In this document: positions 1 to 64,000 of the stretch, one piece after another | How the letters are laid out: the number at the start of each line of letters is the position of its first letter | Numbering within the stretch: the first letter of the stretch is position 1 | Assembly: GCA_900316255.1 (NCBI GenBank) | Contig: ONCI01000002.1 | Coordinates: forward strand, 21,072-85,071 | DNA length: 64,000 nt | From: an uncultured Eubacteriales bacterium | Lineage (GTDB): Bacteria > Bacillota > Clostridia > Oscillospirales > Oscillospiraceae | Direction of reading: 5' to 3' | Notes under the pieces: model-generated | What the model was told of the DNA's origin: nothing | Seen by the model: the letters and a program-made list of their open reading frames with translations, nothing else | Database searches by the model: none | Translations under genes and position numbers: made by a program

Positions 1-288
1 CTTTGCGTCGCTCCAGGTAACGGAGCCCTCGGGGTTTTCGTCCCAGTGGATGGAGAAGGTCTCCTCCGCGGCGGGTCTCCGGTAATCGAAGCCAAAGTAC
101 AGCCCGTAGGCCGTGAAGCCCAGGGCCACAATCAGCGCGGCAGCCAGGGCCAGGGAGAGAATACGTTTGGATCTCATGTGTTTGCTCCTTTCCGGGGGCA
201 GGGCCTCCTCGGGAGCATAGCGCACCGCCTCCGCCACATAGCGGGGGTCGATGTCGCCCATGGACGAAAACAGTGTTTCCCGATTCAT
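1..288 (-). CDS. Anti-sigma-factor-like membrane protein, C-terminus outside window
   Basis: Partial gene; 96 codons are visible before it runs off the left edge. The ATG overlaps the stop of the upstream ECF sigma gene in an ATGA junction, so the two are translationally coupled. The N-terminal ~38 residues are charged and would be cytoplasmic (MNRETLFSSMGDIDP). A single hydrophobic segment follows at about residues 44-60, then a region rich in aromatic and acidic residues that would lie outside. The layout matches the intact protein at 3226-4152, also directly downstream of an ECF sigma gene. Inferred role: a membrane-anchored partner that holds the sigma factor inactive until an envelope signal arrives. 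No named anti-sigma domain (such as a ZAS motif) is visible, so the role rests on position and topology. Confidence 0.6.
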   Translation of the reverse strand, partial: MNRETLFSSMGDIDPRYVAEAVRYAPEEALPPERSKHMRSKRILSLALAAALIVALGFTAYGLYFGFDYRRPAAEETFSIHWDENPEGSVTWSDAK

Positions 289-842
289 GCCAGCAAGCCC
301 TCCTTTTGCAAGGTTTTCCGCAGTTTTTCACGGAGACGGAAAAGACGCACCGAGACCCGGTTTTCCCGAAGGCCGGTATGGGAGGCGATCTCCTTCACGG
401 GATCGGCAAACCAGTACCGGCGGACGAAGAGATAGCGGTCCGGATAGCTGAGCTCGCCAAGGAAGCGGTCAATAGCCCGGGTCAGTTCTTTGGCCTCCAG
501 CTCCCCTTCCACGTCGGTCCCTGCCGGGATGCACTCCTCCAGCTCCTCCAGCACCAGGTCCAGGCCTCTGCTGCGTTTGGCGGCGGTTTCGCTGCGCAGG
601 CGCGACACCGCAAGGTTGCGGGCGATCCGGCAAACATAGCTCACCAGGGGATCGGGACGCTGAGGCGGGATGCTGTTCCAAACCCCCAGATACGCGTCGT
701 TCACACACTCCTCCACATCCTGGGGATCCCGCAGCAGGTTCCCCGCCGTCCTCTTCACAGCCGCTCCATAGGTATGATCCAGCTCCCGGATGGCCTGCTC
801 CGAGCGCTCAAAAAACAGGTCCAGGATCTTGCTGTCCTCCAT
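285..842 (-). CDS. ECF-type RNA polymerase sigma factor
   Basis: A 185-residue sigma-70 family protein of the extracytoplasmic-function size class. Region 2 is recognisable (the stretch around 'DVEECVNDAYLGVWNSIPP' at about residues 45-65 is the region-2.2 signature), as is region 4 (about residues 125-175, with 'DRYLFVRRYWFADPVKEIA' starting the helix-turn-helix). A GTG lies nine bases further upstream, but the ATG at 842 is preferred: AAGGAA sits about 10 bases before it, and the resulting start MEDSKILDLFFERSEQAI aligns with the paralogue at 4146-4703, which is also 185 residues. The first gene of a two-gene operon as far as visible, overlapping the anti-sigma-like gene. An ECF-type promoter identical in layout to the paralogue's lies just upstream (871-900), suggesting autoregulation. 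Confidence 0.9.
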   Translation of the reverse strand: MEDSKILDLFFERSEQAIRELDHTYGAAVKRTAGNLLRDPQDVEECVNDAYLGVWNSIPPQRPDPLVSYVCRIARNLAVSRLRSETAAKRSRGLDLVLEELEECIPAGTDVEGELEAKELTRAIDRFLGELSYPDRYLFVRRYWFADPVKEIASHTGLRENRVSVRLFRLREKLRKTLQKEGLLA

Positions 843-870
843 ATGCGCCACTTCCTTTCCGCCTCACCTA

Positions 871-900
871 TTTACTCGCAAAAGGCGGCGATATCTTACA
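871..900 (-). promoter_or_regulatory. Predicted autoregulatory ECF sigma promoter
   Basis: On the minus strand TGTAAGAT (900-893) is followed, with 16 bases between TGTAAG and CGAGTA, by CGAGTAAA (878-871). The same two boxes with the same 16-base gap occur upstream of the second sigma gene (4874-4903). Neither resembles a sigma-A promoter. The leader would be only about 20 bases. A second copy of the downstream box (CTTTTGCGAATAAA) lies on the minus strand at 903-917. Confidence 0.6.
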
Positions 901-937
901 GGTTTATTCGCAAAAGATGAGAAGGCATCATAGTTAC

Positions 938-1007
938 CATAATGTTGTCGACATAATCTTATTCACATAATATGGTTTACATATTACTATTAACATAATG
1001 ATGTGTT
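938..1007. repeat. Five direct repeats with exact 14-bp period (ATTATG motif)
   Basis: The triplet CAT recurs at 938, 952, 966, 980 and 994, each within CATAAT (once CATATT), giving five 14-bp units with approximate consensus CATAATNTKRTTNA. On the minus strand this reads ATTATG every 14 bases. It lies between the stop of the lipoprotein gene (1067) and the sigma promoter. Two-copy versions with the same spacing lie at 24782-24809 and 26631-26658. Confidence 0.75.
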
Positions 1008-1066
1008 GGATTTCTCGGGACGTCGGGGACGCCGTCCCCTACCGTGCGGGAGATCCTCTTCACTCT
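1008..1066. other. Short hairpin and TTCACTC repeats downstream of the lipoprotein gene
   Basis: A GGGGAC/GTCCCC hairpin (1025-1030 and 1034-1039) is followed by short CTCTTCACTCTTCAC repeats (1056-1070) running into the lipoprotein stop. There is no U-tract on either strand, so termination is not certain. The repeat text resembles that at 60316-60349. Confidence 0.4.
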
Positions 1067-3205
1067 TCACTTTCCCCCCTGCTCCGCCACGTAGATGCTC
1101 ATGCGGCTCTGGATCAGGCGGGCGGCGTCCTCCGCGCTGCGCTCCCCTGCCAGGAAGGGTGCGGCCTCCTCCCGGATGATGGCCATGGCGGTGTCATCCC
1201 TGAGGGTGGTGTGCTCCACCTTGCCCAGCAGGGTATGGAATTGGGAAATCTCCGCCTCTGTGATGGGACTGGTGAGGCCATCGTACCACATATCCCGCTC
1301 TTCGTTCGGGTCGATGTGCCGTGCCTCCTCCAGCTGCTGCTCCAGAAGGGGGCGGTAGTTGGGGATGGCCCGCTCCGCGTGAAGCAGGCAGTAGCGCAAA
1401 AACTGCCAGCAGAGCTCCGGGTGCGCGCCGTTCTTCATCACACCGATGGGGTAGGACAGGGTAAAATCCGTGCCGCAGCTGCCGTCCGGGGTAGGCCATC
1501 CGATGACGCTGACGCTCCGGCCCACTCGCCGGCACTCCTTGGCAAGGTCGGTGGCCTCGTTGAGCATCACCAGATCTGTGGCAATCAGCCCCTCCCCCAT
1601 CAGGTTCCAGCCGAAGATCATGTTCTCCGGATCTTCGGGGGTCTCCCGCAGATCCCGGCAGGCCTCCAGCAGACGCACAAAATCCGGGTTCTCAAAGTCG
1701 CAGGTCCCGTCCTTCCAGTGGATAGCCTGGCGCAGATAGCGGCTGGCGCTGCTCTCCAGGAAATAGTCCCGGGTCAGGTTATAGATCGTCATTTTCCCGT
1801 CGCTCATCTCGGCGTCGATGCGAAAATAGTCGTCAAAGCTCCAGCCCCAGGCATCCCCAAAACGGTCCCACAGGCCCAGACGCGTCTCGACGGAGAAGCA
1901 GTCCGCCATCAGGTAAAGCCCGCCGCAGTCGTTCTCGATGGCCCGGGCCAGCACCAGGTCCTCCGGTGAAAGCGCCGGATCGGCCTCCAGATCCTGTTTC
2001 AGATCCCGCAGCAGGCCCTGGCGGAGAAAGGCAAAGGGCGAGAGGGAGCCGTTCAGCACCAGCATGTCCGGCCCCTGGCCGCTGAGGATCTGGGTATTCA
2101 GCTTCATCAAGGCCTGCTCGGCGCTGAGGCTTGCGCCCTCGGAGAGGTCCAGCAGTTTCACATAGCAGTCCGCGCTTTGGGCGTTGAAGGCGCTGATGCT
2201 GTGGACCACGTTGGCATAATAGGTGGTGGGGTCCGGCTCAGTGTCCAGGGCGTCCTGGGTGGGCAGCACCGCCAGGGTCAGCATGGTGCGGGGCTTGATG
2301 TCCTCCGGCTGGGCCGGAAGCAGAAGCACGGGCTCCGCAAAGAGGCCCCCCAGCAGGAAGCGGCCGTCCCCCAGGGACCCGGTCTCCGTGACGCCGCTGA
2401 CGCTGAGCAGGCACTCGTCCCAGAGCACCAGGGGCCGGGTCTGGCCCTCTCTGTCCATCCGGAAAATCCCCTCCGGCAGGATCTGGAGGAAGGGGCTTTC
2501 CCCATCGCCGGAGCTGACAAAGCCCCTGTCCCAGGTAAAGAGTTCAGTAAAGCAGGCATTATCCACGTCGATGGTGCTGAGGACGCCTCCGCTGCCGCTC
2601 TTGCGTTCCTCCCGGAAATAGAGCTCGCCGTCGCCGCCCAGCAGCAGGTCCCCCTGCCACTCCTCATGGGGGATAACGCAGAGGATATTCCCTTCTCTGT
2701 CATAGACGCGCAGGGTGTCGCTGCATTTGAGATACAGCTTGTCCCCCGCCGCTGCCATGCCCAGGGAAAAGCAGTCGGCAGGCAGGTCCAGACGCAGCGT
2801 TTCCTGATACGCACCCTCAAAGGAATAGAGGCTCAGCACCAGGGTATTTCCGTTCTCGGAGCGCTCCTCGTCCTGGACCCAGATCCCCTCTTCGCCCCGG
2901 CTCACCGTAAAGGCCATGCCCGCATAGCGGAACAGTTCTTCCCCGTCCCGGTAGACGACGGTCTCCCCCATGGAGGGATTGCCCATGGCGTAAATGTGCC
3001 CCTCCCGGCAGAATCGTACGCTTGCTCCTTTGGGCAGCGTGATCGACTCCGTGCGGTAGCAGCCGCCCTGGCCCTGCCAGGCGCCGGTGACAGGGTCCAC
3101 CCCGCCCACAGCCTGCGCGGGCTCCGCCGCTTCCTTCTTTTCCCCGCAGGCGCAGAGGCTCAGGCACAGCGCCAGCAGCAGCAAAATACCAATCGCTCGT
3201 TTCAT
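1067..3205 (-). CDS. Large lipoprotein with extracellular solute-binding-like domain
   Basis: A 712-residue lipoprotein. The signal peptide MKRAIGILLLLALCLSLCAC ends in a lipobox cysteine at residue 20. The N-terminal half (about 40-290) has repeated short beta-rich units (for example 'YDREGNILCVI'), suggesting a propeller-like fold. The C-terminal half (about 330-700) looks like a family-1 ABC solute-binding protein: 'LNTQILSGQGPDMLVLNG' is the typical early SBP motif, and late segments such as 'PIGVMKNGAHPELCWQFLRY' match the hinge and helix that follow. The start at 3205 is preferred over an in-frame codon at 3229 because GAAGGAGAAAACAC sits immediately before it. Third gene of the sigma / anti-sigma-like operon. 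No permease is nearby, so it may feed a sensing circuit rather than transport; this is inference. Confidence 0.75.
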   Translation of the reverse strand: MKRAIGILLLLALCLSLCACGEKKEAAEPAQAVGGVDPVTGAWQGQGGCYRTESITLPKGASVRFCREGHIYAMGNPSMGETVVYRDGEELFRYAGMAFTVSRGEEGIWVQDEERSENGNTLVLSLYSFEGAYQETLRLDLPADCFSLGMAAAGDKLYLKCSDTLRVYDREGNILCVIPHEEWQGDLLLGGDGELYFREERKSGSGGVLSTIDVDNACFTELFTWDRGFVSSGDGESPFLQILPEGIFRMDREGQTRPLVLWDECLLSVSGVTETGSLGDGRFLLGGLFAEPVLLLPAQPEDIKPRTMLTLAVLPTQDALDTEPDPTTYYANVVHSISAFNAQSADCYVKLLDLSEGASLSAEQALMKLNTQILSGQGPDMLVLNGSLSPFAFLRQGLLRDLKQDLEADPALSPEDLVLARAIENDCGGLYLMADCFSVETRLGLWDRFGDAWGWSFDDYFRIDAEMSDGKMTIYNLTRDYFLESSASRYLRQAIHWKDGTCDFENPDFVRLLEACRDLRETPEDPENMIFGWNLMGEGLIATDLVMLNEATDLAKECRRVGRSVSVIGWPTPDGSCGTDFTLSYPIGVMKNGAHPELCWQFLRYCLLHAERAIPNYRPLLEQQLEEARHIDPNEERDMWYDGLTSPITEAEISQFHTLLGKVEHTTLRDDTAMAIIREEAAPFLAGERSAEDAARLIQSRMSIYVAEQGGK

Positions 3206-3225
3206 GTGTTTTCTCCTTCTGTCGT

Positions 3226-4152
3226 TCATCCATATGCAAGGGCCTGCACCGAGAAGTTCTGTCCGCTGTGGTCATAGGCATAGCGAAAGCCCGTCTCCCG
3301 CAGTTCGATATAGTCCAGCAGCTCCTCCAGTTGGGTAAAGCTTCTGCTCTCCTCCCCCGCCGCCAGCACCAACAGCACCTGCTGCCGGGTGTCGAAGCGG
3401 AGAAGATAGTTCTGCCTGTCCCATTCTCCGTCCCGGATCTGAACGGTGATCAGGACCTCCAGAAGCTGAATATCCCCACTGGTCTCCTCCTTCACCACCG
3501 TGGCCTCTCCCTTGGGCCAGCCCAGGATCAGGTCCACCCCGTGGAGATAGGCTCCGTCCAGCACTTCTATGCGCAGGGCGGGCCGCTGCGCTGTGGTTCC
3601 CGGAGAATAGGTGCGGGAGTGCTCCCAGCGCTCCGCCTCCTCCTCGGTCATGCCCGCCTCCCGCAGGCACTGATCCAGGGGCCGCTGCTGCTCCGGCTCC
3701 TTGAAGCCGCCGGGCCGGTAGGATTCGAAAAAGCGCAGCATGCTGCTGCCTCCGCCGATCCAGTCCTCCGGGATGGGCGCTCCCTCCCTCAGCCGGAAGG
3801 CATGGGCATAGCCCGTCTCCTCCGTGTCAAAATGCAGGGCCATGGCGCATTCTCCAAAGTTCAGCTCCATGTGGAGTCCCTCGTTGGGAGACCCGTCCAG
3901 ACCGTTGAAGAAGTATTCCTTATCATCCCCGGGGTCCAGGTCCCGGTGACTCATGGCCGCCCGATACACCGCGTAGCCGCAGGCCGCCAGCAGCAGGGCC
4001 AGCAGCGCCGCCGCCAGCACCGTGCGCCAGAGCCTGCGTCTATTGGGAGCATAGCGTTTCTCCCGTTCGCAGCCCAGGAAGTCCCCGGCGCGCAGCAGGG
4101 CTTCCTCCTCGATACCATCCATGGCGCGCAGCAAAAGCATGGCCTTTACCAT
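3226..4152 (-). CDS. Membrane-anchored anti-sigma-factor-like protein
   Basis: 308 residues. The first ~42 residues are cytoplasmic and charged, one hydrophobic segment spans roughly residues 43-65 ('LAAALLALLLAACGYAVYRA'), and about 240 residues would be exposed outside the membrane. Its ATG lies inside the last codons of the ECF sigma gene (7-base overlap) and uses a GAGGAGG ribosome site within that gene, which fixes the start. No established anti-sigma motif is visible. The assignment comes from coupling to the sigma gene, single-pass topology and the equivalent gene at 1-288. The extracellular part has no recognised fold. Confidence 0.6.
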   Translation of the reverse strand: MVKAMLLLRAMDGIEEEALLRAGDFLGCEREKRYAPNRRRLWRTVLAAALLALLLAACGYAVYRAAMSHRDLDPGDDKEYFFNGLDGSPNEGLHMELNFGECAMALHFDTEETGYAHAFRLREGAPIPEDWIGGGSSMLRFFESYRPGGFKEPEQQRPLDQCLREAGMTEEEAERWEHSRTYSPGTTAQRPALRIEVLDGAYLHGVDLILGWPKGEATVVKEETSGDIQLLEVLITVQIRDGEWDRQNYLLRFDTRQQVLLVLAAGEESRSFTQLEELLDYIELRETGFRYAYDHSGQNFSVQALAYG

Positions 4153-4703
4153 AACGCTTCCTCCTCCAGAAAGGCACGCAGACGCTTGCGCAGGCGAAAG
4201 AGCAGGCTCTTGGTCCGGCTTTGGGTCCAGCCCAGGCGGGCGGAGATCTCCTCCACCGGGGCCAGATACCAGTAGCGAGCCACAAAAACCTTCTGCTCCG
4301 TTTCGCCAAGTCCCTCCACAAAACGGCGGATGGCCTCACGAAGTTCCTGCAGTTCGATCTCCCGAACGGGGTCCGCCTCCGAGGGAAGACACTCCGCCAG
4401 CTCATCCAGGGCCAGGGACGTTTCCCCGCCGCCCCGCTTCTGCCGGGTCCGCTTTTCCAGGCGGTTGATCGCCAGGTTCCGGGTGATCCGCCCCAAAAAG
4501 GTGGAGAGCAGCGAGGGACGCTTGTCCGGCATGGCGTTCCAGGCCCGAAGCCAGGTGTCGTTGACACATTCCTCCGCGTCCTGCCGGTCGCTGCAGACCG
4601 CATAGGCGATATGATGGCAGTAACGGCCATACTTATTGTCGGTTTCTGCGATGGCCCGCTCCGAGCGCTGCCAATAAAGATCCACGATCTCGCTGTCCGT
4701 CAT
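4146..4703 (-). CDS. ECF-type RNA polymerase sigma factor (second copy)
   Basis: 185 residues, clearly paralogous to the sigma factor at 285-842. Region 2 is at about 40-65 ('DAEECVNDTWLRAWNAMPDK') and region 4 at about 120-170 ('KVFVARYWYLAPVEEISARL'). The start at 4703 (MTDSEIVDLYWQRSERAIAE) has GGGAGGT a few bases upstream; an open frame extending to 4796 has no such site and would add about 31 residues unlike the family. First gene of the operon sigma - anti-sigma-like - lipoprotein. The predicted promoter at 4874-4903 gives a leader of about 165 bases containing a perfect 20-bp palindrome. Confidence 0.92.
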   Translation of the reverse strand: MTDSEIVDLYWQRSERAIAETDNKYGRYCHHIAYAVCSDRQDAEECVNDTWLRAWNAMPDKRPSLLSTFLGRITRNLAINRLEKRTRQKRGGGETSLALDELAECLPSEADPVREIELQELREAIRRFVEGLGETEQKVFVARYWYLAPVEEISARLGWTQSRTKSLLFRLRKRLRAFLEEEALW

Positions 4704-5085
4704 GGGCAGCACCTCCCTTCTACTCTTAAAAACCGCATTTTGACGGGATGGTTGCAGCAAAAGGGTTTTTTTGTTTTTCTTCCACAAATATAGCAAAATC
4801 TGGGAGCTCTGTGTCTTAAGCTTTCTTAAATCCGATAGTCTTTCCCGGGAAAGACTGCTTTGGGCTCTATCTCTTTTCTCGAAAACGGGATCGAGATCTT
4901 ACAAAAAAACCACACACTTTGTGCAATTGATTTACATAAGTATATTATTCTGTTGTTATGTCTATGTATTGGGATCAGAACGGCGTGATGAGGGCACAGG
5001 GTGAATTGCCTGAAGGACAAGAGAGGGTCGCCCGGGCCATCCGGCCCTGCGCGGAAGCAGGCGATTTCCGCCCGGGCATGGACGC
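4704..5085. other. AT-richer intergenic region with sigma leader and 20-bp palindrome
   Basis: About 380 bases without a gene. The left part is the predicted leader of the sigma operon and contains a perfect 20-bp palindrome at 4837-4856 (AGTCTTTCCCGGGAAAGACT), a candidate operator or hairpin. The right part (about 4980-5085) is GC-rich with no recognised feature. Confidence 0.6.
4874..4903 (-). promoter_or_regulatory. Predicted autoregulatory ECF sigma promoter (second copy)
   Basis: Minus strand TGTAAGAT (4903-4896) and CGAGAAAA (4881-4874), with 16 bases between TGTAAG and CGAGAA. It matches the promoter at 871-900 box for box, and the spacer also shares TCG and TTTT positions. Conservation between two otherwise unrelated leaders is the main evidence. 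Confidence 0.6.
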
Positions 5086-5128
5086 AAAAAGGGCGCGCTG
5101 AAAAATGCATTTTGCAGCGCGCCTTTTT
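5086..5128 (-). terminator. Intrinsic terminator after glycosyltransferase gene
   Basis: Arms containing GGCGCGCTG and CAGCGCGCC around a central ATGCAT, flanked by A5 and T5, so it can work in both directions. It lies about 35 bases past the stop of the minus-strand glycosyltransferase gene. Confidence 0.8.
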
Positions 5129-5162
5129 GGGGATTTCTGTAAAAGAAAGGGATGGACTCTGA

Positions 5163-6095
5163 TCAGCCGTTTTTCAGCTTCAGGAGAGCGGCGGAAAGCT
5201 TGTCCAGGCCATGATAGTTCATCCACATGACCAGGCGGCGGGGAAAACTCTCCTGACGAAAGGCCGGAGAGGACCGGAGTTCCGGGATCTCTTGGTTTAC
5301 ATAATCTCTGATTTCCCGGATGATGGCGTCTTTATCCGCCGTATCGTGACGCCCGAGGCGGTTGATGCCGTCCAGCAGCGCGTGGTTCAGCACCAGCGCT
5401 TCATAGTCCTCCTGTCTGCCGGCCTCCCGCATGGGGGCCTTCAGCAGGTCCAGGATGGCAAGCAGATCCCGGTTCTTGCGGGAATTGTTGTTGTTCATGG
5501 TGGAGGTATGGCCGCAGCGGTAGCAGTAGAGCGGCTCCGGTACGGCGGCGAGCTTGTCGGTGCGCAGCAGGAGCAGGGCCACATAGGCCAGATCCTCATA
5601 CCAGAGGCCTTCCGCAAAGCGCAGGTCTCCCAGGCTGCTGCGCCGCACCAGCTTGCTCCACACCTCTGTGGACATTTTAATGGGCCGCTCGTACTGAGAC
5701 AGGGCGATATAGTCCCTCCGCCCGTCCGGCCAGCACTCCTCCGCGTCGCAGACCACCATGTCGGCGCCGGTCTCCTCGGCCTTGGCGATCATCTTTTCGT
5801 ACATATCCGGCTTTACCCAGTCGTCACTGTCGGCAAAGCCCAGGAACTCCCCTTTTGCCAGGTCCAGCGCCAGATTCCTGGCCCGCCCCTGGCCGCCGTT
5901 TTCCACCGTGATCACCCGGATCCGCTCTGGTTCCCGGGCACGGTATTCCTCCAGGATCCCGGCAGAGCCGTCCCGGGAGCCGTCATCCACCAGGATGAGC
6001 TCGCTGTCCTTCACGTTCTGGGCCAGAAGAGAATCCAGGCAGGGGCACAGAAACTTTTCCGCGTTGTACACCGGGACGATTATGCTGAGCTTCAT
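5163..6095 (-). CDS. Family 2 glycosyltransferase
   Basis: 310 residues with a GT-A fold. The N-terminus MKLSIIVPVYNAEKFLCPCL and 'LILVDDGSRDGSAGIL' (about residues 34-49) are the nucleotide-sugar-binding beta strands; 'FADSDDW' (about 88-94) carries the DXD metal-binding motif, and 'WYEDLAYV' (about 170) holds the usual catalytic-base region. There is no transmembrane segment, so it is cytoplasmic or membrane-associated and adds a sugar to a lipid-linked or surface glycan. Its ATG overlaps the stop of the upstream polymerase/ligase-like gene by four bases (ATGA). Substrate cannot be told from sequence. Confidence 0.9.
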   Translation of the reverse strand: MKLSIIVPVYNAEKFLCPCLDSLLAQNVKDSELILVDDGSRDGSAGILEEYRAREPERIRVITVENGGQGRARNLALDLAKGEFLGFADSDDWVKPDMYEKMIAKAEETGADMVVCDAEECWPDGRRDYIALSQYERPIKMSTEVWSKLVRRSSLGDLRFAEGLWYEDLAYVALLLLRTDKLAAVPEPLYCYRCGHTSTMNNNNSRKNRDLLAILDLLKAPMREAGRQEDYEALVLNHALLDGINRLGRHDTADKDAIIREIRDYVNQEIPELRSSPAFRQESFPRRLVMWMNYHGLDKLSAALLKLKNG

Positions 6096-7528
6096 GCCTC
6101 CGCCTCCTTCCCCCGGGTCTGATACCAGATCAGCGCCAGGATCAGCGCCAGGTAGATGGACACATTGGGCCGCCGGACCAGGGCGCCGGAAAACTGGGCC
6201 AGGCCCAGCTGCAGGCCCAGGGTCAGCGCCAGGGTGAAATTCAGCACCGTGAAGCTGCCGGAGAAATCCCGGCGCAGGGTGCGCAGGATCTGCAGGACAA
6301 AGTACAGGATGAAGCCCACATACAGGGCAAAGCCCAGATAGCCGTAGTAATAGAACACGGCGGGCCAGTCGTTTTCCATGTCGTAATCGCCCTCGGTATC
6401 CTGTCGGGAGGTCTCATAGCCCACCAGCTTGGTCAGGGTATCGGTCTCTTCCTTCCAGATCAGGGCGGCGTAGCTGCGCTCCATCACCCGGGTATCCGTC
6501 AGGCGGCCTGTGTTCGTGGTCATGCGATACTGGATCAGCACCTTGTCCATGCCGAAGCGGTCGATCAGGTCCGGCAGGACACCCAGATACTGCCAGTAGT
6601 AGTGCGCAAAGACCTCCTTGACCACAGGGTCGGCAAAGCGCTCCTCAAAGCTCAGTTTGGTCACGTCGATGCCCTTTTCCAGCAGGGTCGCTTCGATCTC
6701 CCCGGAGGTATGGGTCTTGGCCAGGTGCTGGTCCACCCGATAGCGGGGCGTCCAGGGATAGATGACCACGGAGAAGACCATCAGCAGCACCAGAAGGATG
6801 AGCATCCCGCGCTTCAGCGGCCGTTTCAGCAGCAGCTTCTCTCCCAGCAGGAAGGCGGCATAGCCGCCGAAGATGCCGAAGATGCCGTAATAGCAGGCCT
6901 TGGTGCCGTTTGTGAGAAAGAGCGTCACCGCCGCCAGCGGGATCAGCACCGAAAGCCAGCGCTGCCTGGTTTTGAGGGCATAGCCCACGGCAAAGGAGGA
7001 CAGGGTCACCAGCAGGATGCTGTTGGCGCAGCGGTTGTCGTCGATGACCCAGCCGCTGTAGCCCAGACCCACGCCGTAGGTCACGTTGCCGGTGCCCGTG
7101 AGCCGGGCGATCGGCACCGAGGCCGCCATGATCATGGCCGCGATGAGAATGCCGCGGAGCGCCTGCTCCCGGGTCTGGGGCCGGCGAAGATACCAGAGAA
7201 AGCTCAGCGCCAGCACCGGCGCCTGGAGCACCCGGACCAGATAGGCCAAATCATAGCGCAGATCGACGATGCCCACCCGGTAGCAGTTGAGCAGGCGCAG
7301 CAGGCAGAAGACGCCGATCACCGCAAAGCCCAGCAGCAGCGGCTTTTTCCGCTCCGCCTTCAGCAGGGCCACCAGCGGCAGGATCAGCAGCAGGGCCAGC
7401 CGGATATAGCCCGAGACCGTGCCGTTCTGATTCTGGGTAAAATAGGCAACGGTATCCAGCAGCGGCTGGGCCGCGATCAGCAGCACAAGCCAGTGATCGG
7501 ATAGCCAGGTTTTTTTCGTTTGTTCCAT
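6092..7528 (-). CDS. O-antigen-ligase/polymerase-like polytopic membrane protein
   Basis: 478 residues with around a dozen hydrophobic segments and one large hydrophilic loop (about residues 265-385), the layout of the Wzy/WaaL O-antigen ligase superfamily. The loop is rich in tyrosine and charged residues ('VFAHYYWQYLGVLPDLIDRF'). The start is placed at 7528 (MEQTKKTWLSDHW), where GGGGGGT lies upstream, rather than at 7543, which has no ribosome site. It overlaps the glycosyltransferase gene, so both probably work on one surface polysaccharide in a Gram-positive wall. Polymerase and ligase cannot be distinguished here. Confidence 0.75.
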   Translation of the reverse strand: MEQTKKTWLSDHWLVLLIAAQPLLDTVAYFTQNQNGTVSGYIRLALLLILPLVALLKAERKKPLLLGFAVIGVFCLLRLLNCYRVGIVDLRYDLAYLVRVLQAPVLALSFLWYLRRPQTREQALRGILIAAMIMAASVPIARLTGTGNVTYGVGLGYSGWVIDDNRCANSILLVTLSSFAVGYALKTRQRWLSVLIPLAAVTLFLTNGTKACYYGIFGIFGGYAAFLLGEKLLLKRPLKRGMLILLVLLMVFSVVIYPWTPRYRVDQHLAKTHTSGEIEATLLEKGIDVTKLSFEERFADPVVKEVFAHYYWQYLGVLPDLIDRFGMDKVLIQYRMTTNTGRLTDTRVMERSYAALIWKEETDTLTKLVGYETSRQDTEGDYDMENDWPAVFYYYGYLGFALYVGFILYFVLQILRTLRRDFSGSFTVLNFTLALTLGLQLGLAQFSGALVRRPNVSIYLALILALIWYQTRGKEAEA

Positions 7529-7545
7529 AGAATGACCCCCCATAA

Positions 7546-7582
7546 GTTTTATGGCGCCTCCCGACGGAAGACGCCATAAAAC
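7546..7582 (-). terminator. Hairpin between rplS and the downstream membrane-protein gene
   Basis: Perfect 11-bp arms (7546-7556 and 7572-7582) between rplS and the next minus-strand gene. The AT-rich arm base may replace a U-tract, but there is no clear T-run, so it may attenuate rather than stop transcription. Confidence 0.5.
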
Positions 7583-7594
7583 ATGTGAGATTGC

Positions 7595-7936
7595 TTACAG
7601 TCTCTCCTTGACCTTGGCCTTCTTGCCCACGCGGTCGCGCAGGTAGTAGAGCTTGGCTCTGCGGACCTTGCCCTTGCGGACGGTGGTGACAGAAACGATG
7701 GAGGGAGAGTGCACCGGGAAGACCTTCTCGCAGCCGACGCCGTAGGAGATGCGGCGGACGGTGATGGTCTCGTTGATGCCGCCATGCTTCTTGGCAATGA
7801 TGGTGCCTTCGAAAGCCTGGGTACGCTCGCGGTTGCCTTCCTTGACGCGGACGAGGACACGCACGGTGTCGCCCACGTTCATCTCAGGCAGCTCGGGCTT
7901 CATGTAGCGCTCACTGAGAATTTTAACCAGATCCAT
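7595..7936 (-). CDS. rplS: 50S ribosomal protein L19
   Basis: 113 residues, normal length for bacterial L19 (about 115). Family landmarks are '[20 protein letters not shown]' (about 25-44), '[12 protein letters not shown]' and 'ESFTVRRIS'-type text seen here as '[19 protein letters not shown]', then the lysine-rich end '[20 protein letters not shown]'. L19 sits at the 30S-50S interface. The start at 7936 has AGGA at normal spacing. It has its own strong promoter and a structured leader (7937-8042) and is separated from trmD/rimM, its usual neighbours. The flanking genes are glycosyltransferases on the same strand. Confidence 0.97.
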
Positions 7937-8042
7937 AATACGATCCTCTTTCCTATAGACGTTCAATACCGGAGGCTCTGGCTCTCAACCCAGGCGCGGC
8001 AGCGGACCGCCTTTCTATGCCGGCGGGAACTCCCGCGCAAGC
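7937..8042 (-). promoter_or_regulatory. Structured 5' leader of rplS, possible L19 autoregulatory leader
   Basis: About 105 bases between the predicted start of transcription and the rplS start codon, with a compact GCGGG/CCCGC hairpin near its 5' end and a GGCGG/CCGCC pairing further on. Ribosomal-protein leaders that bind L19 are known in Firmicutes; membership in that family is not shown here. Confidence 0.4.
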
Positions 8043-8048
8043 TGTAGT

Positions 8049-8077
8049 ATTGTAGCACAGTTTTCCCGGTATTGCAA
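8049..8077 (-). promoter_or_regulatory. Sigma-A promoter of rplS
   Basis: Minus-strand TTGCAA (8077-8072), a 17-base spacer and TACAAT (8054-8049). Confidence 0.85.
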
Positions 8078-8134
8078 GAGCTTTTTTCCCGGGAAACGGC
8101 GGTTTTTTCGCGTCCGAGGCAGGGAGAGCCGCTC

Positions 8135-9271
8135 TCAGGGCTCCAGCACCGTGTCCCAGATCCCGGCGACCTTTTCCCTGGAGTAATCCCGGGCGTGCAG
8201 CATGGCCTCCCGAGCCATCTCCAGGCGGCGGGGCTCATCCTCCATCAGCTCCATCAGGCGCGCGGCAAAGGCCTCCCGATCCCCGTCCGGGACCAGGATC
8301 CCGTCGACGCCGGGACGGATCACCGCCGCGGGTCCCACCCGCACATCAAAGGCCACGCAGGGCAGGCCGCAGCTGAGCGCCTCCAGCAGCACGAAGGGGA
8401 AGCCCTCGCTGACAGAGGTCATGGCGTAGAGCGAGGCACGCTTCATCTCCTCCTCCACGCCGGCGGGAGAAAGCCTTCCGGTAAACACCACAGCGTCCTT
8501 CAGGCCCAGGTCCGCGGTTTTTTGCTCCAGCTTCTCCAGCTCCGGGCCGTCCCCCACGATGTGCAGGCTCCAGTCCGGATGCTTTTCCCGGGTCATGGCA
8601 AAGCAGTCGATCAGCCGGTCAAAGCCCTTTTCCCAGGACATGCGGCCCACGGCCACGATCCGCTTTTCCTTCTCCTCCAGAGAGAAGGGCTCCGGGAAAT
8701 GCTCCAGAAAATTGGGGATTGAGACCACCCGGGTCTTTGCCTTTGCGGGGATCCACTGCCGAACTTCCTCCGCGAGACCGGGGGTCAGCATCACCACCAC
8801 GTCCAGGCCGCTGTAGCCGTGGCGGAAGCCGTCCAGGTAGCGCAGATTGAAGCAGTGATCCTCGTGGACCTGGGCGATCTTCCAGACCTTGGGGTCCCCC
8901 AGCAGGGAGAGGACCAGATTGTCCTCGTGCCGGGTGGTGATCAGGATCCCGTCGTGGATGGAGCGGATAGTCCTTTGGATCGCCATCTTCTTCTCTGCCA
9001 GGACCTTTACCGCATGGACGCTCTCCCGCAGGAAGGCGATCGGCTTCCTGGCGCGGAGGGCGGCATGCCACTCCTTCTGATTGGGTCGATCCTTCAGCAG
9101 ATAGCGCACCTTGACCCGCTCATCCAGCGGGTAGGCCGGGGCATTCGGCATGTCATAGACGCTGATGATCTCCACCGGGTAGCGCTGCACAAAGAGGTTC
9201 GCCATGCTGCAGATGGCCTTTTCCACCCCGCCGTAGGCCAGGTGCAGGGCCAAAATCCGTATCGTTTTCAT
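8135..9271 (-). CDS. Family 4 glycosyltransferase
   Basis: 378 residues, GT-B fold. The N-terminus 'LALHLAYGGVEKAICSMANL' carries the glycine-rich acceptor-side motif of GT4 enzymes. The C-terminal half has 'IVAVGRMSWEKGFDRLIDCF' (about 219-238) and the EX7E region 'SVSEGFPFVLLEALSCGLP' (about 293-311), which binds the nucleotide-sugar donor. Cytoplasmic, retaining mechanism by family. It follows the DUF2344 gene by 9 bases and probably shares its transcript, though its function fits the polysaccharide genes on the other side of rplS. Confidence 0.9.
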   Translation of the reverse strand: MKTIRILALHLAYGGVEKAICSMANLFVQRYPVEIISVYDMPNAPAYPLDERVKVRYLLKDRPNQKEWHAALRARKPIAFLRESVHAVKVLAEKKMAIQRTIRSIHDGILITTRHEDNLVLSLLGDPKVWKIAQVHEDHCFNLRYLDGFRHGYSGLDVVVMLTPGLAEEVRQWIPAKAKTRVVSIPNFLEHFPEPFSLEEKEKRIVAVGRMSWEKGFDRLIDCFAMTREKHPDWSLHIVGDGPELEKLEQKTADLGLKDAVVFTGRLSPAGVEEEMKRASLYAMTSVSEGFPFVLLEALSCGLPCVAFDVRVGPAAVIRPGVDGILVPDGDREAFAARLMELMEDEPRRLEMAREAMLHARDYSREKVAGIWDTVLEP

Positions 9272-9280
9272 GGCGGCACC

Positions 9281-9943
9281 TCAGCGATACACCTGCATCC
9301 CGACGTCGTAGGTCTCGATGCGGGTGAATTTGGCAAAGTCCGGCGCCAGCTCCGGACGGAGCTGCCGCAGGGCCTCCGCCAGCAGCTCCGGGTTGATGGT
9401 GGGCTCCTGGGCGGAGAGAACAGCAGTTATGTCAACCTTTTTCTCTCCCGGTGTGAAGCGGATCTCCCGAATGCCGGGACAGATGTCCGTCTCTCCCATG
9501 CCGCGCTTGGTCTTCTTGGTGATGACGATGGTCTCCTGCCGGTAGAATTTCTGCAGGGCGGCTGCCATCTCAGCAGGGTCCCGCTCATCATAGTCAAAGT
9601 GCCCCTCCACCTGCAGCCACTTGAGCTCGGCCACCTTGCGCTGCGGCTCATAGGCCTCCAGCACCCGGATGCCCTCTGGCATCACGGCGGTGAGCCTTTC
9701 GGGCAGCTCCTGCAGATTCGCTTCCCCCTTCAGCTTGAAATCCATGATCTCGCAGAGGCTCCCGGTGCCCACGGAGAGGGGCAGGGCAATGGCGATCTGG
9801 GGATGGGGGTTGAAGCCCTCGGAGTATTTGAGGGGCAGGCCAGCCCGGTTGAAGGCCCGCTGCATGGTGTGCATCAGGTCCAGGTGGGAGATATAGACGG
9901 CGCGGCCCGTCTTTTCAAAACGCAGTCTCAGCTTATCGCTCAT
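9281..9943 (-). CDS. TIGR03936-type radical-SAM-linked protein (DUF2344)
   Basis: 220 residues. The start 'LRLRFEKTGRAVYISHLDLM' and the segment 'LPLKYSEGFNPHPQIAIALP' (about 36-55) are hallmarks of DUF2344 proteins, which occur beside or fused to TIGR03960 radical-SAM enzymes. The start ATG lies inside the end of that radical-SAM gene (11-base overlap). The pair often accompanies ribosome or RNase-G genes in Clostridia and has been proposed to modify RNA or protein; the reaction is not established. Confidence 0.9.
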   Translation of the reverse strand: MSDKLRLRFEKTGRAVYISHLDLMHTMQRAFNRAGLPLKYSEGFNPHPQIAIALPLSVGTGSLCEIMDFKLKGEANLQELPERLTAVMPEGIRVLEAYEPQRKVAELKWLQVEGHFDYDERDPAEMAAALQKFYRQETIVITKKTKRGMGETDICPGIREIRFTPGEKKVDITAVLSAQEPTINPELLAEALRQLRPELAPDFAKFTRIETYDVGMQVYR

Positions 9944-11774
9944 CGCACTTGATCCCTCCTGTCAGGAGTTTGGCGGCGCCGCAGGCGGCGCACTGGTGCC
10001 GGCAGTCCGGCGAGAGCCGGGACTCGTAGCACATCTCCCGCTCGTGCCAGAGGTGGGCCTTGCGCACGCCCACATCGATATGATCCCAGGGCAGGATCTC
10101 GTCCTTCCCCGCTTCCCGGTGGGCGTAGAAATCCACGTCCACGCCGCAGGTCTGAAAGGCGTCCATCCAGCGCCGGAAGGAGAAGAAGTCCGTCCAGGCG
10201 TCCAGCCGGCCGCCCTGCCGCCAGACTTCCTCGATGGCGTCGGCCACCCGGCGGTCGCCCTTGGAGAGCACCGCCTCGATGAGGCTGGTCTCCGCGTCGT
10301 GCCAGTTGTAGGTCACGTTCCGGGCGGTGATGGCGGAGCGCAGCAGGTTCACCCGGCGCAGGTATTCCTCCAGGGGGATCTGGGCCTCCCACTGGAAGGG
10401 GCTCTGGGGCTTGGGGATGAAGCAGGAGGTGGAGATGGTGATCTTCACGCCCCGGTTCTTGTTTTTGGCGTTCACCCGCCAGCAGTGGAGGATCTGGTTG
10501 GCCATCTCGGCGATGCCCAGGATGTCCTCGTCCGTCTCGGTGGGCAGGCCCAGCATGTAATAGAGCTTCACCGTGTTCCAGCCGCCGGCAAAGGCGATGG
10601 AGCAGGTGTGCAGCACGTCCTCGTCGGTGACGTTTTTGTTCACCGCGTCCCGCAGGCGCTGGCTGCCGCCCTCCACGGCAAAGGTCAGGCCGCTCTTGCG
10701 CACCTTCTGCAGCCGCTCCATGATCTCCATGGAGAAGTTGTCCGCCCGGAGGGAAGGCAGGGACAGGCCGATGCTGTGGGGCTCGCAGTATGCCAATAGC
10801 CCGTCGCAGAGGGCGGGAAGCTGGCGATAGTCACTGGTGGACAGGGAGAGCAGGGTCACGTCCTCGTGACCGGTGTTCTCCAGGGATTCGATGCCCTGGC
10901 GGATCAGGGTCTCCGGCTTCTTGGCCCGGAGGGGGCGGTACACATGCCCCGCCTGGCAGAAGCGGCAGCCCCGGGGGCAGCCGCGGAAGAGCTCCAGACT
11001 CACCCGGTCGTGGACCACCTCGGTGCTGGGCACGATGGGCTTTGTGGGGAAGGGCACCTTGTCCAGATCCGAGATGATGCGCTTCGTGACCCGGGCGGGA
11101 GCGCCGTCCTGCGGCGTCACGGAAGCCACGGTGCCGTCGGCGTTGTAGCGCACCTCGTAGAGCGAGGGCACGTACACGCCCTGGATCTGCGCTGCCTTCA
11201 CCAGAAAATCGTGCTTGGACCAGCCAGAGAGCTTGGCCTCCCGCAGCAGGGTCAGCAGCTCGTTATCCACCTCTTCCCCCTCGCCCACCACGAAGAGGTC
11301 CAGGAAGGGGGCCATGGGCTCGGCGTTCACCGCGGCGGTGCCGCCGGCCCAGATGAGAGGCAGCAGGTTTGGCCGGTCCGCCGTGCGCAGGGGGATCCCC
11401 GCCATGTCCAGCATGTCCAGCACAGTGGTATAGGCCATCTCATAGCCGATGGAAAAGGCCAGGGAGTCAAAGTCCCCCACCGGGTCCCCGCTCTCCAGAG
11501 CGTAAAGGGGGATGCCCGCCTTCTTCATCTCCGCATACATGTCCCCCCAAGGGGCAAAGACCCGCTCGCACCACACAAAGGGAAGGCTGTTCATGGTGTC
11601 GTAGAGGATGCTCATGCCCAGGTTGGACATGCCGATTTCATAGGTGTCGGGGAAGCAGAAGGCCAGACGCAGGTCCACCTGGCTTTTGTCCTTGAGGATC
11701 TGATTGTATTCGCCGCCGGTATAGCGGGCGGGCTTTTGCACCCGGGGAAGGATTCGTTCCAGCGCTTTATCCAT
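9933..11774 (-). CDS. TIGR03960-family B12-binding-type radical SAM protein
   Basis: 613 residues, typical for TIGR03960. The radical-SAM cluster motif is 'CPRGCRFC' (C-x3-C-x2-C, about residues 265-272), within 'LELFRGCPRGCRFCQAGHVY'. The ~260 residues before it correspond to the cobalamin-binding-like domain, and 'FAVEGGSQRLRDAVNK' (about 367-382) is a later core motif. The C-terminus has extra cysteines ('CRHQCAACGA') that could bind another cluster or zinc. Cytoplasmic; reaction unknown. Translationally overlapped with the DUF2344 partner downstream. AGGAGTG precedes the ATG. Confidence 0.92.
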   Translation of the reverse strand: MDKALERILPRVQKPARYTGGEYNQILKDKSQVDLRLAFCFPDTYEIGMSNLGMSILYDTMNSLPFVWCERVFAPWGDMYAEMKKAGIPLYALESGDPVGDFDSLAFSIGYEMAYTTVLDMLDMAGIPLRTADRPNLLPLIWAGGTAAVNAEPMAPFLDLFVVGEGEEVDNELLTLLREAKLSGWSKHDFLVKAAQIQGVYVPSLYEVRYNADGTVASVTPQDGAPARVTKRIISDLDKVPFPTKPIVPSTEVVHDRVSLELFRGCPRGCRFCQAGHVYRPLRAKKPETLIRQGIESLENTGHEDVTLLSLSTSDYRQLPALCDGLLAYCEPHSIGLSLPSLRADNFSMEIMERLQKVRKSGLTFAVEGGSQRLRDAVNKNVTDEDVLHTCSIAFAGGWNTVKLYYMLGLPTETDEDILGIAEMANQILHCWRVNAKNKNRGVKITISTSCFIPKPQSPFQWEAQIPLEEYLRRVNLLRSAITARNVTYNWHDAETSLIEAVLSKGDRRVADAIEEVWRQGGRLDAWTDFFSFRRWMDAFQTCGVDVDFYAHREAGKDEILPWDHIDVGVRKAHLWHEREMCYESRLSPDCRHQCAACGAAKLLTGGIKCDER

Positions 11775-11838
11775 GGCACACTCCTGACAGTATTCTTTCG
11801 GTTCTTATCTTATATAGTTTAACGTATTTTTCCTCTTT

Positions 11839-12411
11839 TTACAAGTCCTCCCGCAGAAGAAGCCAGAGTCCCGGCAGCAGCGGCGCCGCCCCCTTCCCTT
11901 CCAGGGCAAAGACCACGCCGCAGGCGCAGAGCCCGAAGCCCATACCAAAGCCCAGGATCCGGCAGATCCGCTCGCCCCGGCGGCTGCCCAGCGCGGCGCA
12001 GAGCAGGGGCGAGAGGAGTCTGCCCCCGTCCAGAGGCGGCGCGGGGAGCAGATTGAAGAAGCTCAGCAGCAGGCTGATCCCCGCGGTGAGGCTGAGCCAG
12101 TCCTGCCCCGTCTTCCGCCAGAGGAAGGAGGCGAGAAAGGCGTAGAGCAGGCCCGCCGCCGGTCCCGCCGCGGCAATGAGCGCATGGCCAAGAGGCGAAG
12201 TCTCCCCGGCGTAGTCCAGGCGAAAGCCTCCCGCCTCCGCACAGAAGCCGCGGAGGCGGAGGCCCAGGGCCAGGATCGCCGCAACATGCCCCAGCTCGTG
12301 GGCCAGAATGGCAGGCAGCAGGGCCAGCAGCTCCCGGCCCCGCAGGAAGAAGAACAGAGCCGCCGCGAGAAAGGCCGCTCCGGGACTTGCCTCCAGGCGC
12401 AGCTTCCTCAT
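11839..12411 (-). CDS. M50 site-2 metalloprotease, SpoIVFB-like
   Basis: 190 residues, almost entirely hydrophobic with about five or six membrane segments. The zinc motif 'HELGH' is at about residues 33-37, and the third ligand lies in 'NLLPAPPLDGGR' (about 127-138), which matches the NxxPxPxxDGG signature. The family cuts substrates within the membrane; SpoIVFB processes pro-sigma-K during sporulation. The start at 12411 overlaps the upstream small gene in an ATGA junction; the longer frame to 12702 is discarded because it is low-complexity and lies over that gene. Whether this is the sporulation enzyme or another M50 paralogue is unclear, as no SpoIVFA is recognised. Confidence 0.88.
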   Translation of the reverse strand: MRKLRLEASPGAAFLAAALFFFLRGRELLALLPAILAHELGHVAAILALGLRLRGFCAEAGGFRLDYAGETSPLGHALIAAAGPAAGLLYAFLASFLWRKTGQDWLSLTAGISLLLSFFNLLPAPPLDGGRLLSPLLCAALGSRRGERICRILGFGMGFGLCACGVVFALEGKGAAPLLPGLWLLLREDL

Positions 12412-12617
12412 GGTCGCTCCCCCGGCGCCAGCACGGCAATGCGCTCCTCTTCCCCGGAGAAGGCCCTGCCCCAGGCCTCCACCGCCTCCACGCTGCCCGG
12501 GCAGAAGATCTCCTCCGCACGCAGGCGCAGCTCCTCTGCCCGTCCCGGAAACAGCAGCTTCAGAAGGCCCAGCAGTACCAGCAGCGCAGCCCAGGTCAAA
12601 AGGCTTTGCTTTTTCAC
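12408..12617 (-). CDS. Small single-pass membrane protein upstream of M50 protease
   Basis: 69 residues from the GTG at 12617, or 71 from an ATG at 12623. The GTG is preferred because the GGAGG site is seven bases before it, while it directly abuts the ATG. One membrane segment (about 6-23, 'LTWAALLVLLGLLKLLFPG') is followed by a short outside domain ending 'ERIAVLAPGERP'. It overlaps the M50 gene by four bases. No family is recognised; a regulator or scaffold of the protease, in the position SpoIVFA often occupies, is inference. Confidence 0.65.
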   Translation of the reverse strand: MKKQSLLTWAALLVLLGLLKLLFPGRAEELRLRAEEIFCPGSVEAVEAWGRAFSGEEERIAVLAPGERP

Positions 12618-12754
12618 AGACATCCCTCCCCCGGATGGTCAGTCTATGCCCCCGGGGCGGGAAAGATGCCCGAGTCATGAAATGTGAACCGCCATAGGAC
12701 ATAGCATGCGCGTGAAGGCAATTTCAGGCCATCCTGTCCTCAAATCGCACGCTT

Positions 12755-12893
12755 GCCTCTCCCCGCGTCGGGGGAAAGTGCCATCGCGCTGCCAGTGGCA
12801 AAAGAAGCACTCCTGCCTCTCCCCGCGTCGGGGGAAAGTGCCATCGCGCTGCCAGTGGCAAAAGAAGCACTCCTGCCTCTCCCCGCGTCGGGG
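12755..12893. repeat. 60-bp tandem repeat, about 2.3 copies
   Basis: Units at 12755-12814 and 12815-12874 are identical as read; a third starts at 12875 and diverges after about 19 bases. Each starts GCCTCTCCCCGCGTCGGGG. Sixty bases is 20 codons, so both strands stay open through it, but the flanking translation looks like no protein. Confidence 0.9.
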
Positions 12894-12921
12894 AGAGGTG
12901 TCACGAAGTGACGGAGAGGGG
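12875..12921. repeat. REP-like double-hairpin element (copy 1)
   Basis: CCTCTCCCC...GGGGAGAGG forms one hairpin, then GTGTCACGAAGTGAC forms a second, ending GGAGAGGGG. Related elements are at 56145-56199, 56283-56352 and 63169-63232. Probably a dispersed repetitive extragenic palindrome. The remaining sequence up to the tRNA promoter has no recognised feature. Confidence 0.6.
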
Positions 12922-13060
12922 CCGCTGCTGACGGAGGGCTTGTCGCCCTGTCCGCAGAGCCTTCCCCTCTCAGGCGCTTTCGCGCCATCCCCCCCTCTCG
13001 CTTTCGGCGTGGGCAAGACAAAAAACGCGCTGCAAGCCGAGCCCCGCGGGCATTTTTCTC

Positions 13061-13089
13061 TTGACATTTGCCGGAACAGTCATTATAAT
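13061..13089 (+). promoter_or_regulatory. Consensus sigma-A promoter of tRNA-Pro
   Basis: TTGACA (13061-13066), exactly 17 bases, TATAAT (13084-13089): a perfect consensus. Confidence 0.93.
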
Positions 13090-13101
13090 AAACAGGCTTT
13101 A

Positions 13102-13177
13102 CGGGGTGTAGCGCAGCTGGTAGCGCGCATGGTTCGGGACCATGAGGCCGCGAGTTCAAGTCTCGCCACTCCGACCA
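13102..13177 (+). tRNA. tRNA-Pro (CGG)
   Basis: 76 bases with CCA encoded. The acceptor stem CGGGGTG/CACTCCG pairs with one G-U; the anticodon stem CATGG/CCATG encloses TTCGGGA, giving anticodon CGG for proline codon CCG; the T stem is GCGAG/CTCGC. A consensus promoter lies upstream and a terminator directly downstream. Confidence 0.96.
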
Positions 13178-13213
13178 AAAAGGACGGGCCGCCAAATGGC
13201 GGCCCGTCCTTTT
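13178..13213 (+). terminator. tRNA-Pro terminator with 16-bp perfect stem
   Basis: Arms 13178-13193 and 13198-13213 with an AAAT loop; the right arm ends TTTT. The sequence beyond the right arm mirrors the tRNA itself (see next entry), so the stem can extend far into the tRNA. Confidence 0.9.
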
Positions 13214-13264
13214 GGTCGGAGTGGCTGAATGTGGGTTCGCGGCCTCATGAGACCAAACCATGCG
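13214..13264 (-). repeat. Inverted, decayed copy of the tRNA-Pro 3' half
   Basis: Read on the minus strand this matches tRNA-Pro from the anticodon stem to CCA: GCGCATGG, then CATGAGGCCGCGA, then GCCACTCCGACCA. The anticodon stem still pairs (CATGG/TCATG) around TTTGGTC, which would read UGG (proline), while the T stem is ruined and the 5' half is missing. It is a tRNA fossil or a tRNA-derived inverted repeat, not a working tRNA. Confidence 0.75.
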
Positions 13265-13413
13265 CAGCGTGGTTTGGGGAAAAGCGGCCTGCCGCTGCCG
13301 GTGGCAGATAAAGGCTGGCCGCTTTTCGCGCAGCGGTCGAAAAACACGAGGATCAGCGTAAGCCTGAGTGTTTTTCGGGCACCGCAAGCGGGCGCGCAGC
13401 GATGAGGCCGCGA
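13237..13413. repeat. Multi-hairpin element closed by 12-bp inverted repeats
   Basis: Outer arms 13237-13248 and 13402-13413 are exact 12-bp inverted repeats and both match part of tRNA-Pro. Between them are three hairpins: 13253-13260/13270-13277 (8 bp), 13280-13289/13317-13326 (10 bp) and 13338-13347/13368-13377 (10 bp). No start or stop structure suggests coding. After it, 13414-13595 contains nothing recognised. Confidence 0.7.
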
Positions 13414-13595
13414 GTTTCCTGCCCTCAGATGAAACCCTTGCTTTTCACCGTCTCCCGCTGATGGGATGCGGGCGGACGATCAAGGCTCGCCCCTGCGGCT
13501 GGGCTGGGGACGGAGGCGCGGAATGGGCTTCTCCCGACTGCACTTCACCCTTCTCTTTTTCCCTGTAAAAATCGATCTTTTCCCCCACAAAACAT

Positions 13596-13624
13596 TTGAC
13601 ATTCTCCATTGCACCATATAAAAT
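13596..13624 (+). promoter_or_regulatory. Sigma-A promoter of the 2-hydroxyacyl-CoA dehydratase operon
   Basis: TTGACA (13596-13601), a 17-base spacer and TAAAAT (13619-13624). Transcription would start near 13631, about 65 bases before the TTG start. Confidence 0.85.
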
Positions 13625-13694
13625 ATGACAGCTTGTGTCGTTTTCGGCACGAAGAGAGAAAAGGCAATTCGACGCAAAAGAGAGGAAAGCGATT

Positions 13695-14897
13695 TTGAAA
13701 GACTTAAAGCATCTGATTTTCTTTGAGGATCTGCTGCAGAACGCCGACAATGCGCTGATCCGCCAGGCGCAGAGCCAGGGCCGCGTGTGCGTGGCCTACG
13801 TCTGCGAGAACACCCCGGAGCCCCTGCTGAACCTGCCCGGCGCCTTCTCCGCCCGCCTGCGCGCCCCGCGCACTGGCTCCATGGAGATGGCCACCTATTA
13901 CATGACCAGCTTTCTCTGCGAGTACAGCCGTGCTCTGCTGGAGCGGGCCATTGAGGGCGGCTACAACTTTGCCGACGCCATCATCACCCCCGACGGCTGC
14001 TCCATGATGAACCGCTGCGTGGAGAACATGGAGCTGCTGAAGACCATGGGCAAGGACAAGGAGCACTTTTTCTACGAGTACATGGAGATCCCCATGAAGG
14101 CCGACGACAACGGCCTTGAGCTCTATGTGCTGCAGTGCCGGAACCACATCCTCAAGCCCCTGCACGACAACTACGGCATCGACATCTCCGACGCCGCCAT
14201 CCGCCAGGCTGTGAAGGAGCACAACCGGATCTGCGAGCTGATCCGCGCCATCGGCGAATACCGCAAGGGCGAGCATCCCCGCATCACCGGCTATGAGTTC
14301 GCGGTGCTGACCCTCTGCAGCTACGTCTGCCCCAAGGACCTGATCCTGGAGAAGCTGGAGGAGACCCTGGAAGAGCTGAAGACCCGGGAGCCCGACGAGA
14401 AGAGCGCCTACCGCGCCCGCGTGCTGGTGGTGGGCTCCGAGATCGACGACACCGACTTCATCAAGCTGGTGGAGGATTCCGGCGCCTACGTCTGCGCCGA
14501 CCGCTATTGCTACGGCTCTCTCCCCGGCCGGAACCCCATCGAGCTGAATGACGATGAGGACGCTCTGACCCAGATCTGCCGTATCTACATGAACCGGGGC
14601 CAGTGCCCTCGCTTCATGAACACCGAGAAGATGAACGCCCGGCGCGCCTATGTGGATCAGCTCGCCAGGGAGTATGAGGCCGACGGCATCATTTATGAGC
14701 AGATGAAGTTCTGCGATCCCTGGGCCTATGAGAAGATGCTGGGCTCCCACATCCTGCGCAGCGACTACGGCTACCCCGTGCTGGCCGTTGACCGCCCCTA
14801 TTCCATCGCCTCCTCCGGCCAGATGCGCACCCGCGTCCAGGCCTTTGTGGAGAGTGTGGAGATCAAGAAGATTCAGGGAGGCGAAAAGCATGAATAA
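13695..14897 (+). CDS. 2-hydroxyacyl-CoA dehydratase family protein, HgdB-like subunit
   Basis: 400 residues from a TTG at 13695, chosen because AGAGGAAA precedes it by about 8 bases and the promoter at 13596-13624 would start transcription at or before the GTG at 13635. Family features are a conserved cysteine in 'ADAIITPDGCSMMNR', the HgdB-type C-terminal signature 'IYEQMKFCDPWAYEK', and the end 'GYPVLAVDRPY'. These cysteines ligate a [4Fe-4S] cluster in the radical dehydratases (HgdAB, FldBC) and benzoyl-CoA reductases. Its stop overlaps the next gene by 8 bases. The ATP-dependent activator (HgdC/FldI) these enzymes need is not in the window. Substrate unknown. Confidence 0.85.
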   Translation: MKDLKHLIFFEDLLQNADNALIRQAQSQGRVCVAYVCENTPEPLLNLPGAFSARLRAPRTGSMEMATYYMTSFLCEYSRALLERAIEGGYNFADAIITPDGCSMMNRCVENMELLKTMGKDKEHFFYEYMEIPMKADDNGLELYVLQCRNHILKPLHDNYGIDISDAAIRQAVKEHNRICELIRAIGEYRKGEHPRITGYEFAVLTLCSYVCPKDLILEKLEETLEELKTREPDEKSAYRARVLVVGSEIDDTDFIKLVEDSGAYVCADRYCYGSLPGRNPIELNDDEDALTQICRIYMNRGQCPRFMNTEKMNARRAYVDQLAREYEADGIIYEQMKFCDPWAYEKMLGSHILRSDYGYPVLAVDRPYSIASSGQMRTRVQAFVESVEIKKIQGGEKHE

Positions 14898-16455
14898 GAT
14901 CCGCGGCGATATCCATTACGGTGATCTGTACAAGGACGGCGCCGTCGTCCGCAAACGCCGCGAGTGGCGCGGCCTTGTGGATACCCTCTACGATTACTCC
15001 CGCTGGCTCGGCATCATGCTGATCCTGGCGAAATTCATCGTGGTCCCCCGGAACATCAAGGCCATGCTGCGCTACCGCTGGATGGCAAACTACTTGGCCG
15101 TGCCCATGATGGTGGACCGGCACACCCAGGGTCTCCGGGGCGAATACTTGCGCATCTGCCACACCGAGCAGGACCTGATCATCGACGACGTGGCAAAGCT
15201 GCTGAACAACCTCTTCCGCGGCGACCGCCGCATCGGCAACGACACGGAGTTTTCCAAGAAGGTCGTGCTGGTGGACGAGAACGAGATGACCGCCGTGATG
15301 ATGGGCTTCCCCACCCTGAAGGGTCTCAGCCGGGAAACTCCCTCCACCTACGTCTCCGTGCTGCTGAACCAGCACGCCGCTCTGCACTACATCGACGTGG
15401 CCCAGCAGTTTGGTCTGGCCGGCGACGTGTGCCCCATGCCCGAGGCCGAGGCCGGCGTCTCCATCGAAGGCGACGCTCCGGTTCTGGGCGCCTGCGCCGT
15501 GCAGTGCAACACCACCTGCGACGGCTCCCTGCTCTCCAACGGCGTCATTTCCCGCCGCCTGGAGAATGTGGACGGCATCCCCGTGTTCCAGCTGGCCGCG
15601 CCTCTGCGCCACCGGGAGGATGACGTGCAGAAGTATGCCGCCCAGGAGATCAAAAACGCCATCGCCTTCATCGAAGAGCACACCGGCGAGAAGTGGGACT
15701 GGGACTACTACTTCGAGTGCGCCCGGCGTGTGAACTACGCCACCAAGTGCCGCCTGGAGTGGCTGGAGATGAACAAGACGCCCTGGCCCCAGGTCTTCGG
15801 CTCCAACCTGGCCCTCTACACCGAGACCAACTACATGGCCATCTGCGGCAAGATCCCGGCCTTTGAGAAGGCCGACCGCCGGATCAGCAAGCTGGCCGAG
15901 CAGGCTTACAAGAAAAAGAAGATGGCCGCCCGGGAGTACCGCCACCGGGCCATCGTCTGGGGCGTGCAGTCCCACTATTACATGGACTTTCTGGTGTGGC
16001 TGCTGAACTGCTGGGGCATCGTGCCCCTGACCGATATGCTCTCCATGGTCTCCACCCGGGAGCTGGTCACCGAGAACACCCCGGAGAACCGGGAGCAGGC
16101 CTATTACGACATGGCCTGGCTCACCGAGAACATGATCATGCGCAACCGCACCCACGGCGGCTACAAGGTGCTGCTGGACGAGCTGTGGGAGTACACCCAG
16201 GAGTTCAACGCTGACATGGTCATTCTCTGGGAGCACATGAGCTGCAAGGCCCTGGACGGCATGCACGGCATGTTTGAGGAGCGGGCCCGGGAGCTGGGCA
16301 TCCACCTGGTCTGGGTCAGCCACGATCTGTTCGATCCCCGCATCATCTCCCGCCAGGGCGTGCGCGACCAGATCAACAACTACATGCGCACCGTCATGCA
16401 GGAGGAGCCGGTGGACCCGTCCCTGGAGATCCTGCACGACGAGGAATCCTGGTAA
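14890..16455 (+). CDS. 2-hydroxyacyl-CoA dehydratase family protein, HgdA-like subunit
   Basis: 521 residues, somewhat longer than HgdA. The ATG at 14890 lies inside the end of the partner gene. Candidate cluster ligands are the cysteines in 'GACAVQCNTTCDGS' (about residues 200-213). Later text such as 'EMNKTPWPQVFGSNLALYTE' and the C-terminal 'NADMVILWEHMSCKALDG' fits the alpha-subunit fold. Together with the HgdB-like partner it would form a heterodimer carrying two [4Fe-4S] clusters in the cytoplasm. The N-terminal ~75 residues ('WLGIMLILAKFIVVPRN') are hydrophobic and might touch the membrane, which is unusual. Confidence 0.82.
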   Translation: MNKIRGDIHYGDLYKDGAVVRKRREWRGLVDTLYDYSRWLGIMLILAKFIVVPRNIKAMLRYRWMANYLAVPMMVDRHTQGLRGEYLRICHTEQDLIIDDVAKLLNNLFRGDRRIGNDTEFSKKVVLVDENEMTAVMMGFPTLKGLSRETPSTYVSVLLNQHAALHYIDVAQQFGLAGDVCPMPEAEAGVSIEGDAPVLGACAVQCNTTCDGSLLSNGVISRRLENVDGIPVFQLAAPLRHREDDVQKYAAQEIKNAIAFIEEHTGEKWDWDYYFECARRVNYATKCRLEWLEMNKTPWPQVFGSNLALYTETNYMAICGKIPAFEKADRRISKLAEQAYKKKKMAAREYRHRAIVWGVQSHYYMDFLVWLLNCWGIVPLTDMLSMVSTRELVTENTPENREQAYYDMAWLTENMIMRNRTHGGYKVLLDELWEYTQEFNADMVILWEHMSCKALDGMHGMFEERARELGIHLVWVSHDLFDPRIISRQGVRDQINNYMRTVMQEEPVDPSLEILHDEESW

Positions 16456-16470
16456 TCGGAGGAAAGAGAC

Positions 16471-16641
16471 ATGATGAAAACCTGCCTGAAGCTTCTTGGA
16501 AAGCTGCTGATCGCGGCGCTTGCCTTTTTCGCGGTCACCTTCACGATCTATTTCTTCAACCTGGACATGAAGGCCACCGCCCTGCTGGCCCCCTGGCTGG
16601 AAAAGTGGTACGATCACCAGGAGCACGACCAGTACATCTGA
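16471..16641 (+). CDS. 56-aa single-pass membrane protein
   Basis: A short gene, third in the dehydratase operon, with GGAGG eight bases before its ATG and 15 bases after the previous stop. One membrane helix (about 8-29, 'LLGKLLIAALAFFAVTFTIY') is followed by FFNLDMKATALLAPWLEKWY and a polar end rich in His and Asp. No family is named here. The placement and a terminator directly after it support a real gene. It could anchor the dehydratase at the membrane. Confidence 0.75.
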   Translation: MMKTCLKLLGKLLIAALAFFAVTFTIYFFNLDMKATALLAPWLEKWYDHQEHDQYI

Positions 16642-16648
16642 ACAATGC

Positions 16649-16675
16649 AAAAGGCCGCCTGCGGGCGGCCTTTTT
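16649..16675 (+). terminator. Terminator of the dehydratase operon
   Basis: AAAAGGCCGCC / GGCGGCCTTTT hairpin with TTTTT, eight bases after the stop of the small membrane protein gene. Confidence 0.92.
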
Positions 16676-16712
16676 CTATCTTCCTTCTGCCCCCTGTTTT
16701 TTCCGGAAACGG

Positions 16713-16741
16713 TTGATTCCTTCCGTCCTTCCGATTATACT
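16713..16741 (+). promoter_or_regulatory. Sigma-A promoter of the L,D-transpeptidase-like gene
   Basis: TTGATT (16713-16718), a 17-base spacer and TATACT (16736-16741). Confidence 0.8.
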
Positions 16742-16791
16742 GATATCGAAGAACAGCCGCCCATCGGCGGAGAAAAGTGAGGTTTTCCCAT

Positions 16792-17583
16792 ATGAAACAT
16801 TCCGGCATGATCGCAGCGCTTCTGATCCTGATGCTGGTGCTGACCGGCTGTGCCGCGGCGGAGGCCGCGCCGGCGGCCACCGAAGCCCCGGCAGTCCCCG
16901 GCGAATACGCGGGGATCGACGTACCCTCCCCCGAATGGGTGGGCAAGCTGGAGGCCGCCAAGGATGCCCAGCAGCTTCTGGTAGTGGCCGCCTTTGACGA
17001 AAGCGCCACCGGCGCCTGGGTCTCCCTCCACGAAAAGCAGCCCGACGGCAGCTGGCACATGACCATGACCTCCCCCGGCTTCATCGGCAAGAACGGTCTG
17101 GGCAAGACCAAGGAGGGCGACGGCATGACCCCCGTGGGCGTCTTCCACTTCAACCGGGCCTTCGGCATCGCCGCGGATCCGGGCTGCGCCATCCCCTATG
17201 TCCAGGTGGACGAGGATACGTACTGGTCCGGCGATCCCCGGGAGGGCTTCCGCTACAACGAGCTGGTGAGCCTGCAGGAGTTGCCGGATCTGGACCTGGA
17301 GAGCGGCGATTCCGAGCACATCATCGATTACCCCTACAACTATCAGTACTGTCTGAACATCAGCTACAACGAGGAGGGCACCCCGGGTCTGGGCTCCGCC
17401 ATCTTCCTCCACTGCCTGGGTGCGGCCCGGCCCTTCACCGGCGGCTGCGTGGCCATCCAGGAGGCCCAGATGCGCTATGTGATGCAGCAGGTGAACGAGC
17501 AGACAAAGATCGTCATCGACACCTACGACAAGCTTTCCGGCGGGGAGCCCTGGCCCTCCAGCTCCTGGCCCCAGGACCGCTAA
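16792..17583 (+). CDS. L,D-transpeptidase-like (YkuD-type) lipoprotein
   Basis: 263 residues. The signal peptide ends at a lipobox (LVLTGCAA, Cys at about 19), followed by an Ala/Pro/Glu linker. The catalytic region is 'AIFLHCLGAARPFTGGCVAI' (about 202-221): the His and the Thr-Gly-Gly-Cys-Val correspond to the HX..[S/T]xGC signature of YkuD transpeptidases. Such enzymes form 3-3 peptidoglycan cross-links or attach proteins to the wall. 'TVGV-FHFNRAFG' type text (seen as 'TPVGVFHFNRAFGIAADPGC') is the usual substrate-loop region. The start at 16792 has GTGAGG upstream. Single-gene unit with its own promoter and terminator. Confidence 0.85.
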   Translation: MKHSGMIAALLILMLVLTGCAAAEAAPAATEAPAVPGEYAGIDVPSPEWVGKLEAAKDAQQLLVVAAFDESATGAWVSLHEKQPDGSWHMTMTSPGFIGKNGLGKTKEGDGMTPVGVFHFNRAFGIAADPGCAIPYVQVDEDTYWSGDPREGFRYNELVSLQELPDLDLESGDSEHIIDYPYNYQYCLNISYNEEGTPGLGSAIFLHCLGAARPFTGGCVAIQEAQMRYVMQQVNEQTKIVIDTYDKLSGGEPWPSSSWPQDR

Positions 17584-17594
17584 AGCCGATTCCC

Positions 17595-17631
17595 AAAAGG
17601 CCTCCTGTCCCATGGGACAGGAGGCCTTTTT
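17595..17631 (+). terminator. Terminator after L,D-transpeptidase-like gene
   Basis: 16-bp perfect arms (17595-17610 and 17615-17630) around CATG, ending TTTTT. Confidence 0.93.
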
Positions 17632-17678
17632 CTGGGTAAACGCAGAGCGCTTTCCGCCTTTTCTTCCGCCGGCGGATG

Positions 17679-17687
17679 TGCTATACT
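17679..17687 (+). promoter_or_regulatory. Extended -10 promoter of the small lysine-rich membrane protein
   Basis: TGC followed by TATACT (17682-17687). The -35 position is only weakly TTGACA-like. It lies 30 bases before the start codon. Confidence 0.6.
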
Positions 17688-17717
17688 GAATCCATCTATC
17701 CGACAGGAGGCATGGAA

Positions 17718-17942
17718 ATGATCGCAAAGAAAGCCGTGGAGAAAATCGCGGAAAAAGCGGTGGAAAAGAAAAAGAAGAAACTGCGCAAAAAGGTCAAGCG
17801 CGTTCTGCGCCTCAGCCTGCTGGGCGTCTGCCTGCTTGGCACCGGCTATTTTCTGGGCGTCCATCACCGGGTGATCGCCGCCATGATCAAGGGCAAAAAG
17901 CCGCCGAAAGCACCGAAGGGTCATTGGCTGCACAAAGCCTGA
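17718..17942 (+). CDS. Small lysine-rich single-pass membrane protein
   Basis: 74 residues. AGGAGG (17705-17710) is seven bases from the ATG at 17718 and one base from an ATG at 17712, so the former is chosen. The N-terminal third is a run of lysine-rich pseudo-repeats (AVEKIAEKAVEKKKKKLRKK), then one membrane helix (about 34-51, 'LSLLGVCLLGTGYFLG') and a basic tail. Net charge is very high and positive; it would be expected to hug anionic lipid. No family recognised. Confidence 0.65.
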   Translation: MIAKKAVEKIAEKAVEKKKKKLRKKVKRVLRLSLLGVCLLGTGYFLGVHHRVIAAMIKGKKPPKAPKGHWLHKA

Positions 17943-17998
17943 AGCCAAAGTATGTATGAAGGGCCGGTTTTTCGCATACACTGTGAACAGGTGATGAA

Positions 17999-18475
17999 AT
18001 GAACGCGAAAAACTGGAAACCCTATGCCGCCTGGATCCTGTTCACGGAAGCCGTGGGCGGCCTGGCAGGCTTTTTGACCCGCTCCGGCATGGAGATCTAC
18101 CAGAACACGGTGCTGAAGCCGCCGCTGTCTCCCCCGCCCATTGTATTCCCCATCGCCTGGGGCATCCTCTATGCGCTGATGGGCGTGAGCGCGGCCAGGA
18201 TCTGGCTGAAGCCGCCCTCTGTGGGGCGGAGCAGAAGTCTGCGGCTTTTCCTGCTGCAGCTGGCCTTCAACTTCGTGTGGAGCTTTCTGTTTTTCTCCTT
18301 CCGGGCCTATGGGCTGGCCTTCCTGTGGCTGGCGGTGCTCTGGGTCCTGATCGTGCGGATGCTGCTGTCCTTCTACGACGTGGACCGGCCCGCCGCCTGG
18401 CTGCAGCTCCCCTATCTGCTGTGGGTGCTCTTTGCCGCCTGGCTGAACCTGGGCGTCTGGAAGCTGAACGGCTGA
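17999..18475 (+). CDS. tspO: TspO/MBR family protein
   Basis: 158 residues with five membrane helices, the full TspO fold. Typical motifs are 'LKPPLSPPPIVFPIAWGILY' (about 40-59), matching the family's PxW(x)FPxxWxxLY segment, and a tryptophan/asparagine pair in 'LAFNFVWSFLFFSFRAYG' (about 88-105). TspO proteins bind porphyrins and related ligands and are linked to stress and tetrapyrrole handling. GGTGATGA lies just before the ATG. A single gene followed by a repeat element. Confidence 0.93.
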   Translation: MNAKNWKPYAAWILFTEAVGGLAGFLTRSGMEIYQNTVLKPPLSPPPIVFPIAWGILYALMGVSAARIWLKPPSVGRSRSLRLFLLQLAFNFVWSFLFFSFRAYGLAFLWLAVLWVLIVRMLLSFYDVDRPAAWLQLPYLLWVLFAAWLNLGVWKLNG

Positions 18476-18521
18476 GGGCGTGCTGCATAACACAAAGAAG
18501 ATCGCAAAGCTCTGATCATAA

Positions 18522-18666
18522 CGTAGGGGAGGGGCTTGCCCCTCCCGGCAGCAGGAAGCATAGATTCAAGAATAGGTTCGGCGAATTCGCAGATTTTACG
18601 AATTTGTCGAACCTTTTTACACATTACGGCCAGGTTCCGTCGGGAGGGGCAAGCCCCTCCCCTACG
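18522..18666. repeat. Palindromic dispersed element, copy A
   Basis: Ends are 26-bp perfect inverted repeats (18522-18547 and 18641-18666), reading CGTAGGGGAGGGGCTTGCCC inwards. The centre holds a second imperfect palindrome (GTTCGGCGAATTCG ... CGAATTTGTCGAAC). Copies B (26410-26561) and C (52778-52920) share ends and centre. Confidence 0.9.
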
Positions 18667-18707
18667 GTGCTGACCGGGCTATGCATTTATGATGCAGCGA
18701 GCCTTTT

Positions 18708-19337
18708 TCATTCACTTTTTCTGGCGGCCTTGTCTCTGCCGATGCCGCAGCCGGGGTTGGAGAGCAGGCAGTTGTGGGCGCAGCCGCCGCAGTGGACATT
18801 GCGCTTGGTGAGCAGGACCCGCTCCCAGGGCCGATAGCGGAAGATCCCGGTCCTCGCTCTGGTATAGCCCCGGACCCGCGCCCGGTCCAGCAGCTCCTCG
18901 GTGAGGATGCAGTCCGCGATGAGGACGCAGTCCTTCTCCTCCCGCTCCAGCCGGGCCATCAGCTGCTCCGCCCGGGCGGCGATCTCCCTGCGGCTCTCCG
19001 GCTGGCGCCGGTTCCCCGCGCCGCGCTGGATCCGCGCCGCCTCCCGCCAGAGCCAGAGGGGCAGGCTGCCAAGCTCCCGGGCGGCCCGCTCCGTCACCGG
19101 GGCAAGCAAGGGCTCTTCCCGGACTTCGCCCCCGTCGATGAGCAGCGCCGCCGTCCTTTTCGCGGCGGGACAGGGGGCGGCCAGCACCGGCTTTCCCTCC
19201 CAGGGGAGCTTTTTCTCCTGCCGGGGTCCGGGGTCCTCCTCCTGAGCGCGCAGGGACAGGGCGTCAAAGTCCCCGGCGCAGCAGCGCACGGGCCGGAGAC
19301 CCTCCTTTTCGCCGGTGCAGATGATCCAGATCTTCAT
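18708..19337 (-). CDS. Degenerate histidine-phosphatase-like protein with C-terminal Cys cluster
   Basis: 209 residues. The layout follows the histidine phosphatase (phosphoglycerate mutase) superfamily: an opening beta strand 'MKIWIICTGEKE' where active members read LxRHGE, a central 'VLAAPCPAAKRTAALLIDG' like the family's SxxxRAxxTA segment, and an acidic region after it. The catalytic RHG and the second His are absent, so phosphatase activity is unlikely. The C-terminus has 'HCGGCAHNCLLSNPGCGIG', four cysteines that could bind zinc or a cluster. Last gene after the SPFH/TPM operon, beyond that operon's terminator. AAAGGAG precedes the ATG. Function unknown. Confidence 0.6.
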   Translation of the reverse strand: MKIWIICTGEKEGLRPVRCCAGDFDALSLRAQEEDPGPRQEKKLPWEGKPVLAAPCPAAKRTAALLIDGGEVREEPLLAPVTERAARELGSLPLWLWREAARIQRGAGNRRQPESRREIAARAEQLMARLEREEKDCVLIADCILTEELLDRARVRGYTRARTGIFRYRPWERVLLTKRNVHCGGCAHNCLLSNPGCGIGRDKAARKSE

Positions 19338-19351
19338 AGTGTTCTCCTTTG

Positions 19352-19378
19352 AAAAAGCCGCCCTTCGGGCGGCTTTTT
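19352..19378 (-). terminator. Terminator after the TPM-domain gene
   Basis: AAAAAGCCGCCC / GGGCGGCTTTTT with a TTC loop; T-runs on both sides. It lies 7 bases past the TPM-domain stop codon. Confidence 0.9.
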
Positions 19379-19384
19379 GCTGAT

Positions 19385-20263
19385 TCAGAATTTCCCGCTG
19401 CTTCCGGAGAAGCCGCCGCCGGAGTGGAAGCTGCTTCCGCCGGAGCTGCCGCCCCGTCCGGAGGAGCTATGCGTTTGGATGGGGACGCGGGTCTCGGTGC
19501 GGTTGATGAAGCGGTCGTCCCGGACGCGCAGGGCGGCGCTGCCAGGTACCACGTATTCCTCGGCGGTGGTTTTCTCCTTGGCGGTCTTCATCTGGGCCTT
19601 GAAGGTGGAGCAGATCGCCAGGGCAATGAGGCAGGGTGCCCCGATGCCGATGCCGAGCTTGGCCCCGGTGGGCATGCGTGTGGGCTGTCCGGGGGCATTA
19701 TAGCTGTGATACTCCAATCCGTCAGGTCCGACGATGATGTCCGCGCCCTCGGTGATATCTTCGCCATTTTCAAGTTTGGTCAACTGCTTCCCACAAACTT
19801 CAAAGTAGTCGGAGAAACCGCCATACCAATCGTTGTTACCAAGATTATCAAGGATCTCGTCCTCAATAATCCAGCGGCTCTCATGTCCACATACAGTCTC
19901 GCCCTTGTCTCCGTGCCCAATCAAGCCAAAATCCCGTTCGTTCATGCTGAGCAGCAGCAGAACGCCGTCCTTCCCCTCGCCGTAGCCCAGCTTGTAATAA
20001 TTGAAGATGCCTTTGGCCGCCTCATAGACGTCGGGGCTGAATTCGCTGTGGTCGTTCACGGTGACGATGTAGAGCTTGCAGCCGTGAGCCTCGCTGAGCT
20101 CGGCGGCTCGGGTCTCCAGGGTGTTGCGCTGGTTCTCCGTCAGGATGCCGGCATTATCCAGCACATAGGGGAAACTCGTCTCCCCGGCGCTTTCCGCCAG
20201 GGCCGCCGTGGGCAGCAGCACCAGCAGCAGAAGGATCAACAGCAGAGAAAAGCTTTTTTTCAT
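19385..20263 (-). CDS. TPM-domain (YgcG/YdjH-like) membrane protein
   Basis: 292 residues. Signal peptide at 1-23 (MKKSFSLLLILLLLVLLPTA). TPM domain at about 30-150 with 'YVLDNAGILTENQRNTLETR' and 'GKDGVLLLLSMNERDFGLIG', the usual first strand and glycine-rich core. A membrane helix follows at about 205-222, and the tail is Gly/Ser/Phe-rich ('SSFHSGGGFSGSSGKF'), as in YgcG proteins. Last gene of a four-gene operon with SPFH and zinc-ribbon proteins, the arrangement of B. subtilis ydjG-ydjH-ydjI, which acts with PspA in membrane stress. Confidence 0.88.
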   Translation of the reverse strand: MKKSFSLLLILLLLVLLPTAALAESAGETSFPYVLDNAGILTENQRNTLETRAAELSEAHGCKLYIVTVNDHSEFSPDVYEAAKGIFNYYKLGYGEGKDGVLLLLSMNERDFGLIGHGDKGETVCGHESRWIIEDEILDNLGNNDWYGGFSDYFEVCGKQLTKLENGEDITEGADIIVGPDGLEYHSYNAPGQPTRMPTGAKLGIGIGAPCLIALAICSTFKAQMKTAKEKTTAEEYVVPGSAALRVRDDRFINRTETRVPIQTHSSSGRGGSSGGSSFHSGGGFSGSSGKF

Positions 20264-20278
20264 GTTCCCCGCCTCCCT

Positions 20279-21409
20279 TTAAAACGCCAGGAACAGCAAT
20301 CCCGTCAGGATCGCCGCCAGGGGCGCCGCGATGGCGCCGAACCAGCCCCAGAAGCGGCCCATGGACACCGGCAGATCGCCGATGAGCTTGCCCGTCTGGC
20401 CGTTCATGGCAAAGAGGAAGCTCTTGCCGTTCCAGCGGGTGGAGAGCATCCACACCGGCAGCATCACATAGCTCACCGCGCTGCGGCGCATGAACACGTT
20501 TTTTCCCACCGGCGTCACCGAGGAGTAGCCCCGGACCGTGTTGGCAATGACCTGCTCGGTGGTGTTGCCCGCCCGGCGGCGGGCCCGCTTTTCGCACTCG
20601 GCCACGTCCACATCGTAGCGCTCGGCCAGGAAGCCGGGCATATAGGCGGTGGAGAAGGGCTTGAGCTCGGAGAAGTCAAAGGGCTCGATGGCGTCCATAT
20701 GGGCGTCGGGCATTTTGCTGGAGCTGTCCGTGGGGATGCGGTGGAAGTCCACCGTACCGGCCCGGCGCACGGCGTAGTGATCCGTCACCGTCACCTGATA
20801 GTCTCCAGATCGATGGGTCGAAACTCTGGTGGCCGTGAAGTTCAGATCCGCGTCTCCCTGCCCGTCAAAGAGCCAGAAGGGCACATAGACGCCCTTGATC
20901 TCTTCGATATGATTGTCCGTGGTGAAGGCCCGGGGCAGCAGACGCTTGCCCTTGTAGAAGGCGCGCAGAGCTTTCTTGGCAGCCTCCTTATCCAGCTTGA
21001 AGGGCAGGATATAGTCGGGCTTGAGCATGCCGTGAAACTGGGCGGGCACCACGGTGGGGTTGCCGCAGTAGGGGCAGCTGGTGGCGGCGGTTGTGGCGTC
21101 ACAGATGAGCTCCGCAGCGCAGGAGGGGCAGGTGTAGGCCTTCATCCCCGCCTGGGCCAGATCCCATTCCGGATCCTCCGCGCCGATCTGCGCGGCTTCC
21201 GCCGCGGCCGCGGCCTGGGCTTCCTCCTTGGCCGCCTGCGCTACTCCGGCGGCTTCTGCCTGATCCAGCTTTTCCTGATACAGTTTCTCGATCTCCTGCA
21301 CGGTAAAGGCGCTGCCGCAGTAGTCGCAGACAAGCTTGCCGCTGCCGCCGTCATAGCGCAGCGGTCCCGTACAGGCCGGACACTGATAGTTCGTGATTTG
21401 CGAGGGCAT
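20279..21409 (-). CDS. TFIIB-type zinc-ribbon membrane protein (YdjG-like)
   Basis: 376 residues. Two zinc ribbons: 'CPACTGPLRYDGGSGKLVC' with 'CDYC' (about 10-32) and 'CPSCAAELICDATTAATSC' with 'CPYC' (about 93-115), separated by an Ala/Glu-rich coiled-coil stretch (about 38-80). The rest is a beta-rich region and a C-terminal hydrophobic hairpin (about 350-376) that anchors the protein. AGGAGGACAGAT precedes the ATG. Fits B. subtilis YdjG in content and in company (SPFH and TPM neighbours). Confidence 0.85.
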   Translation of the reverse strand: MPSQITNYQCPACTGPLRYDGGSGKLVCDYCGSAFTVQEIEKLYQEKLDQAEAAGVAQAAKEEAQAAAAAEAAQIGAEDPEWDLAQAGMKAYTCPSCAAELICDATTAATSCPYCGNPTVVPAQFHGMLKPDYILPFKLDKEAAKKALRAFYKGKRLLPRAFTTDNHIEEIKGVYVPFWLFDGQGDADLNFTATRVSTHRSGDYQVTVTDHYAVRRAGTVDFHRIPTDSSSKMPDAHMDAIEPFDFSELKPFSTAYMPGFLAERYDVDVAECEKRARRRAGNTTEQVIANTVRGYSSVTPVGKNVFMRRSAVSYVMLPVWMLSTRWNGKSFLFAMNGQTGKLIGDLPVSMGRFWGWFGAIAAPLAAILTGLLFLAF

Positions 21410-21436
21410 ATCTGTCCTCCTCTCGTAAGTTGCTGA

Positions 21437-22270
21437 TCAGCCGATCCGCTCCGGCATGGCCTCCCCCGATCCGATCAGGGGCAGATACCAGTCGTTATAG
21501 CGGAAGGGCAGACGCTGCTCCCCGCTCCATTCCTGGCCCCAGGGGCGCAGCAAAACATGATAGGAGAAGCTCTCCTCCCCCTGCCGGTAGTTCCCCGAGA
21601 ACTCCAGGGGCGAGGCATCGGGCTCCAGGACCCAGGCGCCCTCCCCCTGCTGCTCCAGCAGGAAGAAGCCGGACTGGGAAAGGAAGCGGCTGCCGTCCCA
21701 ACGCATCTGCAGGACAGCCAGCGGCTCCTCCCGGGAGCCGTCCTCGTCCCAGAGGCGAAGCTCCGGGCCGAAGTCCCCGGGCCTGAGCTGGGCGCAGCAG
21801 TCCCGCCAGGAGTCGGGCATCCGACCGGTGGAGTCAGAGACCTCCCACCAGCCGTACCAGCTGAGACTCTCCTCCACGGCAGGCTCCGCGGCCCGGTCCC
21901 CCCGAACGAAGCAGAGGGTCAGACCGGGCTGAAGCTCCAGAAGCAGGCGATCCTCCTCCATGCTGCAGGGGATGCGGCTCTCCTCCAGAAGGAGAAAGAG
22001 CTGTCCCTCCTCCCGCGTCCAGCGGAGGCTGCCCTCGCTGCCGTCCAGGGAGAGGGTCCCGATCCCGGCAGCGCTGAGGCGGAGAAGCACCGGCTCGGCA
22101 CTTAACAGGGCCGCGGGCACAGAGAGCTCCCCGGTCTCGGCCGAGACGCAGGTCCATCGTCCGCAGGCCGGGTCGCCCTGTCCGCAGGCGGAGAGGCACA
22201 GCAGCAGCGCCAGCGCAAGCGCAAGGCACAGGAGTCTGCCGCGCCTCTCCCGCAGGGGCTTAGCCGACAA
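21437..22270 (-). CDS. Lipoprotein within the SPFH/TPM operon
   Basis: 277 residues if started at the TTG at 22270, which overlaps the end of the SPFH gene by 11 bases. No ATG or GTG lies in frame before the signal peptide, and no clear ribosome site is seen, so coupling to the upstream stop is likely. The signal peptide 'LLCLALALALLLCLSACG' ends in a lipobox Cys at about 29. The mature part has a repeated beta pattern with many Trp and Gly ('WYGWWEVSDSTGRMPDSW'), consistent with a beta-barrel or sandwich. Not part of the Bacillus ydj operon. Confidence 0.65.
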   Translation of the reverse strand: MSAKPLRERRGRLLCLALALALLLCLSACGQGDPACGRWTCVSAETGELSVPAALLSAEPVLLRLSAAGIGTLSLDGSEGSLRWTREEGQLFLLLEESRIPCSMEEDRLLLELQPGLTLCFVRGDRAAEPAVEESLSWYGWWEVSDSTGRMPDSWRDCCAQLRPGDFGPELRLWDEDGSREEPLAVLQMRWDGSRFLSQSGFFLLEQQGEGAWVLEPDASPLEFSGNYRQGEESFSYHVLLRPWGQEWSGEQRLPFRYNDWYLPLIGSGEAMPERIG

Positions 22271-23576
22271 TGTCGTCGTTGTCAAAGGGATCGCCGCACT
22301 CGGGGCAGAACTTGGGCGGCTTGGCGCCGGCTTCCGGCTCCCATCCGCACTTGTCGCAGCGGTACTGGATGGCGCCGGCGGGCTTCTTGGCGCCGCACTC
22401 GGCACAGAACTTGCCCTTGTTCACGGTGCCGCAGCTGGGGCAGGTCCAGCCCGCAGCGGCCTCGGGCTTCTTGGCGCCGCACTCGGGGCAGAACTTGCCC
22501 GTGGCGGTGGCGCCGCAGCTGGGGCAGGTCCAGGCGCCGGCCGCGGGAGCGGCGGGGGCGGCAGCCTGCTGCTGGCCCATCTGGAAGAGGCTGGCAGCGT
22601 CGGCGCCGCCGGCCTGGCCGGCCATGTTCATGCCCATGAAAGCCATGGCGGGACCGGCAGCGGTGTTGGAGGCGGCAGCCTGCATGGCGGCAGCCTGGGC
22701 GCCCACCAGGTGGGCGGCGGCCATGTTGGGATTGCGGAAGGCGGCGTTGCGCTGCATTTCCTTGATCATGGCCTCGTCTTCCTCGCTGGCCTTCACGCTG
22801 GATACGCCGATGGAGGCGATCTCCATGCCGCGCAGGTCACGCCATTTGGCGGAGAGTTCCTCGTTGAGGGCGTCGGCCAGTTCGGTGGTGTGGCCGGGGA
22901 GGGCGGAGTAGCGGATGCCCATCTCGGAGATGCGGGCAAAGGCGGGCTGCAGCGCGGTGAGCAGTTCGGTCTTCATCTGGCCTTCCAGCTGCTCCTTGGT
23001 ATAATCGGCGGAGACATTGCCGCAGACATTGGTGTAGAACAGCAGGGGGTTCGAGAGGAGGAAGCTGTACTCGCCGAAGCAGCGGATGGAGATGTCGATA
23101 TCCAGGCCGATGTTCTGATCCACCACGCGGAAGGGCACGGGAGAGGGAGTACCGTACTTGTTGCCGGTGATCTCCTTGGTGTTGAAGTAGTACACGCGCT
23201 GATCCTTGGGGACCTCGCCGCCGAAGGTGAAGCGCTTGCCGATCTGCTTGAAGACCTCCAGGATGCCTTCGCCCAGCTTGCCGGAGAAAATGGAGGGCTC
23301 GGTGGAGGAGTCATAGATGTACTCGCCCGGCTCGGCGCAGACGTCCACGATCTTGCCCTGCTCCACGATGAGCATGCACTGGCCGTCAGCCACGGCGATG
23401 ACGGAGCCGCTGGAGATGATATTGTCGCTGCCCCGGTTGGAGGAGCGGCCGGAAACGCGCTTTCTGCCCTTAACGGCCAGAACATTGTTGGGGAGCGCCT
23501 CGCAGTAGAAATATTCCTTCCACTGATCGGCAAGAACGCCGGTGGCGGCACCCAATGCTGCAGAGATAAGACCCAT
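22260..23576 (-). CDS. SPFH-domain protein with C-terminal zinc ribbons (YdjI-like)
   Basis: 438 residues. SPFH core at about 20-260 (starts MGLISAALGAATGVLADQWK; 'VFKQIGKRFTFGGEVPKDQR' is mid-domain). After it lies a helical Ala/Met/Gln-rich stretch (about 275-345). Three zinc-ribbon units end the protein: 'CPSCGATATGKFCPECGAKK', 'CPSCGTVNKGKFCAECGAKK' and 'CDKCGWEPEAG...' with 'CPEC'. B. subtilis YdjI has the same SPFH-plus-ribbon layout and helps recruit PspA to the membrane. First gene of the operon, with its own promoter. Confidence 0.88.
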   Translation of the reverse strand: MGLISAALGAATGVLADQWKEYFYCEALPNNVLAVKGRKRVSGRSSNRGSDNIISSGSVIAVADGQCMLIVEQGKIVDVCAEPGEYIYDSSTEPSIFSGKLGEGILEVFKQIGKRFTFGGEVPKDQRVYYFNTKEITGNKYGTPSPVPFRVVDQNIGLDIDISIRCFGEYSFLLSNPLLFYTNVCGNVSADYTKEQLEGQMKTELLTALQPAFARISEMGIRYSALPGHTTELADALNEELSAKWRDLRGMEIASIGVSSVKASEEDEAMIKEMQRNAAFRNPNMAAAHLVGAQAAAMQAAASNTAAGPAMAFMGMNMAGQAGGADAASLFQMGQQQAAAPAAPAAGAWTCPSCGATATGKFCPECGAKKPEAAAGWTCPSCGTVNKGKFCAECGAKKPAGAIQYRCDKCGWEPEAGAKPPKFCPECGDPFDNDDIVG

Positions 23577-23662
23577 AGTGTTTTCTCCTTTCCGTATTTA
23601 CGAAAATGTTTTGAACTTGTTTGGGCGCGGAGTCGATTTACTCCGCTACTGTCCTACGATTA

Positions 23663-23691
23663 AATATAGTGGAATACGCCGTAAAAATCAA
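23663..23691 (-). promoter_or_regulatory. Sigma-A promoter of the SPFH operon
   Basis: Minus-strand TTGATT (23691-23686), a 17-base spacer and TATATT (23668-23663). Confidence 0.75.
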
Positions 23692-23783
23692 GGGTCATTT
23701 ACCGGTATGACCGGACATAAGACGAATTTGTCCCTCCTTTGTTCCTCCCCGGATCCGGTCGAAAAAAATCGCCGGAAAAGGGA

Positions 23784-23812
23784 TTGATTCTTTTTCCGTT
23801 CCGTGCTATACT
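23784..23812 (+). promoter_or_regulatory. Sigma-A promoter of tRNA-Gly
   Basis: TTGATT (23784-23789), a 17-base spacer and TATACT (23807-23812), ending 10 bases before the mature tRNA. Confidence 0.85.
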
Positions 23813-23822
23813 TCCCATACAC

Positions 23823-23896
23823 GCGGATGTAGTTCATCGGTAGAACGCCGGCTTCCCAAGCCGATAAGGGGGGTTCGATTCCCCTCATCCGCTCCA
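23823..23896 (+). tRNA. tRNA-Gly (CCC)
   Basis: 74 bases, CCA encoded. Acceptor GCGGATG/CATCCGC is fully paired; the anticodon loop TTCCCAA gives CCC for codon GGG; T stem GGGGG/CCCCT with loop TTCGATT. The first anticodon-stem pair is C-A (mismatch). Confidence 0.96.
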
Positions 23897-23903
23897 CAAA
23901 AAT

Positions 23904-23927
23904 GACCGCCTCTCGGCGGTCTTTTTT
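23904..23927 (+). terminator. tRNA-Gly terminator
   Basis: GACCGCC (23904-23910), TCTC loop, GGCGGTC (23915-23921), then six Ts. Confidence 0.93.
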
Positions 23928-23951
23928 GGTGGAGCGGATGAGGGGATCGAA
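23928..23951 (-). repeat. Inverted copy of the tRNA-Gly 3' end after its terminator
   Basis: Read on the minus strand, 23928-23951 matches tRNA-Gly from the T loop through CCA (23874-23896) with one missing T. With the terminator it makes an inverted repeat of about 37 bases (23874-23910 against 23915-23951). The copy is followed by ATTATGTC, as at tRNA-Arg. Confidence 0.85.
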
Positions 23952-23975
23952 TTATGTCCGTACATGCCGAGGACC

Positions 23976-24013
23976 TCGCTCCCGTAGGGCCGACCATTGG
24001 TCGGCCGCCCGGC
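23976..24013. repeat. GTAGGG-type mini-palindrome
   Basis: Around a GGCCGACC/GGTCGGCC hairpin beginning CCGTAGG. Same style as 50650-50685 and 62998-63110. A half copy of the dispersed palindromic element (AGGGGCAAGCCCCTCCCCTA) lies at 24108-24127. Confidence 0.5.
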
Positions 24014-24202
24014 GGGATCACGAAAAAGGCGAGGAAAGGCAGGGCAAATCCGCAGCCCTGTGCGAATTCAGCCGCCATTGCGAAAGATAAAACCTGTTTC
24101 TGCCTGGAGGGGCAAGCCCCTCCCCTACGGTCTTGACTTTCACTCTCCGCCTGCTACAATGGATTTGCTTATCTGCGAACGTCATCAGGAGGTTTTTGCC
24201 AT

Positions 24203-24775
24203 GTCACCGTCCCGGAGGGCTCCTTCGTCATCGCCTGCGACCGGGGCTATGCCTATGCCCGCCGCTGCGGCGTCAGGCCGGATCTGGTAGTGGGCGACTT
24301 TGACTCCTACTGCGGCGAGCTGGACGCTGGGATCCCCGTGCAGAAGCTCCCCATGGAAAAGGACGACACCGACACCGTGAGCGCCCTGCGCTTTGCCCTG
24401 GCCCGGGGCTATCGGGAGATCACACTGGTCTGCGCCCTGGGCGGGCGGCTGGACCATCTGCTGGCCAATCTCCAGGCCGCCGTCTTCGCCGCAAAACGGG
24501 GAGCTGCCCTGCGCATCGTTGGCGCGGATACCGAGATCCTGACCCTGCGCCCGGGCAGCCTGTGCCTTCCCCGGAAGGAGGGCTGGTCCCTCTCCGTCTT
24601 CGCGGCGGAGGATCGCTGCCGGGGCGTCAGCATCGCCGGTGCAAAATATGAACTCCACGACGCCGAGCTCACGAACGACTTTCCCCTCGGCGTCAGCAAC
24701 GAGTGGGCCGCTCCCGAGGCGGAGATCACCCTGCGGGAGGGCACGATGCTGATTGTGCAGTCCCATATTGTTTAG
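24203..24775 (+). pseudogene. thiN: Thiamine pyrophosphokinase, 5' end out of frame
   Basis: The frame reads 'FVIACDRGYAYARRCGVRPD', then 'LVVGDFDSYCG' and 'KDDTDTVSALRFAL', all core motifs of thiamine pyrophosphokinase, followed by 'ALGGRLDHLLANLQ' and a complete C-terminal half. The expected first ~15-20 residues are missing. The strong start signal (AGGAGG at 24187-24192, eight bases, ATG at 24201) leads into a different frame that stops at 24288-24290. The only in-frame start of a usual type is the GTG at 24290, which would drop the first catalytic strand. So this is a small deletion or frameshift, or an assembly error, in a gene that makes thiamine diphosphate. Confidence 0.75.
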
Positions 24776-24781
24776 TTTTTT

Positions 24782-24809
24782 ATGTTAACTAAGTTATGTT
24801 AATATAGCG
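24782..24809. repeat. Two-copy 14-bp ATTATG repeat
   Basis: TTATGTTAA at 24780 and 24794, ATG to ATG exactly 14 bases, directly after the stop of the thiN-like gene. Same unit as 938-1007 and 26631-26658. Confidence 0.6.
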
Positions 24810-24868
24810 ATCTTTTTATTCTTGTTATCGCTGTTATTTCGCCTATTTGATTCTATATGAACGGCAAA

Positions 24869-24898
24869 ACCCGGCCTGTGAGCTTTCACAAGCCGGGT
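24869..24898. terminator. Bidirectional terminator between thiN-like gene and DUF4364 gene
   Basis: ACCCGGCCTGTGA (24869-24881) and TCACAAGCCGGGT (24886-24898), with A4 before and T4 after, so it serves both convergent genes. Confidence 0.85.
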
Positions 24899-24926
24899 CG
24901 TTTTGATATTATGTCAACCTGTCGCT

Positions 24927-25442
24927 TCACTCGCTGAGGAGCTCCACGATCTTCTGATAGTAGTTCTCCGCGTCCTTGCGGAAGCGCTTCTCCATCTTCT
25001 TGGCCTGTTCCTCTCCGGAGCAGAGCAGATGCAGATGGATCATCTCCCCTTTCCCGTCGGCCACGGCCAGCTCCACCATGCAGCCCTTCTCGTCCACGGT
25101 GTGGCGGGCGGTGATCATGGCCTGGCGGCGCATCCGCTCCTCCACGGGGGCAATGCGCTTCATGGCCCGGGCGCGGACGGAATAAGGCAGGGAGTTGTCC
25201 ACGGTCTCGGCGTTGCGGGCGCCCTTCTCCGTGATGCGGAAGCCCTCCTCCGTCTCCTCCATGTGGCCGCTCTTCAGCAGATCGCTGATGCAATCGGAGT
25301 AATCGAAATAGCCGATGCCGCCGTCCACTTGGCACAGCTCCAGCAGCGTCTCCGGGTCCACCGGCGCGGGAAGCCGCCGCAGCACGAAGAGGATCAGGAT
25401 CTTGATATCCAGTTTGTCGTGAATAAAGCCCAGCTGGTCCAT
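24927..25442 (-). CDS. DUF4364 family protein
   Basis: 171 residues from the ATG at 25442 (GGAGGGC six bases upstream; an in-frame upstream ATG has no such site). The N-terminal half is a winged-helix-like fold: 'DKLDIKILILFVLRRLPAPV' then 'CISDLLKSGHMEETEEGFRI', a typical recognition helix and wing. The C-terminal half is the DUF4364-specific beta region ('MVELAVADGKGEMIHLHLLC'). Probably a cytoplasmic transcriptional regulator of unknown target; the family is almost confined to Firmicutes. Single gene. Confidence 0.88.
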   Translation of the reverse strand: MDQLGFIHDKLDIKILILFVLRRLPAPVDPETLLELCQVDGGIGYFDYSDCISDLLKSGHMEETEEGFRITEKGARNAETVDNSLPYSVRARAMKRIAPVEERMRRQAMITARHTVDEKGCMVELAVADGKGEMIHLHLLCSGEEQAKKMEKRFRKDAENYYQKIVELLSE

Positions 25443-25574
25443 GGAAAGCCCTCCGTCATGCATTTCTTATCTTTTTTATTATACTGCATTCCGGCTTTTT
25501 TTCAAGGTAAAAATCACATGATGGCTTTCCGGTGCATAGACTGTGTTGAAATCCCAAGGACAGGAGGCAAGTTT

Positions 25575-26366
25575 ATGGCAGATCGCGTCATGCCCGGACC
25601 GGTGAACAGAGAGGCCGTGATCCGGGAAGCCGTATCCATCAACACCCGCAAGATCTTCGACAGCTGCCGCGACAAGGACTGCATCGACGATCTGAGAGTA
25701 TTCCCCACGCTCACATCCCAGAGCTACATAGATACCGCCCTGAGCATCCGGCCCCGGAGGGCGGAGCTGCTCTACTGTGCCGTGAACGTGGAGCCCATCA
25801 GCTTCAACCGGGGCTATTACACTGTGGACTGCAGCTATTTCTACCGGGTCACCGGCGAGACCTTCCCCGGCGGCCTGACCGTCCAGGGTCTGGCCGTGTT
25901 CGACAAGCGGGCCATGCTCTTCGGGAGCGAGGGCAGCGTCAAGACCTTCTCTTCCGAGGGCGACGAAGACATCGAGGAGACAGACGATCTCCCGGTGGCG
26001 GTGGTGAACGCGGTGGACCCCATTGCCCTGCACATGAAGCTCACCGAGGCGGACGCCCCCGCCCCCGGGGAGCCGGAGCAGCGGGCCATCCCCGATTTCA
26101 TCGCCGACGCCTTCCCCGAGCCGCTGGTGCTGACGGATACCGGCCGCCGCTGGTACGTCACCGTCGGGCAGTTCACCATCCTGCGTCTGGAGCGGGACAC
26201 CCAGCTGCTGATCCCGGCCTATGAGTACAGCCTGCCCGACAAGGAGTGCCCCAGCACGGACCAGGACGATCCCTGCGAAATGTTCAGCAAGATCCGCTTC
26301 CCGGTGGAGGAGTTCTTCCCGCCCAATGTGGTGGAGAGCGAGCCGGATTACAAGAGCATGCTATAA
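25575..26366 (+). CDS. Conserved Clostridia protein of unknown function
   Basis: 263 residues; AGGAGG lies eight bases before the ATG. Starts MADRVMPGPVNREAVIREAV; then 'SCRDKDCIDDLRVFPT' with a Cys pair, and 'NVEPISFNRGYYTVDCSYFY' (about 75-95), a motif I have seen in uncharacterised Clostridia proteins of this length. The middle carries an acidic loop ('SSEGDEDIEETDDLPVAVVN'). No signal peptide or membrane helix. A beta-rich fold is likely. Function not known; not assigned. A separate unit between DUF4364 (divergent) and a repeat element. Confidence 0.7.
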   Translation: MADRVMPGPVNREAVIREAVSINTRKIFDSCRDKDCIDDLRVFPTLTSQSYIDTALSIRPRRAELLYCAVNVEPISFNRGYYTVDCSYFYRVTGETFPGGLTVQGLAVFDKRAMLFGSEGSVKTFSSEGDEDIEETDDLPVAVVNAVDPIALHMKLTEADAPAPGEPEQRAIPDFIADAFPEPLVLTDTGRRWYVTVGQFTILRLERDTQLLIPAYEYSLPDKECPSTDQDDPCEMFSKIRFPVEEFFPPNVVESEPDYKSML

Positions 26367-26409
26367 CAAATTGGGGCTATTGTAAAACGCGTAAATTCCA
26401 GTCAACACT

Positions 26410-26561
26410 GTAGGGGAGGGGCTTGCCCCTCCCGGCAGCATGAAGCACTGTCTTGAAAAGACTGGTCGGCGAATTCGCAGATCTGTAAATCTGCGAATTC
26501 GCCGACCAGTTCTTGTTATACGGACCAGTTTACACCGGGAGGGCCAAGGCCCTCCCCTACG
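26410..26561. repeat. Palindromic dispersed element, copy B
   Basis: Ends GTAGGGGAGGGG...CCTCCCCTAC as in copies A and C. The centre is a perfect palindrome: 22-bp arms around a six-base loop CTGTAA (about 26460-26509). It lies 44 bases past the stop at 26366. Confidence 0.9.
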
Positions 26562-26600
26562 GTGCAACTCTGCGAGGCCTTTTTCGTTATGCGGCCTGAA

Positions 26601-26628
26601 AAATGGGAACTCCGTGGAGTTCCCATTT
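26601..26628 (-). terminator. Terminator after the EFR1 gene
   Basis: 13-bp perfect arms AAATGGGAACTCC / GGAGTTCCCATTT, with T-run on the minus strand. Confidence 0.8.
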
Positions 26629-26630
26629 AA

Positions 26631-26658
26631 TTATGTTAACTGTATTATGTTTACTTGA
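26631..26658. repeat. Two-copy 14-bp ATTATG repeat
   Basis: TTATGTTAACTGTATTATGT: ATG at 26633 and 26647, 14 bases apart. It runs into the end of the EFR1 coding sequence. Same unit as 938-1007. Confidence 0.6.
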
Positions 26659-27433
26659 CTTCAATAACCGTCTGCATCAGGTCGGCGGGCTTCACGTTGG
26701 GATTGTGATAATGCTCCCGCTTCATGGTGATCTTGCCCAGAGAGATGGCCTCGGTGGGGCAGAACTGGAGGCAGCCCAGGCACTGGACGCAGTTGGTGCC
26801 GATGACGGCGCGGCCGTCCTGGATGCGGATGTTGCCCCGGGGGCAGAGGCGGGCGCACTGGCCGCAGCCGTTGCAGTCATCGCTGACCTGGAAGGCGGCA
26901 GCCTTCTTGGCGGCGATGGCGCCCCAGGCCTTGTTCTCTCCCGCGTTCAGCAGATTGTGGGGCGGTCGCTTGTCGCTGCACTTGCCGGTGGCCACGTCAT
27001 AGGCGATCGCCTGGGCCAGCTTTTCGCTGCGCTTCTGGGCCTTTTCCACGCTGAGGGGCGGGACCATCATGTTGTGGGGGAAGAGCCAGATGCAGCTGCA
27101 GTGGTGGGTGACGGCGCGCCAATAGTGCAGGGGGATGATCTTGTCCAGCTCATAGAGGCCGGTGCCGGCGTAGCTGGCAGACTGGCTCACGGCAAAGGTA
27201 TAGGCCTCGGGGCTCACGCGGATGGACTTGGCATAGTTCAGCACGTCCTCCGGGGCGCCGCCGCCGTAGCAGGGGAACACAAAGCCCACCCGCTCGGCCT
27301 CCCGCACGTCGGTGACGACGGGCTCCCGGCGCATCATGATGATGTCGGTGTTTCCCAGGCCCTTGGCAATGTTTTTGGCCATGTCCAGGCAGTTGCCGGT
27401 GCCGGAAAAGCAAAAGATCACGTTTCTCTTCAT
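26651..27433 (-). CDS. EFR1-type flavodoxin-ferredoxin fusion
   Basis: 260 residues. Flavodoxin-like N-terminus with the FMN phosphate loop 'CFSGTGNCLDMAKNIAKGLG' (about 8-27). Two [4Fe-4S] motifs near the C-terminus: 'CNGCGQCARLCP' (about 188-199) and 'CVQCLGCLQFCP' (about 217-228). This is the EFR1 family, a cytoplasmic electron carrier common in anaerobes. Downstream of the NagB-like gene by 35 bases on the same strand, but no metabolic link is evident. Confidence 0.9.
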   Translation of the reverse strand: MKRNVIFCFSGTGNCLDMAKNIAKGLGNTDIIMMRREPVVTDVREAERVGFVFPCYGGGAPEDVLNYAKSIRVSPEAYTFAVSQSASYAGTGLYELDKIIPLHYWRAVTHHCSCIWLFPHNMMVPPLSVEKAQKRSEKLAQAIAYDVATGKCSDKRPPHNLLNAGENKAWGAIAAKKAAAFQVSDDCNGCGQCARLCPRGNIRIQDGRAVIGTNCVQCLGCLQFCPTEAISLGKITMKREHYHNPNVKPADLMQTVIEVK

Positions 27434-27468
27434 TCTGGCTCTCTCCTTTATTGTTTTTTTCGATCCGT

Positions 27469-28167
27469 TCAGATTTTGGCGGCGGCCGCCGGGTCCAGAT
27501 AGACCGTGACGTTCAGCGGCAGCTGCAGGAAGGCCGCTGGGACAAAGCTGTCGTCCCGGGCATAGAGCATCTGGAAGGCGGGCTTGGCCTTCTCTTCTCC
27601 AAAGGCCAGCACCAGGATCTGCCGGGCCTCCAGGACCGTCTTGACCCCCATGGTCCAGGCGAAGGCAGGCACCGCCTCCTCCGCGCCGAAGCGCCAGGCC
27701 AGCTGGCGGCGGGTGGCGTCGGTGAGCTTCTGCCGGTGGGTGCGGGAGTTATAGGGGGTGGCGGGCTCGTTATAGCCGAAGTGGGCATTGTCCCCCAGGC
27801 CCAGCACTGCCAGGTCCAGGCCGCCTGCCTCGGCGATGCGCGCCTCATAGTCCTCTCCGCTCTCCCCTCCCGGGTAGAAGCAGTTCTCCTTTCTTAGATC
27901 CGTCCGGGCCAGTAGCTCCCGCTCCAGCTCGGCGCGGCAGCTCTGTTCCTCCGGGCAATCTTCAAACTCCGTGACGGCAAAGACCCGGGCCTCCCGCAGG
28001 CTCAGTTCCCCGGCGGCGCAGCGCTTCGCCAGTTCCCCGAACAGGGGCTGCATGCTGCGTCCGCAGGCCAGGGCCAGAACGGCCGCCGGCTTTTCCGCGA
28101 TCAGAGCCGCGATCTGATCCGCCGCCTGACGGCAGCACCCTTCTATTTCGCAAACGATGGTTTTCAT
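27469..28167 (-). CDS. NagB/6-phosphogluconolactonase-superfamily protein with altered active site
   Basis: 232 residues from the ATG at 28167 (AGGA upstream). The glucosamine-6-phosphate deaminase fold is recognisable from 'VLALACGRSMQPLFGELAKR' (the phosphate loop region) and 'LGLGDNAHFGYNEPATPYNS' (about 128-147, NagB's GxxGHxxFNEP). Differences from NagB: the catalytic Asp of the family's MDEY motif is replaced (here 'AVTEFEDC'), and the Asp of the GxDGH motif is Asn. So either a different substrate or a reaction not requiring that base. The conserved His and Glu remain. Starts the nagB-like/EFR1 pair. Confidence 0.72.
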   Translation of the reverse strand: MKTIVCEIEGCCRQAADQIAALIAEKPAAVLALACGRSMQPLFGELAKRCAAGELSLREARVFAVTEFEDCPEEQSCRAELERELLARTDLRKENCFYPGGESGEDYEARIAEAGGLDLAVLGLGDNAHFGYNEPATPYNSRTHRQKLTDATRRQLAWRFGAEEAVPAFAWTMGVKTVLEARQILVLAFGEEKAKPAFQMLYARDDSFVPAAFLQLPLNVTVYLDPAAAAKI

Positions 28168-28229
28168 GCAAATCCTTTCAATAAAAGCCAAGCCTCCCGG
28201 GCAAAATAGGGATCAAAGGAGGGAGCGCT

Positions 28230-28910
28230 ATGGCAATCGTTCTGGTACGTACGCTGATCATCTATTTTTCCCTGCTGCTGACCCTGCGTCTGCTGGGCAA
28301 GCGGCAGCTGGGCGAGATGGAGCTTTCGGAATTTGTGGTGGCGGCCCTGATCGCGGATCTGGCCGCTCACCCGCTGCAGGACATGGGCATTCCCCTATTG
28401 AACGGGCTGCTGCCCATTCTGGTGCTCTTCTGCTGCGAGGTGCTCATCGCGGGCCTGAGTCTCAAAAGCATCCGCCTGCGCAGTCTCATCTTCGGCAAGC
28501 CCAGCCTCCTCATCGTAAAGGGCAGGATCCTGCAGCAGGAGATGCTGCGCAACCGCTTTACCCTGGACGAGCTGATGCAGGAGCTGCGCTCCCAGGGCAT
28601 CACCGACCCGCAGGATGTGGAATACGGCGTGCTGGAGACCAACGGCAGGCTGAGTCTGATCCTCTCCCCAGCCCGACAGCCCGTGACCGCCGCGCAGCTG
28701 AAGCTGCCCACGGAAGACAGGGGCTACCCCAGCATCGTCATCAGTGACGGCAGGGTGCTGGAGGGAAATCTCCGCCACCTGGGTCTGGACCGACGCTGGC
28801 TGGAGGAGCGGCTGCGCCGTCACGGGGTCAGCAGTCCCCGGGAGGTCTTCCTGCTGACCGCAAGCAGCGCCGGGGAAAGCTACTTTGCGGCCAAGGAGGC
28901 GGGCAAATGA
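28230..28910 (+). CDS. DUF421 (YetF-like) membrane protein
   Basis: 226 residues. Three membrane helices in the first ~85 residues ('LIIYFSLLLTLRLLGKRQLG' is the family's start), then two cytoplasmic DUF421 beta domains, with 'KPSLLIVKGRILQQEMLRNR' and 'LDELMQELRSQGITDPQDVE' as landmarks. B. subtilis YetF-type proteins are linked to spore or membrane function; role unknown. Overlaps the DUF4363 gene by four bases. Confidence 0.92.
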   Translation: MAIVLVRTLIIYFSLLLTLRLLGKRQLGEMELSEFVVAALIADLAAHPLQDMGIPLLNGLLPILVLFCCEVLIAGLSLKSIRLRSLIFGKPSLLIVKGRILQQEMLRNRFTLDELMQELRSQGITDPQDVEYGVLETNGRLSLILSPARQPVTAAQLKLPTEDRGYPSIVISDGRVLEGNLRHLGLDRRWLEERLRRHGVSSPREVFLLTASSAGESYFAAKEAGK

Positions 28911-29284
28911 AGCGGGAGCTCTGGGCAGCGCTTCTCCTGCTGCTTCTTGCGGCAGGAAGCCTCTGGCATCTGCGCAGCGCCGACCGGCTCACAGGCCTGG
29001 TGGAGGACAGTTTAGACCGGGCGGAACAGGCCGCCCGGCAGGAAGACTATGAAGCCGCTCTCGCGGCTCTGCGGGAGGGGCGGCGCCAGTGGCAGGCCTC
29101 CGGCGTCTACGTCCAGATCTTTTTCCGTCATCCGGATCTGGACAGTCTGCAGGGGGCCTTTGCCGCGCTGGAGCAGCTCCTGCGGCAGGAGGACAGGGCC
29201 TGGCCCGCGGCGCTGGAGCTGCTGCGCTATCATCTGGAGACGCTGGACCGGATGGAGCACGTCTCCCCGGGAACGGTGTTTTAA
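28907..29284 (+). CDS. DUF4363 family protein
   Basis: 125 residues. An N-terminal membrane helix (about 5-20, '[18 protein letters not shown]') and a helical remainder ('[20 protein letters not shown]', about 49-68). The family routinely follows DUF421, as here, with ATGA overlap, indicating a joint membrane complex. Its stop overlaps the convergent nrdR stop by four bases. Confidence 0.88.
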
Positions 29285-29745
29285 GTTCCCGGTTTTTCGG
29301 TGAGGAGCTTGGAGAGCTCTTCCATGAAGGTGTTGATATCCTTGAAGCTGCGATAGACGGAGGCAAAGCGCACATAGGCCACCTCGTCCACGTCCTTCAG
29401 GCGGTTCATCACCATCTCGCCGATGTTGACGGTGCTGATCTCCCGCTCCAGATTGCTCTGCAGCTCCTGCTCGATATCGTCGGCGATCTGCTCCAGGGTC
29501 TGGAGGGAGACGGGCCGCTTCTCACAGGCGCGGACCATGCCGTTGATGAGCTTGACCTTGTCAAAGGACTGCCGGCTGCCGTCCCGCTTCACAACCACGA
29601 GAGGCAGGCGCTCGATGATCTCATAGGTGGTAAAACGCTTCTGGCAGGCCAGGCACTCTCTCCTGCGGCGGATGGTCGCCCCCTCTTCCGCGGGGCGGGA
29701 GTCGATGACCTTGCTTTCGGTATAAGCGCAAAACGGACACTTCAT
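29281..29745 (-). CDS. nrdR: Transcriptional repressor NrdR
   Basis: 154 residues, standard length. Zinc ribbon at the N-terminus (CPFC at 3-6 and CLAC at about 31-34 with '[20 protein letters not shown]'), then an ATP-cone (about 49-139, '[20 protein letters not shown]'). It senses ATP/dATP and represses ribonucleotide reductase genes. The C-terminal Thr/Tyr-containing '[14 protein letters not shown]' is typical. Single gene; no nrd genes in the window. Confidence 0.97.
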
Positions 29746-29806
29746 ATCTGATCTCTCCTGTTCCTTTGATCCTTCCTCAATGGCGCGGCAAAGCTGATGA
29801 TATAGT

Positions 29807-29835
29807 ATTATATCACGCGATTTTCCGCTTTTCCA
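29807..29835 (-). promoter_or_regulatory. Probable nrdR promoter
   Basis: Minus-strand TATAAT (29812-29807), a 17-base spacer and a weak TGGAAA (29835-29830). ACTATAT next to the -10 resembles half of an NrdR box, so autoregulation is possible. Confidence 0.45.
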
Positions 29836-29855
29836 GTCCTATCGCGCCTTTTGAA

Positions 29856-30812
29856 CTATTTCTTGTATCCGGTGGAAAAGTCCACCACATTCCGCAGGGG
29901 TTCTCCCGCCAGATGGGCGCGGAGATTGTCGCAGGAGATGTCCACGATCTGCTCCAGGATGTCGGGCAGGTGGAAGTTTCCGGCCACATGGGGCGTGATG
30001 AGCAGGTTTTCCAGCTGCCACAGCTCGCTCTCCGCCGGCAGGGGCTCCGTCTCCACCACGTCGATGGCGGCGGCGGCGATCTGCCCTTCCCGCAGGGCCC
30101 CGGCCAGAACATCCATGGCCACGGCGCTGCCCCGACCGCAGTTGACAAAGACGGCGCTGTTCTTCATGGCGGCAAAGCGCTCCGCCGTGTAGAAATGGAA
30201 GGTGTCAGCCGTGCCGGGCAGGATGGAGAAGATCACATCCGCCTCCGGCAGGACCCGGTCCACATCGGCGGTGAGGCAGAGCTCGTCGATCCCCGCCGGG
30301 CAGGGACCGCCACGGCGCTTCACACCGATGACCCGGGCGCCCATGGCCTTTACCAGGCGGGCATAGGCAAGACCGATGTCTCCCAGGCCCACCACCAGGG
30401 CCGTGGCATCAGAGAGACTGGTGACCGGACCCGCGTCCCTCCAGATGTGCTGCTGCTGATAGTCCCGATAGAGGTGCAGCTTCTTCATCAGCATCAGAGT
30501 CAGAGCGAAGGCATGCTCGGAGACCGCCTTGCCATAGGCGCCGGTGGCATTGGTCAGGGCGGTTCCCGGCGCCAGGATGCCGGGCTTGAGGTAGGGATCC
30601 GCCCCGGCGGAAAAGAGCTGCAGCAGCTCCAGCTTCTCCGAAGCTCCGATCCAGGCGGGAGGGGGGTTGCCAATGATGATCTGGGCCTTTTCCACCTGCT
30701 CCCGGGTCAATTCCTTCCCGGGGGCATAGGTAAAGGCACAGCCGGGGGCGGCAGCCTCCAGCTTTGCCTTATGACGGGGCTCCACCTGCAGGTTCACAAG
30801 GATGTTTTTCAT
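29856..30812 (-). CDS. D-isomer-specific 2-hydroxyacid dehydrogenase
   Basis: 318 residues. NAD-binding motif 'VVGLGDIGLAYARLVKAMG' (about 140-158). Catalytic residues are Arg in 'VFVNCGRGSAV' (about 226), Glu in 'VVETEPLP' (about 255) and His in 'LITPHVAGN' (about 274). Cytoplasmic NAD(P)-dependent oxidoreductase acting on a 2-hydroxy or 2-keto acid; substrate not predictable. Single gene. Confidence 0.92.
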   Translation of the reverse strand: MKNILVNLQVEPRHKAKLEAAAPGCAFTYAPGKELTREQVEKAQIIIGNPPPAWIGASEKLELLQLFSAGADPYLKPGILAPGTALTNATGAYGKAVSEHAFALTLMLMKKLHLYRDYQQQHIWRDAGPVTSLSDATALVVGLGDIGLAYARLVKAMGARVIGVKRRGGPCPAGIDELCLTADVDRVLPEADVIFSILPGTADTFHFYTAERFAAMKNSAVFVNCGRGSAVAMDVLAGALREGQIAAAAIDVVETEPLPAESELWQLENLLITPHVAGNFHLPDILEQIVDISCDNLRAHLAGEPLRNVVDFSTGYKK

Positions 30813-30889
30813 ACGGGCACTCCCTTTCCTTTTTTCTCTATCTTACAACAGTCTTCCGCGAAACGCAACGGAAAGCAGCCGGACAACGC

Positions 30890-30919
30890 AAAAAACCTCC
30901 CGTATTGGGGAGGTTTTTT
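30890..30919. terminator. Bidirectional terminator
   Basis: AAAAAACCTCCC (30890-30901) and GGGAGGTTTTTT (30908-30919). It ends the 122-residue gene on the minus strand. Confidence 0.9.
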
Positions 30920-30956
30920 GTGCTTCTTTTGGCTTCATCCGAAAAGGAACGCAGGC

Positions 30957-31325
30957 TCAGGGCGTGACGATGGGAAGCTCGTCTTCCTCCAGCTCCATGC
31001 CGGTGGCTGGGTCCTCAGCGGGAGCGATCTCCCCCTGCTCGGCAGGCTGGGAACTCTGCTCCGGCGCCGAAGCGCTCACGACCTTGGGCTGCGTCGTGTC
31101 CAGCGGAAGCTCACCGGGAGCCCCGCCGAAGCTGGTCTCGGCTTCCGGCTCCTCTTCCGGCTCAGCAGTCTGCTGCGGCTCGGGCTCTGACGCAGGCGCA
31201 TCCGTCTGCGCTTGTTGGGACTCAGTCGCCTTCTCGCTGCTTTCAGCCCGGGGCACGGTGACGGCCAGGACCAGGATCAGTACGAGAGCGGCCGCCAGAA
31301 TTGCCCACAGGTACTTCTTTTTCAT
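30957..31325 (-). CDS. Anchored acidic Pro/Glu-rich protein
   Basis: 122 residues. A basic start and one helix (about 4-24, 'YLWAILAAALVLILVLAVTV'), then a low-complexity exposed tail of Glu, Pro, Ala and Gln ('SEPEPQQTAEPEEEPEAETS'). Its ATG overlaps the stop of the 40-residue peptide gene by one base (TGATG), so they form one unit. No family recognised. Could be a spacer/anchor, a peptide-maturation partner, or simply a surface stalk. Confidence 0.6.
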   Translation of the reverse strand: MKKKYLWAILAAALVLILVLAVTVPRAESSEKATESQQAQTDAPASEPEPQQTAEPEEEPEAETSFGGAPGELPLDTTQPKVVSASAPEQSSQPAEQGEIAPAEDPATGMELEEDELPIVTP

Positions 31326-31447
31326 CAGCCGAAGAAATGGAAGAGGCCGCCGTCAGGATCAACGGGCAGTTCGCCACTGTCCGTAATGATGTCGGCCTTG
31401 TCCAGGATCACGACCTGGAGCTCAGGGATCTGATACATCTTTTTCAT
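31325..31447 (-). CDS. 40-aa peptide, candidate small secreted or modified peptide
   Basis: MKKMYQIPELQVVILDKADI starts the product, which ends in a Gly/Pro/Asp-rich tail finishing 'GGLFHFFG'. CGGAGGAAAT precedes the ATG. It belongs to a style of very short Firmicutes proteins (Lys-rich start, 'PxLxVVxLDxxDIIT' centre, glycine- and aromatic-rich end). There is no cysteine. A strong promoter lies upstream and an anchored protein gene downstream. Function unknown. Confidence 0.7.
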   Translation of the reverse strand: MKKMYQIPELQVVILDKADIITDSGELPVDPDGGLFHFFG

Positions 31448-31561
31448 ACGATTTCCTCCGAATCAGTTTCTCATCCGGGCAGGGCAGACTTTCCCGCCGT
31501 TCCGGTCCGTGTTAATTCTTCCAAAAGGGTAACATAATGTCACTATTCCCTCTTATTATGA

Positions 31562-31590
31562 ACTATACACCCGGTCTCTCCCCTTGTCAA
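31562..31590 (-). promoter_or_regulatory. Consensus promoter of the 40-aa peptide operon
   Basis: Minus-strand TTGACA (31590-31585), 17 bases, TATAGT (31567-31562); leader of about 105 bases containing an ATTATG motif (31531-31537). Confidence 0.8.
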
Positions 31591-31636
31591 GGGCCAGGAT
31601 CTGCCATTTTTCAGGCTTTTCCGGCCCTTGGGGAAT

Positions 31637-31682
31637 CTTGCCCGGATCTGCCGGGTGCGGAGGAAACTCCGCACCCGGGCAG
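31637..31682. other. GC-rich inverted repeat past the subtilase gene
   Basis: TGCCGGGTGCGGAG / CTCCGCACCCGGGCA hairpin downstream of the subtilase stop. No T-run, so termination is uncertain. Confidence 0.5.
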
Positions 31683-31708
31683 TTTAGGGAACAGGTTCTG
31701 CTGCAGGC

Positions 31709-34700
31709 TCAGCTTCCGAAGTAGGCCTTGGCAGCGCCGCCGTAGACATAGAGGGCCTTGGCGAGGTTCAGCAGAGCCTCATTGTCGGCAGCCTTCTCAA
31801 ACACGGCGTTCACATAGCTGTACGCGCTGTACTGGCTTCTGAGGATGACGTTGCCGTCAGCATCCTTCACTTCGAAGACGTAGGTCTTGTCGAAGTTCTT
31901 GGCAGGCACGTTCTTGGTTTCCACGCTCACGGTGCTGCCGCTCACGGTAGCCTTGATCGCCGCGCCGTCCAGGGTGAAGCTGAGGGTGGAGGCGTCCACG
32001 CCGTCGCCCAGCGTGTAGTACTGGCGGATCTTCAGCTCGTTCTGCAGAAGCATGGTGCTGCCTCTGTAGCCGATCACATCCTCATTCATGACTTCGGTGA
32101 CAACGGCGTAGTTCGCCACATCCTGAGCGGTGACGCCGGAAATGTCGCCCATGAGAGGAGCGATGTTCTCGGTGTTGTACTCGAAGTAGGTCTGCGCGTA
32201 GCTGCCCACATCGTTCAGAGCCTTCAGGAGGTTCGCCAGCTTCTCGTTGCTGGTGGAGGCATTCTTGTCGATGTAGTTCTGGGCACGGTAGGTGTAGCCG
32301 TCCAGCAGCACTTCGCCGCTCTTCTTGACCAGAGTCAGCTCGTTGCCCTCGCCGTCGAAGACCTTAAGCGTCACGTCGTCGTTGAGCTTCACAAATCCGA
32401 TATCATAGCTGAAGCCATACATCGTATCGTTTCCGCTGGTCTTCTTCTGACCCTTGCTCAGCGCGATCTGCTTGTCGTTCATGGTCACATAGGCGCCCTC
32501 GTCCGCAAGCAGTTCCTCAGTGGGGATGATATACAGACGTACGGTGAAGATGTCGCCGATGGTCAGAGTCGCGCCGCCCACGGTGACGGAGACAGCGCTG
32601 GTCTTCACGTCGGTGTAGGTCTGGCCCTCGAACTCCACCGTAGCGGTGGCGGTGATGACACCGTCGGCGCTCTCGGCGCTGATCTCAGCCTCCAGCTTGG
32701 TGATGTGGGTCGGATCGTTCTTGCAGACGAAGCTGGCTTCGGCAGCCTTGACGCCGTCCCAGGTCCAGGTGGGCTCGCCCCAATCGTGGCCGATGGCCTC
32801 GATCTCGGCTTCCTTCACATCGGTGTAGGTCTCGCCCTCAAACTCCGCCTCGGCGGTGTAGGTGGCAAGGCCGGCCTCGGTGCAGGTGGGCTCCTGGATG
32901 CTCTCGGTCACCACGGCCTCAACGGACTTGGTGGAGCCGTCCACGGGGCAGGTGAACTTGGCAATGGCGCTGCTGAAGTCATCGGCCCAGGTCCAGCCGA
33001 TCAGATCATAGGCGTGATCGTGGGGCTCCAGCACCTCGGAGATGTTAAGCTTGACCATTTCTTCCTTCGGCTCAGACTCGTTGTTCACTTCCAGGGTGGT
33101 GATGGTCACGGTGCCCTGGCTGTCCTTGTCGAAGATCAGGGTGAGGATGGGCTCGTCGGCATCGATGCCATCCAGGTCGACCCAGGCCAGCACGTACTTG
33201 CCCAGATCCTCGCTGCGGTTCAGGATGCCGTTGAACTGGGCGGAGGAGCTTGCGCTGATCAGAGTAGCGGTCTCGGGATCGAAGTCGATCACGATCTTGC
33301 CGTTGTAGCTCAGCTCATCCGCAGAGATCTGCACCATAGCCATGGTGTCGACCTTCTGCTGTTCGGAGGTGACGGGAGCGGCCTCCACGCTGACAGCACT
33401 CAGGGTGCCGCCGACTTCGTCCTCAGCGGGCTCGATGAAGCCCTCTTCCTCTTCGTCGATGGGCTCCTCATCGGGCAGATCCGCAGGAGCGGGAGCTCTG
33501 CCGGTGATGGGCTGGATCTCCTTCAGGAACACGGAGTTCGGGTCGATGGCAGCGTCGCTGTGGTCAGCCTGTTCGATCTCACCGAAGTACGGATTGATGC
33601 CGTTCTCGAAGAGGCCGCCGACAGGCCACACGCCGTCGGCAAAGCTGCCGGTCATGTAAATGCTGCCGTCGTGGTACAGATCGTCCACCATGATGATGTC
33701 GACCTTATTGGAAGCCATGTTGAAGCAGCTCCAATAGAGGCTGGCGCCGTCATAGTACAGGGACTGCCAGTAATCCAGATCGCAGGTGTAACCCAGAGAT
33801 CCGAAGTTGCTCGGCGCGAAGTTGGCATAGCTGCCGTTGTAGGGCAGGAAGCCGACATTATACAGGTTGCCGTTGGTGTCGACCAGGAAGACCCAGTCGG
33901 TAAGGCCATAGCTGGGATGATCGTACTGCTCCTCGTAAGCAATGCCGACCAGCGCAGCATTGCCGGTGTATCTGGCGAAGTTGAAGGCGCCTTCGTAATC
34001 GCCGGTGGTCTTATCCACGATCAGCACATAAGTACCGTAGACCGCCAGCATGTGGTTCTCGCCGAGGCTGGGAGCCTGGCAGATGTCCATGTAACCGACA
34101 TCGGAGGAGCCGCCGATCATCTCGACGGACCAATCCTCGGTGTTCACGGTATAGAGGTTGGAGATCAGTTCGTCGCTGTCCAGATCCGCAGCGTAGAGAA
34201 CACCGTTCTCATCGTAGGCAGCGGAGCTGATGGGCAGACGCAGGTTGGAGGCATTCAGCTTCTCATAGCCAGGCAGGCTGTTCAGGTTGAAGTCGGAGAA
34301 CCAGACCGCGCCGTTCTCGTCCCAAACGATGCCGCTCAGTTCCTTGTCAATGAACTTGACGGTGACTTCGCAGCTGCCGGACTTGGTGGGATCCAGGGCA
34401 GAGGTGGCGGTGATGACGGCAGTGCCCTCGGCCACGCCGGTGACAAGGCCGTTGTCATCCACAACAGCGACTGCCTCGTTGTCGGAGGTCCAGGTCACAG
34501 CGTCATCGATGCCCCAGGGCCGCACGATGGCGGTGAGGCGGATGCTGCCGGTGCCGATGATGGTCGCCTCGTTGGTGTTGAGCTCAACGCTCTCCACCTC
34601 GGCGTTCTCCAGATCGTCCACCAGGTTGACCTTGTAGGTGGACAGGTTCGCCGCGTAGTCATACACCTGAACCAGCAGGTAGGGGTATACATCCTCTTCG

Positions 34701-37700
34701 CCGAAGATCGCCTTCAGGTCGAAGCTGTAGTACACTTCCTTGCCGCGGATGGTGTCTTCCACAGCGCCGGCAGCGCCAAGCAGGTCGCCGGTATCCGTGA
34801 AGAGGGCCACAGCCGCGATGTACTGGTTATCGTGGGTGATGATCTCCAGGGTATCGGTAGCGGCCTCTTCCTCGACGGGCTCTTCGGGCTCGTCGGTGAC
34901 GGGCGCGTCCTCGCCCTCGTTCACACCGGCATCCTGGCCGTTGACGGGCAGCTCATAGTCGTCCTGCTCGGGGGCGGGGCTGCTGTCGCGGTAGACCTTG
35001 ACGATGTCGGGAGCGGTGCTGTCGATCACGAAGGGGATGGAGATCTCGCTGCCCTCGCCCAGGTCTTCCCAACGGACGCTGCCGTCAGGCTCGACGTAGT
35101 ACTCAAGGGCCAGCTGGTAATGGGCAGTCAGTTCGTCGCCTTCCTTCACATTCCTGGGAACATAGTTGAAGGCGGGGCTGGTGGTGGTCTGCTGCCAGGT
35201 CGCCTGGTTGCGGTAGTAGTAAACCGCATAGCCCGGGCCGCCCAGCATCTCGGAGCCCTTCACCTCGCGATCGTACTTGTCGGTCACATAGAAGCGGGAG
35301 GCGCCGGAGTTGCGGATCTGGGTAAAGCGCGCGCCGTACAGAACGTCAGCGGCGTTCAGGGCGTTGCGCTCGGGGTGATAGGTCTCGTCGTCGATCAGCG
35401 GGTTGCCGCCGAAGTAATAGGTGCCGCTGTCGCCGGCATACTTCACCAGGAAGGTCTCCTGATCCAGGGCATCCTCGCCCAGGCCGCCTGCGGCGGGATC
35501 GGCATAGTACATGTACGGGTACCAGCCTTCTTCTTCATCGCCGTCGCCGAAGCCGTACATGTACTCCAGACGGGAGCCGCGGTCGAACATGGTGGCATCG
35601 GAGAATCTGCCGTTGAAGCCGAAGACGGGGATGGAGTGCTCGATGCCCAGGGCACCGTCGGCGCTTTCGCCCTCACGGACGAAGAGGAAGCCCTCCACAT
35701 AGTTGCCGTTGATGGCGTCATACTCGCTCATGTCGTAGTTGACATAGGCGGTAATGACTGCGGTCTCGCCGGCAGCCAGCTGGATGGAGGCGCCGTTCAG
35801 GGTCTCGAAGGCGATCTTGGCATCGGCGGTATCCACGTCGCCGTCGCCGTCCAGATCGGCATCCTGGAGATTGAAGATCTCGGTGCTGTCGTCCGCGCAC
35901 CAGTCAAGCAGCAGCTGCGCGTCGGCACTGTTGGAAACGCCGTCGTTGTTGAAGTCCAGCCCCAGGTCCGCGGGAGCGTACTCCTCGCCGTTCACAGTCC
36001 AGCTGAAGTTGGCGTAAACGGGCACGGTGTACTGGGTACGGAAGACGCCGCTGTTGATCCACTGGGTGAACAGCTCGCCGTTGAGGTACAGGGACATGGC
36101 CTCATCGGTGATGTTGGACACGGTAAAGCTGGTAGCAAAGCCGCTGTCCACCTCACCGAGCTCCACCTTGACCTTGCCGTCGGCAATGGAGTCATAGGCG
36201 GAAGCGGGGGCGCTGCCGGGCAGGCCGACGATCTGGATGAGGGAGCGGGCGGTGATCGCCGCGTTCACATCCACAAGGCCGGCGCCCTGCTTCATGATGG
36301 ACCAGTAGCTGCCGGTGGCCTCCTCACGCAGAGGCATGGCAGTGGACATCATCAGGGACTGGGCGATGGCGCGCTCAGTCAGGTTGGGGAACTTCTCAGC
36401 CAGACCGGATTCACGGATGTACTGCTTCAGCACAGCGTTCACACCGGCGACCTGGGGAGAAGCCATGGAGGTACCGGACATGCCCTCATAACCGTCGTGG
36501 GCGGTGGTGGGGGCGCTGGAGCCCTTGTTGGAGCCCCAGACAGACCAGATGTTGCCGCCGGGGGCGGTGATCTCGGGCTTCATGGTCAGCGCGCCGTTGC
36601 CGCCCCAGGAGCTGAAGTCGCTCATGTTCTGGAACTCGCTGGTGGGCGTGCCCATGTTGGAGACGGAGAGGGAGTCGTTGATGGTCAGCTTGCCCTCAAA
36701 GTAGACGATGCCGTTGGCTTCCTTCTGCTCGGCAAGGCTCATCAGCAGGTAGCCGTCGTTCTGGGTGATGGAAACCGCGGGAGCGGTGAACTCATACCCG
36801 GTCAGGTTCATGTTGATGACGCCGGCCTGGTTGTTGGCGATGATGGTCGCCACAGCGCCGTTGCGGGCGCCGCCGTTGGCCTTCACGTAGAAGGAGGAGC
36901 CGCCGCGCCATGCCACAGCGATCTTGCCTTCCAGGATCTCGCTGCCGAGAGCGGCAAAGTCCTCTTCCTCAGTGCCGGCACGGGTGAGCATGATGAAATC
37001 ATACTCGCCTGCGATGCTCCTGATCGGGGCGTTGCCGTAGCTGGTCTCGGAATAGAAGATCTCGCTGCCGTCAGACGCGGAGAGGCTGTAGCCCACAGAG
37101 CCCTTGTTGTCCACGGAAGCCACGGACAGGGAGTTGTGGTAGGTGGCGGGAGAGCCGCCGGTCTGGAAGTTGACGTCATCGGCGTAGAGGTAGTTGGCGC
37201 CGGTGGAGTCATTGGACCAGCTGTAGTTGTTGCCGGCGGAGTTGGCCCAGACGAGACCGAAGCTGGTCAGCTTGTTCAGGGTCTCGGCATAGGTGTCGTT
37301 GGTGGTGTAGCCGGCGACGGAGGAGCCCAGAGACAGGTTGACGGAATCGCAGCCCAGGGTCATGGCGTCCTCGATGGCGGACATGTAGTCAGAGTCGTAA
37401 GCGCCGCCGCCCTTGCCGAAGACCTTCATGATCAGCAGCTGGGCGTCGGGAGCTTCGCCCTGGGTCATCACGGTCTCGAGCGCCTTGTCAAAGCCGTTGC
37501 CGCCGGGAACGTACTTGTTGGCAGCGGCAATGCCGGCCACGTGAGAGCCGTGCTCGCCCTGGGTGTCGTTGTCGTGGGTGATGTCATAGTCCTGGTCGAC
37601 GTAGTTGGCGCCGAAGGGGACCTTGGCGCTGCGGTACACGCCGTCCAGATCCAGGAACTTGGCCGCGTTCAGCTGATCCCACACAGCGGCCACGTCGTCC

Positions 37701-38440
37701 GCGGTCATCAGCTTGACAGGAGTCTCGCGGGTCTCGTTCAGTTCATCGATGGCATACTCGAAAGCAGCCGGATCGAAGGACTTGTGCGCGATGTCAAGGC
37801 CGGTGTCCACGATGGCGATGGTGCTGCCTGCGCCGGTGTAGCCAAGATTCCAGGCCTCGGTGGCGCCGGTCATCTCGGTGGCGGTGGCGTTTTCTACTTC
37901 ATCCGCATTGGGGAAGTAGCGCAGCTCGATCACAACATCCTTAACGCCGATCACGTTGCGAACGGCCTCAATGGAGCCGTAGGGAACGTAGGCGGAAATG
38001 ATGTTGCAGGCCAGGGTCAGGTTCCAGACAACGTCCAGCTGGGCGCCGCCGAGAGCCTCTGCGGAGATCTTGCTGGCCATAGCCTGCTGCTCGGCCAGAA
38101 GGCCTGCGCGGTAGCCGCCAGCGCTGGCGGGTGCGTAGCCCGCGTCAAGAGCGGAAGCACCGTTCAGCACGATGGATACGCGGACGAGCTCATCGTCAGC
38201 GTAGGTGGGCTCTTCCTCTTCAACCGCCTGGTTGGCGAGTGGGAGCCGTTCGGAAATGATGTCGTTGTCGACCTTCTCAAAGGGAAGCTCGACACCGGAG
38301 CCGCCGGCTTCCTCGGCGATCTCTTCCGCGGGTTCGGCTGCTTCGTTCTCGTCATCGAGAGCAAAGCCCGCAGTTCCCAGGGAAAGGATCATCGCGATCG
38401 CCAGCAGCAAGGACAGGAAACTTTTCCAGGTCCTTCTCAT
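31709..38440 (-). CDS. Giant secreted S8 (subtilisin-like) serine protease, multidomain
   Basis: 2243 residues. Signal peptide about 1-27. S8 catalytic domain: Asp in 'IAIVDTGLDIAHK' (about 212), His in 'HGSHVAGIAAA' (about 298), Ser in 'GTSMASPQVAGVN' (about 656), with a protease-associated insertion before the Ser ('TIIANNQAGVINMNLTG'), as in lactocepin/C5a-peptidase enzymes. Then a dockerin-like pair of calcium loops ('DFNNDGVSNSADAQLLLDW' and 'DADLDGDGDVDTADAKIAF', about 826-872), a Big_2 domain ('VTWTSDNEAVAVVDDNGLVT', about 1300-1370), a propeller-like stretch, a cohesin-like domain (about 1700-1790) and repeats ending in 'TDVK'. No LPXTG or membrane anchor is seen at the C-terminus ('YVYGGAAKAYFGS'). 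GAAGGAGG precedes the ATG. Degrades extracellular protein, likely part of a larger surface complex. Confidence 0.9.
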   Translation of the reverse strand: MRRTWKSFLSLLLAIAMILSLGTAGFALDDENEAAEPAEEIAEEAGGSGVELPFEKVDNDIISERLPLANQAVEEEEPTYADDELVRVSIVLNGASALDAGYAPASAGGYRAGLLAEQQAMASKISAEALGGAQLDVVWNLTLACNIISAYVPYGSIEAVRNVIGVKDVVIELRYFPNADEVENATATEMTGATEAWNLGYTGAGSTIAIVDTGLDIAHKSFDPAAFEYAIDELNETRETPVKLMTADDVAAVWDQLNAAKFLDLDGVYRSAKVPFGANYVDQDYDITHDNDTQGEHGSHVAGIAAANKYVPGGNGFDKALETVMTQGEAPDAQLLIMKVFGKGGGAYDSDYMSAIEDAMTLGCDSVNLSLGSSVAGYTTNDTYAETLNKLTSFGLVWANSAGNNYSWSNDSTGANYLYADDVNFQTGGSPATYHNSLSVASVDNKGSVGYSLSASDGSEIFYSETSYGNAPIRSIAGEYDFIMLTRAGTEEEDFAALGSEILEGKIAVAWRGGSSFYVKANGGARNGAVATIIANNQAGVINMNLTGYEFTAPAVSITQNDGYLLMSLAEQKEANGIVYFEGKLTINDSLSVSNMGTPTSEFQNMSDFSSWGGNGALTMKPEITAPGGNIWSVWGSNKGSSAPTTAHDGYEGMSGTSMASPQVAGVNAVLKQYIRESGLAEKFPNLTERAIAQSLMMSTAMPLREEATGSYWSIMKQGAGLVDVNAAITARSLIQIVGLPGSAPASAYDSIADGKVKVELGEVDSGFATSFTVSNITDEAMSLYLNGELFTQWINSGVFRTQYTVPVYANFSWTVNGEEYAPADLGLDFNNDGVSNSADAQLLLDWCADDSTEIFNLQDADLDGDGDVDTADAKIAFETLNGASIQLAAGETAVITAYVNYDMSEYDAINGNYVEGFLFVREGESADGALGIEHSIPVFGFNGRFSDATMFDRGSRLEYMYGFGDGDEEEGWYPYMYYADPAAGGLGEDALDQETFLVKYAGDSGTYYFGGNPLIDDETYHPERNALNAADVLYGARFTQIRNSGASRFYVTDKYDREVKGSEMLGGPGYAVYYYRNQATWQQTTTSPAFNYVPRNVKEGDELTAHYQLALEYYVEPDGSVRWEDLGEGSEISIPFVIDSTAPDIVKVYRDSSPAPEQDDYELPVNGQDAGVNEGEDAPVTDEPEEPVEEEAATDTLEIITHDNQYIAAVALFTDTGDLLGAAGAVEDTIRGKEVYYSFDLKAIFGEEDVYPYLLVQVYDYAANLSTYKVNLVDDLENAEVESVELNTNEATIIGTGSIRLTAIVRPWGIDDAVTWTSDNEAVAVVDDNGLVTGVAEGTAVITATSALDPTKSGSCEVTVKFIDKELSGIVWDENGAVWFSDFNLNSLPGYEKLNASNLRLPISSAAYDENGVLYAADLDSDELISNLYTVNTEDWSVEMIGGSSDVGYMDICQAPSLGENHMLAVYGTYVLIVDKTTGDYEGAFNFARYTGNAALVGIAYEEQYDHPSYGLTDWVFLVDTNGNLYNVGFLPYNGSYANFAPSNFGSLGYTCDLDYWQSLYYDGASLYWSCFNMASNKVDIIMVDDLYHDGSIYMTGSFADGVWPVGGLFENGINPYFGEIEQADHSDAAIDPNSVFLKEIQPITGRAPAPADLPDEEPIDEEEEGFIEPAEDEVGGTLSAVSVEAAPVTSEQQKVDTMAMVQISADELSYNGKIVIDFDPETATLISASSSAQFNGILNRSEDLGKYVLAWVDLDGIDADEPILTLIFDKDSQGTVTITTLEVNNESEPKEEMVKLNISEVLEPHDHAYDLIGWTWADDFSSAIAKFTCPVDGSTKSVEAVVTESIQEPTCTEAGLATYTAEAEFEGETYTDVKEAEIEAIGHDWGEPTWTWDGVKAAEASFVCKNDPTHITKLEAEISAESADGVITATATVEFEGQTYTDVKTSAVSVTVGGATLTIGDIFTVRLYIIPTEELLADEGAYVTMNDKQIALSKGQKKTSGNDTMYGFSYDIGFVKLNDDVTLKVFDGEGNELTLVKKSGEVLLDGYTYRAQNYIDKNASTSNEKLANLLKALNDVGSYAQTYFEYNTENIAPLMGDISGVTAQDVANYAVVTEVMNEDVIGYRGSTMLLQNELKIRQYYTLGDGVDASTLSFTLDGAAIKATVSGSTVSVETKNVPAKNFDKTYVFEVKDADGNVILRSQYSAYSYVNAVFEKAADNEALLNLAKALYVYGGAAKAYFGS

Positions 38441-38457
38441 GCTTCTTTCCTCCTTCT

Positions 38458-38496
38458 AAGATACTTTATATAAGGTGTCTCCACTTTATATACCTA
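38458..38496 (-). promoter_or_regulatory. Duplicated TATATAAAGT motif before the subtilase gene
   Basis: On the minus strand (T)ATATAAAGT occurs twice, about 24 bases apart, between the small propeptide-like gene and the subtilase ribosome site. Could be a promoter pair or a regulator site; not assigned. Confidence 0.4.
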
Positions 38497-38506
38497 TTTC
38501 GCTAAA

Positions 38507-38758
38507 TTATTTGCGTGAAAAACGGGGCTTCGGCGGAAGCTCCGCCCTCCCCTCCGGCATGGCCAGCAGGACCTCCGGCAGGGCAGCCGTCTTCTCCAGC
38601 TCCGTCCCTGTCATCCAGAGGGACAGGACCCGGGCGCTCTTCAGGATGCGCACAGGTCTGACCGGGCGATCCAGAAGCGCTTCCAGCTTCGGCAGAAACG
38701 CCTCGGGCTCGCAGCCTTCCTTCAGCTTCACGCTGACACGGATCTTTTCAGGCAGCAC
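38507..38758 (-). CDS. Small protein resembling a subtilisin-propeptide (I9-like) domain
   Basis: 83 residues with no signal peptide. 'KIRVSVKLKEGCEPEAFLPK' (about 5-24) followed by 'ARVLSLWMTGTELEKTAALP' (about 42-61) and 'EVLLAMPE' has the beta-alpha-beta-alpha rhythm of inhibitor-I9/propeptide domains, whose second strand is followed by '(T)xxELxxLxxLPEV'. It lies 12 bases after the lysozyme-like gene and 66 bases before the giant S8 protease on the same strand, so a standalone inhibitor or folding aid for that protease is plausible. The family resemblance is by eye and may be wrong. Confidence 0.55.
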   Translation of the reverse strand: MLPEKIRVSVKLKEGCEPEAFLPKLEALLDRPVRPVRILKSARVLSLWMTGTELEKTAALPEVLLAMPEGRAELPPKPRFSRK

Positions 38759-38770
38759 GACAGTACTCCT

Positions 38771-39403
38771 TTATATGGTCCAGTTCCAGTCCAGCGCCTT
38801 TCCCTCGGAAACATAGGGCCAGTAAGCATAGGCCACCAGCTTGCTGCGCACCACCTGTTCCCAGTCCAGATCCAGGGGGACCTCAAAGAGCTCGCAGAAG
38901 GAATACTGGGCCTCCTGGGCGCCGTCCTCGTCATCCGCGGCGGGAAGCAGGAAAGTCTCATAGACCCAGAGATACTCCCCTTCCAGCTCGTACTTCAGGA
39001 AGGCCAGCTGCCCTTCCATGCTCAGCCGGTCCAGTCCCTGCTCCCGACAGAAGAAGAAGCAGTTGGTCCAGCGCAGCTTGCTCCACTGGCACAGGCCGAA
39101 AAACTCCCGATCCCCGTCCACAGCCAGGGGATCAAAGGCGCTTTCCCGGTAGATGTTGGCCAGGACCGCCGCCACGGCGGAATCCGGAAGCTTCAGCTCC
39201 TGGCGCAGAAAGGCGGTGGCGATGCGGACGTTTTCGTCCCGCTGCTCATCCGTCAGCTCCTCGCTTCTCGGCACGGCGTTCCAGAACAGCCGCTCCCACA
39301 GAGAGGCGGGCTCCGCATGGGCCGAGACGGGAAACAGGCCGCAGAGCAGCGCAAAGGCCAGCAGGAAAGCTGCCGTTTTCCGAAATGCGACCTGTGGATT
39401 CAC
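38771..39403 (-). CDS. Secreted phage-tail-type lysozyme-like protein
   Basis: 210 residues. Signal peptide about 1-30 (FLLAFALLCGLFPVSAHA). The rest resembles the Phage_lysozyme2/tail-lysozyme fold: 'IATAFLRQELKLPDSAVAAV' then 'LANIYRESAFDPLAVDGDRE' with a catalytic Glu in 'YRESAFDP' (about 88-95) and 'FGLCQWSKLRWTNCFFFCRE' (about 102-121). It would cleave peptidoglycan outside the cell. First gene of the lysozyme / propeptide-like / subtilase group, with a good promoter. Confidence 0.78.
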   Translation of the reverse strand: MNPQVAFRKTAAFLLAFALLCGLFPVSAHAEPASLWERLFWNAVPRSEELTDEQRDENVRIATAFLRQELKLPDSAVAAVLANIYRESAFDPLAVDGDREFFGLCQWSKLRWTNCFFFCREQGLDRLSMEGQLAFLKYELEGEYLWVYETFLLPAADDEDGAQEAQYSFCELFEVPLDLDWEQVVRSKLVAYAYWPYVSEGKALDWNWTI

Positions 39404-39464
39404 CGCTTTTCTCCCTTTCTGCTCCCTGCGTACAATGCGCCCGCAATACTAGTTTACTTGTGTA

Positions 39465-39493
39465 AGTATATCGTTTTCGGCCCTCTTTGTCAA
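39465..39493 (-). promoter_or_regulatory. Sigma-A promoter of the lysozyme-like gene
   Basis: Minus-strand TTGACA (39493-39488), 17 bases, TATACT (39470-39465). Confidence 0.88.
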
Positions 39494-39514
39494 CGAATTT
39501 TGGTCCGTCAAAAG

Positions 39515-39548
39515 AGGGAAGCCTCAGTCCTTCGACTGCGGCTTCCCT
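39515..39548 (-). terminator. Terminator after the PepV gene
   Basis: AGGGAAGCCTCAGTC (39515-39529) and GACTGCGGCTTCCCT (39534-39548) with one mismatch, then CTTTT on the minus strand, past the pepV stop. Confidence 0.85.
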
Positions 39549-39621
39549 TGTGAAAAATATACGAATCCGGAAAGATTTTCCTGGAAATATCTTGAAACCA
39601 TTGTGGAAAATTCGCTTTCCC

Positions 39622-41007
39622 TCAATACTCAATTTTTTCCAGCTCGATCAGCGCCAGGATATAGACCTTCAGCGCCTCCAGCAAATAGGCCTTGCTGGCC
39701 GCCTCGTCCACGCCGTGAATAGGCCCAGCAAAATCCGGCATGGGCCGCTCGGGGTGCTCCGGCCCGAAGGAGACGGCGTTGGGGAAGTCCCGGGCGTAGG
39801 TGCCGCCGCCGATGGTATAGGGCCTGGCGTTTTCCCCGGTGACGGCGTTGTAGGCCTCGATGCAGACCTGCACGGAGGGATTGTCCAGGCTCATGTAGAA
39901 GGGCGCGGCATCCCGGTCCAGGGTGACCTCCGCCAGGTCTCCGGCCAGGCGACCGATCGTCTCCGCGATTTTGGCGCCGCTGGTATTGGTGGGATAACGG
40001 CTGTCCAGGGTCTGGAAGACCTTTCCGTCCTCCGTGCCGATGACGCCGCCGATGATGGTCAGCGGCTCAAAGAGGCCATCGTCCGCCTGGACGCCCAGGC
40101 CCCTGCCCCGCCAGTCGCTGTGCAGCTTCTGCAGAAGCTCCAGCATGCGCCGCTCGTTCTCGTCGCCCACACCGTTTGCCAGCAGATAGTCCACCAGCAC
40201 GCCGATGGCGTTCACCGTGCCCTCGGGCAGGGAGGCGTGGCCGCCCAGCCCCTCGCTGCGGACCCGCCAGAGCCCCGGCTCCTGCTGCTCCACGGTGATG
40301 CGCTCCGCGTTTTCCAGGTGCTCCGCCTCCACCAGGGCTTCCGCCTTGTCGGGGATGGCGTTGGCCACGATGCCGCCGCGGATCTCCCGGATCCGGTTCA
40401 GCGGCTGCCGGAAGAGGATCCGGCCGTGGTAGATGCCCTTCTCCCCGTTGCAGAGGGGGAAGTTGGCGTCGGGGCTGAAGCAGAAGAGAGGCGCGGGGTA
40501 ATTGGCAAGATAGTATTCCACGTCGCCCATGCCGGTCTCCTCGTTGGCACCCAACAGGGCGCGGATCGGATATTTCAGCGGGATGTTCCGCTCCTTCAGG
40601 TACTTGAGGGCATAGAGGCAGAGGACGCTGGGGCCCTTGTCGTCCAGAACGCCGCGGCCAATGATCCAGCCCTCCCGCTCCCGCATGGTGAAGGGGTCAT
40701 GGGACCAGCCCTCGCCGGTGGGGACCACATCCAGGTGGGTGATAGTGGCGAGATACCGGTCCTCCGGTCCCTCGCCCAGCTGGGCATAGCCGATCTTGTC
40801 GGCGCAGTTCACGCTCATGAGTCCCAGCTCCCGGGCGATCTCCAGGCCCTTCTCCAGCGCCGCCTTGGGGCCCGGTCCGAAGGGCGCGCCCTCCTCGGGC
40901 TCCCCTTCCACGCTGTTGATGGCCACGAGTCTCGCGATATCCCGGAAAATGGCCGCTTCGTTTTCCTCGGCAAAGAGATCCAGATCCCGCCGCAGTTCTT
41001 CGTTCAT
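39622..41007 (-). CDS. pepV: M20-family dipeptidase, PepV-like
   Basis: 461 residues, normal for PepV/Sapep. Zinc-site motifs: 'TITHLDVVPTGEGWSHDP' (His and Asp, about 89-106), 'GRGVLDDKGPSVLCLYALK' (about 118-136), 'NEETGMGD' (about 155) and 'FCFSPDANFPLC' (about 176-187). The lid domain ends in 'GLGGHASLPEGTVNAIGVL'. Cytoplasmic; hydrolyses dipeptides, which fits a proteolytic organism and the nearby extracellular protease. Just downstream of plsY on the same strand. Confidence 0.92.
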   Translation of the reverse strand: MNEELRRDLDLFAEENEAAIFRDIARLVAINSVEGEPEEGAPFGPGPKAALEKGLEIARELGLMSVNCADKIGYAQLGEGPEDRYLATITHLDVVPTGEGWSHDPFTMREREGWIIGRGVLDDKGPSVLCLYALKYLKERNIPLKYPIRALLGANEETGMGDVEYYLANYPAPLFCFSPDANFPLCNGEKGIYHGRILFRQPLNRIREIRGGIVANAIPDKAEALVEAEHLENAERITVEQQEPGLWRVRSEGLGGHASLPEGTVNAIGVLVDYLLANGVGDENERRMLELLQKLHSDWRGRGLGVQADDGLFEPLTIIGGVIGTEDGKVFQTLDSRYPTNTSGAKIAETIGRLAGDLAEVTLDRDAAPFYMSLDNPSVQVCIEAYNAVTGENARPYTIGGGTYARDFPNAVSFGPEHPERPMPDFAGPIHGVDEAASKAYLLEALKVYILALIELEKIEY

Positions 41008-41049
41008 AGTCCGCTCCTCTTAATTATGTAGTAGTTGACAGGCAGAAGC

Positions 41050-41667
41050 TTATTTCTTCTTCAGCTTGTCCGCATCGGCAGCCTTGAAGTCCGGCTCGGT
41101 CCCCTTGCTCAGGCGGTCGATATTGGTGCGATGCTGGAAAATGGCAAGGCACATGGCCACGATGGCCAGCACCAGCTTTGGTGTGCTCACGCGAAAAACG
41201 ATGGCGAAGACGGTGATGGCCACCGCCGCGGCCAGGGAGCCCAGGGAGACCTTCTTCGTGAGAAAGGCCACGATCAGGAAGGTGGCGATGATGCAGAGGA
41301 AGACCCGCCAGTCGATCATCAGGCCCAGAGCCGCACCCACGGAGATGCCCTTGCCGCCCTTGAAATTGTGAAACACCGGGAAGCAGTGGCCGAGCATGCA
41401 GCTGAGGCCGCCGATGGCAAGGCCCAGGTCCCCCAGCAGGTAGGATCCCAGCCAGGTGGCCAGGATGGTCTTCAGCATGTCGCCCCCCAGAGTGAGAAAG
41501 CCCATGCCCAGGCCGTAGACTCTCGCCATATTGGTGGCGCCGGCGTTGCCGCTGCCCTTGCTGCGCACATCCTCCCCCAGCGCGGTGCGGGAGAGAAAGA
41601 TCGAAGCGCTCAGCGAACCCAGCAGATACCCCGCGACGACGACGAGCGCGTACTTCCAAATATCCAT
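41050..41667 (-). CDS. plsY: Glycerol-3-phosphate acyltransferase PlsY
   Basis: 205 residues with about five membrane helices. Family motifs are 'SKGSGNAGATNMARVYGLG' (about 37-55), 'LSCMLGHCFPVFHNFKGGKG' (about 87-106) and the start 'GYLLGSLSASIFLSR'. PlsY transfers acyl from acyl-phosphate to glycerol-3-phosphate, the first step of phospholipid synthesis. Followed by pepV within about 40 bases. Confidence 0.95.
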   Translation of the reverse strand: MDIWKYALVVVAGYLLGSLSASIFLSRTALGEDVRSKGSGNAGATNMARVYGLGMGFLTLGGDMLKTILATWLGSYLLGDLGLAIGGLSCMLGHCFPVFHNFKGGKGISVGAALGLMIDWRVFLCIIATFLIVAFLTKKVSLGSLAAAVAITVFAIVFRVSTPKLVLAIVAMCLAIFQHRTNIDRLSKGTEPDFKAADADKLKKK

Positions 41668-41801
41668 GACACACTCCCTCGAAGGTTGCTTCCTTCCAAC
41701 AGGATCGGCGCTTTCGTATGGATCCGAAAAGCGCCTTTGGCGTCATTATACCCTCCTCCACCCCACTTTTCAAGGGAAGGGCTTGTCAGTTTTCAGATTA
41801 T

Positions 41802-42461
41802 TCACCACTTCCCGGAAAGGAGTGCGTCCGGCGCAAAGAAGGTCCAGGGCTCTGCCGACGGGGGCTGCAGAGAAAAGGTCAGCCGCTCGCCGCTTTCCGG
41901 GTGGGTGAAGGCGAGGTAACAGGACCAGAGGGCCAGGGGCCAGGGGTCCTCCCGGGTGTCGTACTTCCGCTCTCCCGCAAGAGGCCAGCCGTGGGAGGCA
42001 AACTGGCAGCGGATCTGGTGGCTGCGCCCGGTGTGCAGGCGCACCCGCACCAGGCTCAGTCCCTCGGCCGTGTCCAGGCGGCGGAAGTCCAGCAGGGCCT
42101 CCTGCACGTCTTTGCCCGGGGTCTCCACCACAAAGCTCATCTTCCTGGCCTTGTCCCGCCACATCAGGTCCCGCAGGCTGCCTTTCTCCGGGGTCAGGCC
42201 GTGGACCGCCGCCAGATACTCCTTTTCAAACTGTCCCTCCCGGATCTGGCGGGAGAGCTCCGACGCCGCCGCGGCGCTGCAGCCCAGCACCATCAGGCCG
42301 CCCACCACCCGGTCCAGCCGGTGCACCGTGCGCAGCTCCGCCTTTTCATCGCCCAGAAGCTGCCGCAGGGCCTCCGGCACGCCGCCGGGCTCGTCCGTGG
42401 AGAGCAGGCCCGGGTCCTTGCGGCAGACCAGAACCGACTTATCCCGGTAGAGGATCTCCAT
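41802..42461 (-). CDS. RluA-family pseudouridine synthase
   Basis: 219 residues. The catalytic Asp is in 'VHRLDRVVGGLMVLGC' (about 46-61; HRLD). 'VRLHTGRSHQIRCQFASHGW' (about 140-159) is the conserved RNA-contact segment. It converts specific uridines in rRNA or tRNA to pseudouridine. No S4 domain is present at the N-terminus, so it resembles a short RluA-type enzyme. Divergent from the methyltransferase gene. Confidence 0.93.
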   Translation of the reverse strand: MEILYRDKSVLVCRKDPGLLSTDEPGGVPEALRQLLGDEKAELRTVHRLDRVVGGLMVLGCSAAAASELSRQIREGQFEKEYLAAVHGLTPEKGSLRDLMWRDKARKMSFVVETPGKDVQEALLDFRRLDTAEGLSLVRVRLHTGRSHQIRCQFASHGWPLAGERKYDTREDPWPLALWSCYLAFTHPESGERLTFSLQPPSAEPWTFFAPDALLSGKW

Positions 42462-42512
42462 CTTCTTTCCTCCCGAAACTGTTTTTCTCTATACTAACAC
42501 AGTCTTCTCCCT

Positions 42513-42543
42513 TTGCAAACCGGAAATTCCGTGCTATTATAAT
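42513..42543 (+). promoter_or_regulatory. Probable promoter of the RNA methyltransferase gene
   Basis: TTGCAA (42513-42518), a 19-base spacer, TATAAT (42538-42543). The long spacer lowers confidence; position agrees with the start chosen at 42580. Confidence 0.55.
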
Positions 42544-42579
42544 ATGAAAGATTATGATTTGCCAGGAGGTTCGGCGCGA

Positions 42580-43734
42580 ATGGAAGCTGTCTTTTCGCCC
42601 CCCTGCCCCTACTATAAGAAATGCGGCGGCTGCCAGCTGCAGAAGCTGCCCTATGAAGAGCAGCTGAGGCGGAAGAACGGACGCTGCATCGCCCTGCTGG
42701 GAGAGTTTTGCCATGTGGAGCCCATCCTGGGCATGGAGGAGCCCTTCCGCTACCGCAACAAGGTCCACGCGGCCTTCGCGCTGGACAATCGGCGTCGGCC
42801 CACCTGCGGCATCTATCAGCCCGGGAGCCACGCCATCGTCCCGGTGGAGGACTGCCTCATCGAGGACGCGGCCTGCGACGCTGTGATCCGCACGATCCGG
42901 GACATGCTTCCCGCCTTCAAGATCAAGGTCTTTGACGAGCGCAGCGGCAGCGGCTGGCTGCGGCATGTGCTGGTGCGCCGGGGTTTTGCCACTGGGGAGA
43001 TCCTTGTGGTGCTGGTGGCGGTGTCCCCCATTTTCCAGCTGCAGAAGCCCTTTGTGAAGGCTCTTACGGAAAAGCACCCCGAGATCCGCAGCGTGGTGCT
43101 GAACCTCAACGACCGCTTCGGCCCCGTGGTGCTGGGCACCCGGGAGAAGGTCCTCTACGGCCCGGGTTTTATTGAGGACGTGCTCTGCTCCCATCGCTTC
43201 CGCATCTCCCCCCGGTCCTTTTATCAGATCAATCCCGTCCAGACGGAAAAGCTCTACCGCTGCGCAGTGGATCTTGCCGGGCTCACCGGGAAGGAGACCG
43301 TGCTGGACGCCTACTGCGGCATCGGCACCATCGGCATCACCGCGTCCGACCAGGCAAAGCAAATCATCGGCGTGGAGCTGAACCGGGACGCGGTGCGCGA
43401 CGCCATCGGCAACGCCAAGCTGAACGGCCTCAAAAACTGCTGGTTCACCGCCGGGGACGCGGGAGAATACATGGAGCAGACCGCCCGCTCCGGTCTGCGG
43501 CCGGAGGTAGTCTTTCTGGACCCGCCCCGCTCCGGCAGCGACGAGCGCTTCCTCCGCTCCCTGCTGAAATGCGCCCCGGAGCGCGTCGTCTACGTCTCCT
43601 GCGATCCCGCCACGCTGGCCAGGGATCTGAAGATCCTCACCGCCGGCGGCTACCGGGCGGAGAAGATCCAGCCCGTGGACATGTTCCCCTGGACGGAGCA
43701 TGTCGAATCAGTCGTTCGACTGATTCGACAGTGA
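42580..43734 (+). CDS. TrmA/RlmD-family RNA (uracil-C5)-methyltransferase
   Basis: 384 residues. A four-cysteine iron-sulfur site near the N-terminus: 'CPYYKKCGGCQLQKL' (about 8-22) with further Cys later. SAM motif I 'VLDAYCGIGTIGITA' (about 247-261), the NxxP-type active site 'VVFLDPPRSGSDE' (about 314-326) and catalytic Cys in 'VVYVSCDPATLARDL' (about 342-356). Start at 42580 chosen because AGGAGG (42564-42569) precedes it and the promoter lies before 42544; RlmD-type (23S U1939) and RlmCD-type specificity cannot be separated. The last codons overlap a 14-bp perfect palindrome (43701-43730). Confidence 0.92.
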   Translation: MEAVFSPPCPYYKKCGGCQLQKLPYEEQLRRKNGRCIALLGEFCHVEPILGMEEPFRYRNKVHAAFALDNRRRPTCGIYQPGSHAIVPVEDCLIEDAACDAVIRTIRDMLPAFKIKVFDERSGSGWLRHVLVRRGFATGEILVVLVAVSPIFQLQKPFVKALTEKHPEIRSVVLNLNDRFGPVVLGTREKVLYGPGFIEDVLCSHRFRISPRSFYQINPVQTEKLYRCAVDLAGLTGKETVLDAYCGIGTIGITASDQAKQIIGVELNRDAVRDAIGNAKLNGLKNCWFTAGDAGEYMEQTARSGLRPEVVFLDPPRSGSDERFLRSLLKCAPERVVYVSCDPATLARDLKILTAGGYRAEKIQPVDMFPWTEHVESVVRLIRQ

Positions 43735-43905
43735 TATGAATTCCTGATGGAATTCGCGATATGTCCCTGCGGGGCGCGATATGCAAAAGCGCGATATGCC
43801 CTGCGGGGCGTGGGGGAATTCATATCATATCGCACGCGAACAGAGTGAGCATATACCGCATTTGCTTAGCAAAAATATCGCATCGAGCTTGGCGAGATAT
43901 ATCGC
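43701..43905. repeat. Array of short hairpins bounded by GCGATATG / ATATCGC
   Basis: A perfect inverted repeat (43701-43714/43717-43730) is followed by a series of mini-hairpins each set off by (G)CGATATG or, further on, by ATATCGC: GATATG+AATTCC..GGAATT, GCGATATG+CCC..GGGG, GCGATATG+CAAAAG, GCGATATG+CCC..GGGG, then mirrored units such as TTTGC..GCAAA+ATATCGC. About eight units in about 200 bases; no coding sense. It abuts the lower-GC four-helix-bundle gene. Confidence 0.85.
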
Positions 43906-43934
43906 CTTTATTTTCATACAGAAAGGGCAGTATC

Positions 43935-44285
43935 ATGAGCGACGGCACGATTAAGGACTTGGCAATAGAGCTTACAGTCGATGTTACTCAGCTCTGTGAT
44001 ACCATCAAAGGGAGATCCGTCTTTATAAACCAGTTGCTTCGCTCCTGCTCCTCCATAGGAGCAAATGCTTATGAAGCAAAATATGCGCAAAGCCGAGCGG
44101 ATTTTATCAGTAAACTTGAGATTTCGCTCAAAGAATGCTATGAAACCGAATACTGGCTTGAGATTCTGTATAAAGTTCACTCTCTTTCCCAAGAACAGTA
44201 TAAAACGGTTTCTGGGAAATGCGGAACGATTCGCAGAAAGCTCATTGCCTCCATCACAACGGCAAAGAAAAACGCCGAATACTGA
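43935..44285 (+). CDS. Four-helix-bundle protein (S23/IVP family)
   Basis: 116 residues, helical throughout: 'DLAIELTVDVTQLCDTIKGR' (about 6-25), 'SVFINQLLRSCSSIGANAYE' (about 26-45), 'AKYAQSRADFISKLEISLKE' (about 46-65) and 'ETEYWLEILYKV' (about 68-79). The 'FINQLLRSCSSIGANAYEA' section matches the 23S-rRNA-intervening-sequence-type four-helix-bundle proteins, a family related to the Avd accessory of diversity-generating retroelements. GAAAGGG precedes the ATG. Base composition is clearly lower in GC than the flanking genes, and a hairpin array sits directly upstream, both signs of an acquired unit. No retroelement or variable repeat is in the window. Function unknown. Confidence 0.88.
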   Translation: MSDGTIKDLAIELTVDVTQLCDTIKGRSVFINQLLRSCSSIGANAYEAKYAQSRADFISKLEISLKECYETEYWLEILYKVHSLSQEQYKTVSGKCGTIRRKLIASITTAKKNAEY

Positions 44286-44328
44286 ATCACGCTGTGAGGC
44301 GTGAAGCTTGCATTGGGGAGGTGCCGTC

Positions 44329-44721
44329 TTGGACGACTGGAGATTGCGTGGTCAGGAAGACTACCTGCAAAATAATAGCCTCTATCAAATCGATTTCCCT
44401 GCATTCTGGCTGCGATCCTATGCCGAAAAGAATGCCTTTTATCGCTTGATCGCAGACGAAGCGCGGCGTTTTGTGGCGCAGATGGGCCGCGGGCAGGAAA
44501 ACCTTGAAGGGGATAAGATCCGGCATTTCTGGCACGAGCACTGCGAATTCTGCTGGAAAAAGGTGACTTGCGACACAGACGCCTCTTTCTACTGCACCGG
44601 GGATCTGCGTTACTGGGTCTGCCCCTCGTGCTTTCGTGATTTCAAGGACAAATTTGGCTGGACCGAGAAGGACGCCTCCGCCCTTTTCGATTCCGCTTCC
44701 GGGAAGGAAACAGACACATGA
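44329..44721 (+). CDS. Small zinc-binding-like hypothetical protein
   Basis: 130 residues from TTG at 44329, with GGAGG seven bases before it. Starts 'LDDWRLRGQEDYLQNNSLYQ' and carries a treble-clef-like region 'HCEFCWKKVTCDTDASFYC' and 'YWVCPSCFRDFKDKFGW' (about 77-108), so four or more Cys are set to bind a metal. I have seen similar short proteins in Clostridia but know no function. First gene of the long operon ending near 50580; the next start overlaps it by four bases. Confidence 0.72.
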   Translation: MDDWRLRGQEDYLQNNSLYQIDFPAFWLRSYAEKNAFYRLIADEARRFVAQMGRGQENLEGDKIRHFWHEHCEFCWKKVTCDTDASFYCTGDLRYWVCPSCFRDFKDKFGWTEKDASALFDSASGKETDT

Positions 44722-45533
44722 CCATCGAAACCGTAAAAACCGATACCTTTACCATGGACTATCTCCGCTTTGGCCGGGGCCCTGAACCGCTTGTGATCCT
44801 GCCGGGGCTCAGCGTGCAGAGCGTCATGGGTCTTGGGGACCTGATCGCGGAGGCCTACCAGGTCCTGACGGAGGTCTTTACGATCTATCTCTTTGACCGG
44901 CGGAAGGATCTGCCCGCCCGCTACCCCATCCGGGAGATGGCCCGGGACACGGCGGAGGCGCTCCGTGCGCTGGGGCTTTCAAACGTTGCCCTCTTCGGAG
45001 CATCCCAGGGCGGGATGATCGCCATGGCGCTGGCCGCGGAGCACCCGGAGCTGGTTTCCCGGCTGGTGCCGGGCTCCAGCGCCGCCCGTGTGGACGGGGA
45101 GCACTGCAGGCTCTTTGAAGACTGGATCGACCTGGCAAAAGCCGGGAAGGCCCGGGAGCTGAACCTGGCCTTTGGGGAGGCGCTATATCCCAAGGCTGTA
45201 TTCGAGGGCGCCCGGGATCTGCTGCTCGCTCAGGCGGACAGCTACACGCCGGAGGACCTGCGGCGCTTCGTCATCCTGGCGGAGAGTCTGCGGGACTTCG
45301 ATCTCCGGGCGGATCTGGCAAAAATCGCCTGCCCGGTGCTGGTGCTGGGCGCGAAGGACGACCGGGTGCTGGGCGCGGAGGCAAGCGAAGAGATCTTCCG
45401 CCTTCTGCCGGAGCGGTCCGACAGCGGGCTCTATCTCTATGAGCCGGGCTTCGGCCACGCCGCCTTCGACACCGCGCCGGACTACAAGGAACGACTGCTG
45501 CGCTTTCTCCGGAAAGAAACTGCCGCAGAATAA
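44718..45533 (+). CDS. Alpha/beta hydrolase
   Basis: 271 residues. Nucleophile elbow 'LFGASQGGMIAMALAAEH' (Ser at about 95, G-x-S-x-G). Oxyanion strand 'LVILPGLSVQSVMGLGDLIA' (about 25-44). The acidic residue lies in 'CPVLVLGAKDDRVLG' (about 213) and the His in 'EPGFGHAAFDT' (about 246-252). Cytoplasmic, substrate unknown. Overlaps the preceding gene and is 12 bases from the phosphatase gene. Confidence 0.92.
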   Translation: MTIETVKTDTFTMDYLRFGRGPEPLVILPGLSVQSVMGLGDLIAEAYQVLTEVFTIYLFDRRKDLPARYPIREMARDTAEALRALGLSNVALFGASQGGMIAMALAAEHPELVSRLVPGSSAARVDGEHCRLFEDWIDLAKAGKARELNLAFGEALYPKAVFEGARDLLLAQADSYTPEDLRRFVILAESLRDFDLRADLAKIACPVLVLGAKDDRVLGAEASEEIFRLLPERSDSGLYLYEPGFGHAAFDTAPDYKERLLRFLRKETAAE

Positions 45534-45545
45534 GGGGATCGTTGC

Positions 45546-47180
45546 ATGAAAAACATACTGAGCAAGCGCTCCAGCCTTGCCGTGAACATCATCGGGGTCA
45601 TTCTGATCCTGCTGCTGGTGTTCGCCCTGGTCATGAGCGCCCTGGGCTACGCAAGCTTTACCAAATCCTTTGAAGAGGAGTATTCCGACTCCACCTTCCA
45701 TATAGCCAGTACTGCCGCAAAGCTGGTGAACGGCGACCGCCTGGATATCTATCTGGCCGGATGGGAGTCGGAGGAGTATGCGCGCACGAAGAATGTGCTG
45801 GACGCCTACTGCAAGAACATGGGCGTTTCTCTGATCTATGTGATCTGGGTGGATCAGAGCGATTACGGCAGCTTTGTCTCCGTCTTCAACTCGGTGAACA
45901 ACGACGTTGACAACTCCGAATATGTGGAGTGGGAGCTGGGCCACTGGCGGAAAGCCACCAATGCCGAGTACCGGGAGAAATACCGGGCCATCTATGAAGA
46001 GGGTTCCCTCTGTGAGACGGTGTACCGGGCCAAACCCACTGATGGTGCCCATCCCCACATCACCACCATGGTGCCGGTCAACAATTCCGACGGTCAGGTC
46101 AGCGGCATCCTCTGCGTTCAGCGCCCCATGCGGGAGCTGAAGGAGGCGCGGGAGTCCTACCTGGTCACCATCGGCTTTTCCACCTTAATGCTGGCCATCG
46201 TGGCCTCCGTGTTTACGGTCCTCTTCCTGAAGGAGACCTATATCGTGCCCATTGAGAAGATTTCGGAGGAGGCCACCCGCTTCGCCCGGGAGAACAGCAA
46301 GGGCGAGGATCTGGGCCAGATCAGCAACATCGACGAGATCGCGAAGCTCTCGGACTCCATCGAGCAGATGGAGACGGAAATGCTCCAGCGTATGGAGGAG
46401 CTGACCGCCATCACCGCCGAGCGGGAGCGCATCGGCGCGGAGCTGGCCCTGGCCGGAACCATCCAGGACAACTCCGTCCCCTCGGTCTTCCCCGCCTTTC
46501 CCGACCGGAAGGACTTTGATATCTACGCCTTCATGGAGCCCGCCAAGGAGGTGGGCGGCGATCTCTACAACTTCTTCCTGATCGATGAGGACCACCTGGC
46601 CTTCGTGATGGGCGACGTCTCCGGCAAGGGGGTCCCAGCGGCCCTCTTCATGATGGTCACCAACATTCTCATCAGCGACCATGTCAAGATGGGCGTGAGC
46701 CCAGCGGATGTTCTGAACTATGTGAACGCGGAGATCTGCAAGCACAACAAGGCGGACATGTTCGTGACCCTGTGGCTTGGCGTTCTGGAGCTCTCCACCG
46801 GGAAGATTGTTGCCGCCAACGCCGGCCATGACGACGCGGCCGTTCTGCGCCGGGACGGCGTATGTGAGCTCTTCAAATCAAGACACGGTCTTGTGGTGGG
46901 CGCTTTCCCCGAGTCCCGCTACAGGAACTTCGAACTGCAGCTTCAGCCGGGAGACAAGCTCTTCCTCTACACCGACGGCGTGCCCGAGGCCACCGACAAG
47001 GACGAGAAGATGTTCACCATCGACCGGATGCTCCGGGTTTTGAACGAGGCAAAGGGCCGGGACCCCAAGGGCGTGCTGGACGCGGTCTATGCGGGCGTGA
47101 ACGACTTTGTGGGCGAGGCGCCCCAGTTTGACGATCTGACCATGCTCTGCATCGAGCTGAAGGGGCCGGACAAAGCCTGA
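45546..47180 (+). CDS. Membrane-bound sensor with SpoIIE-type PP2C phosphatase domain
   Basis: 544 residues. Helix 1 (about 13-33), an outside sensing domain (about 35-205, 'TFHIASTAAKLVNGDRLDIY' at its start), helix 2 (about 210-230, 'STLMLAIVASVFTVLFLKE') and a HAMP-like linker (about 231-285). The phosphatase domain (about 300-540) has the metal Asps in 'EPAKEVGGDLYNFFLID' and 'AFVMGDVSGKGVPAALFMM', then 'ANAGHDDAAV', 'LFLYTDGVPEATDKDEKMF' and 'FDDLTMLCIELK'. It would dephosphorylate an anti-sigma-antagonist type protein (SpoIIAA/RsbV family) on an outside signal; no such partner is in the window. Confidence 0.93.
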   Translation: MKNILSKRSSLAVNIIGVILILLLVFALVMSALGYASFTKSFEEEYSDSTFHIASTAAKLVNGDRLDIYLAGWESEEYARTKNVLDAYCKNMGVSLIYVIWVDQSDYGSFVSVFNSVNNDVDNSEYVEWELGHWRKATNAEYREKYRAIYEEGSLCETVYRAKPTDGAHPHITTMVPVNNSDGQVSGILCVQRPMRELKEARESYLVTIGFSTLMLAIVASVFTVLFLKETYIVPIEKISEEATRFARENSKGEDLGQISNIDEIAKLSDSIEQMETEMLQRMEELTAITAERERIGAELALAGTIQDNSVPSVFPAFPDRKDFDIYAFMEPAKEVGGDLYNFFLIDEDHLAFVMGDVSGKGVPAALFMMVTNILISDHVKMGVSPADVLNYVNAEICKHNKADMFVTLWLGVLELSTGKIVAANAGHDDAAVLRRDGVCELFKSRHGLVVGAFPESRYRNFELQLQPGDKLFLYTDGVPEATDKDEKMFTIDRMLRVLNEAKGRDPKGVLDAVYAGVNDFVGEAPQFDDLTMLCIELKGPDKA

Positions 47181-47195
47181 TCCGAAGGAGAAATC

Positions 47196-47678
47196 ATGGA
47201 TTACATCAAAAGCATCCGCCCGCAGCTGGGGCATCAGAAGATCATTCTCAACGCCGCCGGCGCCGTGGTGTGCCGGGAGGGAAAGATCCTGCTGCAGCAC
47301 CGCAGCGACAACGCCGCCTGGGGCCTTCCCGGCGGGATCCTGGAGCTGGACGAGACCTATGAAGAGGCCGCTATCCGGGAAGTCCGGGAGGAGACCGGGC
47401 TCACGGTGCGCCTCACCGCCCTGCTGGGGATCTACCACAACTATGACATGATGTGGCCCAACGGAGACCGGGCCCACACCATCGGGGCCTATTATACCGC
47501 GGAGATCCTCTCGGGCGAACCCAGGGTTGACGAGGAGTCCCTGGAGCTGCGCTTCTTCGCCCGGGAAGAGTTGCCGGAGCTCTGCTTCCTCGATCACCGG
47601 CTGGCGGTAGAGGCCTATTTCCAGGGCGTCCGGCTGCCCCTGCTGCCGGAGAACGGCAAAAAAGAGGCGGCGCCATGA
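47196..47678 (+). CDS. Nudix hydrolase
   Basis: 160 residues. Nudix box G-x5-E-x7-R-E-V-x-E-E-x-G at about 46-68 ('EAAIREVREETGL' is its core). First strand 'INAAGAVVCREGKILLQHRS'. Hydrolyses a nucleoside diphosphate linked to another group; substrate undefined, one of many housecleaning or signalling Nudix enzymes. Overlaps the next gene by four bases. Confidence 0.93.
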   Translation: MDYIKSIRPQLGHQKIILNAAGAVVCREGKILLQHRSDNAAWGLPGGILELDETYEEAAIREVREETGLTVRLTALLGIYHNYDMMWPNGDRAHTIGAYYTAEILSGEPRVDEESLELRFFAREELPELCFLDHRLAVEAYFQGVRLPLLPENGKKEAAP

Positions 47679-48457
47679 TCACGGAGAGCTTCGATCCCCT
47701 CTCCCGGGAGATCATCACCCCGGAACAGGCCGTCCCCCCGGAGGCCCTGGCTCTGGCAAAGGAGTGGAAGCTTGAGACCTTTATCGTCTTCTTTTCCCGC
47801 AAGCTTCTTTTGGCTCTCACGGAGAGCGGCGCCATTGAGCCGCTGCACCCGGAGCTCAGCATCGGCTCCGCCGCCGGGAAGAACCCCATCTACCGGGTGA
47901 AGGACAGCCGGATCGGCGTTGCCCTCTCCGGCATCGGCGCGCCCGCCGCGGCCGGCGTGCTGGAGGAGCTGCGGGTCCAGTTCGGGACCCGGCGTTTTCT
48001 GGTCTTCGGCTCCTGCGGCGCGCTGACGCCCATCCCCGAGGGGCGGCTGATCCTGCCCACGGCGGCAGTCCGGGACGAGGGCACCAGCTTCCACTATGCC
48101 CCGGCCGCGGAGGAGATCGCCCTCCCCAATGCCGAAAGGCTCGCTCCGATCCTGGATGCGTTGGAGATCCCCTATGTCCGGGGCAAGACCTGGACCACCG
48201 ACGCCTTCTACCGGGAGACGGAGGAAAATCTGCGCCGGCGGGTGGAGCAGGGCTGCGTCTGCGTGGAGATGGAGTGCAGCGCCCTGCAGGCCCTCTGCGA
48301 TTTCCGGGGGCTGGAGTTTTACTCCTTCCTCTACAGCGCCGATTCCCTCCATGGCAGCTGGGACCGGCGGATCCTGGGGGATCTGGAGGCGGACAGCCGC
48401 CTGCGCTACTTCGCTCTGGCCAAAGAGATCGCCCTTCGGCTGGAAGGAGTGAGCTGA
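47675..48457 (+). CDS. Nucleoside phosphorylase (PNP/UDP superfamily)
   Basis: 260 residues. Superfamily motifs: 'VALSGIGAPAAAGVLEELRV' (about 81-100, the phosphate-binding GxG region), 'LVFGSCGALTPIPEGRLILP' (about 108-127) and the ribose/substrate glutamate site 'CVCVEMECSALQALCDFRGL' (about 193-212). Closest in style to uridine phosphorylases. Salvages bases from nucleosides in the cytoplasm. Confidence 0.88.
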   Translation: MITESFDPLSREIITPEQAVPPEALALAKEWKLETFIVFFSRKLLLALTESGAIEPLHPELSIGSAAGKNPIYRVKDSRIGVALSGIGAPAAAGVLEELRVQFGTRRFLVFGSCGALTPIPEGRLILPTAAVRDEGTSFHYAPAAEEIALPNAERLAPILDALEIPYVRGKTWTTDAFYRETEENLRRRVEQGCVCVEMECSALQALCDFRGLEFYSFLYSADSLHGSWDRRILGDLEADSRLRYFALAKEIALRLEGVS

Positions 48458-48458
48458 A

Positions 48459-48722
48459 ATGGCAAAAGTGAAGATCACCGTCACCGAAAGCCGCTGCCGG
48501 GACGGCAGCTGCCAAAAGGGAGACGTGTTTCTCGTGGAGGGGCTCTGCCCGCCGCTCTGCCACGAGCTTTGGAACAGCATCTATCCCCAGGTCTTCGCGC
48601 TCCTGAACGGAGCGAGCCTGGACCGCGGAGATACGAAAGCCCGCTGCTTTGACGGCGCCTGTCCCGACGGAGGCCGGGTCAAGGTCCACGGTGAAGTGGC
48701 GGAAGACGAAAGCAATTCTTGA
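48459..48722 (+). CDS. TIGR04076 family protein
   Basis: 87 residues, typical small size. Starts 'MAKVKITVTESRCRDGSCQK' and has 'LCPPLCHELWNSIYPQVFAL' (about 29-48), the family core, then 'TKARCFDGACPDGGRVKV' with paired cysteines that may bind metal. Function unknown; conserved in anaerobes and often near redox or stress genes. One base after the phosphorylase stop. Confidence 0.85.
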   Translation: MAKVKITVTESRCRDGSCQKGDVFLVEGLCPPLCHELWNSIYPQVFALLNGASLDRGDTKARCFDGACPDGGRVKVHGEVAEDESNS

Positions 48723-48745
48723 CTGACATACAGGAGGATCGAAAT

Positions 48746-49420
48746 ATGAGCAAGCATGCGGATCTGGGAACCGGCATCCTTGACGCCCTGAAGGGGCGTT
48801 TCGCCCTGGAAAAGCTGGACATCGGTGCCGACGCCCGTCTCAGCAAAAGCGGCATGGTTTTTGAGACCGAGTCCTACGCGGTAAAGGATCTGGGGCACCT
48901 GTGCATACTCCGGATGAAGGCCTTTCTGGGTCTCATGAAAATGGAGACCGTGGTCCTGGCGGTGAAGGAAAAGGACCTGCCCCTCTTCAATCTGGACTGG
49001 GTCAGCGCCGCCGGGAAGGAGACGATGCTCGCCGAGCTCTACGACACCCAGCTTCAGCCCCTGCCGGAAAAGGCACTTGGGCGCTTTCAGGCCCTGAAGG
49101 ACCGGGACGGGGACCTGCCTCAGCGGGAAAAGAAGCCCAGCTGGTACGACTCCATCCTCTATCCCTGCTCCTACGATCACGCGGGAAAGGGACTGAGCGA
49201 GCGCTTCAACGCCGCGGCCCGGGGCTACATCAAGGAGTTTCTGGCCCTGGCGGATCAGGCGCCTGCCTGTGACGCCGCTGAGAAGGGCAAAAAGATCCGC
49301 GCCTTTGCGGAGACGCTGGTGAAGGAAGGCGGCCCCGCCGTGGACACCATGACCAAACTCTTCGGCGCCGAGGCTGCCGGCCGGGTCATTCTCCGGCACA
49401 TGTATGGCACGGAAGACTGA
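48746..49420 (+). CDS. Hypothetical cytoplasmic protein
   Basis: 224 residues from the ATG at 48746 (AGGAGG upstream; another in-frame ATG at 48719 overlaps the preceding stop and has no site). Mixed alpha/beta with conserved-looking Trp/Tyr text: 'FNLDWVSAAGKETMLAELYD' and 'PSWYDSILYPCSYDHAGKGL'. No signal peptide or membrane helix. Not recognised. A loose similarity in size and pattern to ferredoxin-dependent bilin reductases is noted but not claimed. It overlaps the following lipoprotein gene by 17 bases. Confidence 0.65.
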   Translation: MSKHADLGTGILDALKGRFALEKLDIGADARLSKSGMVFETESYAVKDLGHLCILRMKAFLGLMKMETVVLAVKEKDLPLFNLDWVSAAGKETMLAELYDTQLQPLPEKALGRFQALKDRDGDLPQREKKPSWYDSILYPCSYDHAGKGLSERFNAAARGYIKEFLALADQAPACDAAEKGKKIRAFAETLVKEGGPAVDTMTKLFGAEAAGRVILRHMYGTED

Positions 49421-50579
49421 AGCGCTGCTTCTGCCGGTATTGGCGGCCTTATGCCTGCTCTGCGCCTGCGGCGGCTCGGCAAGCGTGCCCGCCGCTTCCC
49501 CTCTTCCAACGGCTGAGCCGAGTCTTGTGACGACGCCGGAGCCGAGTCCTCTGGCGACCCCGGAGCCGAGTCCTCTGGCAAACCCGGCCCCCACGGAGTG
49601 GACCTTGACCGGGGAGCGCGCAGAGGAGATCCTGGCCCTGGCGGAGATCCCCACCCTGCGCCGCATCGACGCCGCAGGCAGCGCGGAATACGCCGCGCTC
49701 CGGGAGCTGCGCCGGCTGCTGCCGGACTGTGAGATCCGCTGGACCGTCCCGCTGCAGGGCGAGGTCTACCCCGACGACGCCGAGACGCTTTCCCTCTCCT
49801 CCGTCGAGGGTCTGGAGCAGGCCATGGAGGGTCTGCCGGAGTTGAAAACCGTGGAGCTGCGGGACTTCACACCGGACTTTAGCCTGATGGATCGGCTCTA
49901 TGAGAAGTACCCGGAGGTGGACTTTCTCTGGAGCTTCACCTTCGGCCGGGAGGGGCACAAGCAGTGGACCGTGTCCAGCGACTGCAGCTGCTTTTCCTCT
50001 CTCTGGACCGGAAGCGAGGCATACCGCTATACGGAGGAGGACTACTATCCTCTGCTGCGCTTCTGCCGCCATCTGCGGGCCCTGGATCTGGGCCACAGCG
50101 ACATTGAGGACCTGAGCCTCATCGGCGAGCTCCGGGAGCTGCAGGTTCTGATCCTGGCGGACAATCCCCGCATCAAGGACATCTCCCCGCTGGGAAATCT
50201 CCACGAGCTCATGTATCTGGAACTCTTCCTGTGCTGCGACATTGAAGATTTCAGCTGTCTCTATTCCATGCCGAAGATGATGGACCTGAACCTGTCCTAC
50301 TGCCGGAATCTGGAAGATGTGAGTTTTATCGACTCCATGCCCGATTTTCGCAGCGGCTGGTTTCGCAACAGCAAGGTGACCTGGGCCATGGTCAAGCCCT
50401 ATCTGGACAGCCGGGGGCAGGAGCTCCGCTTTGTGGTGGGCTCGCCGGCGGATCTCTCTTCGATCTACGGCGGCTGGCGGGATACCGAGCGAAGCCGGGC
50501 CATCCGAAAAGCCTTTCTCCACTGGAAAGAGGTGGGGGAATTCCGTTCCTGGGATGATGTGGTCTACCGGAGCCGATAA
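49404..50579 (+). CDS. Leucine-rich-repeat lipoprotein
   Basis: 391 residues. Lipobox 'LAALCLLCACG' gives a lipidated Cys at about 22. Next a Pro/Ser/Glu spacer with a 24-base tandem repeat in DNA ('PEPSPLATPEPSPLANP'). LRR motifs from about 200 to 310: 'LRALDLGHSDIEDLSLIGEL', 'LQVLILADNPRIKDISPLGN' and 'LMYLELFLCCDIEDFSCLYS'. These form an exposed curved surface for protein or ligand binding. Last gene of the operon; terminator follows the TAA. Confidence 0.88.
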   Translation: MARKTEALLLPVLAALCLLCACGGSASVPAASPLPTAEPSLVTTPEPSPLATPEPSPLANPAPTEWTLTGERAEEILALAEIPTLRRIDAAGSAEYAALRELRRLLPDCEIRWTVPLQGEVYPDDAETLSLSSVEGLEQAMEGLPELKTVELRDFTPDFSLMDRLYEKYPEVDFLWSFTFGREGHKQWTVSSDCSCFSSLWTGSEAYRYTEEDYYPLLRFCRHLRALDLGHSDIEDLSLIGELRELQVLILADNPRIKDISPLGNLHELMYLELFLCCDIEDFSCLYSMPKMMDLNLSYCRNLEDVSFIDSMPDFRSGWFRNSKVTWAMVKPYLDSRGQELRFVVGSPADLSSIYGGWRDTERSRAIRKAFLHWKEVGEFRSWDDVVYRSR

Positions 50580-50580
50580 G

Positions 50581-50627
50581 AAAACGTGCGGCGAATTCGC
50601 GATCTTTACGAATCCGCCGCACGTTTT
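50581..50627 (+). terminator. Terminator of the SpoIIE-phosphatase operon
   Basis: AAAACGTGCGGCG (50581-50593) and CGCCGCACGTTTT (50615-50627); the loop holds GAATTCG...CGAAT, the same core as in the dispersed palindromic elements. Confidence 0.88.
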
Positions 50628-50649
50628 CTCGTTGTCCTTTGATGATCCG

Positions 50650-50685
50650 AAAGGCGGACGGCCAATGGCCGTCCCTACGGCCGCC
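50650..50685. repeat. GGACGGCCAATGGCCGTCC mini-palindrome
   Basis: GGACGGCCA/TGGCCGTCC hairpin followed by CTACGG. Nothing else is recognised between 50686 and 50793. Confidence 0.6.
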
Positions 50686-50793
50686 TGCGTTTCGCACCCA
50701 AGTCAGAGACGAACTTCGCTCGTCCGCCAAATCGCAGAACAGCCGTGTTCGTCTTCCGCGCCGGGGAAGGCTTTGGTGCCGCTGCCTGTGGTA

Positions 50794-51837
50794 TCAATAC
50801 TCGTCGAAGAAGGCCTCGTCCCGGACCCAGCAGGCATAGAGGATAACGCCATCCTCCGTTCCGGCATTGGCAACGGGCTTGCCGTCTTCATCCAGGATCT
50901 GCTCTCCGGTCCCCGCCGGGCCGGTGAAATAGCCCTTGAACAGAAAGCCCGGCAGCTCGGGAGGCGTGACGTTCTTCTCAATCTCCCCGTTCAGGGCGCT
51001 GACGCTGCGCTCCGGCAGCAGCGCTTCCCCTGCGGCGAGCTCCCCGGTCCCGTCGCTGAAATACGCCCGGCCTTCCACCAGGTCATACATGCCGACCCGC
51101 CCGTCGCTGAGGCGCAGACAGGGCAGATAATCCCGCACGGGCTCGTCCTCCTGCCAGATGCGGCAGGCATAGATCCGCAGATCGTACTCTCCCTCGATGT
51201 CATGGGTCCCGGCGATCTCCATATCCATGTGCTGGCGGGAGAAGAGGAAGAGGTGCTGCTCGCAGGGCTCCTCGAATTCATAGAGGGTCCGGCCGTTGAC
51301 CACGTCCGGGTACTTGTAATTGCCCGGCCGGAACCAGGCGACCGTGCGCAGGGCGGAATCCTCATACTGGCTGTACTGGATGCCGGTGACGGTATAGAAG
51401 TGGGCGGGATTGCCCTGGCTCATGTGATAGCCCACTTCCATGTACATGTGATTGTCCCGGTTGAAGCAGCCGAAGAACCAGGTGTCCTTCACTTTGAAGC
51501 CGCCGGGGCACTCAAAATCCAGGTAAAAGCGGGTGTTGTTGGTGGGCGAAATACCGGTGTCGATATAGGTCTGGGCGTCCAGGGTGGAGTTGGTGCAGGC
51601 GGCGTAATCCAGAAGCCTGTATTCCTCCGGCAGCAGATCGTCCCGCAGCGTGATCTCGGTCTTCAGGTCCGGCGTGGGCATGGGCTCCGGCGTAGGCTCG
51701 GGCGTGGGTTCCGGCGATGCCTCCGGAGCGGATACGCTGATTCCCTCTTCCTCCGGTACGATCTCTGCCGTCCTGCCACAGGCAGCAAGGCCGAGAACCA
51801 GCATGCCCAGCAGAATGAACAACAGAATCTTCTTCAT
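50794..51837 (-). CDS. Lipoprotein with lectin-like region and terminal InlB/Flg_new-type repeat
   Basis: 347 residues. Start at 51837 (GGGGATAG upstream), giving signal peptide 'MKKILLFILLGMLVLGLAAC' with the lipidated Cys at 20; a longer frame to 51900 has no site. A Pro/Glu/Thr spacer follows ('SPEPTPEPTPEPMPTPD', about 40-57). The region about 75-260 contains Trp/Tyr-rich strands ('FECPGGFKVKDTWFFGCFNR'), compatible with a jelly-roll or LamG-like fold. The end 'FLFKGYFTGPAGTGEQILDE' (about 305-324) is a Listeria-Bacteroides (Flg_new) repeat. Likely surface binding protein; no known family for the whole. Confidence 0.7.
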   Translation of the reverse strand: MKKILLFILLGMLVLGLAACGRTAEIVPEEEGISVSAPEASPEPTPEPTPEPMPTPDLKTEITLRDDLLPEEYRLLDYAACTNSTLDAQTYIDTGISPTNNTRFYLDFECPGGFKVKDTWFFGCFNRDNHMYMEVGYHMSQGNPAHFYTVTGIQYSQYEDSALRTVAWFRPGNYKYPDVVNGRTLYEFEEPCEQHLFLFSRQHMDMEIAGTHDIEGEYDLRIYACRIWQEDEPVRDYLPCLRLSDGRVGMYDLVEGRAYFSDGTGELAAGEALLPERSVSALNGEIEKNVTPPELPGFLFKGYFTGPAGTGEQILDEDGKPVANAGTEDGVILYACWVRDEAFFDEY

Positions 51838-51922
51838 CAGGCTATCCCCTTCCGCATTTTCTTCTCCGGTAATCATAGGCACATTCGAGGCTTTTGTCAA
51901 TGCCTTCTCCTTCCCAAACTCT

Positions 51923-51950
51923 TTTCAAAGCGTCTCCGCTGTGCTATGAT
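51923..51950 (+). promoter_or_regulatory. Extended -10 promoter of the TraX-like gene
   Basis: TTTCAA (51923-51928), a 16-base spacer, TGC then TATGAT (51945-51950). Confidence 0.7.
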
Positions 51951-51995
51951 AAAGAGGCCGACAAAACGGCAGCAAGCGAAGGAGGGGGCCTCCCT

Positions 51996-52718
51996 ATGAT
52001 ACAACAGTCTGTTTTCCCGGAGCGCTTCCGGGTGATGAGCGGCAGCGCCCTGAAGGTGCTGGCCATGGTCGCCATGCTGGTGGACCACTCCGCCATCTGC
52101 TTTCAGCCGCTGCTGAACCGCTATCTGTTCACCCTTTTTGATGTCCGCTTCACGCCCTATGTTCTGCTGCGGGGCTTCGGGCGCATCGCCTTCCCCATCT
52201 TCTGCGTTTTGCTGGCGGAGGGCTTTCGCCACACCCGGGACCCCAGGCGCTATGCTCTCAGCCTGTTTCTCTTTGCCCTGATCTCCGAGGTTCCCTATGA
52301 CCTCTTCAACTGCGGGGCTCTGCCCTTTGAGCGGCAGAACGTGTTCTTCACCCTGCTGCTGGGGCATCTGGGCATCTGGTGTCTGAAACGCTTCCGCCAA
52401 ACGCCTCTGCCCAGCAGCCTGACGCTGATCGCCTTGGGGATCTGCGCGGCAAAGCTGAACGCGGACTACGGCTGGAAGGGCTTTCTGCTGATCCTGCTGC
52501 TCTATCTTCTGGCGGAGCAGCCCGTGGTCCAGGCTTTTGCGGGCATCACCCTACTGGGCTGGCCCGGCGGCGTGGCCTGTGCCTTTCCCTTCCTGAACCT
52601 CTATAACGGGGAGCGGGGCTTTGTGCGCGGCAAGGCCGCCAAGTACTTCTTCTACTGCTTCTATCCCGTGCATCTCACCATCCTCTGGCTGCTCCACCGG
52701 CACTTCTTCGGGTACTGA
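51996..52718 (+). CDS. TraX family membrane protein
   Basis: 240 residues with about seven membrane helices. 'SALKVLAMVAMLVDHSAICF' (about 15-34) is the TraX family's opening, with 'GRIAFPIFCVLLAEGFRHTR' (about 66-85) and 'YFFYCFYPVHLTILWLLHR' near the end. Start at 51996 has GGAGGG upstream. Some TraX proteins acetylate conjugative pilin, but in Firmicutes most are chromosomal and act on unknown, perhaps surface-polymer, targets. No conjugation genes are nearby. Confidence 0.88.
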   Translation: MIQQSVFPERFRVMSGSALKVLAMVAMLVDHSAICFQPLLNRYLFTLFDVRFTPYVLLRGFGRIAFPIFCVLLAEGFRHTRDPRRYALSLFLFALISEVPYDLFNCGALPFERQNVFFTLLLGHLGIWCLKRFRQTPLPSSLTLIALGICAAKLNADYGWKGFLLILLLYLLAEQPVVQAFAGITLLGWPGGVACAFPFLNLYNGERGFVRGKAAKYFFYCFYPVHLTILWLLHRHFFGY

Positions 52719-52777
52719 CCGAGTATGAAAAAGGGCGTGCTGAAAAACGAAAGAACAGGCGGAGACCTTGGACTTCG

Positions 52778-52920
52778 CGTAGGGGAGGGGCTCGCCCCTC
52801 CCGGCAGCACAATGACTTTTCATGAAAAAGATCTGTGAACTCGCAGATGGTACGAATTCGCCGAACACTCTTCGCTATACGAGCCTGCTTCCGCCGGGAG
52901 GGCACAAGGCCCTCCCCTAC
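52778..52920. repeat. Palindromic dispersed element, copy C
   Basis: Ends CGTAGGGGAGGGGCTCGCC and GGCCCTCCCCTACG; the centre includes CGAATTCGCCGAAC. Flanks (AGGGCGTGCTG) also resemble copy A. Confidence 0.88.
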
Positions 52921-52960
52921 GGCGGTGACTGCGGCGTACGCCTTTTACTGTAAGGTCAAA

Positions 52961-52990
52961 AAAAGACTGTGAACAAGAATTCACAGTCTT
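52961..52990 (-). terminator. Terminator after the phosphoribosyltransferase gene
   Basis: AAAGACTGTGAA (52961-52972) and TTCACAGTCTTT (52979-52990), with A/T runs on both sides. Confidence 0.92.
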
Positions 52991-53007
52991 TTTCATTGTT
53001 TTCCCGC

Positions 53008-53562
53008 TCAGTCCTTGACGGTGCCGTCGGCGTTGAAGAGCGGGAGCTTGCCCAGGACGATGATATCGTCCCGATCATAGGCTTCGCCCTCGGCCAGAAC
53101 GGCCATCTTGCCGGCAATGATGCCGCCGGCCTGGTTGACCAGCTCTTCCGTCGCCCGCAGGCTCTCGCCGGTGGAGATCACGTCGTCCAGGATCAGGATG
53201 CGCTTGCCCTTGATCATCTCGGCGTCGGCCTTGTCCAGCACCAGCTTCTGCACATGCATGGTGGTGATGGAGCGGACGCTGACCTCAAAGACGTCGGTCA
53301 TGTAGGCCTTGGCGCCCTTGCGGGCCACAAAGTACTTCTCCGCACCACTCTGGCGGGCCATCTCGTACAGCAGGGGGATGGACTTGGCCTCGGGAGCCAG
53401 CAGGTAGTCATACTCTGGAGCCTTTTTCAGCAGCTCGGCGGCGCAGTGGACGGTGAGCTCCACATCGCCGAACATGACGAAAGCGCCGATGTACAGATCG
53501 TCCGTGACCTTGCAGATGGGCAGATCCCTCTTCAGGCCGCAGATGTCCATTTCATAAGTCAT
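53008..53562 (-). CDS. Purine-type phosphoribosyltransferase (adenine PRT-like)
   Basis: 184 residues. The PRPP-binding motif is 'RILILDDVISTGESLRA' (about 122-138). An upstream purine-site loop 'YLLAPEAKSIPLLYEMARQS' (about 53-72) and 'YFVARKGAKAYMTDVFEVSV' are typical of Apt/Xpt proteins. Combines a purine base with PRPP for salvage. Whether adenine or xanthine is used is uncertain; the length suits adenine phosphoribosyltransferase-like proteins of Clostridia. Single gene. Confidence 0.85.
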   Translation of the reverse strand: MTYEMDICGLKRDLPICKVTDDLYIGAFVMFGDVELTVHCAAELLKKAPEYDYLLAPEAKSIPLLYEMARQSGAEKYFVARKGAKAYMTDVFEVSVRSITTMHVQKLVLDKADAEMIKGKRILILDDVISTGESLRATEELVNQAGGIIAGKMAVLAEGEAYDRDDIIVLGKLPLFNADGTVKD

Positions 53563-53688
53563 GGGGTTTCCCTCCTATGTGAATTCAATATTACGACTCA
53601 TTCCCTCGGTATTCCACCGGAACACCGATATTTTATTTTACAGGAAACGCGGAAAAAATCAAGAGGGAAAATGGTCGAAATACAAAGA

Positions 53689-53712
53689 ACCGCAGGTTTT
53701 CAGGCCTGCGGT
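53689..53712 (-). terminator. Terminator after the HtrA gene
   Basis: ACCGCAGG (53689-53696) and CCTGCGGT (53705-53712), followed on the minus strand by TCTTTGTATTT. Confidence 0.78.
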
Positions 53713-53760
53713 CCTTCGTTTGGGAGAAAAGAGAGGATATAGGAGTAGAAAAGCATCAAA

Positions 53761-55341
53761 TCAGGGTTCCGCGGCAGGCGCCGCGGATTCCGCCTCAGGG
53801 GTGCGCTCGTCGAACACGATGGTGACGGTGCGGCTCTCCCCGGCACGGTAGTAGGTCAGCTCCGCGCTGTCGCCGGCATTGTACTGGCGGATGGCGGAAC
53901 GCAGATCGGAGGGGCTCTCGATGGTCACATCGTCCAGGGCGGTGATGATGTCCCCGGCAGTGAGCCCGGCCTTTTCGGCCGCGGAGCCCTGGGACACGTC
54001 GGCCACATAGGCGCCGAGGGGCATGTTGTAATACTGGGCGACCATGGCGTTGTAGCGCTCATCGGTCCAGATGCCCAGGTAAGCCTTGCCGGTGACATAG
54101 CCCTTGGTGACCAGATCCTCGGCGATGCGGGCGGCGTCGCTGCTGGGGATGGCGAAGCCCAGGCCTTCCACGTCACTGCCGCTGTTCTTGGCGGTGACGA
54201 TGCCGACCACTTCGCCCTTGGTGTTATACACAGGGCCGCCGGAGTTGCCGTGGTTCACGGCGGCGTCCAGTTGGAACATGGGGATATCGTTGGCACCCTC
54301 GGTGGTGATGCTGCGGTTCAGGGCGCTGACATGGCCGGTGCTCATGGAAAACTCCAGCTCGCCCAGGGGATTGCCCACCACATAGATCTCGTCGCCCACC
54401 TGCATCTCGTCGCTGTTGCCCAGCACCGCAGCCTGCAGGCCGCTGGCCTCGATCTTCAAAACGGCCAAGTCGTTTACCTCTTCCTTGCCCACGATCCGGG
54501 CCTCATATCTGGTGCCGTCGTAGAGCATAACGGTCACCGGCAGGCTGCCCTTATCCGCGTCCTCGACCACGTGATAGTTGGTAAGGATGTAGCCGTCCTC
54601 GGAGAGGATGAAGCCGGAGCCGGATACGGTGCCGGTCTGGGTGCCGAAAAAGCTCTGGGTGGTCACCTTGGTGGTGATGCCCACCACCTGGCTGCAGGCC
54701 AGCTGATAGATCTGGGCCGGGCTCATCTGGCCGGCGACGCTGGCAACGTGGGAGACCGCCGAGCTCTGGCGCTCGGCCGCCGCGGCAACGGCTGCGGCAG
54801 TCTCGGCGTCCGCCTGGCTGTTCGCCTCCAGCGCCGTCTCCAGGGCCTGGAAGCGTTTGTTGCTGGCAAAGGTGCTGAACCCGGCGCCCACACAGCCGCC
54901 CAGCAGGGCGCAGACCAGGCACAGGGCCACAGCGCCGCGCAGGCCCAGCTGCCGCCTGGCGGCAGACTTTGCGCGCTTCTCCTTCTCCTGCCGCACAGGA
55001 GGGGTATAGTAGCGGGGCGGCGTGGTAGTGGAACCCGCCGGTTCAAAGTGCGCGTCGGCATAGACGGGCGGCTTCTCTTCCGGGCGGTAGCCGGCGCTTT
55101 CGTACCAGCTGTTCTCCGCGGCACGGCTCTCCGCCTCGGGAGCGGCTTCCTCCGTCCCGGTCGGTTCCGGCGCCGCGGAGGGCTCCGCTTCCATCGCGGG
55201 CTCGCTTTCCTCAGCGGCTGGAGCGGCTGCCTCGGTTTCCGGTGCAGCTTTCTCCGCCATGGGAGAAGCAGATTCCATATTGTCGGCTTCCGCTTCGGTC
55301 ACGGAAGCTTCTGTCTCAACTCTTTCTTCGAGTTCCGACAT
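53761..55341 (-). CDS. HtrA/DegP-like S1C serine protease with PDZ domain
   Basis: 526 residues. An unusual cytoplasmic N-terminus of about 130 residues rich in Glu/Ala/Pro, then one helix (about 136-156, 'GAVALCLVCALLGGCVGAGF'), a coiled-coil-like linker (about 163-195) and the S1C protease (about 215-420): His in 'LTNYHVVEDADKG' (about 256), Asp in 'EEVNDLAVLKIEA' (about 290), Ser in 'AAVNHGNSGGPVYNTKGE' (about 366). A single PDZ follows (about 430-510, 'AAEKAGLTAGDIITALDDVT'). It degrades misfolded exported proteins. AAAGAGG precedes the ATG. Confidence 0.93.
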   Translation of the reverse strand: MSELEERVETEASVTEAEADNMESASPMAEKAAPETEAAAPAAEESEPAMEAEPSAAPEPTGTEEAAPEAESRAAENSWYESAGYRPEEKPPVYADAHFEPAGSTTTPPRYYTPPVRQEKEKRAKSAARRQLGLRGAVALCLVCALLGGCVGAGFSTFASNKRFQALETALEANSQADAETAAAVAAAAERQSSAVSHVASVAGQMSPAQIYQLACSQVVGITTKVTTQSFFGTQTGTVSGSGFILSEDGYILTNYHVVEDADKGSLPVTVMLYDGTRYEARIVGKEEVNDLAVLKIEASGLQAAVLGNSDEMQVGDEIYVVGNPLGELEFSMSTGHVSALNRSITTEGANDIPMFQLDAAVNHGNSGGPVYNTKGEVVGIVTAKNSGSDVEGLGFAIPSSDAARIAEDLVTKGYVTGKAYLGIWTDERYNAMVAQYYNMPLGAYVADVSQGSAAEKAGLTAGDIITALDDVTIESPSDLRSAIRQYNAGDSAELTYYRAGESRTVTIVFDERTPEAESAAPAAEP

Positions 55342-55423
55342 GCTCAGGACCTCTTTTGCTTTTATTTTATGGTCCTAAAATACCCCCGATTTATGTCTTT
55401 GGCATGAACAAAGCTCAAAATGA

Positions 55424-55945
55424 TTATGAACAATCGCCGCTGCAAAGCAGGCTTTTCCTTGCCACCAGGATCATCCCGCCCTCCTGCTCCACCTGGCGGA
55501 TCACAGAAAAGCCGTTTTTCCTCCAGAAGTGGGCGGCCTGCGGATTGTCCCGGTCGATCCCCAGAAGCACGGCGCCGTACCCGCTCTTCCCCAGGCAGGC
55601 GCAGACTTCTCCGATGATCTCCGAGCCGATCCCCCGTCCCTGGAGGCTTTTGTTCATCATGAAGAAGCCGATAAAGCAGTCCCGCTCCTCCGGGTAGCCG
55701 TCGACCAGGTCCATGACCGCGACGAGGATGTCCCCGTCAAAGAAGCCCACATAGTATTTGTCGGCAAGCGTCTTCCCCGGCGGTGTGATATGCAGGTCCC
55801 GGAGGATCTCCTCCCGGGAGATCTGCCTGCCGCAGTACGCGTAATACTGGGTGTTTTCCCGGCAGAGAGCCAGAATCGCATCCGCGTCGGCGTCCCGCAG
55901 GACACGGACCCGGCAGCGCCTGCTCAGTTTCGTAAGATCGATCAT
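55424..55945 (-). CDS. GNAT family N-acetyltransferase
   Basis: 173 residues from the ATG at 55945 (GGCGGTGA upstream); an open frame reaching 56035 runs over the promoter region. Acetyl-CoA motif A is 'SLQGRGIGSEIIGEVCACLG' (about 106-125), with R-x-x-G-x-G/A, and motif B ends 'NPQAAHFWRKNGFSVIRQ'. Acts on an unknown amine in the cytoplasm. Ends about 80 bases before the convergent... same-strand HtrA start, so it may be upstream of htrA in one unit. Confidence 0.88.
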   Translation of the reverse strand: MIDLTKLSRRCRVRVLRDADADAILALCRENTQYYAYCGRQISREEILRDLHITPPGKTLADKYYVGFFDGDILVAVMDLVDGYPEERDCFIGFFMMNKSLQGRGIGSEIIGEVCACLGKSGYGAVLLGIDRDNPQAAHFWRKNGFSVIRQVEQEGGMILVARKSLLCSGDCS

Positions 55946-56490
55946 GATGTCACCGCCTGTCTGTCGGTTTATAAGAATAGTATACAGGAGTCTGCGCGCC
56001 GAGGCAAGAAGAGCCTGCGGCGGGACGCAGGCCAAAGCCTACCCCGCGCCGTAGGGGCGATTCACGAATCGCTCGCCGCTCTTCTCTACCGCGCTATCGT
56101 CCAGTCTTTTGTCCCGGCTCCGCCGGGACGCACGTCAAAGCCTTCCCCGCGCACGGGGAAGGGGGACCGCTTGCGGTGGATGAGGTCCCCGCGAAGCGGC
56201 AATTCTCCGCTGTCACTTTCTCCGCGCTCTTATCCAGCACCCTGTCCCGGCTCCGCCGGGACGCACGCTGGTTGGGATTCGCCGAAGCCTTCCCCTTGAG
56301 GGGAAGGTGGCATCCGCCGATCCCCCGCAAGGCGGATGACGGATGAGGTGTCATAAGCTGCTCTGGTATTCTGCCTCCTGTCCTTCGCTTGCATCCGATT
56401 TCCCCTTGCGGGAGACGGGGAAATCTGATAGCGGTATCGTCCAGTTTTTGAACTGGACGATGAAAGCCACCTATGTGGCTTTCTGACATA
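55946..56490. repeat. 540-bp intergenic repeat cluster
   Basis: No gene. TGTCCCGGCTCCGCCGGGAC occurs at 56107 and 56249. REP-like double hairpins lie at 56145-56199 (CCTTCCCCGCG...CGGGGAAGG) and 56283-56352 (CCTTCCCCTTGAGGGGAAGG then CATCCGCC...GGCGGATG). A GAAAGCCAC/GTGGCTTTC hairpin sits at 56463-56484, and GTAGGGGCGA text near 56051. Confidence 0.75.
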
Positions 56491-56511
56491 ATTCGAATCC
56501 CTTAGCGTGCC
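56491..56511 (+). repeat. Inverted copy of the tRNA-Arg 3' end after its terminator
   Basis: Plus-strand ATTCGAATCCCTTAGCGTGC equals the T-loop-to-CCA part of minus-strand tRNA-Arg, minus two bases. It is the third such copy in the window (with tRNA-Pro and tRNA-Gly). Beyond it on the minus strand comes ATTATGTC. Confidence 0.85.
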
Positions 56512-56544
56512 AAAAAAGCCGGCCCCTATGGGGTCGGCTTTTTT
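56512..56544 (-). terminator. tRNA-Arg terminator
   Basis: AAAAAAGCCGGCCCC (56512-56526) and GGGGTCGGCTTTTTT (56530-56544), loop TAT, one G-U. Confidence 0.9.
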
Positions 56545-56620
56545 GGCACGCTGTAAGGGATTCGAACCCCTGACCTTCTGGTCCGTAGCCAGACGCTCTA
56601 TCCAGCTGAGCTAACAGCGC
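56544..56620 (-). tRNA. tRNA-Arg (ACG)
   Basis: 77 bases, CCA encoded. Acceptor GCGCTGT pairs with ACAGCGT (1-72 is G-U). The anticodon loop CTACGGA gives ACG, read as ICG for CGU/CGC/CGA. T stem AGGGG/CCCTT with TTCGAAT. It sits next to the arginine-catabolism genes. Confidence 0.96.
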
Positions 56621-56637
56621 ATTTTTTGTGCCTAAGT

Positions 56638-56666
56638 ATAGTAGCACACCCTTTTCGAAAATGCAA
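56638..56666 (-). promoter_or_regulatory. Sigma-A promoter of tRNA-Arg
   Basis: Minus-strand TTGCAT (56666-56661), a 17-base spacer, TACTAT (56643-56638). Confidence 0.78.
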
Positions 56667-56756
56667 GTCTTTTTTTCCACTCTTTTTCTCAATCACACTT
56701 TTCCCGTTCTTCGCCGCTTCGCACAGGAAAATGCCGAACATTTCCCCGGGTTTTTG

Positions 56757-56785
56757 TTGAAATTTTCCAAAGGATTGCGTATAAT
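56757..56785 (+). promoter_or_regulatory. Sigma-A promoter of arcA
   Basis: TTGAAA (56757-56762), a 17-base spacer, TATAAT (56780-56785), about 65 bases before the ATG. Confidence 0.88.
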
Positions 56786-56849
56786 ATGAAACGCTGATAA
56801 CATGACGGCTTCGGCCCGCTCCACGGGTCCGGGCCGGAAAGGGGAAAAC

Positions 56850-58082
56850 ATGAAGGGGATTTGCGTCCATAACGAGATCGGCCAGCTGCGCAAGGTGCTG
56901 CTGCACCGCCCGGGTCGGGAGCTTTTGAGCCTCACACCGGACCGGCTGGAAGAACTGCTGTTCGACGATATTCCTTTTCTCCGGGTGGCCCAGGCCGAGC
57001 ACGACGCCTTTGCCGAGACCCTGCGCAGCCAGGGCGTGGAAGTGGTATACCTGGAGGACCTGATGACGGAGGTGCTGCGGCTCTATCCGAAGCTCCTGGA
57101 GTCTTTCCTGCGCCAGTGGCTCAGCGAGGGGGAGATCCGCACCCAGCGCTGGCAGAACAAGCTCATCGACTATCTCTGTACCCACTATACAGGCAAGGAT
57201 CTGGTGCTGAAAACCATGGAGGGCATTCCCCTCTCGGAGATGGGCAATGTGAAGGCCTATTCCCTGCAGGATATGACCGCCCCGCCGGACGATCTGATTG
57301 TGGACCCCATGCCGAACCTGTATTTCACCCGGGATCCCTTTGCCTCCGTGGGCGAGGGCGTGTTCCTCAACCGGATGCGCTACCCCACCCGCCGGCGGGA
57401 GACCCTCTATGCCGATTACCTCTTCCGCTATCACCCGGACTTTGCGGGCCTGGTCCCCCGCTACTACGACCGGGACCTCCACGGCAGTCTGGAGGGCGGC
57501 GATGTGCTGGTGCTGACCAAGGACACGCTGGCCATCGGCATCTCCCAGCGCAGCAGCCCGGACGGCATCGAGTCCGCCGCCAGGAGCCTCTTCCGGGACC
57601 CGGGCTGCAGCTTCCGGCGGGTGCTGGCCTTCGACATTCCCAACTGCCGGGCCTTCATGCATCTGGACACGGTCTTCACCCAGATCGACCGGGACAAGTT
57701 CACCATCCACCCGGCCATTCTCGGCCCCCTCACGGTCTACGAACTGACGCCGGGCCCGGCGGACAGGGGCGGCCTCTGCATCAAACGCATCGACTCCGAG
57801 CTCTCCGGCATTCTGGCCGAGGCCCTGGGCGTGGACAAGGTGGAGCTGATCCCCTGCGGCGGCGGAGATATGATCGCGGCGGCCCGGGAGCAGTGGAACG
57901 ACGGCTCCAACACGCTCTGCATCGCCCCGGGCAAGATCGTGGTCTATGAGCGCAACGACATCACCAACGCCATTTTGCGGGACAAGGGCATCGAAGTGCT
58001 GGAGATCCCCTCGGCGGAGCTCTCCCGGGGACGCGGCGGCCCCAGATGCATGTCCATGCCGCTGATCCGGGACGAGCTCTGA
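56850..58082 (+). CDS. arcA: Arginine deiminase
   Basis: 410 residues, usual length. Opening '[20 protein letters not shown]' (about 5-24), '[20 protein letters not shown]' (about 151-170), catalytic His in '[19 protein letters not shown]' (about 267-285) and the nucleophile Cys in '[17 protein letters not shown]' at the end. Hydrolyses arginine to citrulline and ammonia; first step of the ADI pathway. AAAGGGGAAA precedes the ATG. Followed by argF/arcB after an intergenic stretch with low-complexity repeats, then arcC. Confidence 0.97.
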
Positions 58083-58087
58083 GGAGA

Positions 58088-58306
58088 GTTTTCAGTTTTC
58101 AGTTTTTAGTTTCCAGTTTTTAGGGATGCCGGTTTTAAAACTGTGCCCCATCTGAAAACTCCAAACGGAAAGCCAGCTCTCATTCACTGCATACCCTACA
58201 AAAGGTTAAAAATACTGTTTTTCGTTTCCAAGGATGTTGATATCAACGCTGTCAGTCCCGATCTCCGCCCCTGGAAACTAAAAACTTAAAACTAAAAACT
58301 AACAAA
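58088..58306. repeat. Inverted TTTTCAG/TTTTTAG low-complexity repeats
   Basis: GTTTTCAGTTTTCAGTTTTT-type seven-base repeats after arcA (58088-58122) and their complement (CTGGAAACTAAAAACTTAAA-type) before arcB (about 58268-58304), about 150 bases apart. They could pair as a long hairpin. Confidence 0.6.
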
Positions 58307-58321
58307 ACGGAGGACACATTC

Positions 58322-59317
58322 ATGGGCGTCAACATCAGAGGACGGAGCTTCCTCACCCTTCTGGACTACACTCCCCACGAGATCAACTACCTCATCGACC
58401 TTGGCGCGGAATTCAAGCGTCTCAAAGCCGCCGGTGTGGAGCACAAGTGGCTCACCGGCAAGCAGGTGGTGCTGCTCTTCGAGAAGACCTCTACCCGCAC
58501 CCGCTGCTCCTTCGAGGTGGGTGCCCGGGACCTGGGCATGGGCGTGACCTTCCTGGATCCCGGCTCCAGCCAGATGGGCAAGAAGGAGTCCCTGGCCGAC
58601 ACCGCCCAGGTCCTGGGCCGCATGTATGACGGCATCGAGTACCGGGGCTTCAAACAGTCCGTGGTGGAGGACCTGGCCAAATACTCCGGCGTGCCCGTGT
58701 GGAACGGCCTCACCGACGACTTCCATCCCACCCAGATGCTGGCGGACATGCTCACCATCCGGGAGGAGTTCGGCCACGATCTCCGGGGCCGGAAGCTCAC
58801 CTTCTTCGGCGACGCCCGCAACAACGTGGCAAACTCCCTCATGGTGGTCTGCGCAAAGCTGGGCATGCACTACTGCGCCTGCGGCCCTGAGGAGCTGATG
58901 CCCAAGGACGAGCTCATCGCCAAATGCCGGGCCGTGGCGGAGGAGACCGGCGCCGTGCTGGAGTTCACCGACGATCCCGCCCAGGGCGCAAAGGACTGCG
59001 ACGTGCTCTACACCGATATCTGGGTCTCCATGGGCGAGCCCGCGGAGCTCTGGGACAAGCGCATCAAGCTCCTGCTGCCCTATCAGATCAACAAGGAGCT
59101 GATCGCCAAGGCCAAGCCCACCGCCATCTTCATGCACTGCCTGCCCGCCTTCCACGACCGCAACACCGTTGTGGGCGAGGAGATCTACCAGAAATACGGT
59201 CTGGAGGCCATGGAAGTCACCGACGACGTGTTCCTGGGCAAGCAGGCTCGACAGTTTGACGAGGCCGAAAACCGGATGCACACCATCAAGGCCGTCATGT
59301 ACGCCACGCTGAAATAA
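58322..59317 (+). CDS. argF: Ornithine carbamoyltransferase (catabolic)
   Basis: 331 residues. Carbamoyl-phosphate motif 'FEKTSTRTRCSFEVGARDLG' (about 53-72, STRTR), 'DDFHPTQMLADMLTI' (about 137-151), and ornithine/catalytic Cys region 'AIFMHCLPAFHDRNTVVG' (about 265-282, HCLP). Its position between arcA and arcC indicates the catabolic (arcB) role: citrulline phosphorolysis to ornithine and carbamoyl phosphate. Three bases separate it from arcC. Confidence 0.96.
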   Translation: MGVNIRGRSFLTLLDYTPHEINYLIDLGAEFKRLKAAGVEHKWLTGKQVVLLFEKTSTRTRCSFEVGARDLGMGVTFLDPGSSQMGKKESLADTAQVLGRMYDGIEYRGFKQSVVEDLAKYSGVPVWNGLTDDFHPTQMLADMLTIREEFGHDLRGRKLTFFGDARNNVANSLMVVCAKLGMHYCACGPEELMPKDELIAKCRAVAEETGAVLEFTDDPAQGAKDCDVLYTDIWVSMGEPAELWDKRIKLLLPYQINKELIAKAKPTAIFMHCLPAFHDRNTVVGEEIYQKYGLEAMEVTDDVFLGKQARQFDEAENRMHTIKAVMYATLK

Positions 59318-59319
59318 GC

Positions 59320-60255
59320 ATGGCGGAGCGGATCGTGATCGCCCTGGGCGGCAATGCCCTGGGCAAGACGCCCACGGAGCAGCTCTCCCTGGTGCGGGAG
59401 ACCGCCCGGCCCCTGGTGGATCTGGTGGAAAAGGGCTATGAGCTGGTCATCGGGCACGGCAACGGGCCCCAGGTGGGCATGATCAACCTGGCCATGGAGT
59501 ACTCCGCCCAGAAGGGCGGCAGCACCCCCTTCATGCCCTTTGCGGAGTGCGGGGCCATGACCCAGGGCTATATCGGCTACCATCTGCAGCAGGCCCTTCA
59601 GCGGGAGCTGAACCGGCGGGGGATCAAAAAGAACGCGGTCACCCTGGTGACCCAGGTGGTGGTGGATGAGAACGACCCGGGCTTTCTGCACCCCACCAAG
59701 CCCGTGGGCTGCTTCTACACCCGGGACCAGGCCGAAAAGATGGCCGCCAACAAGGGGCTCACCTTCATGGAGGATGCCGGGCGGGGTTACCGCCGGGTGG
59801 TGCCCTCCCCCATTCCCAAGCGCATCGTGGAGATCGAAGTGGTGGAGCAGCTTGTCCGTTGCGGGGCTGTCGTCATCACAGTGGGCGGCGGCGGTATTCC
59901 CGTGGTGGAGCGGGGGCACGGGCTGCAGGGGGTGGAGGCGGTCATCGACAAGGACCAGGCCTCTTCCCTGCTGGCAAGGGAGCTGCGGGCCGACCGGCTC
60001 ATCATCCTCACCGCGGTGGACCGGGTCTGTGTGAACTTCGGCAAACCCGATCAGGCCGCTCTCAGCGAGATGAGCCTTGCCGACTGCGCGCGCTATATCG
60101 CCGAGGGGCAGTTCGCTCCGGGCAGCATGCTGCCCAAGGTGGAGGCCTGCATGGACTTTGTGGCGAGCACCCCCGGGGGCCGGGCGCTGATCACCTCCCT
60201 CTCCCGGGCTTCCGACGCCCTGGAGGGCAAAACCGGTACGGTCATTCACAAATAA
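59320..60255 (+). CDS. arcC: Carbamate kinase
   Basis: 311 residues. Family signatures: 'RIVIALGGNALGKTPTEQ' at the start (about 4-21), 'VIGHGNGPQVGMINLAME' (about 43-60) and 'AVVITVGGGGIPVVERGHGL' (about 184-203). Transfers phosphate from carbamoyl phosphate to ADP, the ATP-yielding step. Ends in a terminator; no arcD antiporter follows. Confidence 0.97.
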   Translation: MAERIVIALGGNALGKTPTEQLSLVRETARPLVDLVEKGYELVIGHGNGPQVGMINLAMEYSAQKGGSTPFMPFAECGAMTQGYIGYHLQQALQRELNRRGIKKNAVTLVTQVVVDENDPGFLHPTKPVGCFYTRDQAEKMAANKGLTFMEDAGRGYRRVVPSPIPKRIVEIEVVEQLVRCGAVVITVGGGGIPVVERGHGLQGVEAVIDKDQASSLLARELRADRLIILTAVDRVCVNFGKPDQAALSEMSLADCARYIAEGQFAPGSMLPKVEACMDFVASTPGGRALITSLSRASDALEGKTGTVIHK

Positions 60256-60260
60256 GAAGC

Positions 60261-60305
60261 AAAACCGCGTTCATTCGGGATCCTTTCCGGAAAGAGCGCG
60301 GTTTT
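60261..60305 (+). terminator. Terminator after arcC
   Basis: AAAACCGCG (60261-60269) and CGCGGTTTT (60297-60305); T-run after. Confidence 0.78.
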
Positions 60306-60315
60306 CTTCTTTCGT

Positions 60316-60349
60316 TTTTCACTTTTCACTCTTCACTTTTCACTTTGTT
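60316..60349. repeat. TTTTCAC heptad repeats
   Basis: TTTTTCACTTTTCACTCTTC and on: about four seven-base units between the arcC terminator and argS. Similar text at 1056-1073. Confidence 0.65.
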
Positions 60350-60397
60350 TATGCTAAACTATTATAGTTCGACCAGATTATTAGCGGAGGATTTCCC

Positions 60398-62056
60398 ATG
60401 AATTTTGACCAGAAGATCGCCCAGGCTGTTCGGCAGGCCGTGAAGGACGCCTTTGACCTGGACGCGGAAGAGAATGTTCTCACCATCGACACCCCCAAGG
60501 ATCCCAAGCTGGGCGACTATGCCAGCAGCGCGGCCATGAAGCTGGCCCGGGCCCTGCACCAGGCGCCCCTGGCCATCGCCGAGGCGCTGGCCCCCAGACT
60601 GGAGGCTCTGCTGCCCGAGGCGGAGAGCGTCACCGTGGCAAAGCCCGGCTTTTTGAACTTCCGCATGAAGAAGGACGCCTTCACCGCCGTCATCAACCAG
60701 GTGCTCTCCGCCGGGGATGACTACGGCAAAAACCAGTCCGGAACAGGCAGAAAGGCCCTGGTGGAGTGGGTCTCCGCCAATCCCACCGGCGACCTGCACT
60801 GCGGCCACGCCCGCAACGCCGCCTGGGGTGACGCCATCTGCCGCCTGATGGAGGCCAGCGGCTGGGATGTGCTGCGGGAGTTCTATGTGAACGACGCCGG
60901 CAACCAGATCGTCATGCTGGGCAAGAGCCTGGAGGCCCGGTACTTCGAGCACTTCGGCCGAAACGACTTTGAGCTGCCCGAAAACGGCTACCACGCCGAG
61001 GACGTGAAGCAGATCGCCGCCCAGATCGCCGAGACCGAGGGCGACAAGTGGCTCACCGCCGACCCCAGGGAGCGGCTGGAGCATTTCATGGCCGTGGGCA
61101 AAGCTCTGGAGCTGGAGAAGATCGACCGGGACCTGAAACTCTACCGGGTCACGATGCAGTCCTGGATGCACGAGACCTCCTTCTATGAAAACGACATGGC
61201 CCCCATCCGCGCCGTGCTCGACCGCATGGCGGAGCTGGGTCTCACCTACGAGCAGGACGGAGCCCTCTGGTTCCGCTCCTCCCAGTATGGGGACGAGAAG
61301 GACCGGGTCCTGCGCAAGAGCGACGGAACCCTGGCCTACCTGACCCCGGATATCGCCAACCACGTCCACAAGGTGGAGCGGGGCTATCCCTATCTGGTGG
61401 ACCTGTGGGGCGCAGACCATCACTCCTACGTGATCCGCATGCAGGCAGCCCTCACCGCCCTGGGTTACCCCAAGGGCACCCTGAACGTGGACCTGATCCA
61501 GATGGTCCGCATGGTGGAGGACGGCAAAGAAGTAAAGATGTCCAAGCGCACCGGCAACGCCATCACCATCCGGGAGCTCTGCGAGGACATCGGCGTGGAC
61601 GCCGCCCGCTGGTTCTTCGCCTCCAAGGACGTGAGCACCCACATGGACCTGGATCTGAAGCTGGCCCGTTCCCAGGACAACAACAACCCGGTGTATTACG
61701 CCCAGTACGCCCACTCCCGCATGTGCTCCATCCTCACCAACCCCAAGATGCCCGCCTTCCATCCGGAAGAGAGCTACGGTAGGCTCACCGATGAGAAGGA
61801 GCTGCAGCTCCTTAAGCTGATCGGAGAATTTCCCGGCTTCGTGGGCGAGTGCGCGGCCCTGCGCAAGCCCAACAAGCTGGCGGACTGGATCCTGGCCTTC
61901 GTCAAGGTCTTCCACAGCTACTACAACAGCACCAAGGTCTATAACCCGGAGGATCCGGAGCTGACCAATCACCGGCTGGGTCTCATTCAGGCCACCCGCA
62001 TCACCCTGAAAAACGCCCTGGCCCTGCTGGCCGTCTCCGCGCCGGAGAGTATGTGA
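60398..62056 (+). CDS. argS: Arginyl-tRNA synthetase
   Basis: 552 residues, normal. Class I signature 'ANPTGDLHCGHARNAAWGDA' (about 129-148; HxGH) and KMSKR in 'KEVKMSKRTGNAITIRELCE' (about 378-397). N-terminal tRNA-contact domain about 1-110; the C-terminal anticodon domain ends 'LAVSAPESM'. Charges tRNA-Arg. The leader (60306-60397) is too short for a T-box. Grouped with arcABC and tRNA-Arg. Confidence 0.97.
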   Translation: MNFDQKIAQAVRQAVKDAFDLDAEENVLTIDTPKDPKLGDYASSAAMKLARALHQAPLAIAEALAPRLEALLPEAESVTVAKPGFLNFRMKKDAFTAVINQVLSAGDDYGKNQSGTGRKALVEWVSANPTGDLHCGHARNAAWGDAICRLMEASGWDVLREFYVNDAGNQIVMLGKSLEARYFEHFGRNDFELPENGYHAEDVKQIAAQIAETEGDKWLTADPRERLEHFMAVGKALELEKIDRDLKLYRVTMQSWMHETSFYENDMAPIRAVLDRMAELGLTYEQDGALWFRSSQYGDEKDRVLRKSDGTLAYLTPDIANHVHKVERGYPYLVDLWGADHHSYVIRMQAALTALGYPKGTLNVDLIQMVRMVEDGKEVKMSKRTGNAITIRELCEDIGVDAARWFFASKDVSTHMDLDLKLARSQDNNNPVYYAQYAHSRMCSILTNPKMPAFHPEESYGRLTDEKELQLLKLIGEFPGFVGECAALRKPNKLADWILAFVKVFHSYYNSTKVYNPEDPELTNHRLGLIQATRITLKNALALLAVSAPESM

Positions 62057-62067
62057 ATTCAAAAAAC

Positions 62068-62106
62068 TACGCAAACGCCCTCGCTTCTGGTACAACAGGA
62101 GCGGGG
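62068..62106 (+). terminator. Hairpin after argS
   Basis: ACGCCCTCGCTTCTG / CAGGAGCGGGGGTGT imperfect stem past the argS stop, followed by GTTGT only, so a weak terminator. Confidence 0.5.
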
Positions 62107-62126
62107 GTGTTGTCATGGATGGATGA

Positions 62127-62827
62127 ATGGATGAATGGAAGAAAGACGTGCGGCGAGATGTGGTATTTGTAGACATCGACGCACTGGTACCGGAAGATCA
62201 TTTGCTGAGAAAGATAGAGAAAGTGATGGATTATGACTGGCTATACGAGCGTCTTGATCCATACTATTGTCATGACAACGGACGGCCGGGAACAGACCCG
62301 GTAGTTCTGATCAAGATGGTGTTGATCCAACATCTTTACGGAATACCGTCACTGCGGCAGACCTACCAGCGGATACAGGATACGCTCTCTTACCGGTGGT
62401 TTCTGGGCTATGGGCTGTTGGACGAAATCCCCCATTTTGCAACGGTGAGCTATGCGTTCTGCAAGCGGTTTCCGGAAGAACTGACCGAAGAAATCTTTGC
62501 GCGTATCCTGAACAAAGCCCTGAATCACAGGATATCTGGCAAGAATATCTTGACCTTGTGGAGCAGCTCCGCAAAACGGATCGCGGGAAAGAGATCTACG
62601 CCATGCGCAAAGAGACGATTGAACGTGTCTTTGCCGACGCAAAAGAAAAACATGCGATGCGTTACACGCATCATCGAGGTCTTGCCCGGGTCACAAGCTG
62701 GGTGAGGCTTAAATATGCTGCCATGAACCTGAAAAAGCTGGCAGTATGGAGTTGGAAGAACTCCTTTTTGCGTCTCTTTTTCTCTCTTTTTCCCCCTGTT
62801 TATACCGAAGTCCCCGCTTTCGTCTAA
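62127..62827 (+). pseudogene. IS1182-type transposase remnant, internally deleted
   Basis: The first ~130 codons read as the DUF772 N-terminal part of an IS1182/IS5-like transposase ('DALVPEDHLLRKIEKVMDY', 'DPVVLIKMVLIQHLYGIPSL', 'LGYGLLDEIPHFATVSYAFC'). At about 62520 the frame switches, and the plus-one frame gives the family's C-terminus ('RKETIERVFADAKEKHAMRY' and 'TSWVRLKYAAMNLKKLAVW'). The middle, with two catalytic acidic residues, is missing; full proteins are about 450-500 residues. Lower GC than its surroundings. A hairpin at 62808-62847 may be the right end of the element. Not functional. Confidence 0.85.
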
Positions 62828-63274
62828 CGAAAACAGGGACTTCTTTGACACTCTGAGGCGACCAAAGGTCGCCCCAGACTGTAGACAAACCTATGCGGCA
62901 GAGCTTGGACACGCATGGGGGGATTGTGAAGGGGGGAGGGTATGCCCCCCTTCACGTTCAATCTATGCCTTTCAAGCTGTCGACACTTTGTCGACAGCTT
63001 GAGGCGACCAAAGGTCGCCCCTACGGCGGAGAAGTGCAAAACGGGCCGCCGAGGGCGTCGGCCCCTACGGCGGGGGCGGGAAGCGGACGAGCGATGCTCG
63101 TCCCTACGTCGGCAGGAACAATTCTCCCCTTGTGTGTTTTCGCTATTGTCTTCTAAGCTTACAAGATACAAGCCCTCCGTCAGCCGCCTCGCGGGAGATC
63201 GGCGGATGACACCTCCCCTTGCTCATGGGAGGTTTTCTCCCAGCAGCTCCGCATTCCGAATTGCGAATTCTCCC
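62828..63274. repeat. Intergenic cluster of palindromes
   Basis: No gene in about 450 bases. GAGGCGACC-type hairpins at about 62858 and 63001, a perfect 12-bp palindrome around ACTTT at 62973-63001 (CAAGCTGTCGAC/GTCGACAGCTTG), then three short hairpins each ending CCCTACG (62998-63110), then a REP-like double hairpin at 63169-63232. Confidence 0.75.
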
Positions 63275-63303
63275 TTGCCATTCGGGCGGGTTTCGAGTAC
63301 AAT
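63275..63303 (+). promoter_or_regulatory. Sigma-A promoter of the ABC ATPase gene
   Basis: TTGCCA (63275-63280), a 17-base spacer, TACAAT (63298-63303). Confidence 0.75.
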
Positions 63304-63367
63304 TCAATTGGAATGCTATACCCTTTTCGTACACCCATACTTTACTGACTGCGAGGGATGCGACGCC

Positions 63368-64000
63368 ATGAAAGTTGTACTGCAGAACCTGACCAAACGA
63401 TTCCCCAACATCAACAAGAAGCTGGACGACGTGATCGCCGTGAACAACTTCAACTTCGAGATCCCCGACGGCAAGCTCATCGGCCTGCTGGGACCCTCCG
63501 GCTGCGGCAAAAGCACCGCGCTGAACCTGATCTGCGGTCTGGAGAAGCCCACCAGCGGCAAGATCTTTTTCGGCGAGGACGATGTCACCGACCTGCCGCC
63601 GGAAAACCGCGGCGTTGGCCTGGTGTTCCAGAACTACGCTCTCTACCCCCACATGACCGTGCGGCAGAACATCATGTTCCCGCTGCAGAACCTGAAGGGA
63701 AAAGACAAGCTCTCCAAGAGCGAGATGCTCAAGCGCGCCGAAGAGGCGGCAAAGCTGGTGCAGATCGATCAGCTGATGGACCGCAAGCCCGCGGAGATGT
63801 CCGGCGGACAGCAGCAGCGGGTGGCCATCGCCCGCGCCCTGGTGAAAATGCCCCGGGTACTGCTGCTGGACGAGCCCCTCTCCAACCTGGACGCACGCCT
63901 CCGCCTGCAGACCCGGGAGGAGATCCGCCGCATCCAGCGCAACACCGGCATCACCACCATCTTCGTCACCCATGACCAGGAGGAGGCCATGAGCATCTCC
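63368..64000 (+). CDS. ABC transporter ATP-binding protein, MalK/UgpC type (partial)
   Basis: 211 codons seen before the window ends; no stop, so C-terminal regulatory domain is missing. Walker A 'GPSGCGKST' (about 42-50), Q-loop in 'FQNYALYPHMTVRQNIMFPL' (about 88-107), signature 'MSGGQQQR' (about 144-151), Walker B 'VLLLDEPLSNLDARL' (about 163-177), H-loop 'VTHDQEEA' (about 198-205). The 'EENR..GLVFQNYALYPHMTV' style is that of carbohydrate/glycerol-phosphate importers. GAGGGATG precedes the ATG. Permease and binding protein presumably follow. Confidence 0.95.
   Translation, partial: MKVVLQNLTKRFPNINKKLDDVIAVNNFNFEIPDGKLIGLLGPSGCGKSTALNLICGLEKPTSGKIFFGEDDVTDLPPENRGVGLVFQNYALYPHMTVRQNIMFPLQNLKGKDKLSKSEMLKRAEEAAKLVQIDQLMDRKPAEMSGGQQQRVAIARALVKMPRVLLLDEPLSNLDARLRLQTREEIRRIQRNTGITTIFVTHDQEEAMSIS

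Follow-up and report, generated by a model that had tools for sequence, protein, structure and literature searches.

tRNA genes of the window and their adjoining sequences

ARAGORN identified three tRNA genes, and no others, in the window, that is, the whole 64,000-nucleotide stretch of contig ONCI01000002.1 (assembly GCA_900316255.1, hereafter the source genome) that was analyzed. Behind each of them a terminator precedes an inverted copy of the gene's own 3' end, and in all three cases (3/3) the tRNA's own sequence scored best, in agreement with the initial annotation. The gene encoding tRNA-Arg(acg) lies on the minus strand (56544..56620). Behind it, sequence reading placed a terminator-like sequence (56513..56543, minus strand), followed by an inverted copy of the tRNA 3' end (56492..56512, plus strand; score 35 versus 30), which forms the left arm of what we term a family-1 unit, and by the family-1 core with its three hairpins (56384..56497, minus strand), which was matched by the covariance model R1 with 105.6 bits and an E value of 1.7e-26. 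The right arm, a direct tRNA copy, is missing from this unit and was found by eye in a paralogous unit in L028.

The tRNA-Gly(ccc) gene (23823..23896, plus strand) is followed by a terminator-like sequence, likewise identified by reading (23897..23929, plus strand), and by an inverted copy running from the CCA to the T loop (23930..23951, minus strand; score 39 versus 29), the left arm of a decayed family-1 unit. A remnant of the core start, AATTATGTCCGTACATGCCG, was read behind tRNA-Gly (23950..23969, plus strand); the rest of the core was not recognizable there, and the R1 search of this region gave no match. The motif AATTATGTC, which had been noted after both the Gly and the Arg inverted copies, was confirmed in the sequence.

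The third gene, tRNA-Pro(cgg) (13102..13177, plus strand), is followed by a terminator-like, near-perfect palindrome read from the sequence (13178..13213, plus strand). The imperfect inverted copy behind it (13213..13265, minus strand) extends from the CCA past the T loop into the anticodon arm and had a local score of 49, against at most 27 for all other tRNAs of the genome compared with the same 250 bases. The body of this unit (13266..13401, plus strand) is not a family-1 core, having no R1 match at E ≤ 1, and a dispersed hairpin repeat within it was read behind tRNA-Ser(gct) and tRNA-Met as well. Its right arm is a direct partial copy of gene bases 41-55 (13402..13416, plus strand; direct score 30 versus 22). 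The tRNA-Pro case is thus of a different kind, with longer arms than family-1 units.

Architecture of the family-1 units

Intact units consist, in order, of the terminator, an inverted T arm (positions 56-63/65), a conserved core of about 105 bases that forms three hairpins and ends in ATGCAAG, and, as the right arm, a second copy of the 3' half of the tRNA, in direct orientation and beginning at C56. The direct copy, which lies farther downstream, had been missed in the first reading. Some units hold one or more genes and a further terminator between the first terminator and the inverted T arm. Unit size ranges from about 180 bases to 2.3 kb, and tandem units occur.

Arms were compared with the adjoining tRNA in 76 units, obtained from 133 R1 matches (106, plus 27 of 43 chosen for a nearby tRNA) by accepting those with a CCA-bearing tRNA at most 60 bases away and readable boundaries, and by removing duplicates. 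At each of positions 56-63, the inverted arm differed from the tRNA directly upstream, which was of 16 kinds, in only 0-3 of the 76 units, and the right copy likewise in 0-3. The inverted copies had been described as running from the T loop to the CCA; this holds in the window, but across the 76 related units only positions 56-63 are reliably copied, and acceptor positions 66-75 mostly differ. Adjacent runs of T probably produce a spurious result at position 76 of the inverted arm.

Family-1 units adjoin at least 16 kinds of tRNA. Among 62 cores (57 from 80 examined matches and five from the source genome), the nearest core neighbour carried a different right arm in 53; a second comparison of arms with tRNAs took 48 of the 62. 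The arms follow the tRNA, and the cores do not sort by tRNA. A common repeat inserted regardless of the tRNA is ruled out, since the arms follow the tRNA. The initial annotation had gone further and dismissed any common mobile repeat, which was mistaken: units behind many different tRNAs have a core in common, and it is the arms alone that are specific to the tRNA.

Left and right copies were compared in 75 of 149 units, and differed in 17 of the 75 at 44 positions, a few of them misregistered or shifted by one base. At these positions the inverted arm matched the tRNA in 31 instances, matched the right copy in 6, and matched neither of the two in 7. The pairing of the inverted arm with the right copy is therefore not kept after insertion. 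Foreign arms were found in L185 and in the second unit of L283. In L185 the tRNA has the native sequence and the right copy the foreign one, a pattern better explained by entry at the CCA end, or by repair at a later time, than by a plain crossover in the T loop.

Folding and covariation

We then examined the site as a four-way junction formed by the two arms and the three hairpins. In this structure 98.2% of 3853 alignment cells were paired, compared with at most 46.7% when the structure was slid along the alignment. Double-change cells numbered 786 versus 200 in shuffles, and 30 of the 39 pairs had double changes. This strong covariation indicates a predicted junction whose structure is kept more than its sequence. 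Within the hairpins, G-T accounted for 15 and A-C for 14 of 2854 cells (0.5% each), as against 41 G-U of 456 (9%) in tRNA stems of the same genome. Strong hairpin covariation almost without G-T points to folded DNA rather than RNA.

Evidence for insertion

The tRNA-Pro(tgg) site is empty in the source genome, and the orthologous sites in L296 and L191 are filled. Their flanks are 91-92% identical to the source genome over 1.2-1.4 kb upstream, and the source-genome terminator was found after the last right copy in both, with 7 extra bases before it. A third filled tRNA-Pro(tgg) site, L312, is about 70% identical upstream, and the filled site of L407 matches at the junction only. The 3' part of the tRNA is duplicated at the far end of the insert, and the empty site is without the duplicate. 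An extra unit adjoins the tRNA at three loci, Pro-tgg, called with orthologous flanks, and Arg-acg and Ser-gga, called on matches of only 54 and 87 bases, respectively; at these loci the newest unit thus appears to be the one adjoining the tRNA. Units were very probably inserted at tRNA 3' ends, and the earlier suggestion that the copies are scars of integration pointed in the right direction, given the empty orthologous site and the right-hand copies of the 3' half. We infer from such sequence comparisons that units move; no free circular form or excision was seen.

Distribution

That every tRNA gene carries an inverted copy, as had been proposed, is true of the window (3/3) but not of the source genome, in which 9 of 38 tRNAs had their own inverted copy (score of at least 26, at most 150 bases downstream, with the last 32 tRNA bases as query). 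Sequence reading raised this to about 12 of 38, the three extra copies scoring 22-24. In sister genera, one of 73 tRNAs (28 loci) passed the same test, with a score of 27 and a 16-base match lying 49 bases past the tRNA.

Whole-genome searches with R1 found units in at least 54 of 101 genomes of the genus, which consists of uncultured bacteria known from ruminant guts, and in no other genus when 245 genomes of the order were sampled. These counts are lower bounds, strict filters having been applied and at most 31 or at most 12 candidates scored per genome. Among the outcomes named beforehand as speaking against the observation were its absence from relatives and its restriction to a few tRNAs; other genera indeed yielded no units and only part of the tRNAs have a copy, yet units recur in at least 54 of the 101 genomes. 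The unit-yielding genomes are draft assemblies, and the 60 loci collected came mostly from unit-rich ones. In viral contigs, 93 stretches held a 14-mer; R1 found no units in 80 of these, and the remaining 13 gave one partial unit, which flanks an integrated element (L537). A plasmid search for units was without result. Rfam returned no known structured RNA family, its eight matches (six loci) all being tRNA, and no description of such tRNA-adjoining units was found in the open-licence literature.

Cargo genes

Gene-length cargo was found in at least 7 of 118 units. These comprised 43 units and 75 measured out of 80 examined (five had no readable right boundary), the 80 being drawn from 90 R1 matches. 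The previous tRNA copy was found for 60 of the 75; the other 15, and 11 of the 43, were without a measured gap, which makes 7 of 118 a minimum; L384 and L413, both counted among the seven, were picked out by hand from such units. One unit carries a complete XhoI-type restriction-modification system (PADLOC; endonuclease, 3e-82; N6_N4 methylase, 3e-43). In six of the seven gene units the longest cargo ORF runs in the sense of the tRNA; the exception is L295, whose antisense ORF (114 aa) exceeds its sense ORF (98 aa) in length. The folded site lies at the 3' end of the cargo gene, and two of the seven units have a promoter-like sequence of their own. None of the ORFs carried by these seven was identified as an integrase, and a minimal unit has no room for an integrase gene.

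Search for the recombinase

The recombinase of the units was not found in this analysis. The integron integrase model TIGR02249 gave no match over the cut-off in 29 genomes, nor in 14 controls, which leaves the search without a positive control, and absence from draft assemblies is not final. None of the tyrosine recombinase clusters (42 ORFs with the motif, with part of the integrases compared) tracked the units. Y1-like matches were obtained in 15 of 24 genomes, including 7 of 12 without units, and were missing from 4 of 12 unit-rich genomes (G000, G330, G339, and G307), among them the source genome, which is 96% complete.

Four tRNAs of the source genome have an integrase gene no more than about 300 bases away, and none of the four has a family-1 unit. 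Integrases also lie beside tRNA-Lys and tRNA-Pro 3' copies in L341 and L294; these proteins, of 425 and 465 aa, were rejected as the enzyme of the units, as they adjoin longer tRNA copies and apparently belong to separate insertions. The IMG/VR contig L537 has tRNA-Ser(gga) followed by an insertion that encodes a 417-aa integrase; beyond the insertion come a tRNA 3' copy that starts at the T loop and then a unit truncated by the contig end. The T-loop site of tRNA-Ser that is used by the units is also used by an ordinary integrase insertion.

Proposed mechanism and alternatives

The reading we favor, with somewhat better than even confidence, is that each inverted copy is the left arm of a small mobile cassette, similar to those of integrons, that has the 3' end of a tRNA as its attachment site. 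The two arms would pair on one DNA strand over 8-10 bp while the hairpins fold, and a site-specific recombinase would recombine this folded structure with the matching tRNA, at its T loop or its 3' end, much like the joining of a folded attC to attI by an integron integrase. Duplication of its 3' half, together with the terminator behind it, would keep the tRNA functional. We give this folded-site mechanism an even chance. Several results weigh against the cassette reading: the recombinase searches without a find, the departures of the inverted arm from the right copy, the place of the foreign sequence in L185, the integrase-bearing insertion in L537, and the lack of any circular or excised form among the sequences. 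That it amounts to a recombination system distinct from integrons, with tRNA genes as platform, arms that copy the T arm of the adjoining tRNA and are rewritten for each new tRNA, and one core that colonizes many tRNA kinds and delivers defense and other genes, is a tentative proposal to which we attach rather less than even confidence.

Identity from the T loop to the CCA is the classic attB of tyrosine integrases that target tRNA genes. The units could be conventional satellites whose double-stranded att sites are used in trans by the integrase of an ICE or prophage resident in the genome; in that case the inverted T arm would be an accessory binding site and the hairpins would have another use. 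The integrases near four source-genome tRNAs and beside the copies in L341 and L294 fit this explanation, and the insertion in L537, at the same tRNA-Ser(gga) site, shifts the balance slightly toward it from the cassette reading. We nonetheless consider it unlikely: one core occurs at 16 tRNA kinds with arms adapted to each, the covariation of the four-way junction almost without G-T has no evident role in a plain double-stranded site, and the four integrase-adjoining tRNAs are without a family-1 unit. Single-strand mobile hairpin elements of the Y1 (IS200/RAYT) type would account for small, hairpin-rich, mostly non-coding units and are compatible with the Y1-like matches, but these matches are missing from unit-rich genomes and present in unit-free ones. 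The long direct duplication of a tRNA half is not known as a Y1 product, and we regard this origin as very improbable.

Two explanations dispense with a recombinase. Template switching at the terminator palindrome could copy the tRNA 3' end backwards, with quasi-palindrome correction keeping the hairpins perfect. The palindrome read as unbroken from the terminator through the CCA in several units, the near-perfect stems in which G-T and A-C are equally rare, and the closer agreement of the inverted arm with the tRNA than with the right copy are all in keeping with such copy-back, which had been proposed in the initial annotation and may indeed make or refresh the inverted arm. As an account of the whole unit we think it improbable, as it leaves unexplained the conservation, behind 16 kinds of tRNA, of a core whose unpaired bases are constant, the right copies with the original terminator behind them, the foreign arms, and the gene cargo. 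The annotation had also suggested a read-through transcript that folds the inverted copy onto the tRNA 3' end and blocks or marks mis-terminated precursors. The geometry in the window permits such a hairpin and the inverted arm agrees with the tRNA, but the acceptor positions are not conserved, both strands have few wobble pairs, units were found in only 54 of 101 genomes (a lower bound) and behind a minority of tRNAs, and insertion was seen at an orthologous site; we hold this RNA function, too, to be highly improbable.

Comparison with known systems

Mobile DNA of bacteria often lands at tRNA genes, and the elements known from such sites are usually tied to one or a few tRNAs. Here one hairpin core lies behind at least 16 tRNA kinds with matched arms, and a complete restriction-modification system is part of the cargo. 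Should the folded-site reading prove true, the cassettes would capture genes in integron fashion by a second route, and this in a genus with no integron integrase match over the cut-off. The units may also explain antisense-tRNA text, the source of spurious protein families, in such genomes.

Integrons, as described in PMC11641012, have small, promoterless cassettes with an imperfect palindromic site of 60-150 nt recognized by its shape, arranged in tandem arrays and entering mostly at a fixed platform site. The units share with them the small size, the folded palindromic site at the 3' end of the cargo gene, the tandem arrangement, and the newest unit adjoining the platform, the latter with orthologous flanks at Pro-tgg and on short matches at Arg-acg and Ser-gga. 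They differ in having a tRNA gene as platform, arms that correspond to the T arm of that same tRNA and vary with it, a four-way junction as site, and no integron integrase match over the cut-off in 29 genomes; most units are without a gene, and two of seven gene units have a promoter-like sequence, whereas integron cassettes are given as promoterless (PMC11641012). No attC R and L boxes, extrahelical bases, or AAC/GTT cleavage site were discerned when alignment A1 was inspected by eye.

With elements that use tRNA sites (ICEs, prophages, satellites, and tycheposons), the units have in common the duplicated tRNA 3' part, the tRNA left whole, and cargo genes. Tycheposons are given in PMC10872708 as tRNA-bordered elements of 4-200 kb with a tyrosine recombinase; the units, in contrast, range in length from about 180 bases to 2.3 kb, and none was seen to contain a recombinase gene. 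They also differ in having a covarying hairpin core and an inverted T arm, and in belonging to a single core family that occurs at 16 kinds of tRNA. Small palindromic repeats such as REPINs and MITEs are likewise short, mostly non-coding, hairpin-forming, and present in many copies per genome, but the units differ from these in lying at tRNA 3' ends or tRNA 3' copies, in having tRNA-specific arms and no fixed terminal repeats, and in being able to carry genes.

tRNA genes of the window and of its genome

Each of the three tRNA genes in the window was followed by a terminator-like palindrome and then by its own 3' end in inverted copy. When the remaining tRNAs of the source genome served as the control, the best fit to each copy was its own tRNA, with values of 49 versus 27 for tRNA-Pro, 39 versus 29 for tRNA-Gly, and 35 versus 30 for tRNA-Arg. 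The source genome (2.7 Mb in 136 contigs) has 38 tRNA genes, of which nine passed a simple test for an inverted copy of their own and approximately 12 had one when the sequences were read. The initial annotation, that every tRNA is followed by a terminator and its own inverted 3' end, therefore holds for the window but is not a rule of the genome. Behind tRNA-Arg of the window lies a unit of the commonest kind (family 1) lacking the right copy, behind tRNA-Gly only the decayed left end of a unit, and behind tRNA-Pro a unit of another kind with longer arms. The system could not be demonstrated from the window on its own.

Two other repeats were observed in the window. At 56285-56354 is a dispersed repeat of approximately 66 bases containing CCTTCCCCTTGAGGGGAAGGTGGC; of the 54 genome matches listed, about 44 fall on this repeat, which looks MITE-like. 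A hairpin repeat at 13286-13390, CTGCCGGTGGCAG ... GCAGCGGTCG ..., is also present at loci L040, L039, L056, and L327; judged by eye, it lies within hairpin A of the family-1 core in L040 and L056 as an apparent insertion. Of six tyrosine recombinase genes detected in the source genome, four lie within approximately 300 bases of a tRNA, namely Ala(ggc) on contig C113, Leu(cag) on C131, Ser(cga) on C23, and Ser(tga) on C64.

Anatomy and distribution of the units

Reading downstream of the positive tRNAs revealed that the commonest unit comprises the inverted copy, a common sequence (AATCATGTC, three hairpins, and ATGCAAG), and, last, a direct tRNA copy that begins at C56. In the source genome, the units at Gln(ctg) and Ser(gct) have a 36-base terminator in common, with two differences. 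A pattern search detected units in 28 of 101 genomes of the genus, and R1, a covariance model built from 34 units, detected them in 54 of the 101 (E<=1e-4), including 14 of the 34 of good quality. Outside the genus, R1 found no units in 245 genomes of the order under strict filters and with 12 scored candidates per genome. The exact 15-mer occurred only in the source genome among 295. The motif was near a tRNA in 12 named records, all Oscillospiraceae, Ruminococcaceae, Clostridiales, or Clostridia assemblies, whose source, where stated, was ruminant rumen, omasum, or colon.

By eye, two further core types with a right tRNA copy stand behind tRNAs, family 2 (L025, L296, and L038) and family 3 (L022 and L437); the inverted T arm is present in family 3 as well, and not always in family 2. 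The arm principle may be common to unrelated cores.

A probable folded DNA site in the units

In an alignment of 100 distinct units fitted to the structure, the 39 pairs of four helices (the two arms and hairpins A, B, and C) were standard in 98.2% of 3853 cells, versus at most 46.7% for slid versions of the pairing. Double changes were found in 30 of the 39 pairs, with 786 double-change cells versus 200 in shuffles. R1 came from a separate MAFFT alignment, for which the RNAalifold consensus gave the same four-helix fold. Among 2854 hairpin cells there were 15 G-T and 14 A-C, and G-U made up 41 of 456 in the acceptor and T stems of the source genome's tRNAs. Wobble is rare on both strands, which points to a DNA-hairpin constraint or DNA-level correction rather than to RNA. 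A search of Rfam with six loci matched tRNAs only.

The arms match the tRNA

We compared arms in 76 units having a tRNA directly upstream, representing 16 tRNA kinds. Mismatches between the inverted arm and the tRNA occurred in 0-3 units per position at 56-63; they were seen in 13 units at position 64 and 17 at position 65, and the number climbed from 24 to 67 across 66-75. Over 56-65, 50 units had no mismatch. For the right copy the numbers were 0-3 at 56-63, 6-12 at 64-71, and 18-37 at 72-76, with 26 units free of mismatch over 56-76. Where the tRNA T loop reads CAAG instead of CGAA, both arms of its units carry the matching change. The nearest core neighbor had a different right arm for 53 of 62 cores, right arms being compared over 16 bases with drifted copies of one tRNA kind counted as different. 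The arms follow the tRNA, and the cores are not sorted by tRNA.

At 31 of the 44 positions where the left and right copies disagree, the inverted arm matches the tRNA; at six it matches the right copy, and at seven neither. Since the inverted arm sides with the tRNA at most of these positions, its match to the right copy is not maintained once the unit has inserted, a result that fits drift of a used site but equally a refreshing of the arm from the tRNA.

Units seem to enter beside the tRNA

The tRNA-Pro(tgg) of the source genome is empty, while two other genomes with upstream sequence 91-92% identical over 1.2-1.4 kb carry one or two units there. At these filled sites the terminator of the source genome's tRNA stands after the last right copy, preceded by seven extra bases. 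A third site (approximately 70% identity upstream) agrees with this picture of insertion, as does a fourth, L407, at its junction only. At Arg(acg) and Ser(gga), the sequence lying immediately behind the tRNA in one genome is separated from it by an additional unit in a second genome, as judged from matches of 54 and 87 bases, respectively. As the extra units at all three tRNAs adjoin the tRNA, new units seem to enter beside it.

The acceptor stems of the tRNAs checked were fully paired except for one mismatch in tRNA-Lys; this tRNA-Lys(ttt) stem, with its mismatch, is identical in all four genomes seen (L009, L289, L305, and L313). The right copy in L185 reads as the tRNA-Arg of another species while the tRNA beside it is native, and the arms of the second unit in L283 are one base off the tRNA-Gly of other species, suggesting that both units came from outside with their arms attached.

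Some units carry genes

The gap between the preceding tRNA 3' half and the model start at the inverted arm, measurable in 60 of 75 units, was 32-46 bases in 46, 62-185 in 10, and 504-873 in four. Among 118 units surveyed (these 75 and a further 43), at least seven carried gene-length cargo. These encode 98 aa in the sense of the tRNA (L295, where a longer ORF, of 114 aa, runs antisense), a lipoprotein-like 161 aa (L342), 116 aa with a below-threshold DUF4279 match (L291), 175 aa (L334), an XhoI-type endonuclease and methylase forming a restriction-modification unit (L386), a double GNAT protein (L384), and an HTH protein (L413); the right copy has diverged in the last two. In all but L295 the longest ORF runs in the same direction as the tRNA.

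In L384 and L413 the unit starts with a terminator, and a promoter-like TTGCCG-17-TATGAT (TGTTATGAT in L384) overlaps the 3' stem of that terminator. L442 has the identical promoter-like start, which matched exactly at only eight places in the 101 genomes, two of which (L436 and L438) look unrelated. The leader of L384 and L413 is common also to L440 and to the gene unit following the restriction-modification unit in L386. The gene of this last unit, at 2758-3559 after the right copy, encodes a Vat-like acetyltransferase (257 bits, below the cut-off of 300) and has the promoter-like terminator and leader, with no core closing its right side.

At L294 1009-2732, behind a tRNA-Pro unit, are genes for a CHAP-domain protein and a GNAT protein. 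The latter by eye resembles the cargo of L384, which is at tRNA-Ser, and cargo may therefore move between tRNAs.

A cassette reading and its alternative

Our best reading is that the units are cassettes whose attachment site is folded DNA and which recombine at the T loop or the 3' end of the tRNA. Insertion, arms, fold, cargo, and position beside the tRNA form its established part. The unit would fold as a single strand, and a site-specific recombinase would join the folded site to the tRNA, the crossover presumably falling at the T loop or 3' end. Counting against cassettes, our searches for the recombination enzyme in these draft genomes found none, and the inverted arm does not keep its match to the right copy. 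Conventionally, the units would instead use ordinary double-stranded tRNA attachment sites, acted upon in trans by integrases of resident ICEs or prophages. An IMG/VR contig (L537 1-8462) favors this a little: an ordinary insertion with a 417-aa integrase, sharing the T-loop site, is bounded by tRNA-Ser(gga) on one side and a tRNA 3' copy on the other, and a family-1 unit, truncated at the end of the contig, follows that copy in its flank.

Relation to known systems

No earlier description of such units was found in the portions consulted of the open-licence literature, PMC11641012 and PMC10872708 included. The units are like integrons in three tested features: a folded site, its location at the 3' end of a gene, and entry beside a platform. 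The test for an integron integrase was negative, as far as draft assemblies allow, and no attC boxes were visible by eye, and we therefore do not call them an integron. From tRNA-site elements they differ in that no integrase was seen inside the units and in a core not tied to one tRNA, whereas in the test for insertion they behaved as such elements do.
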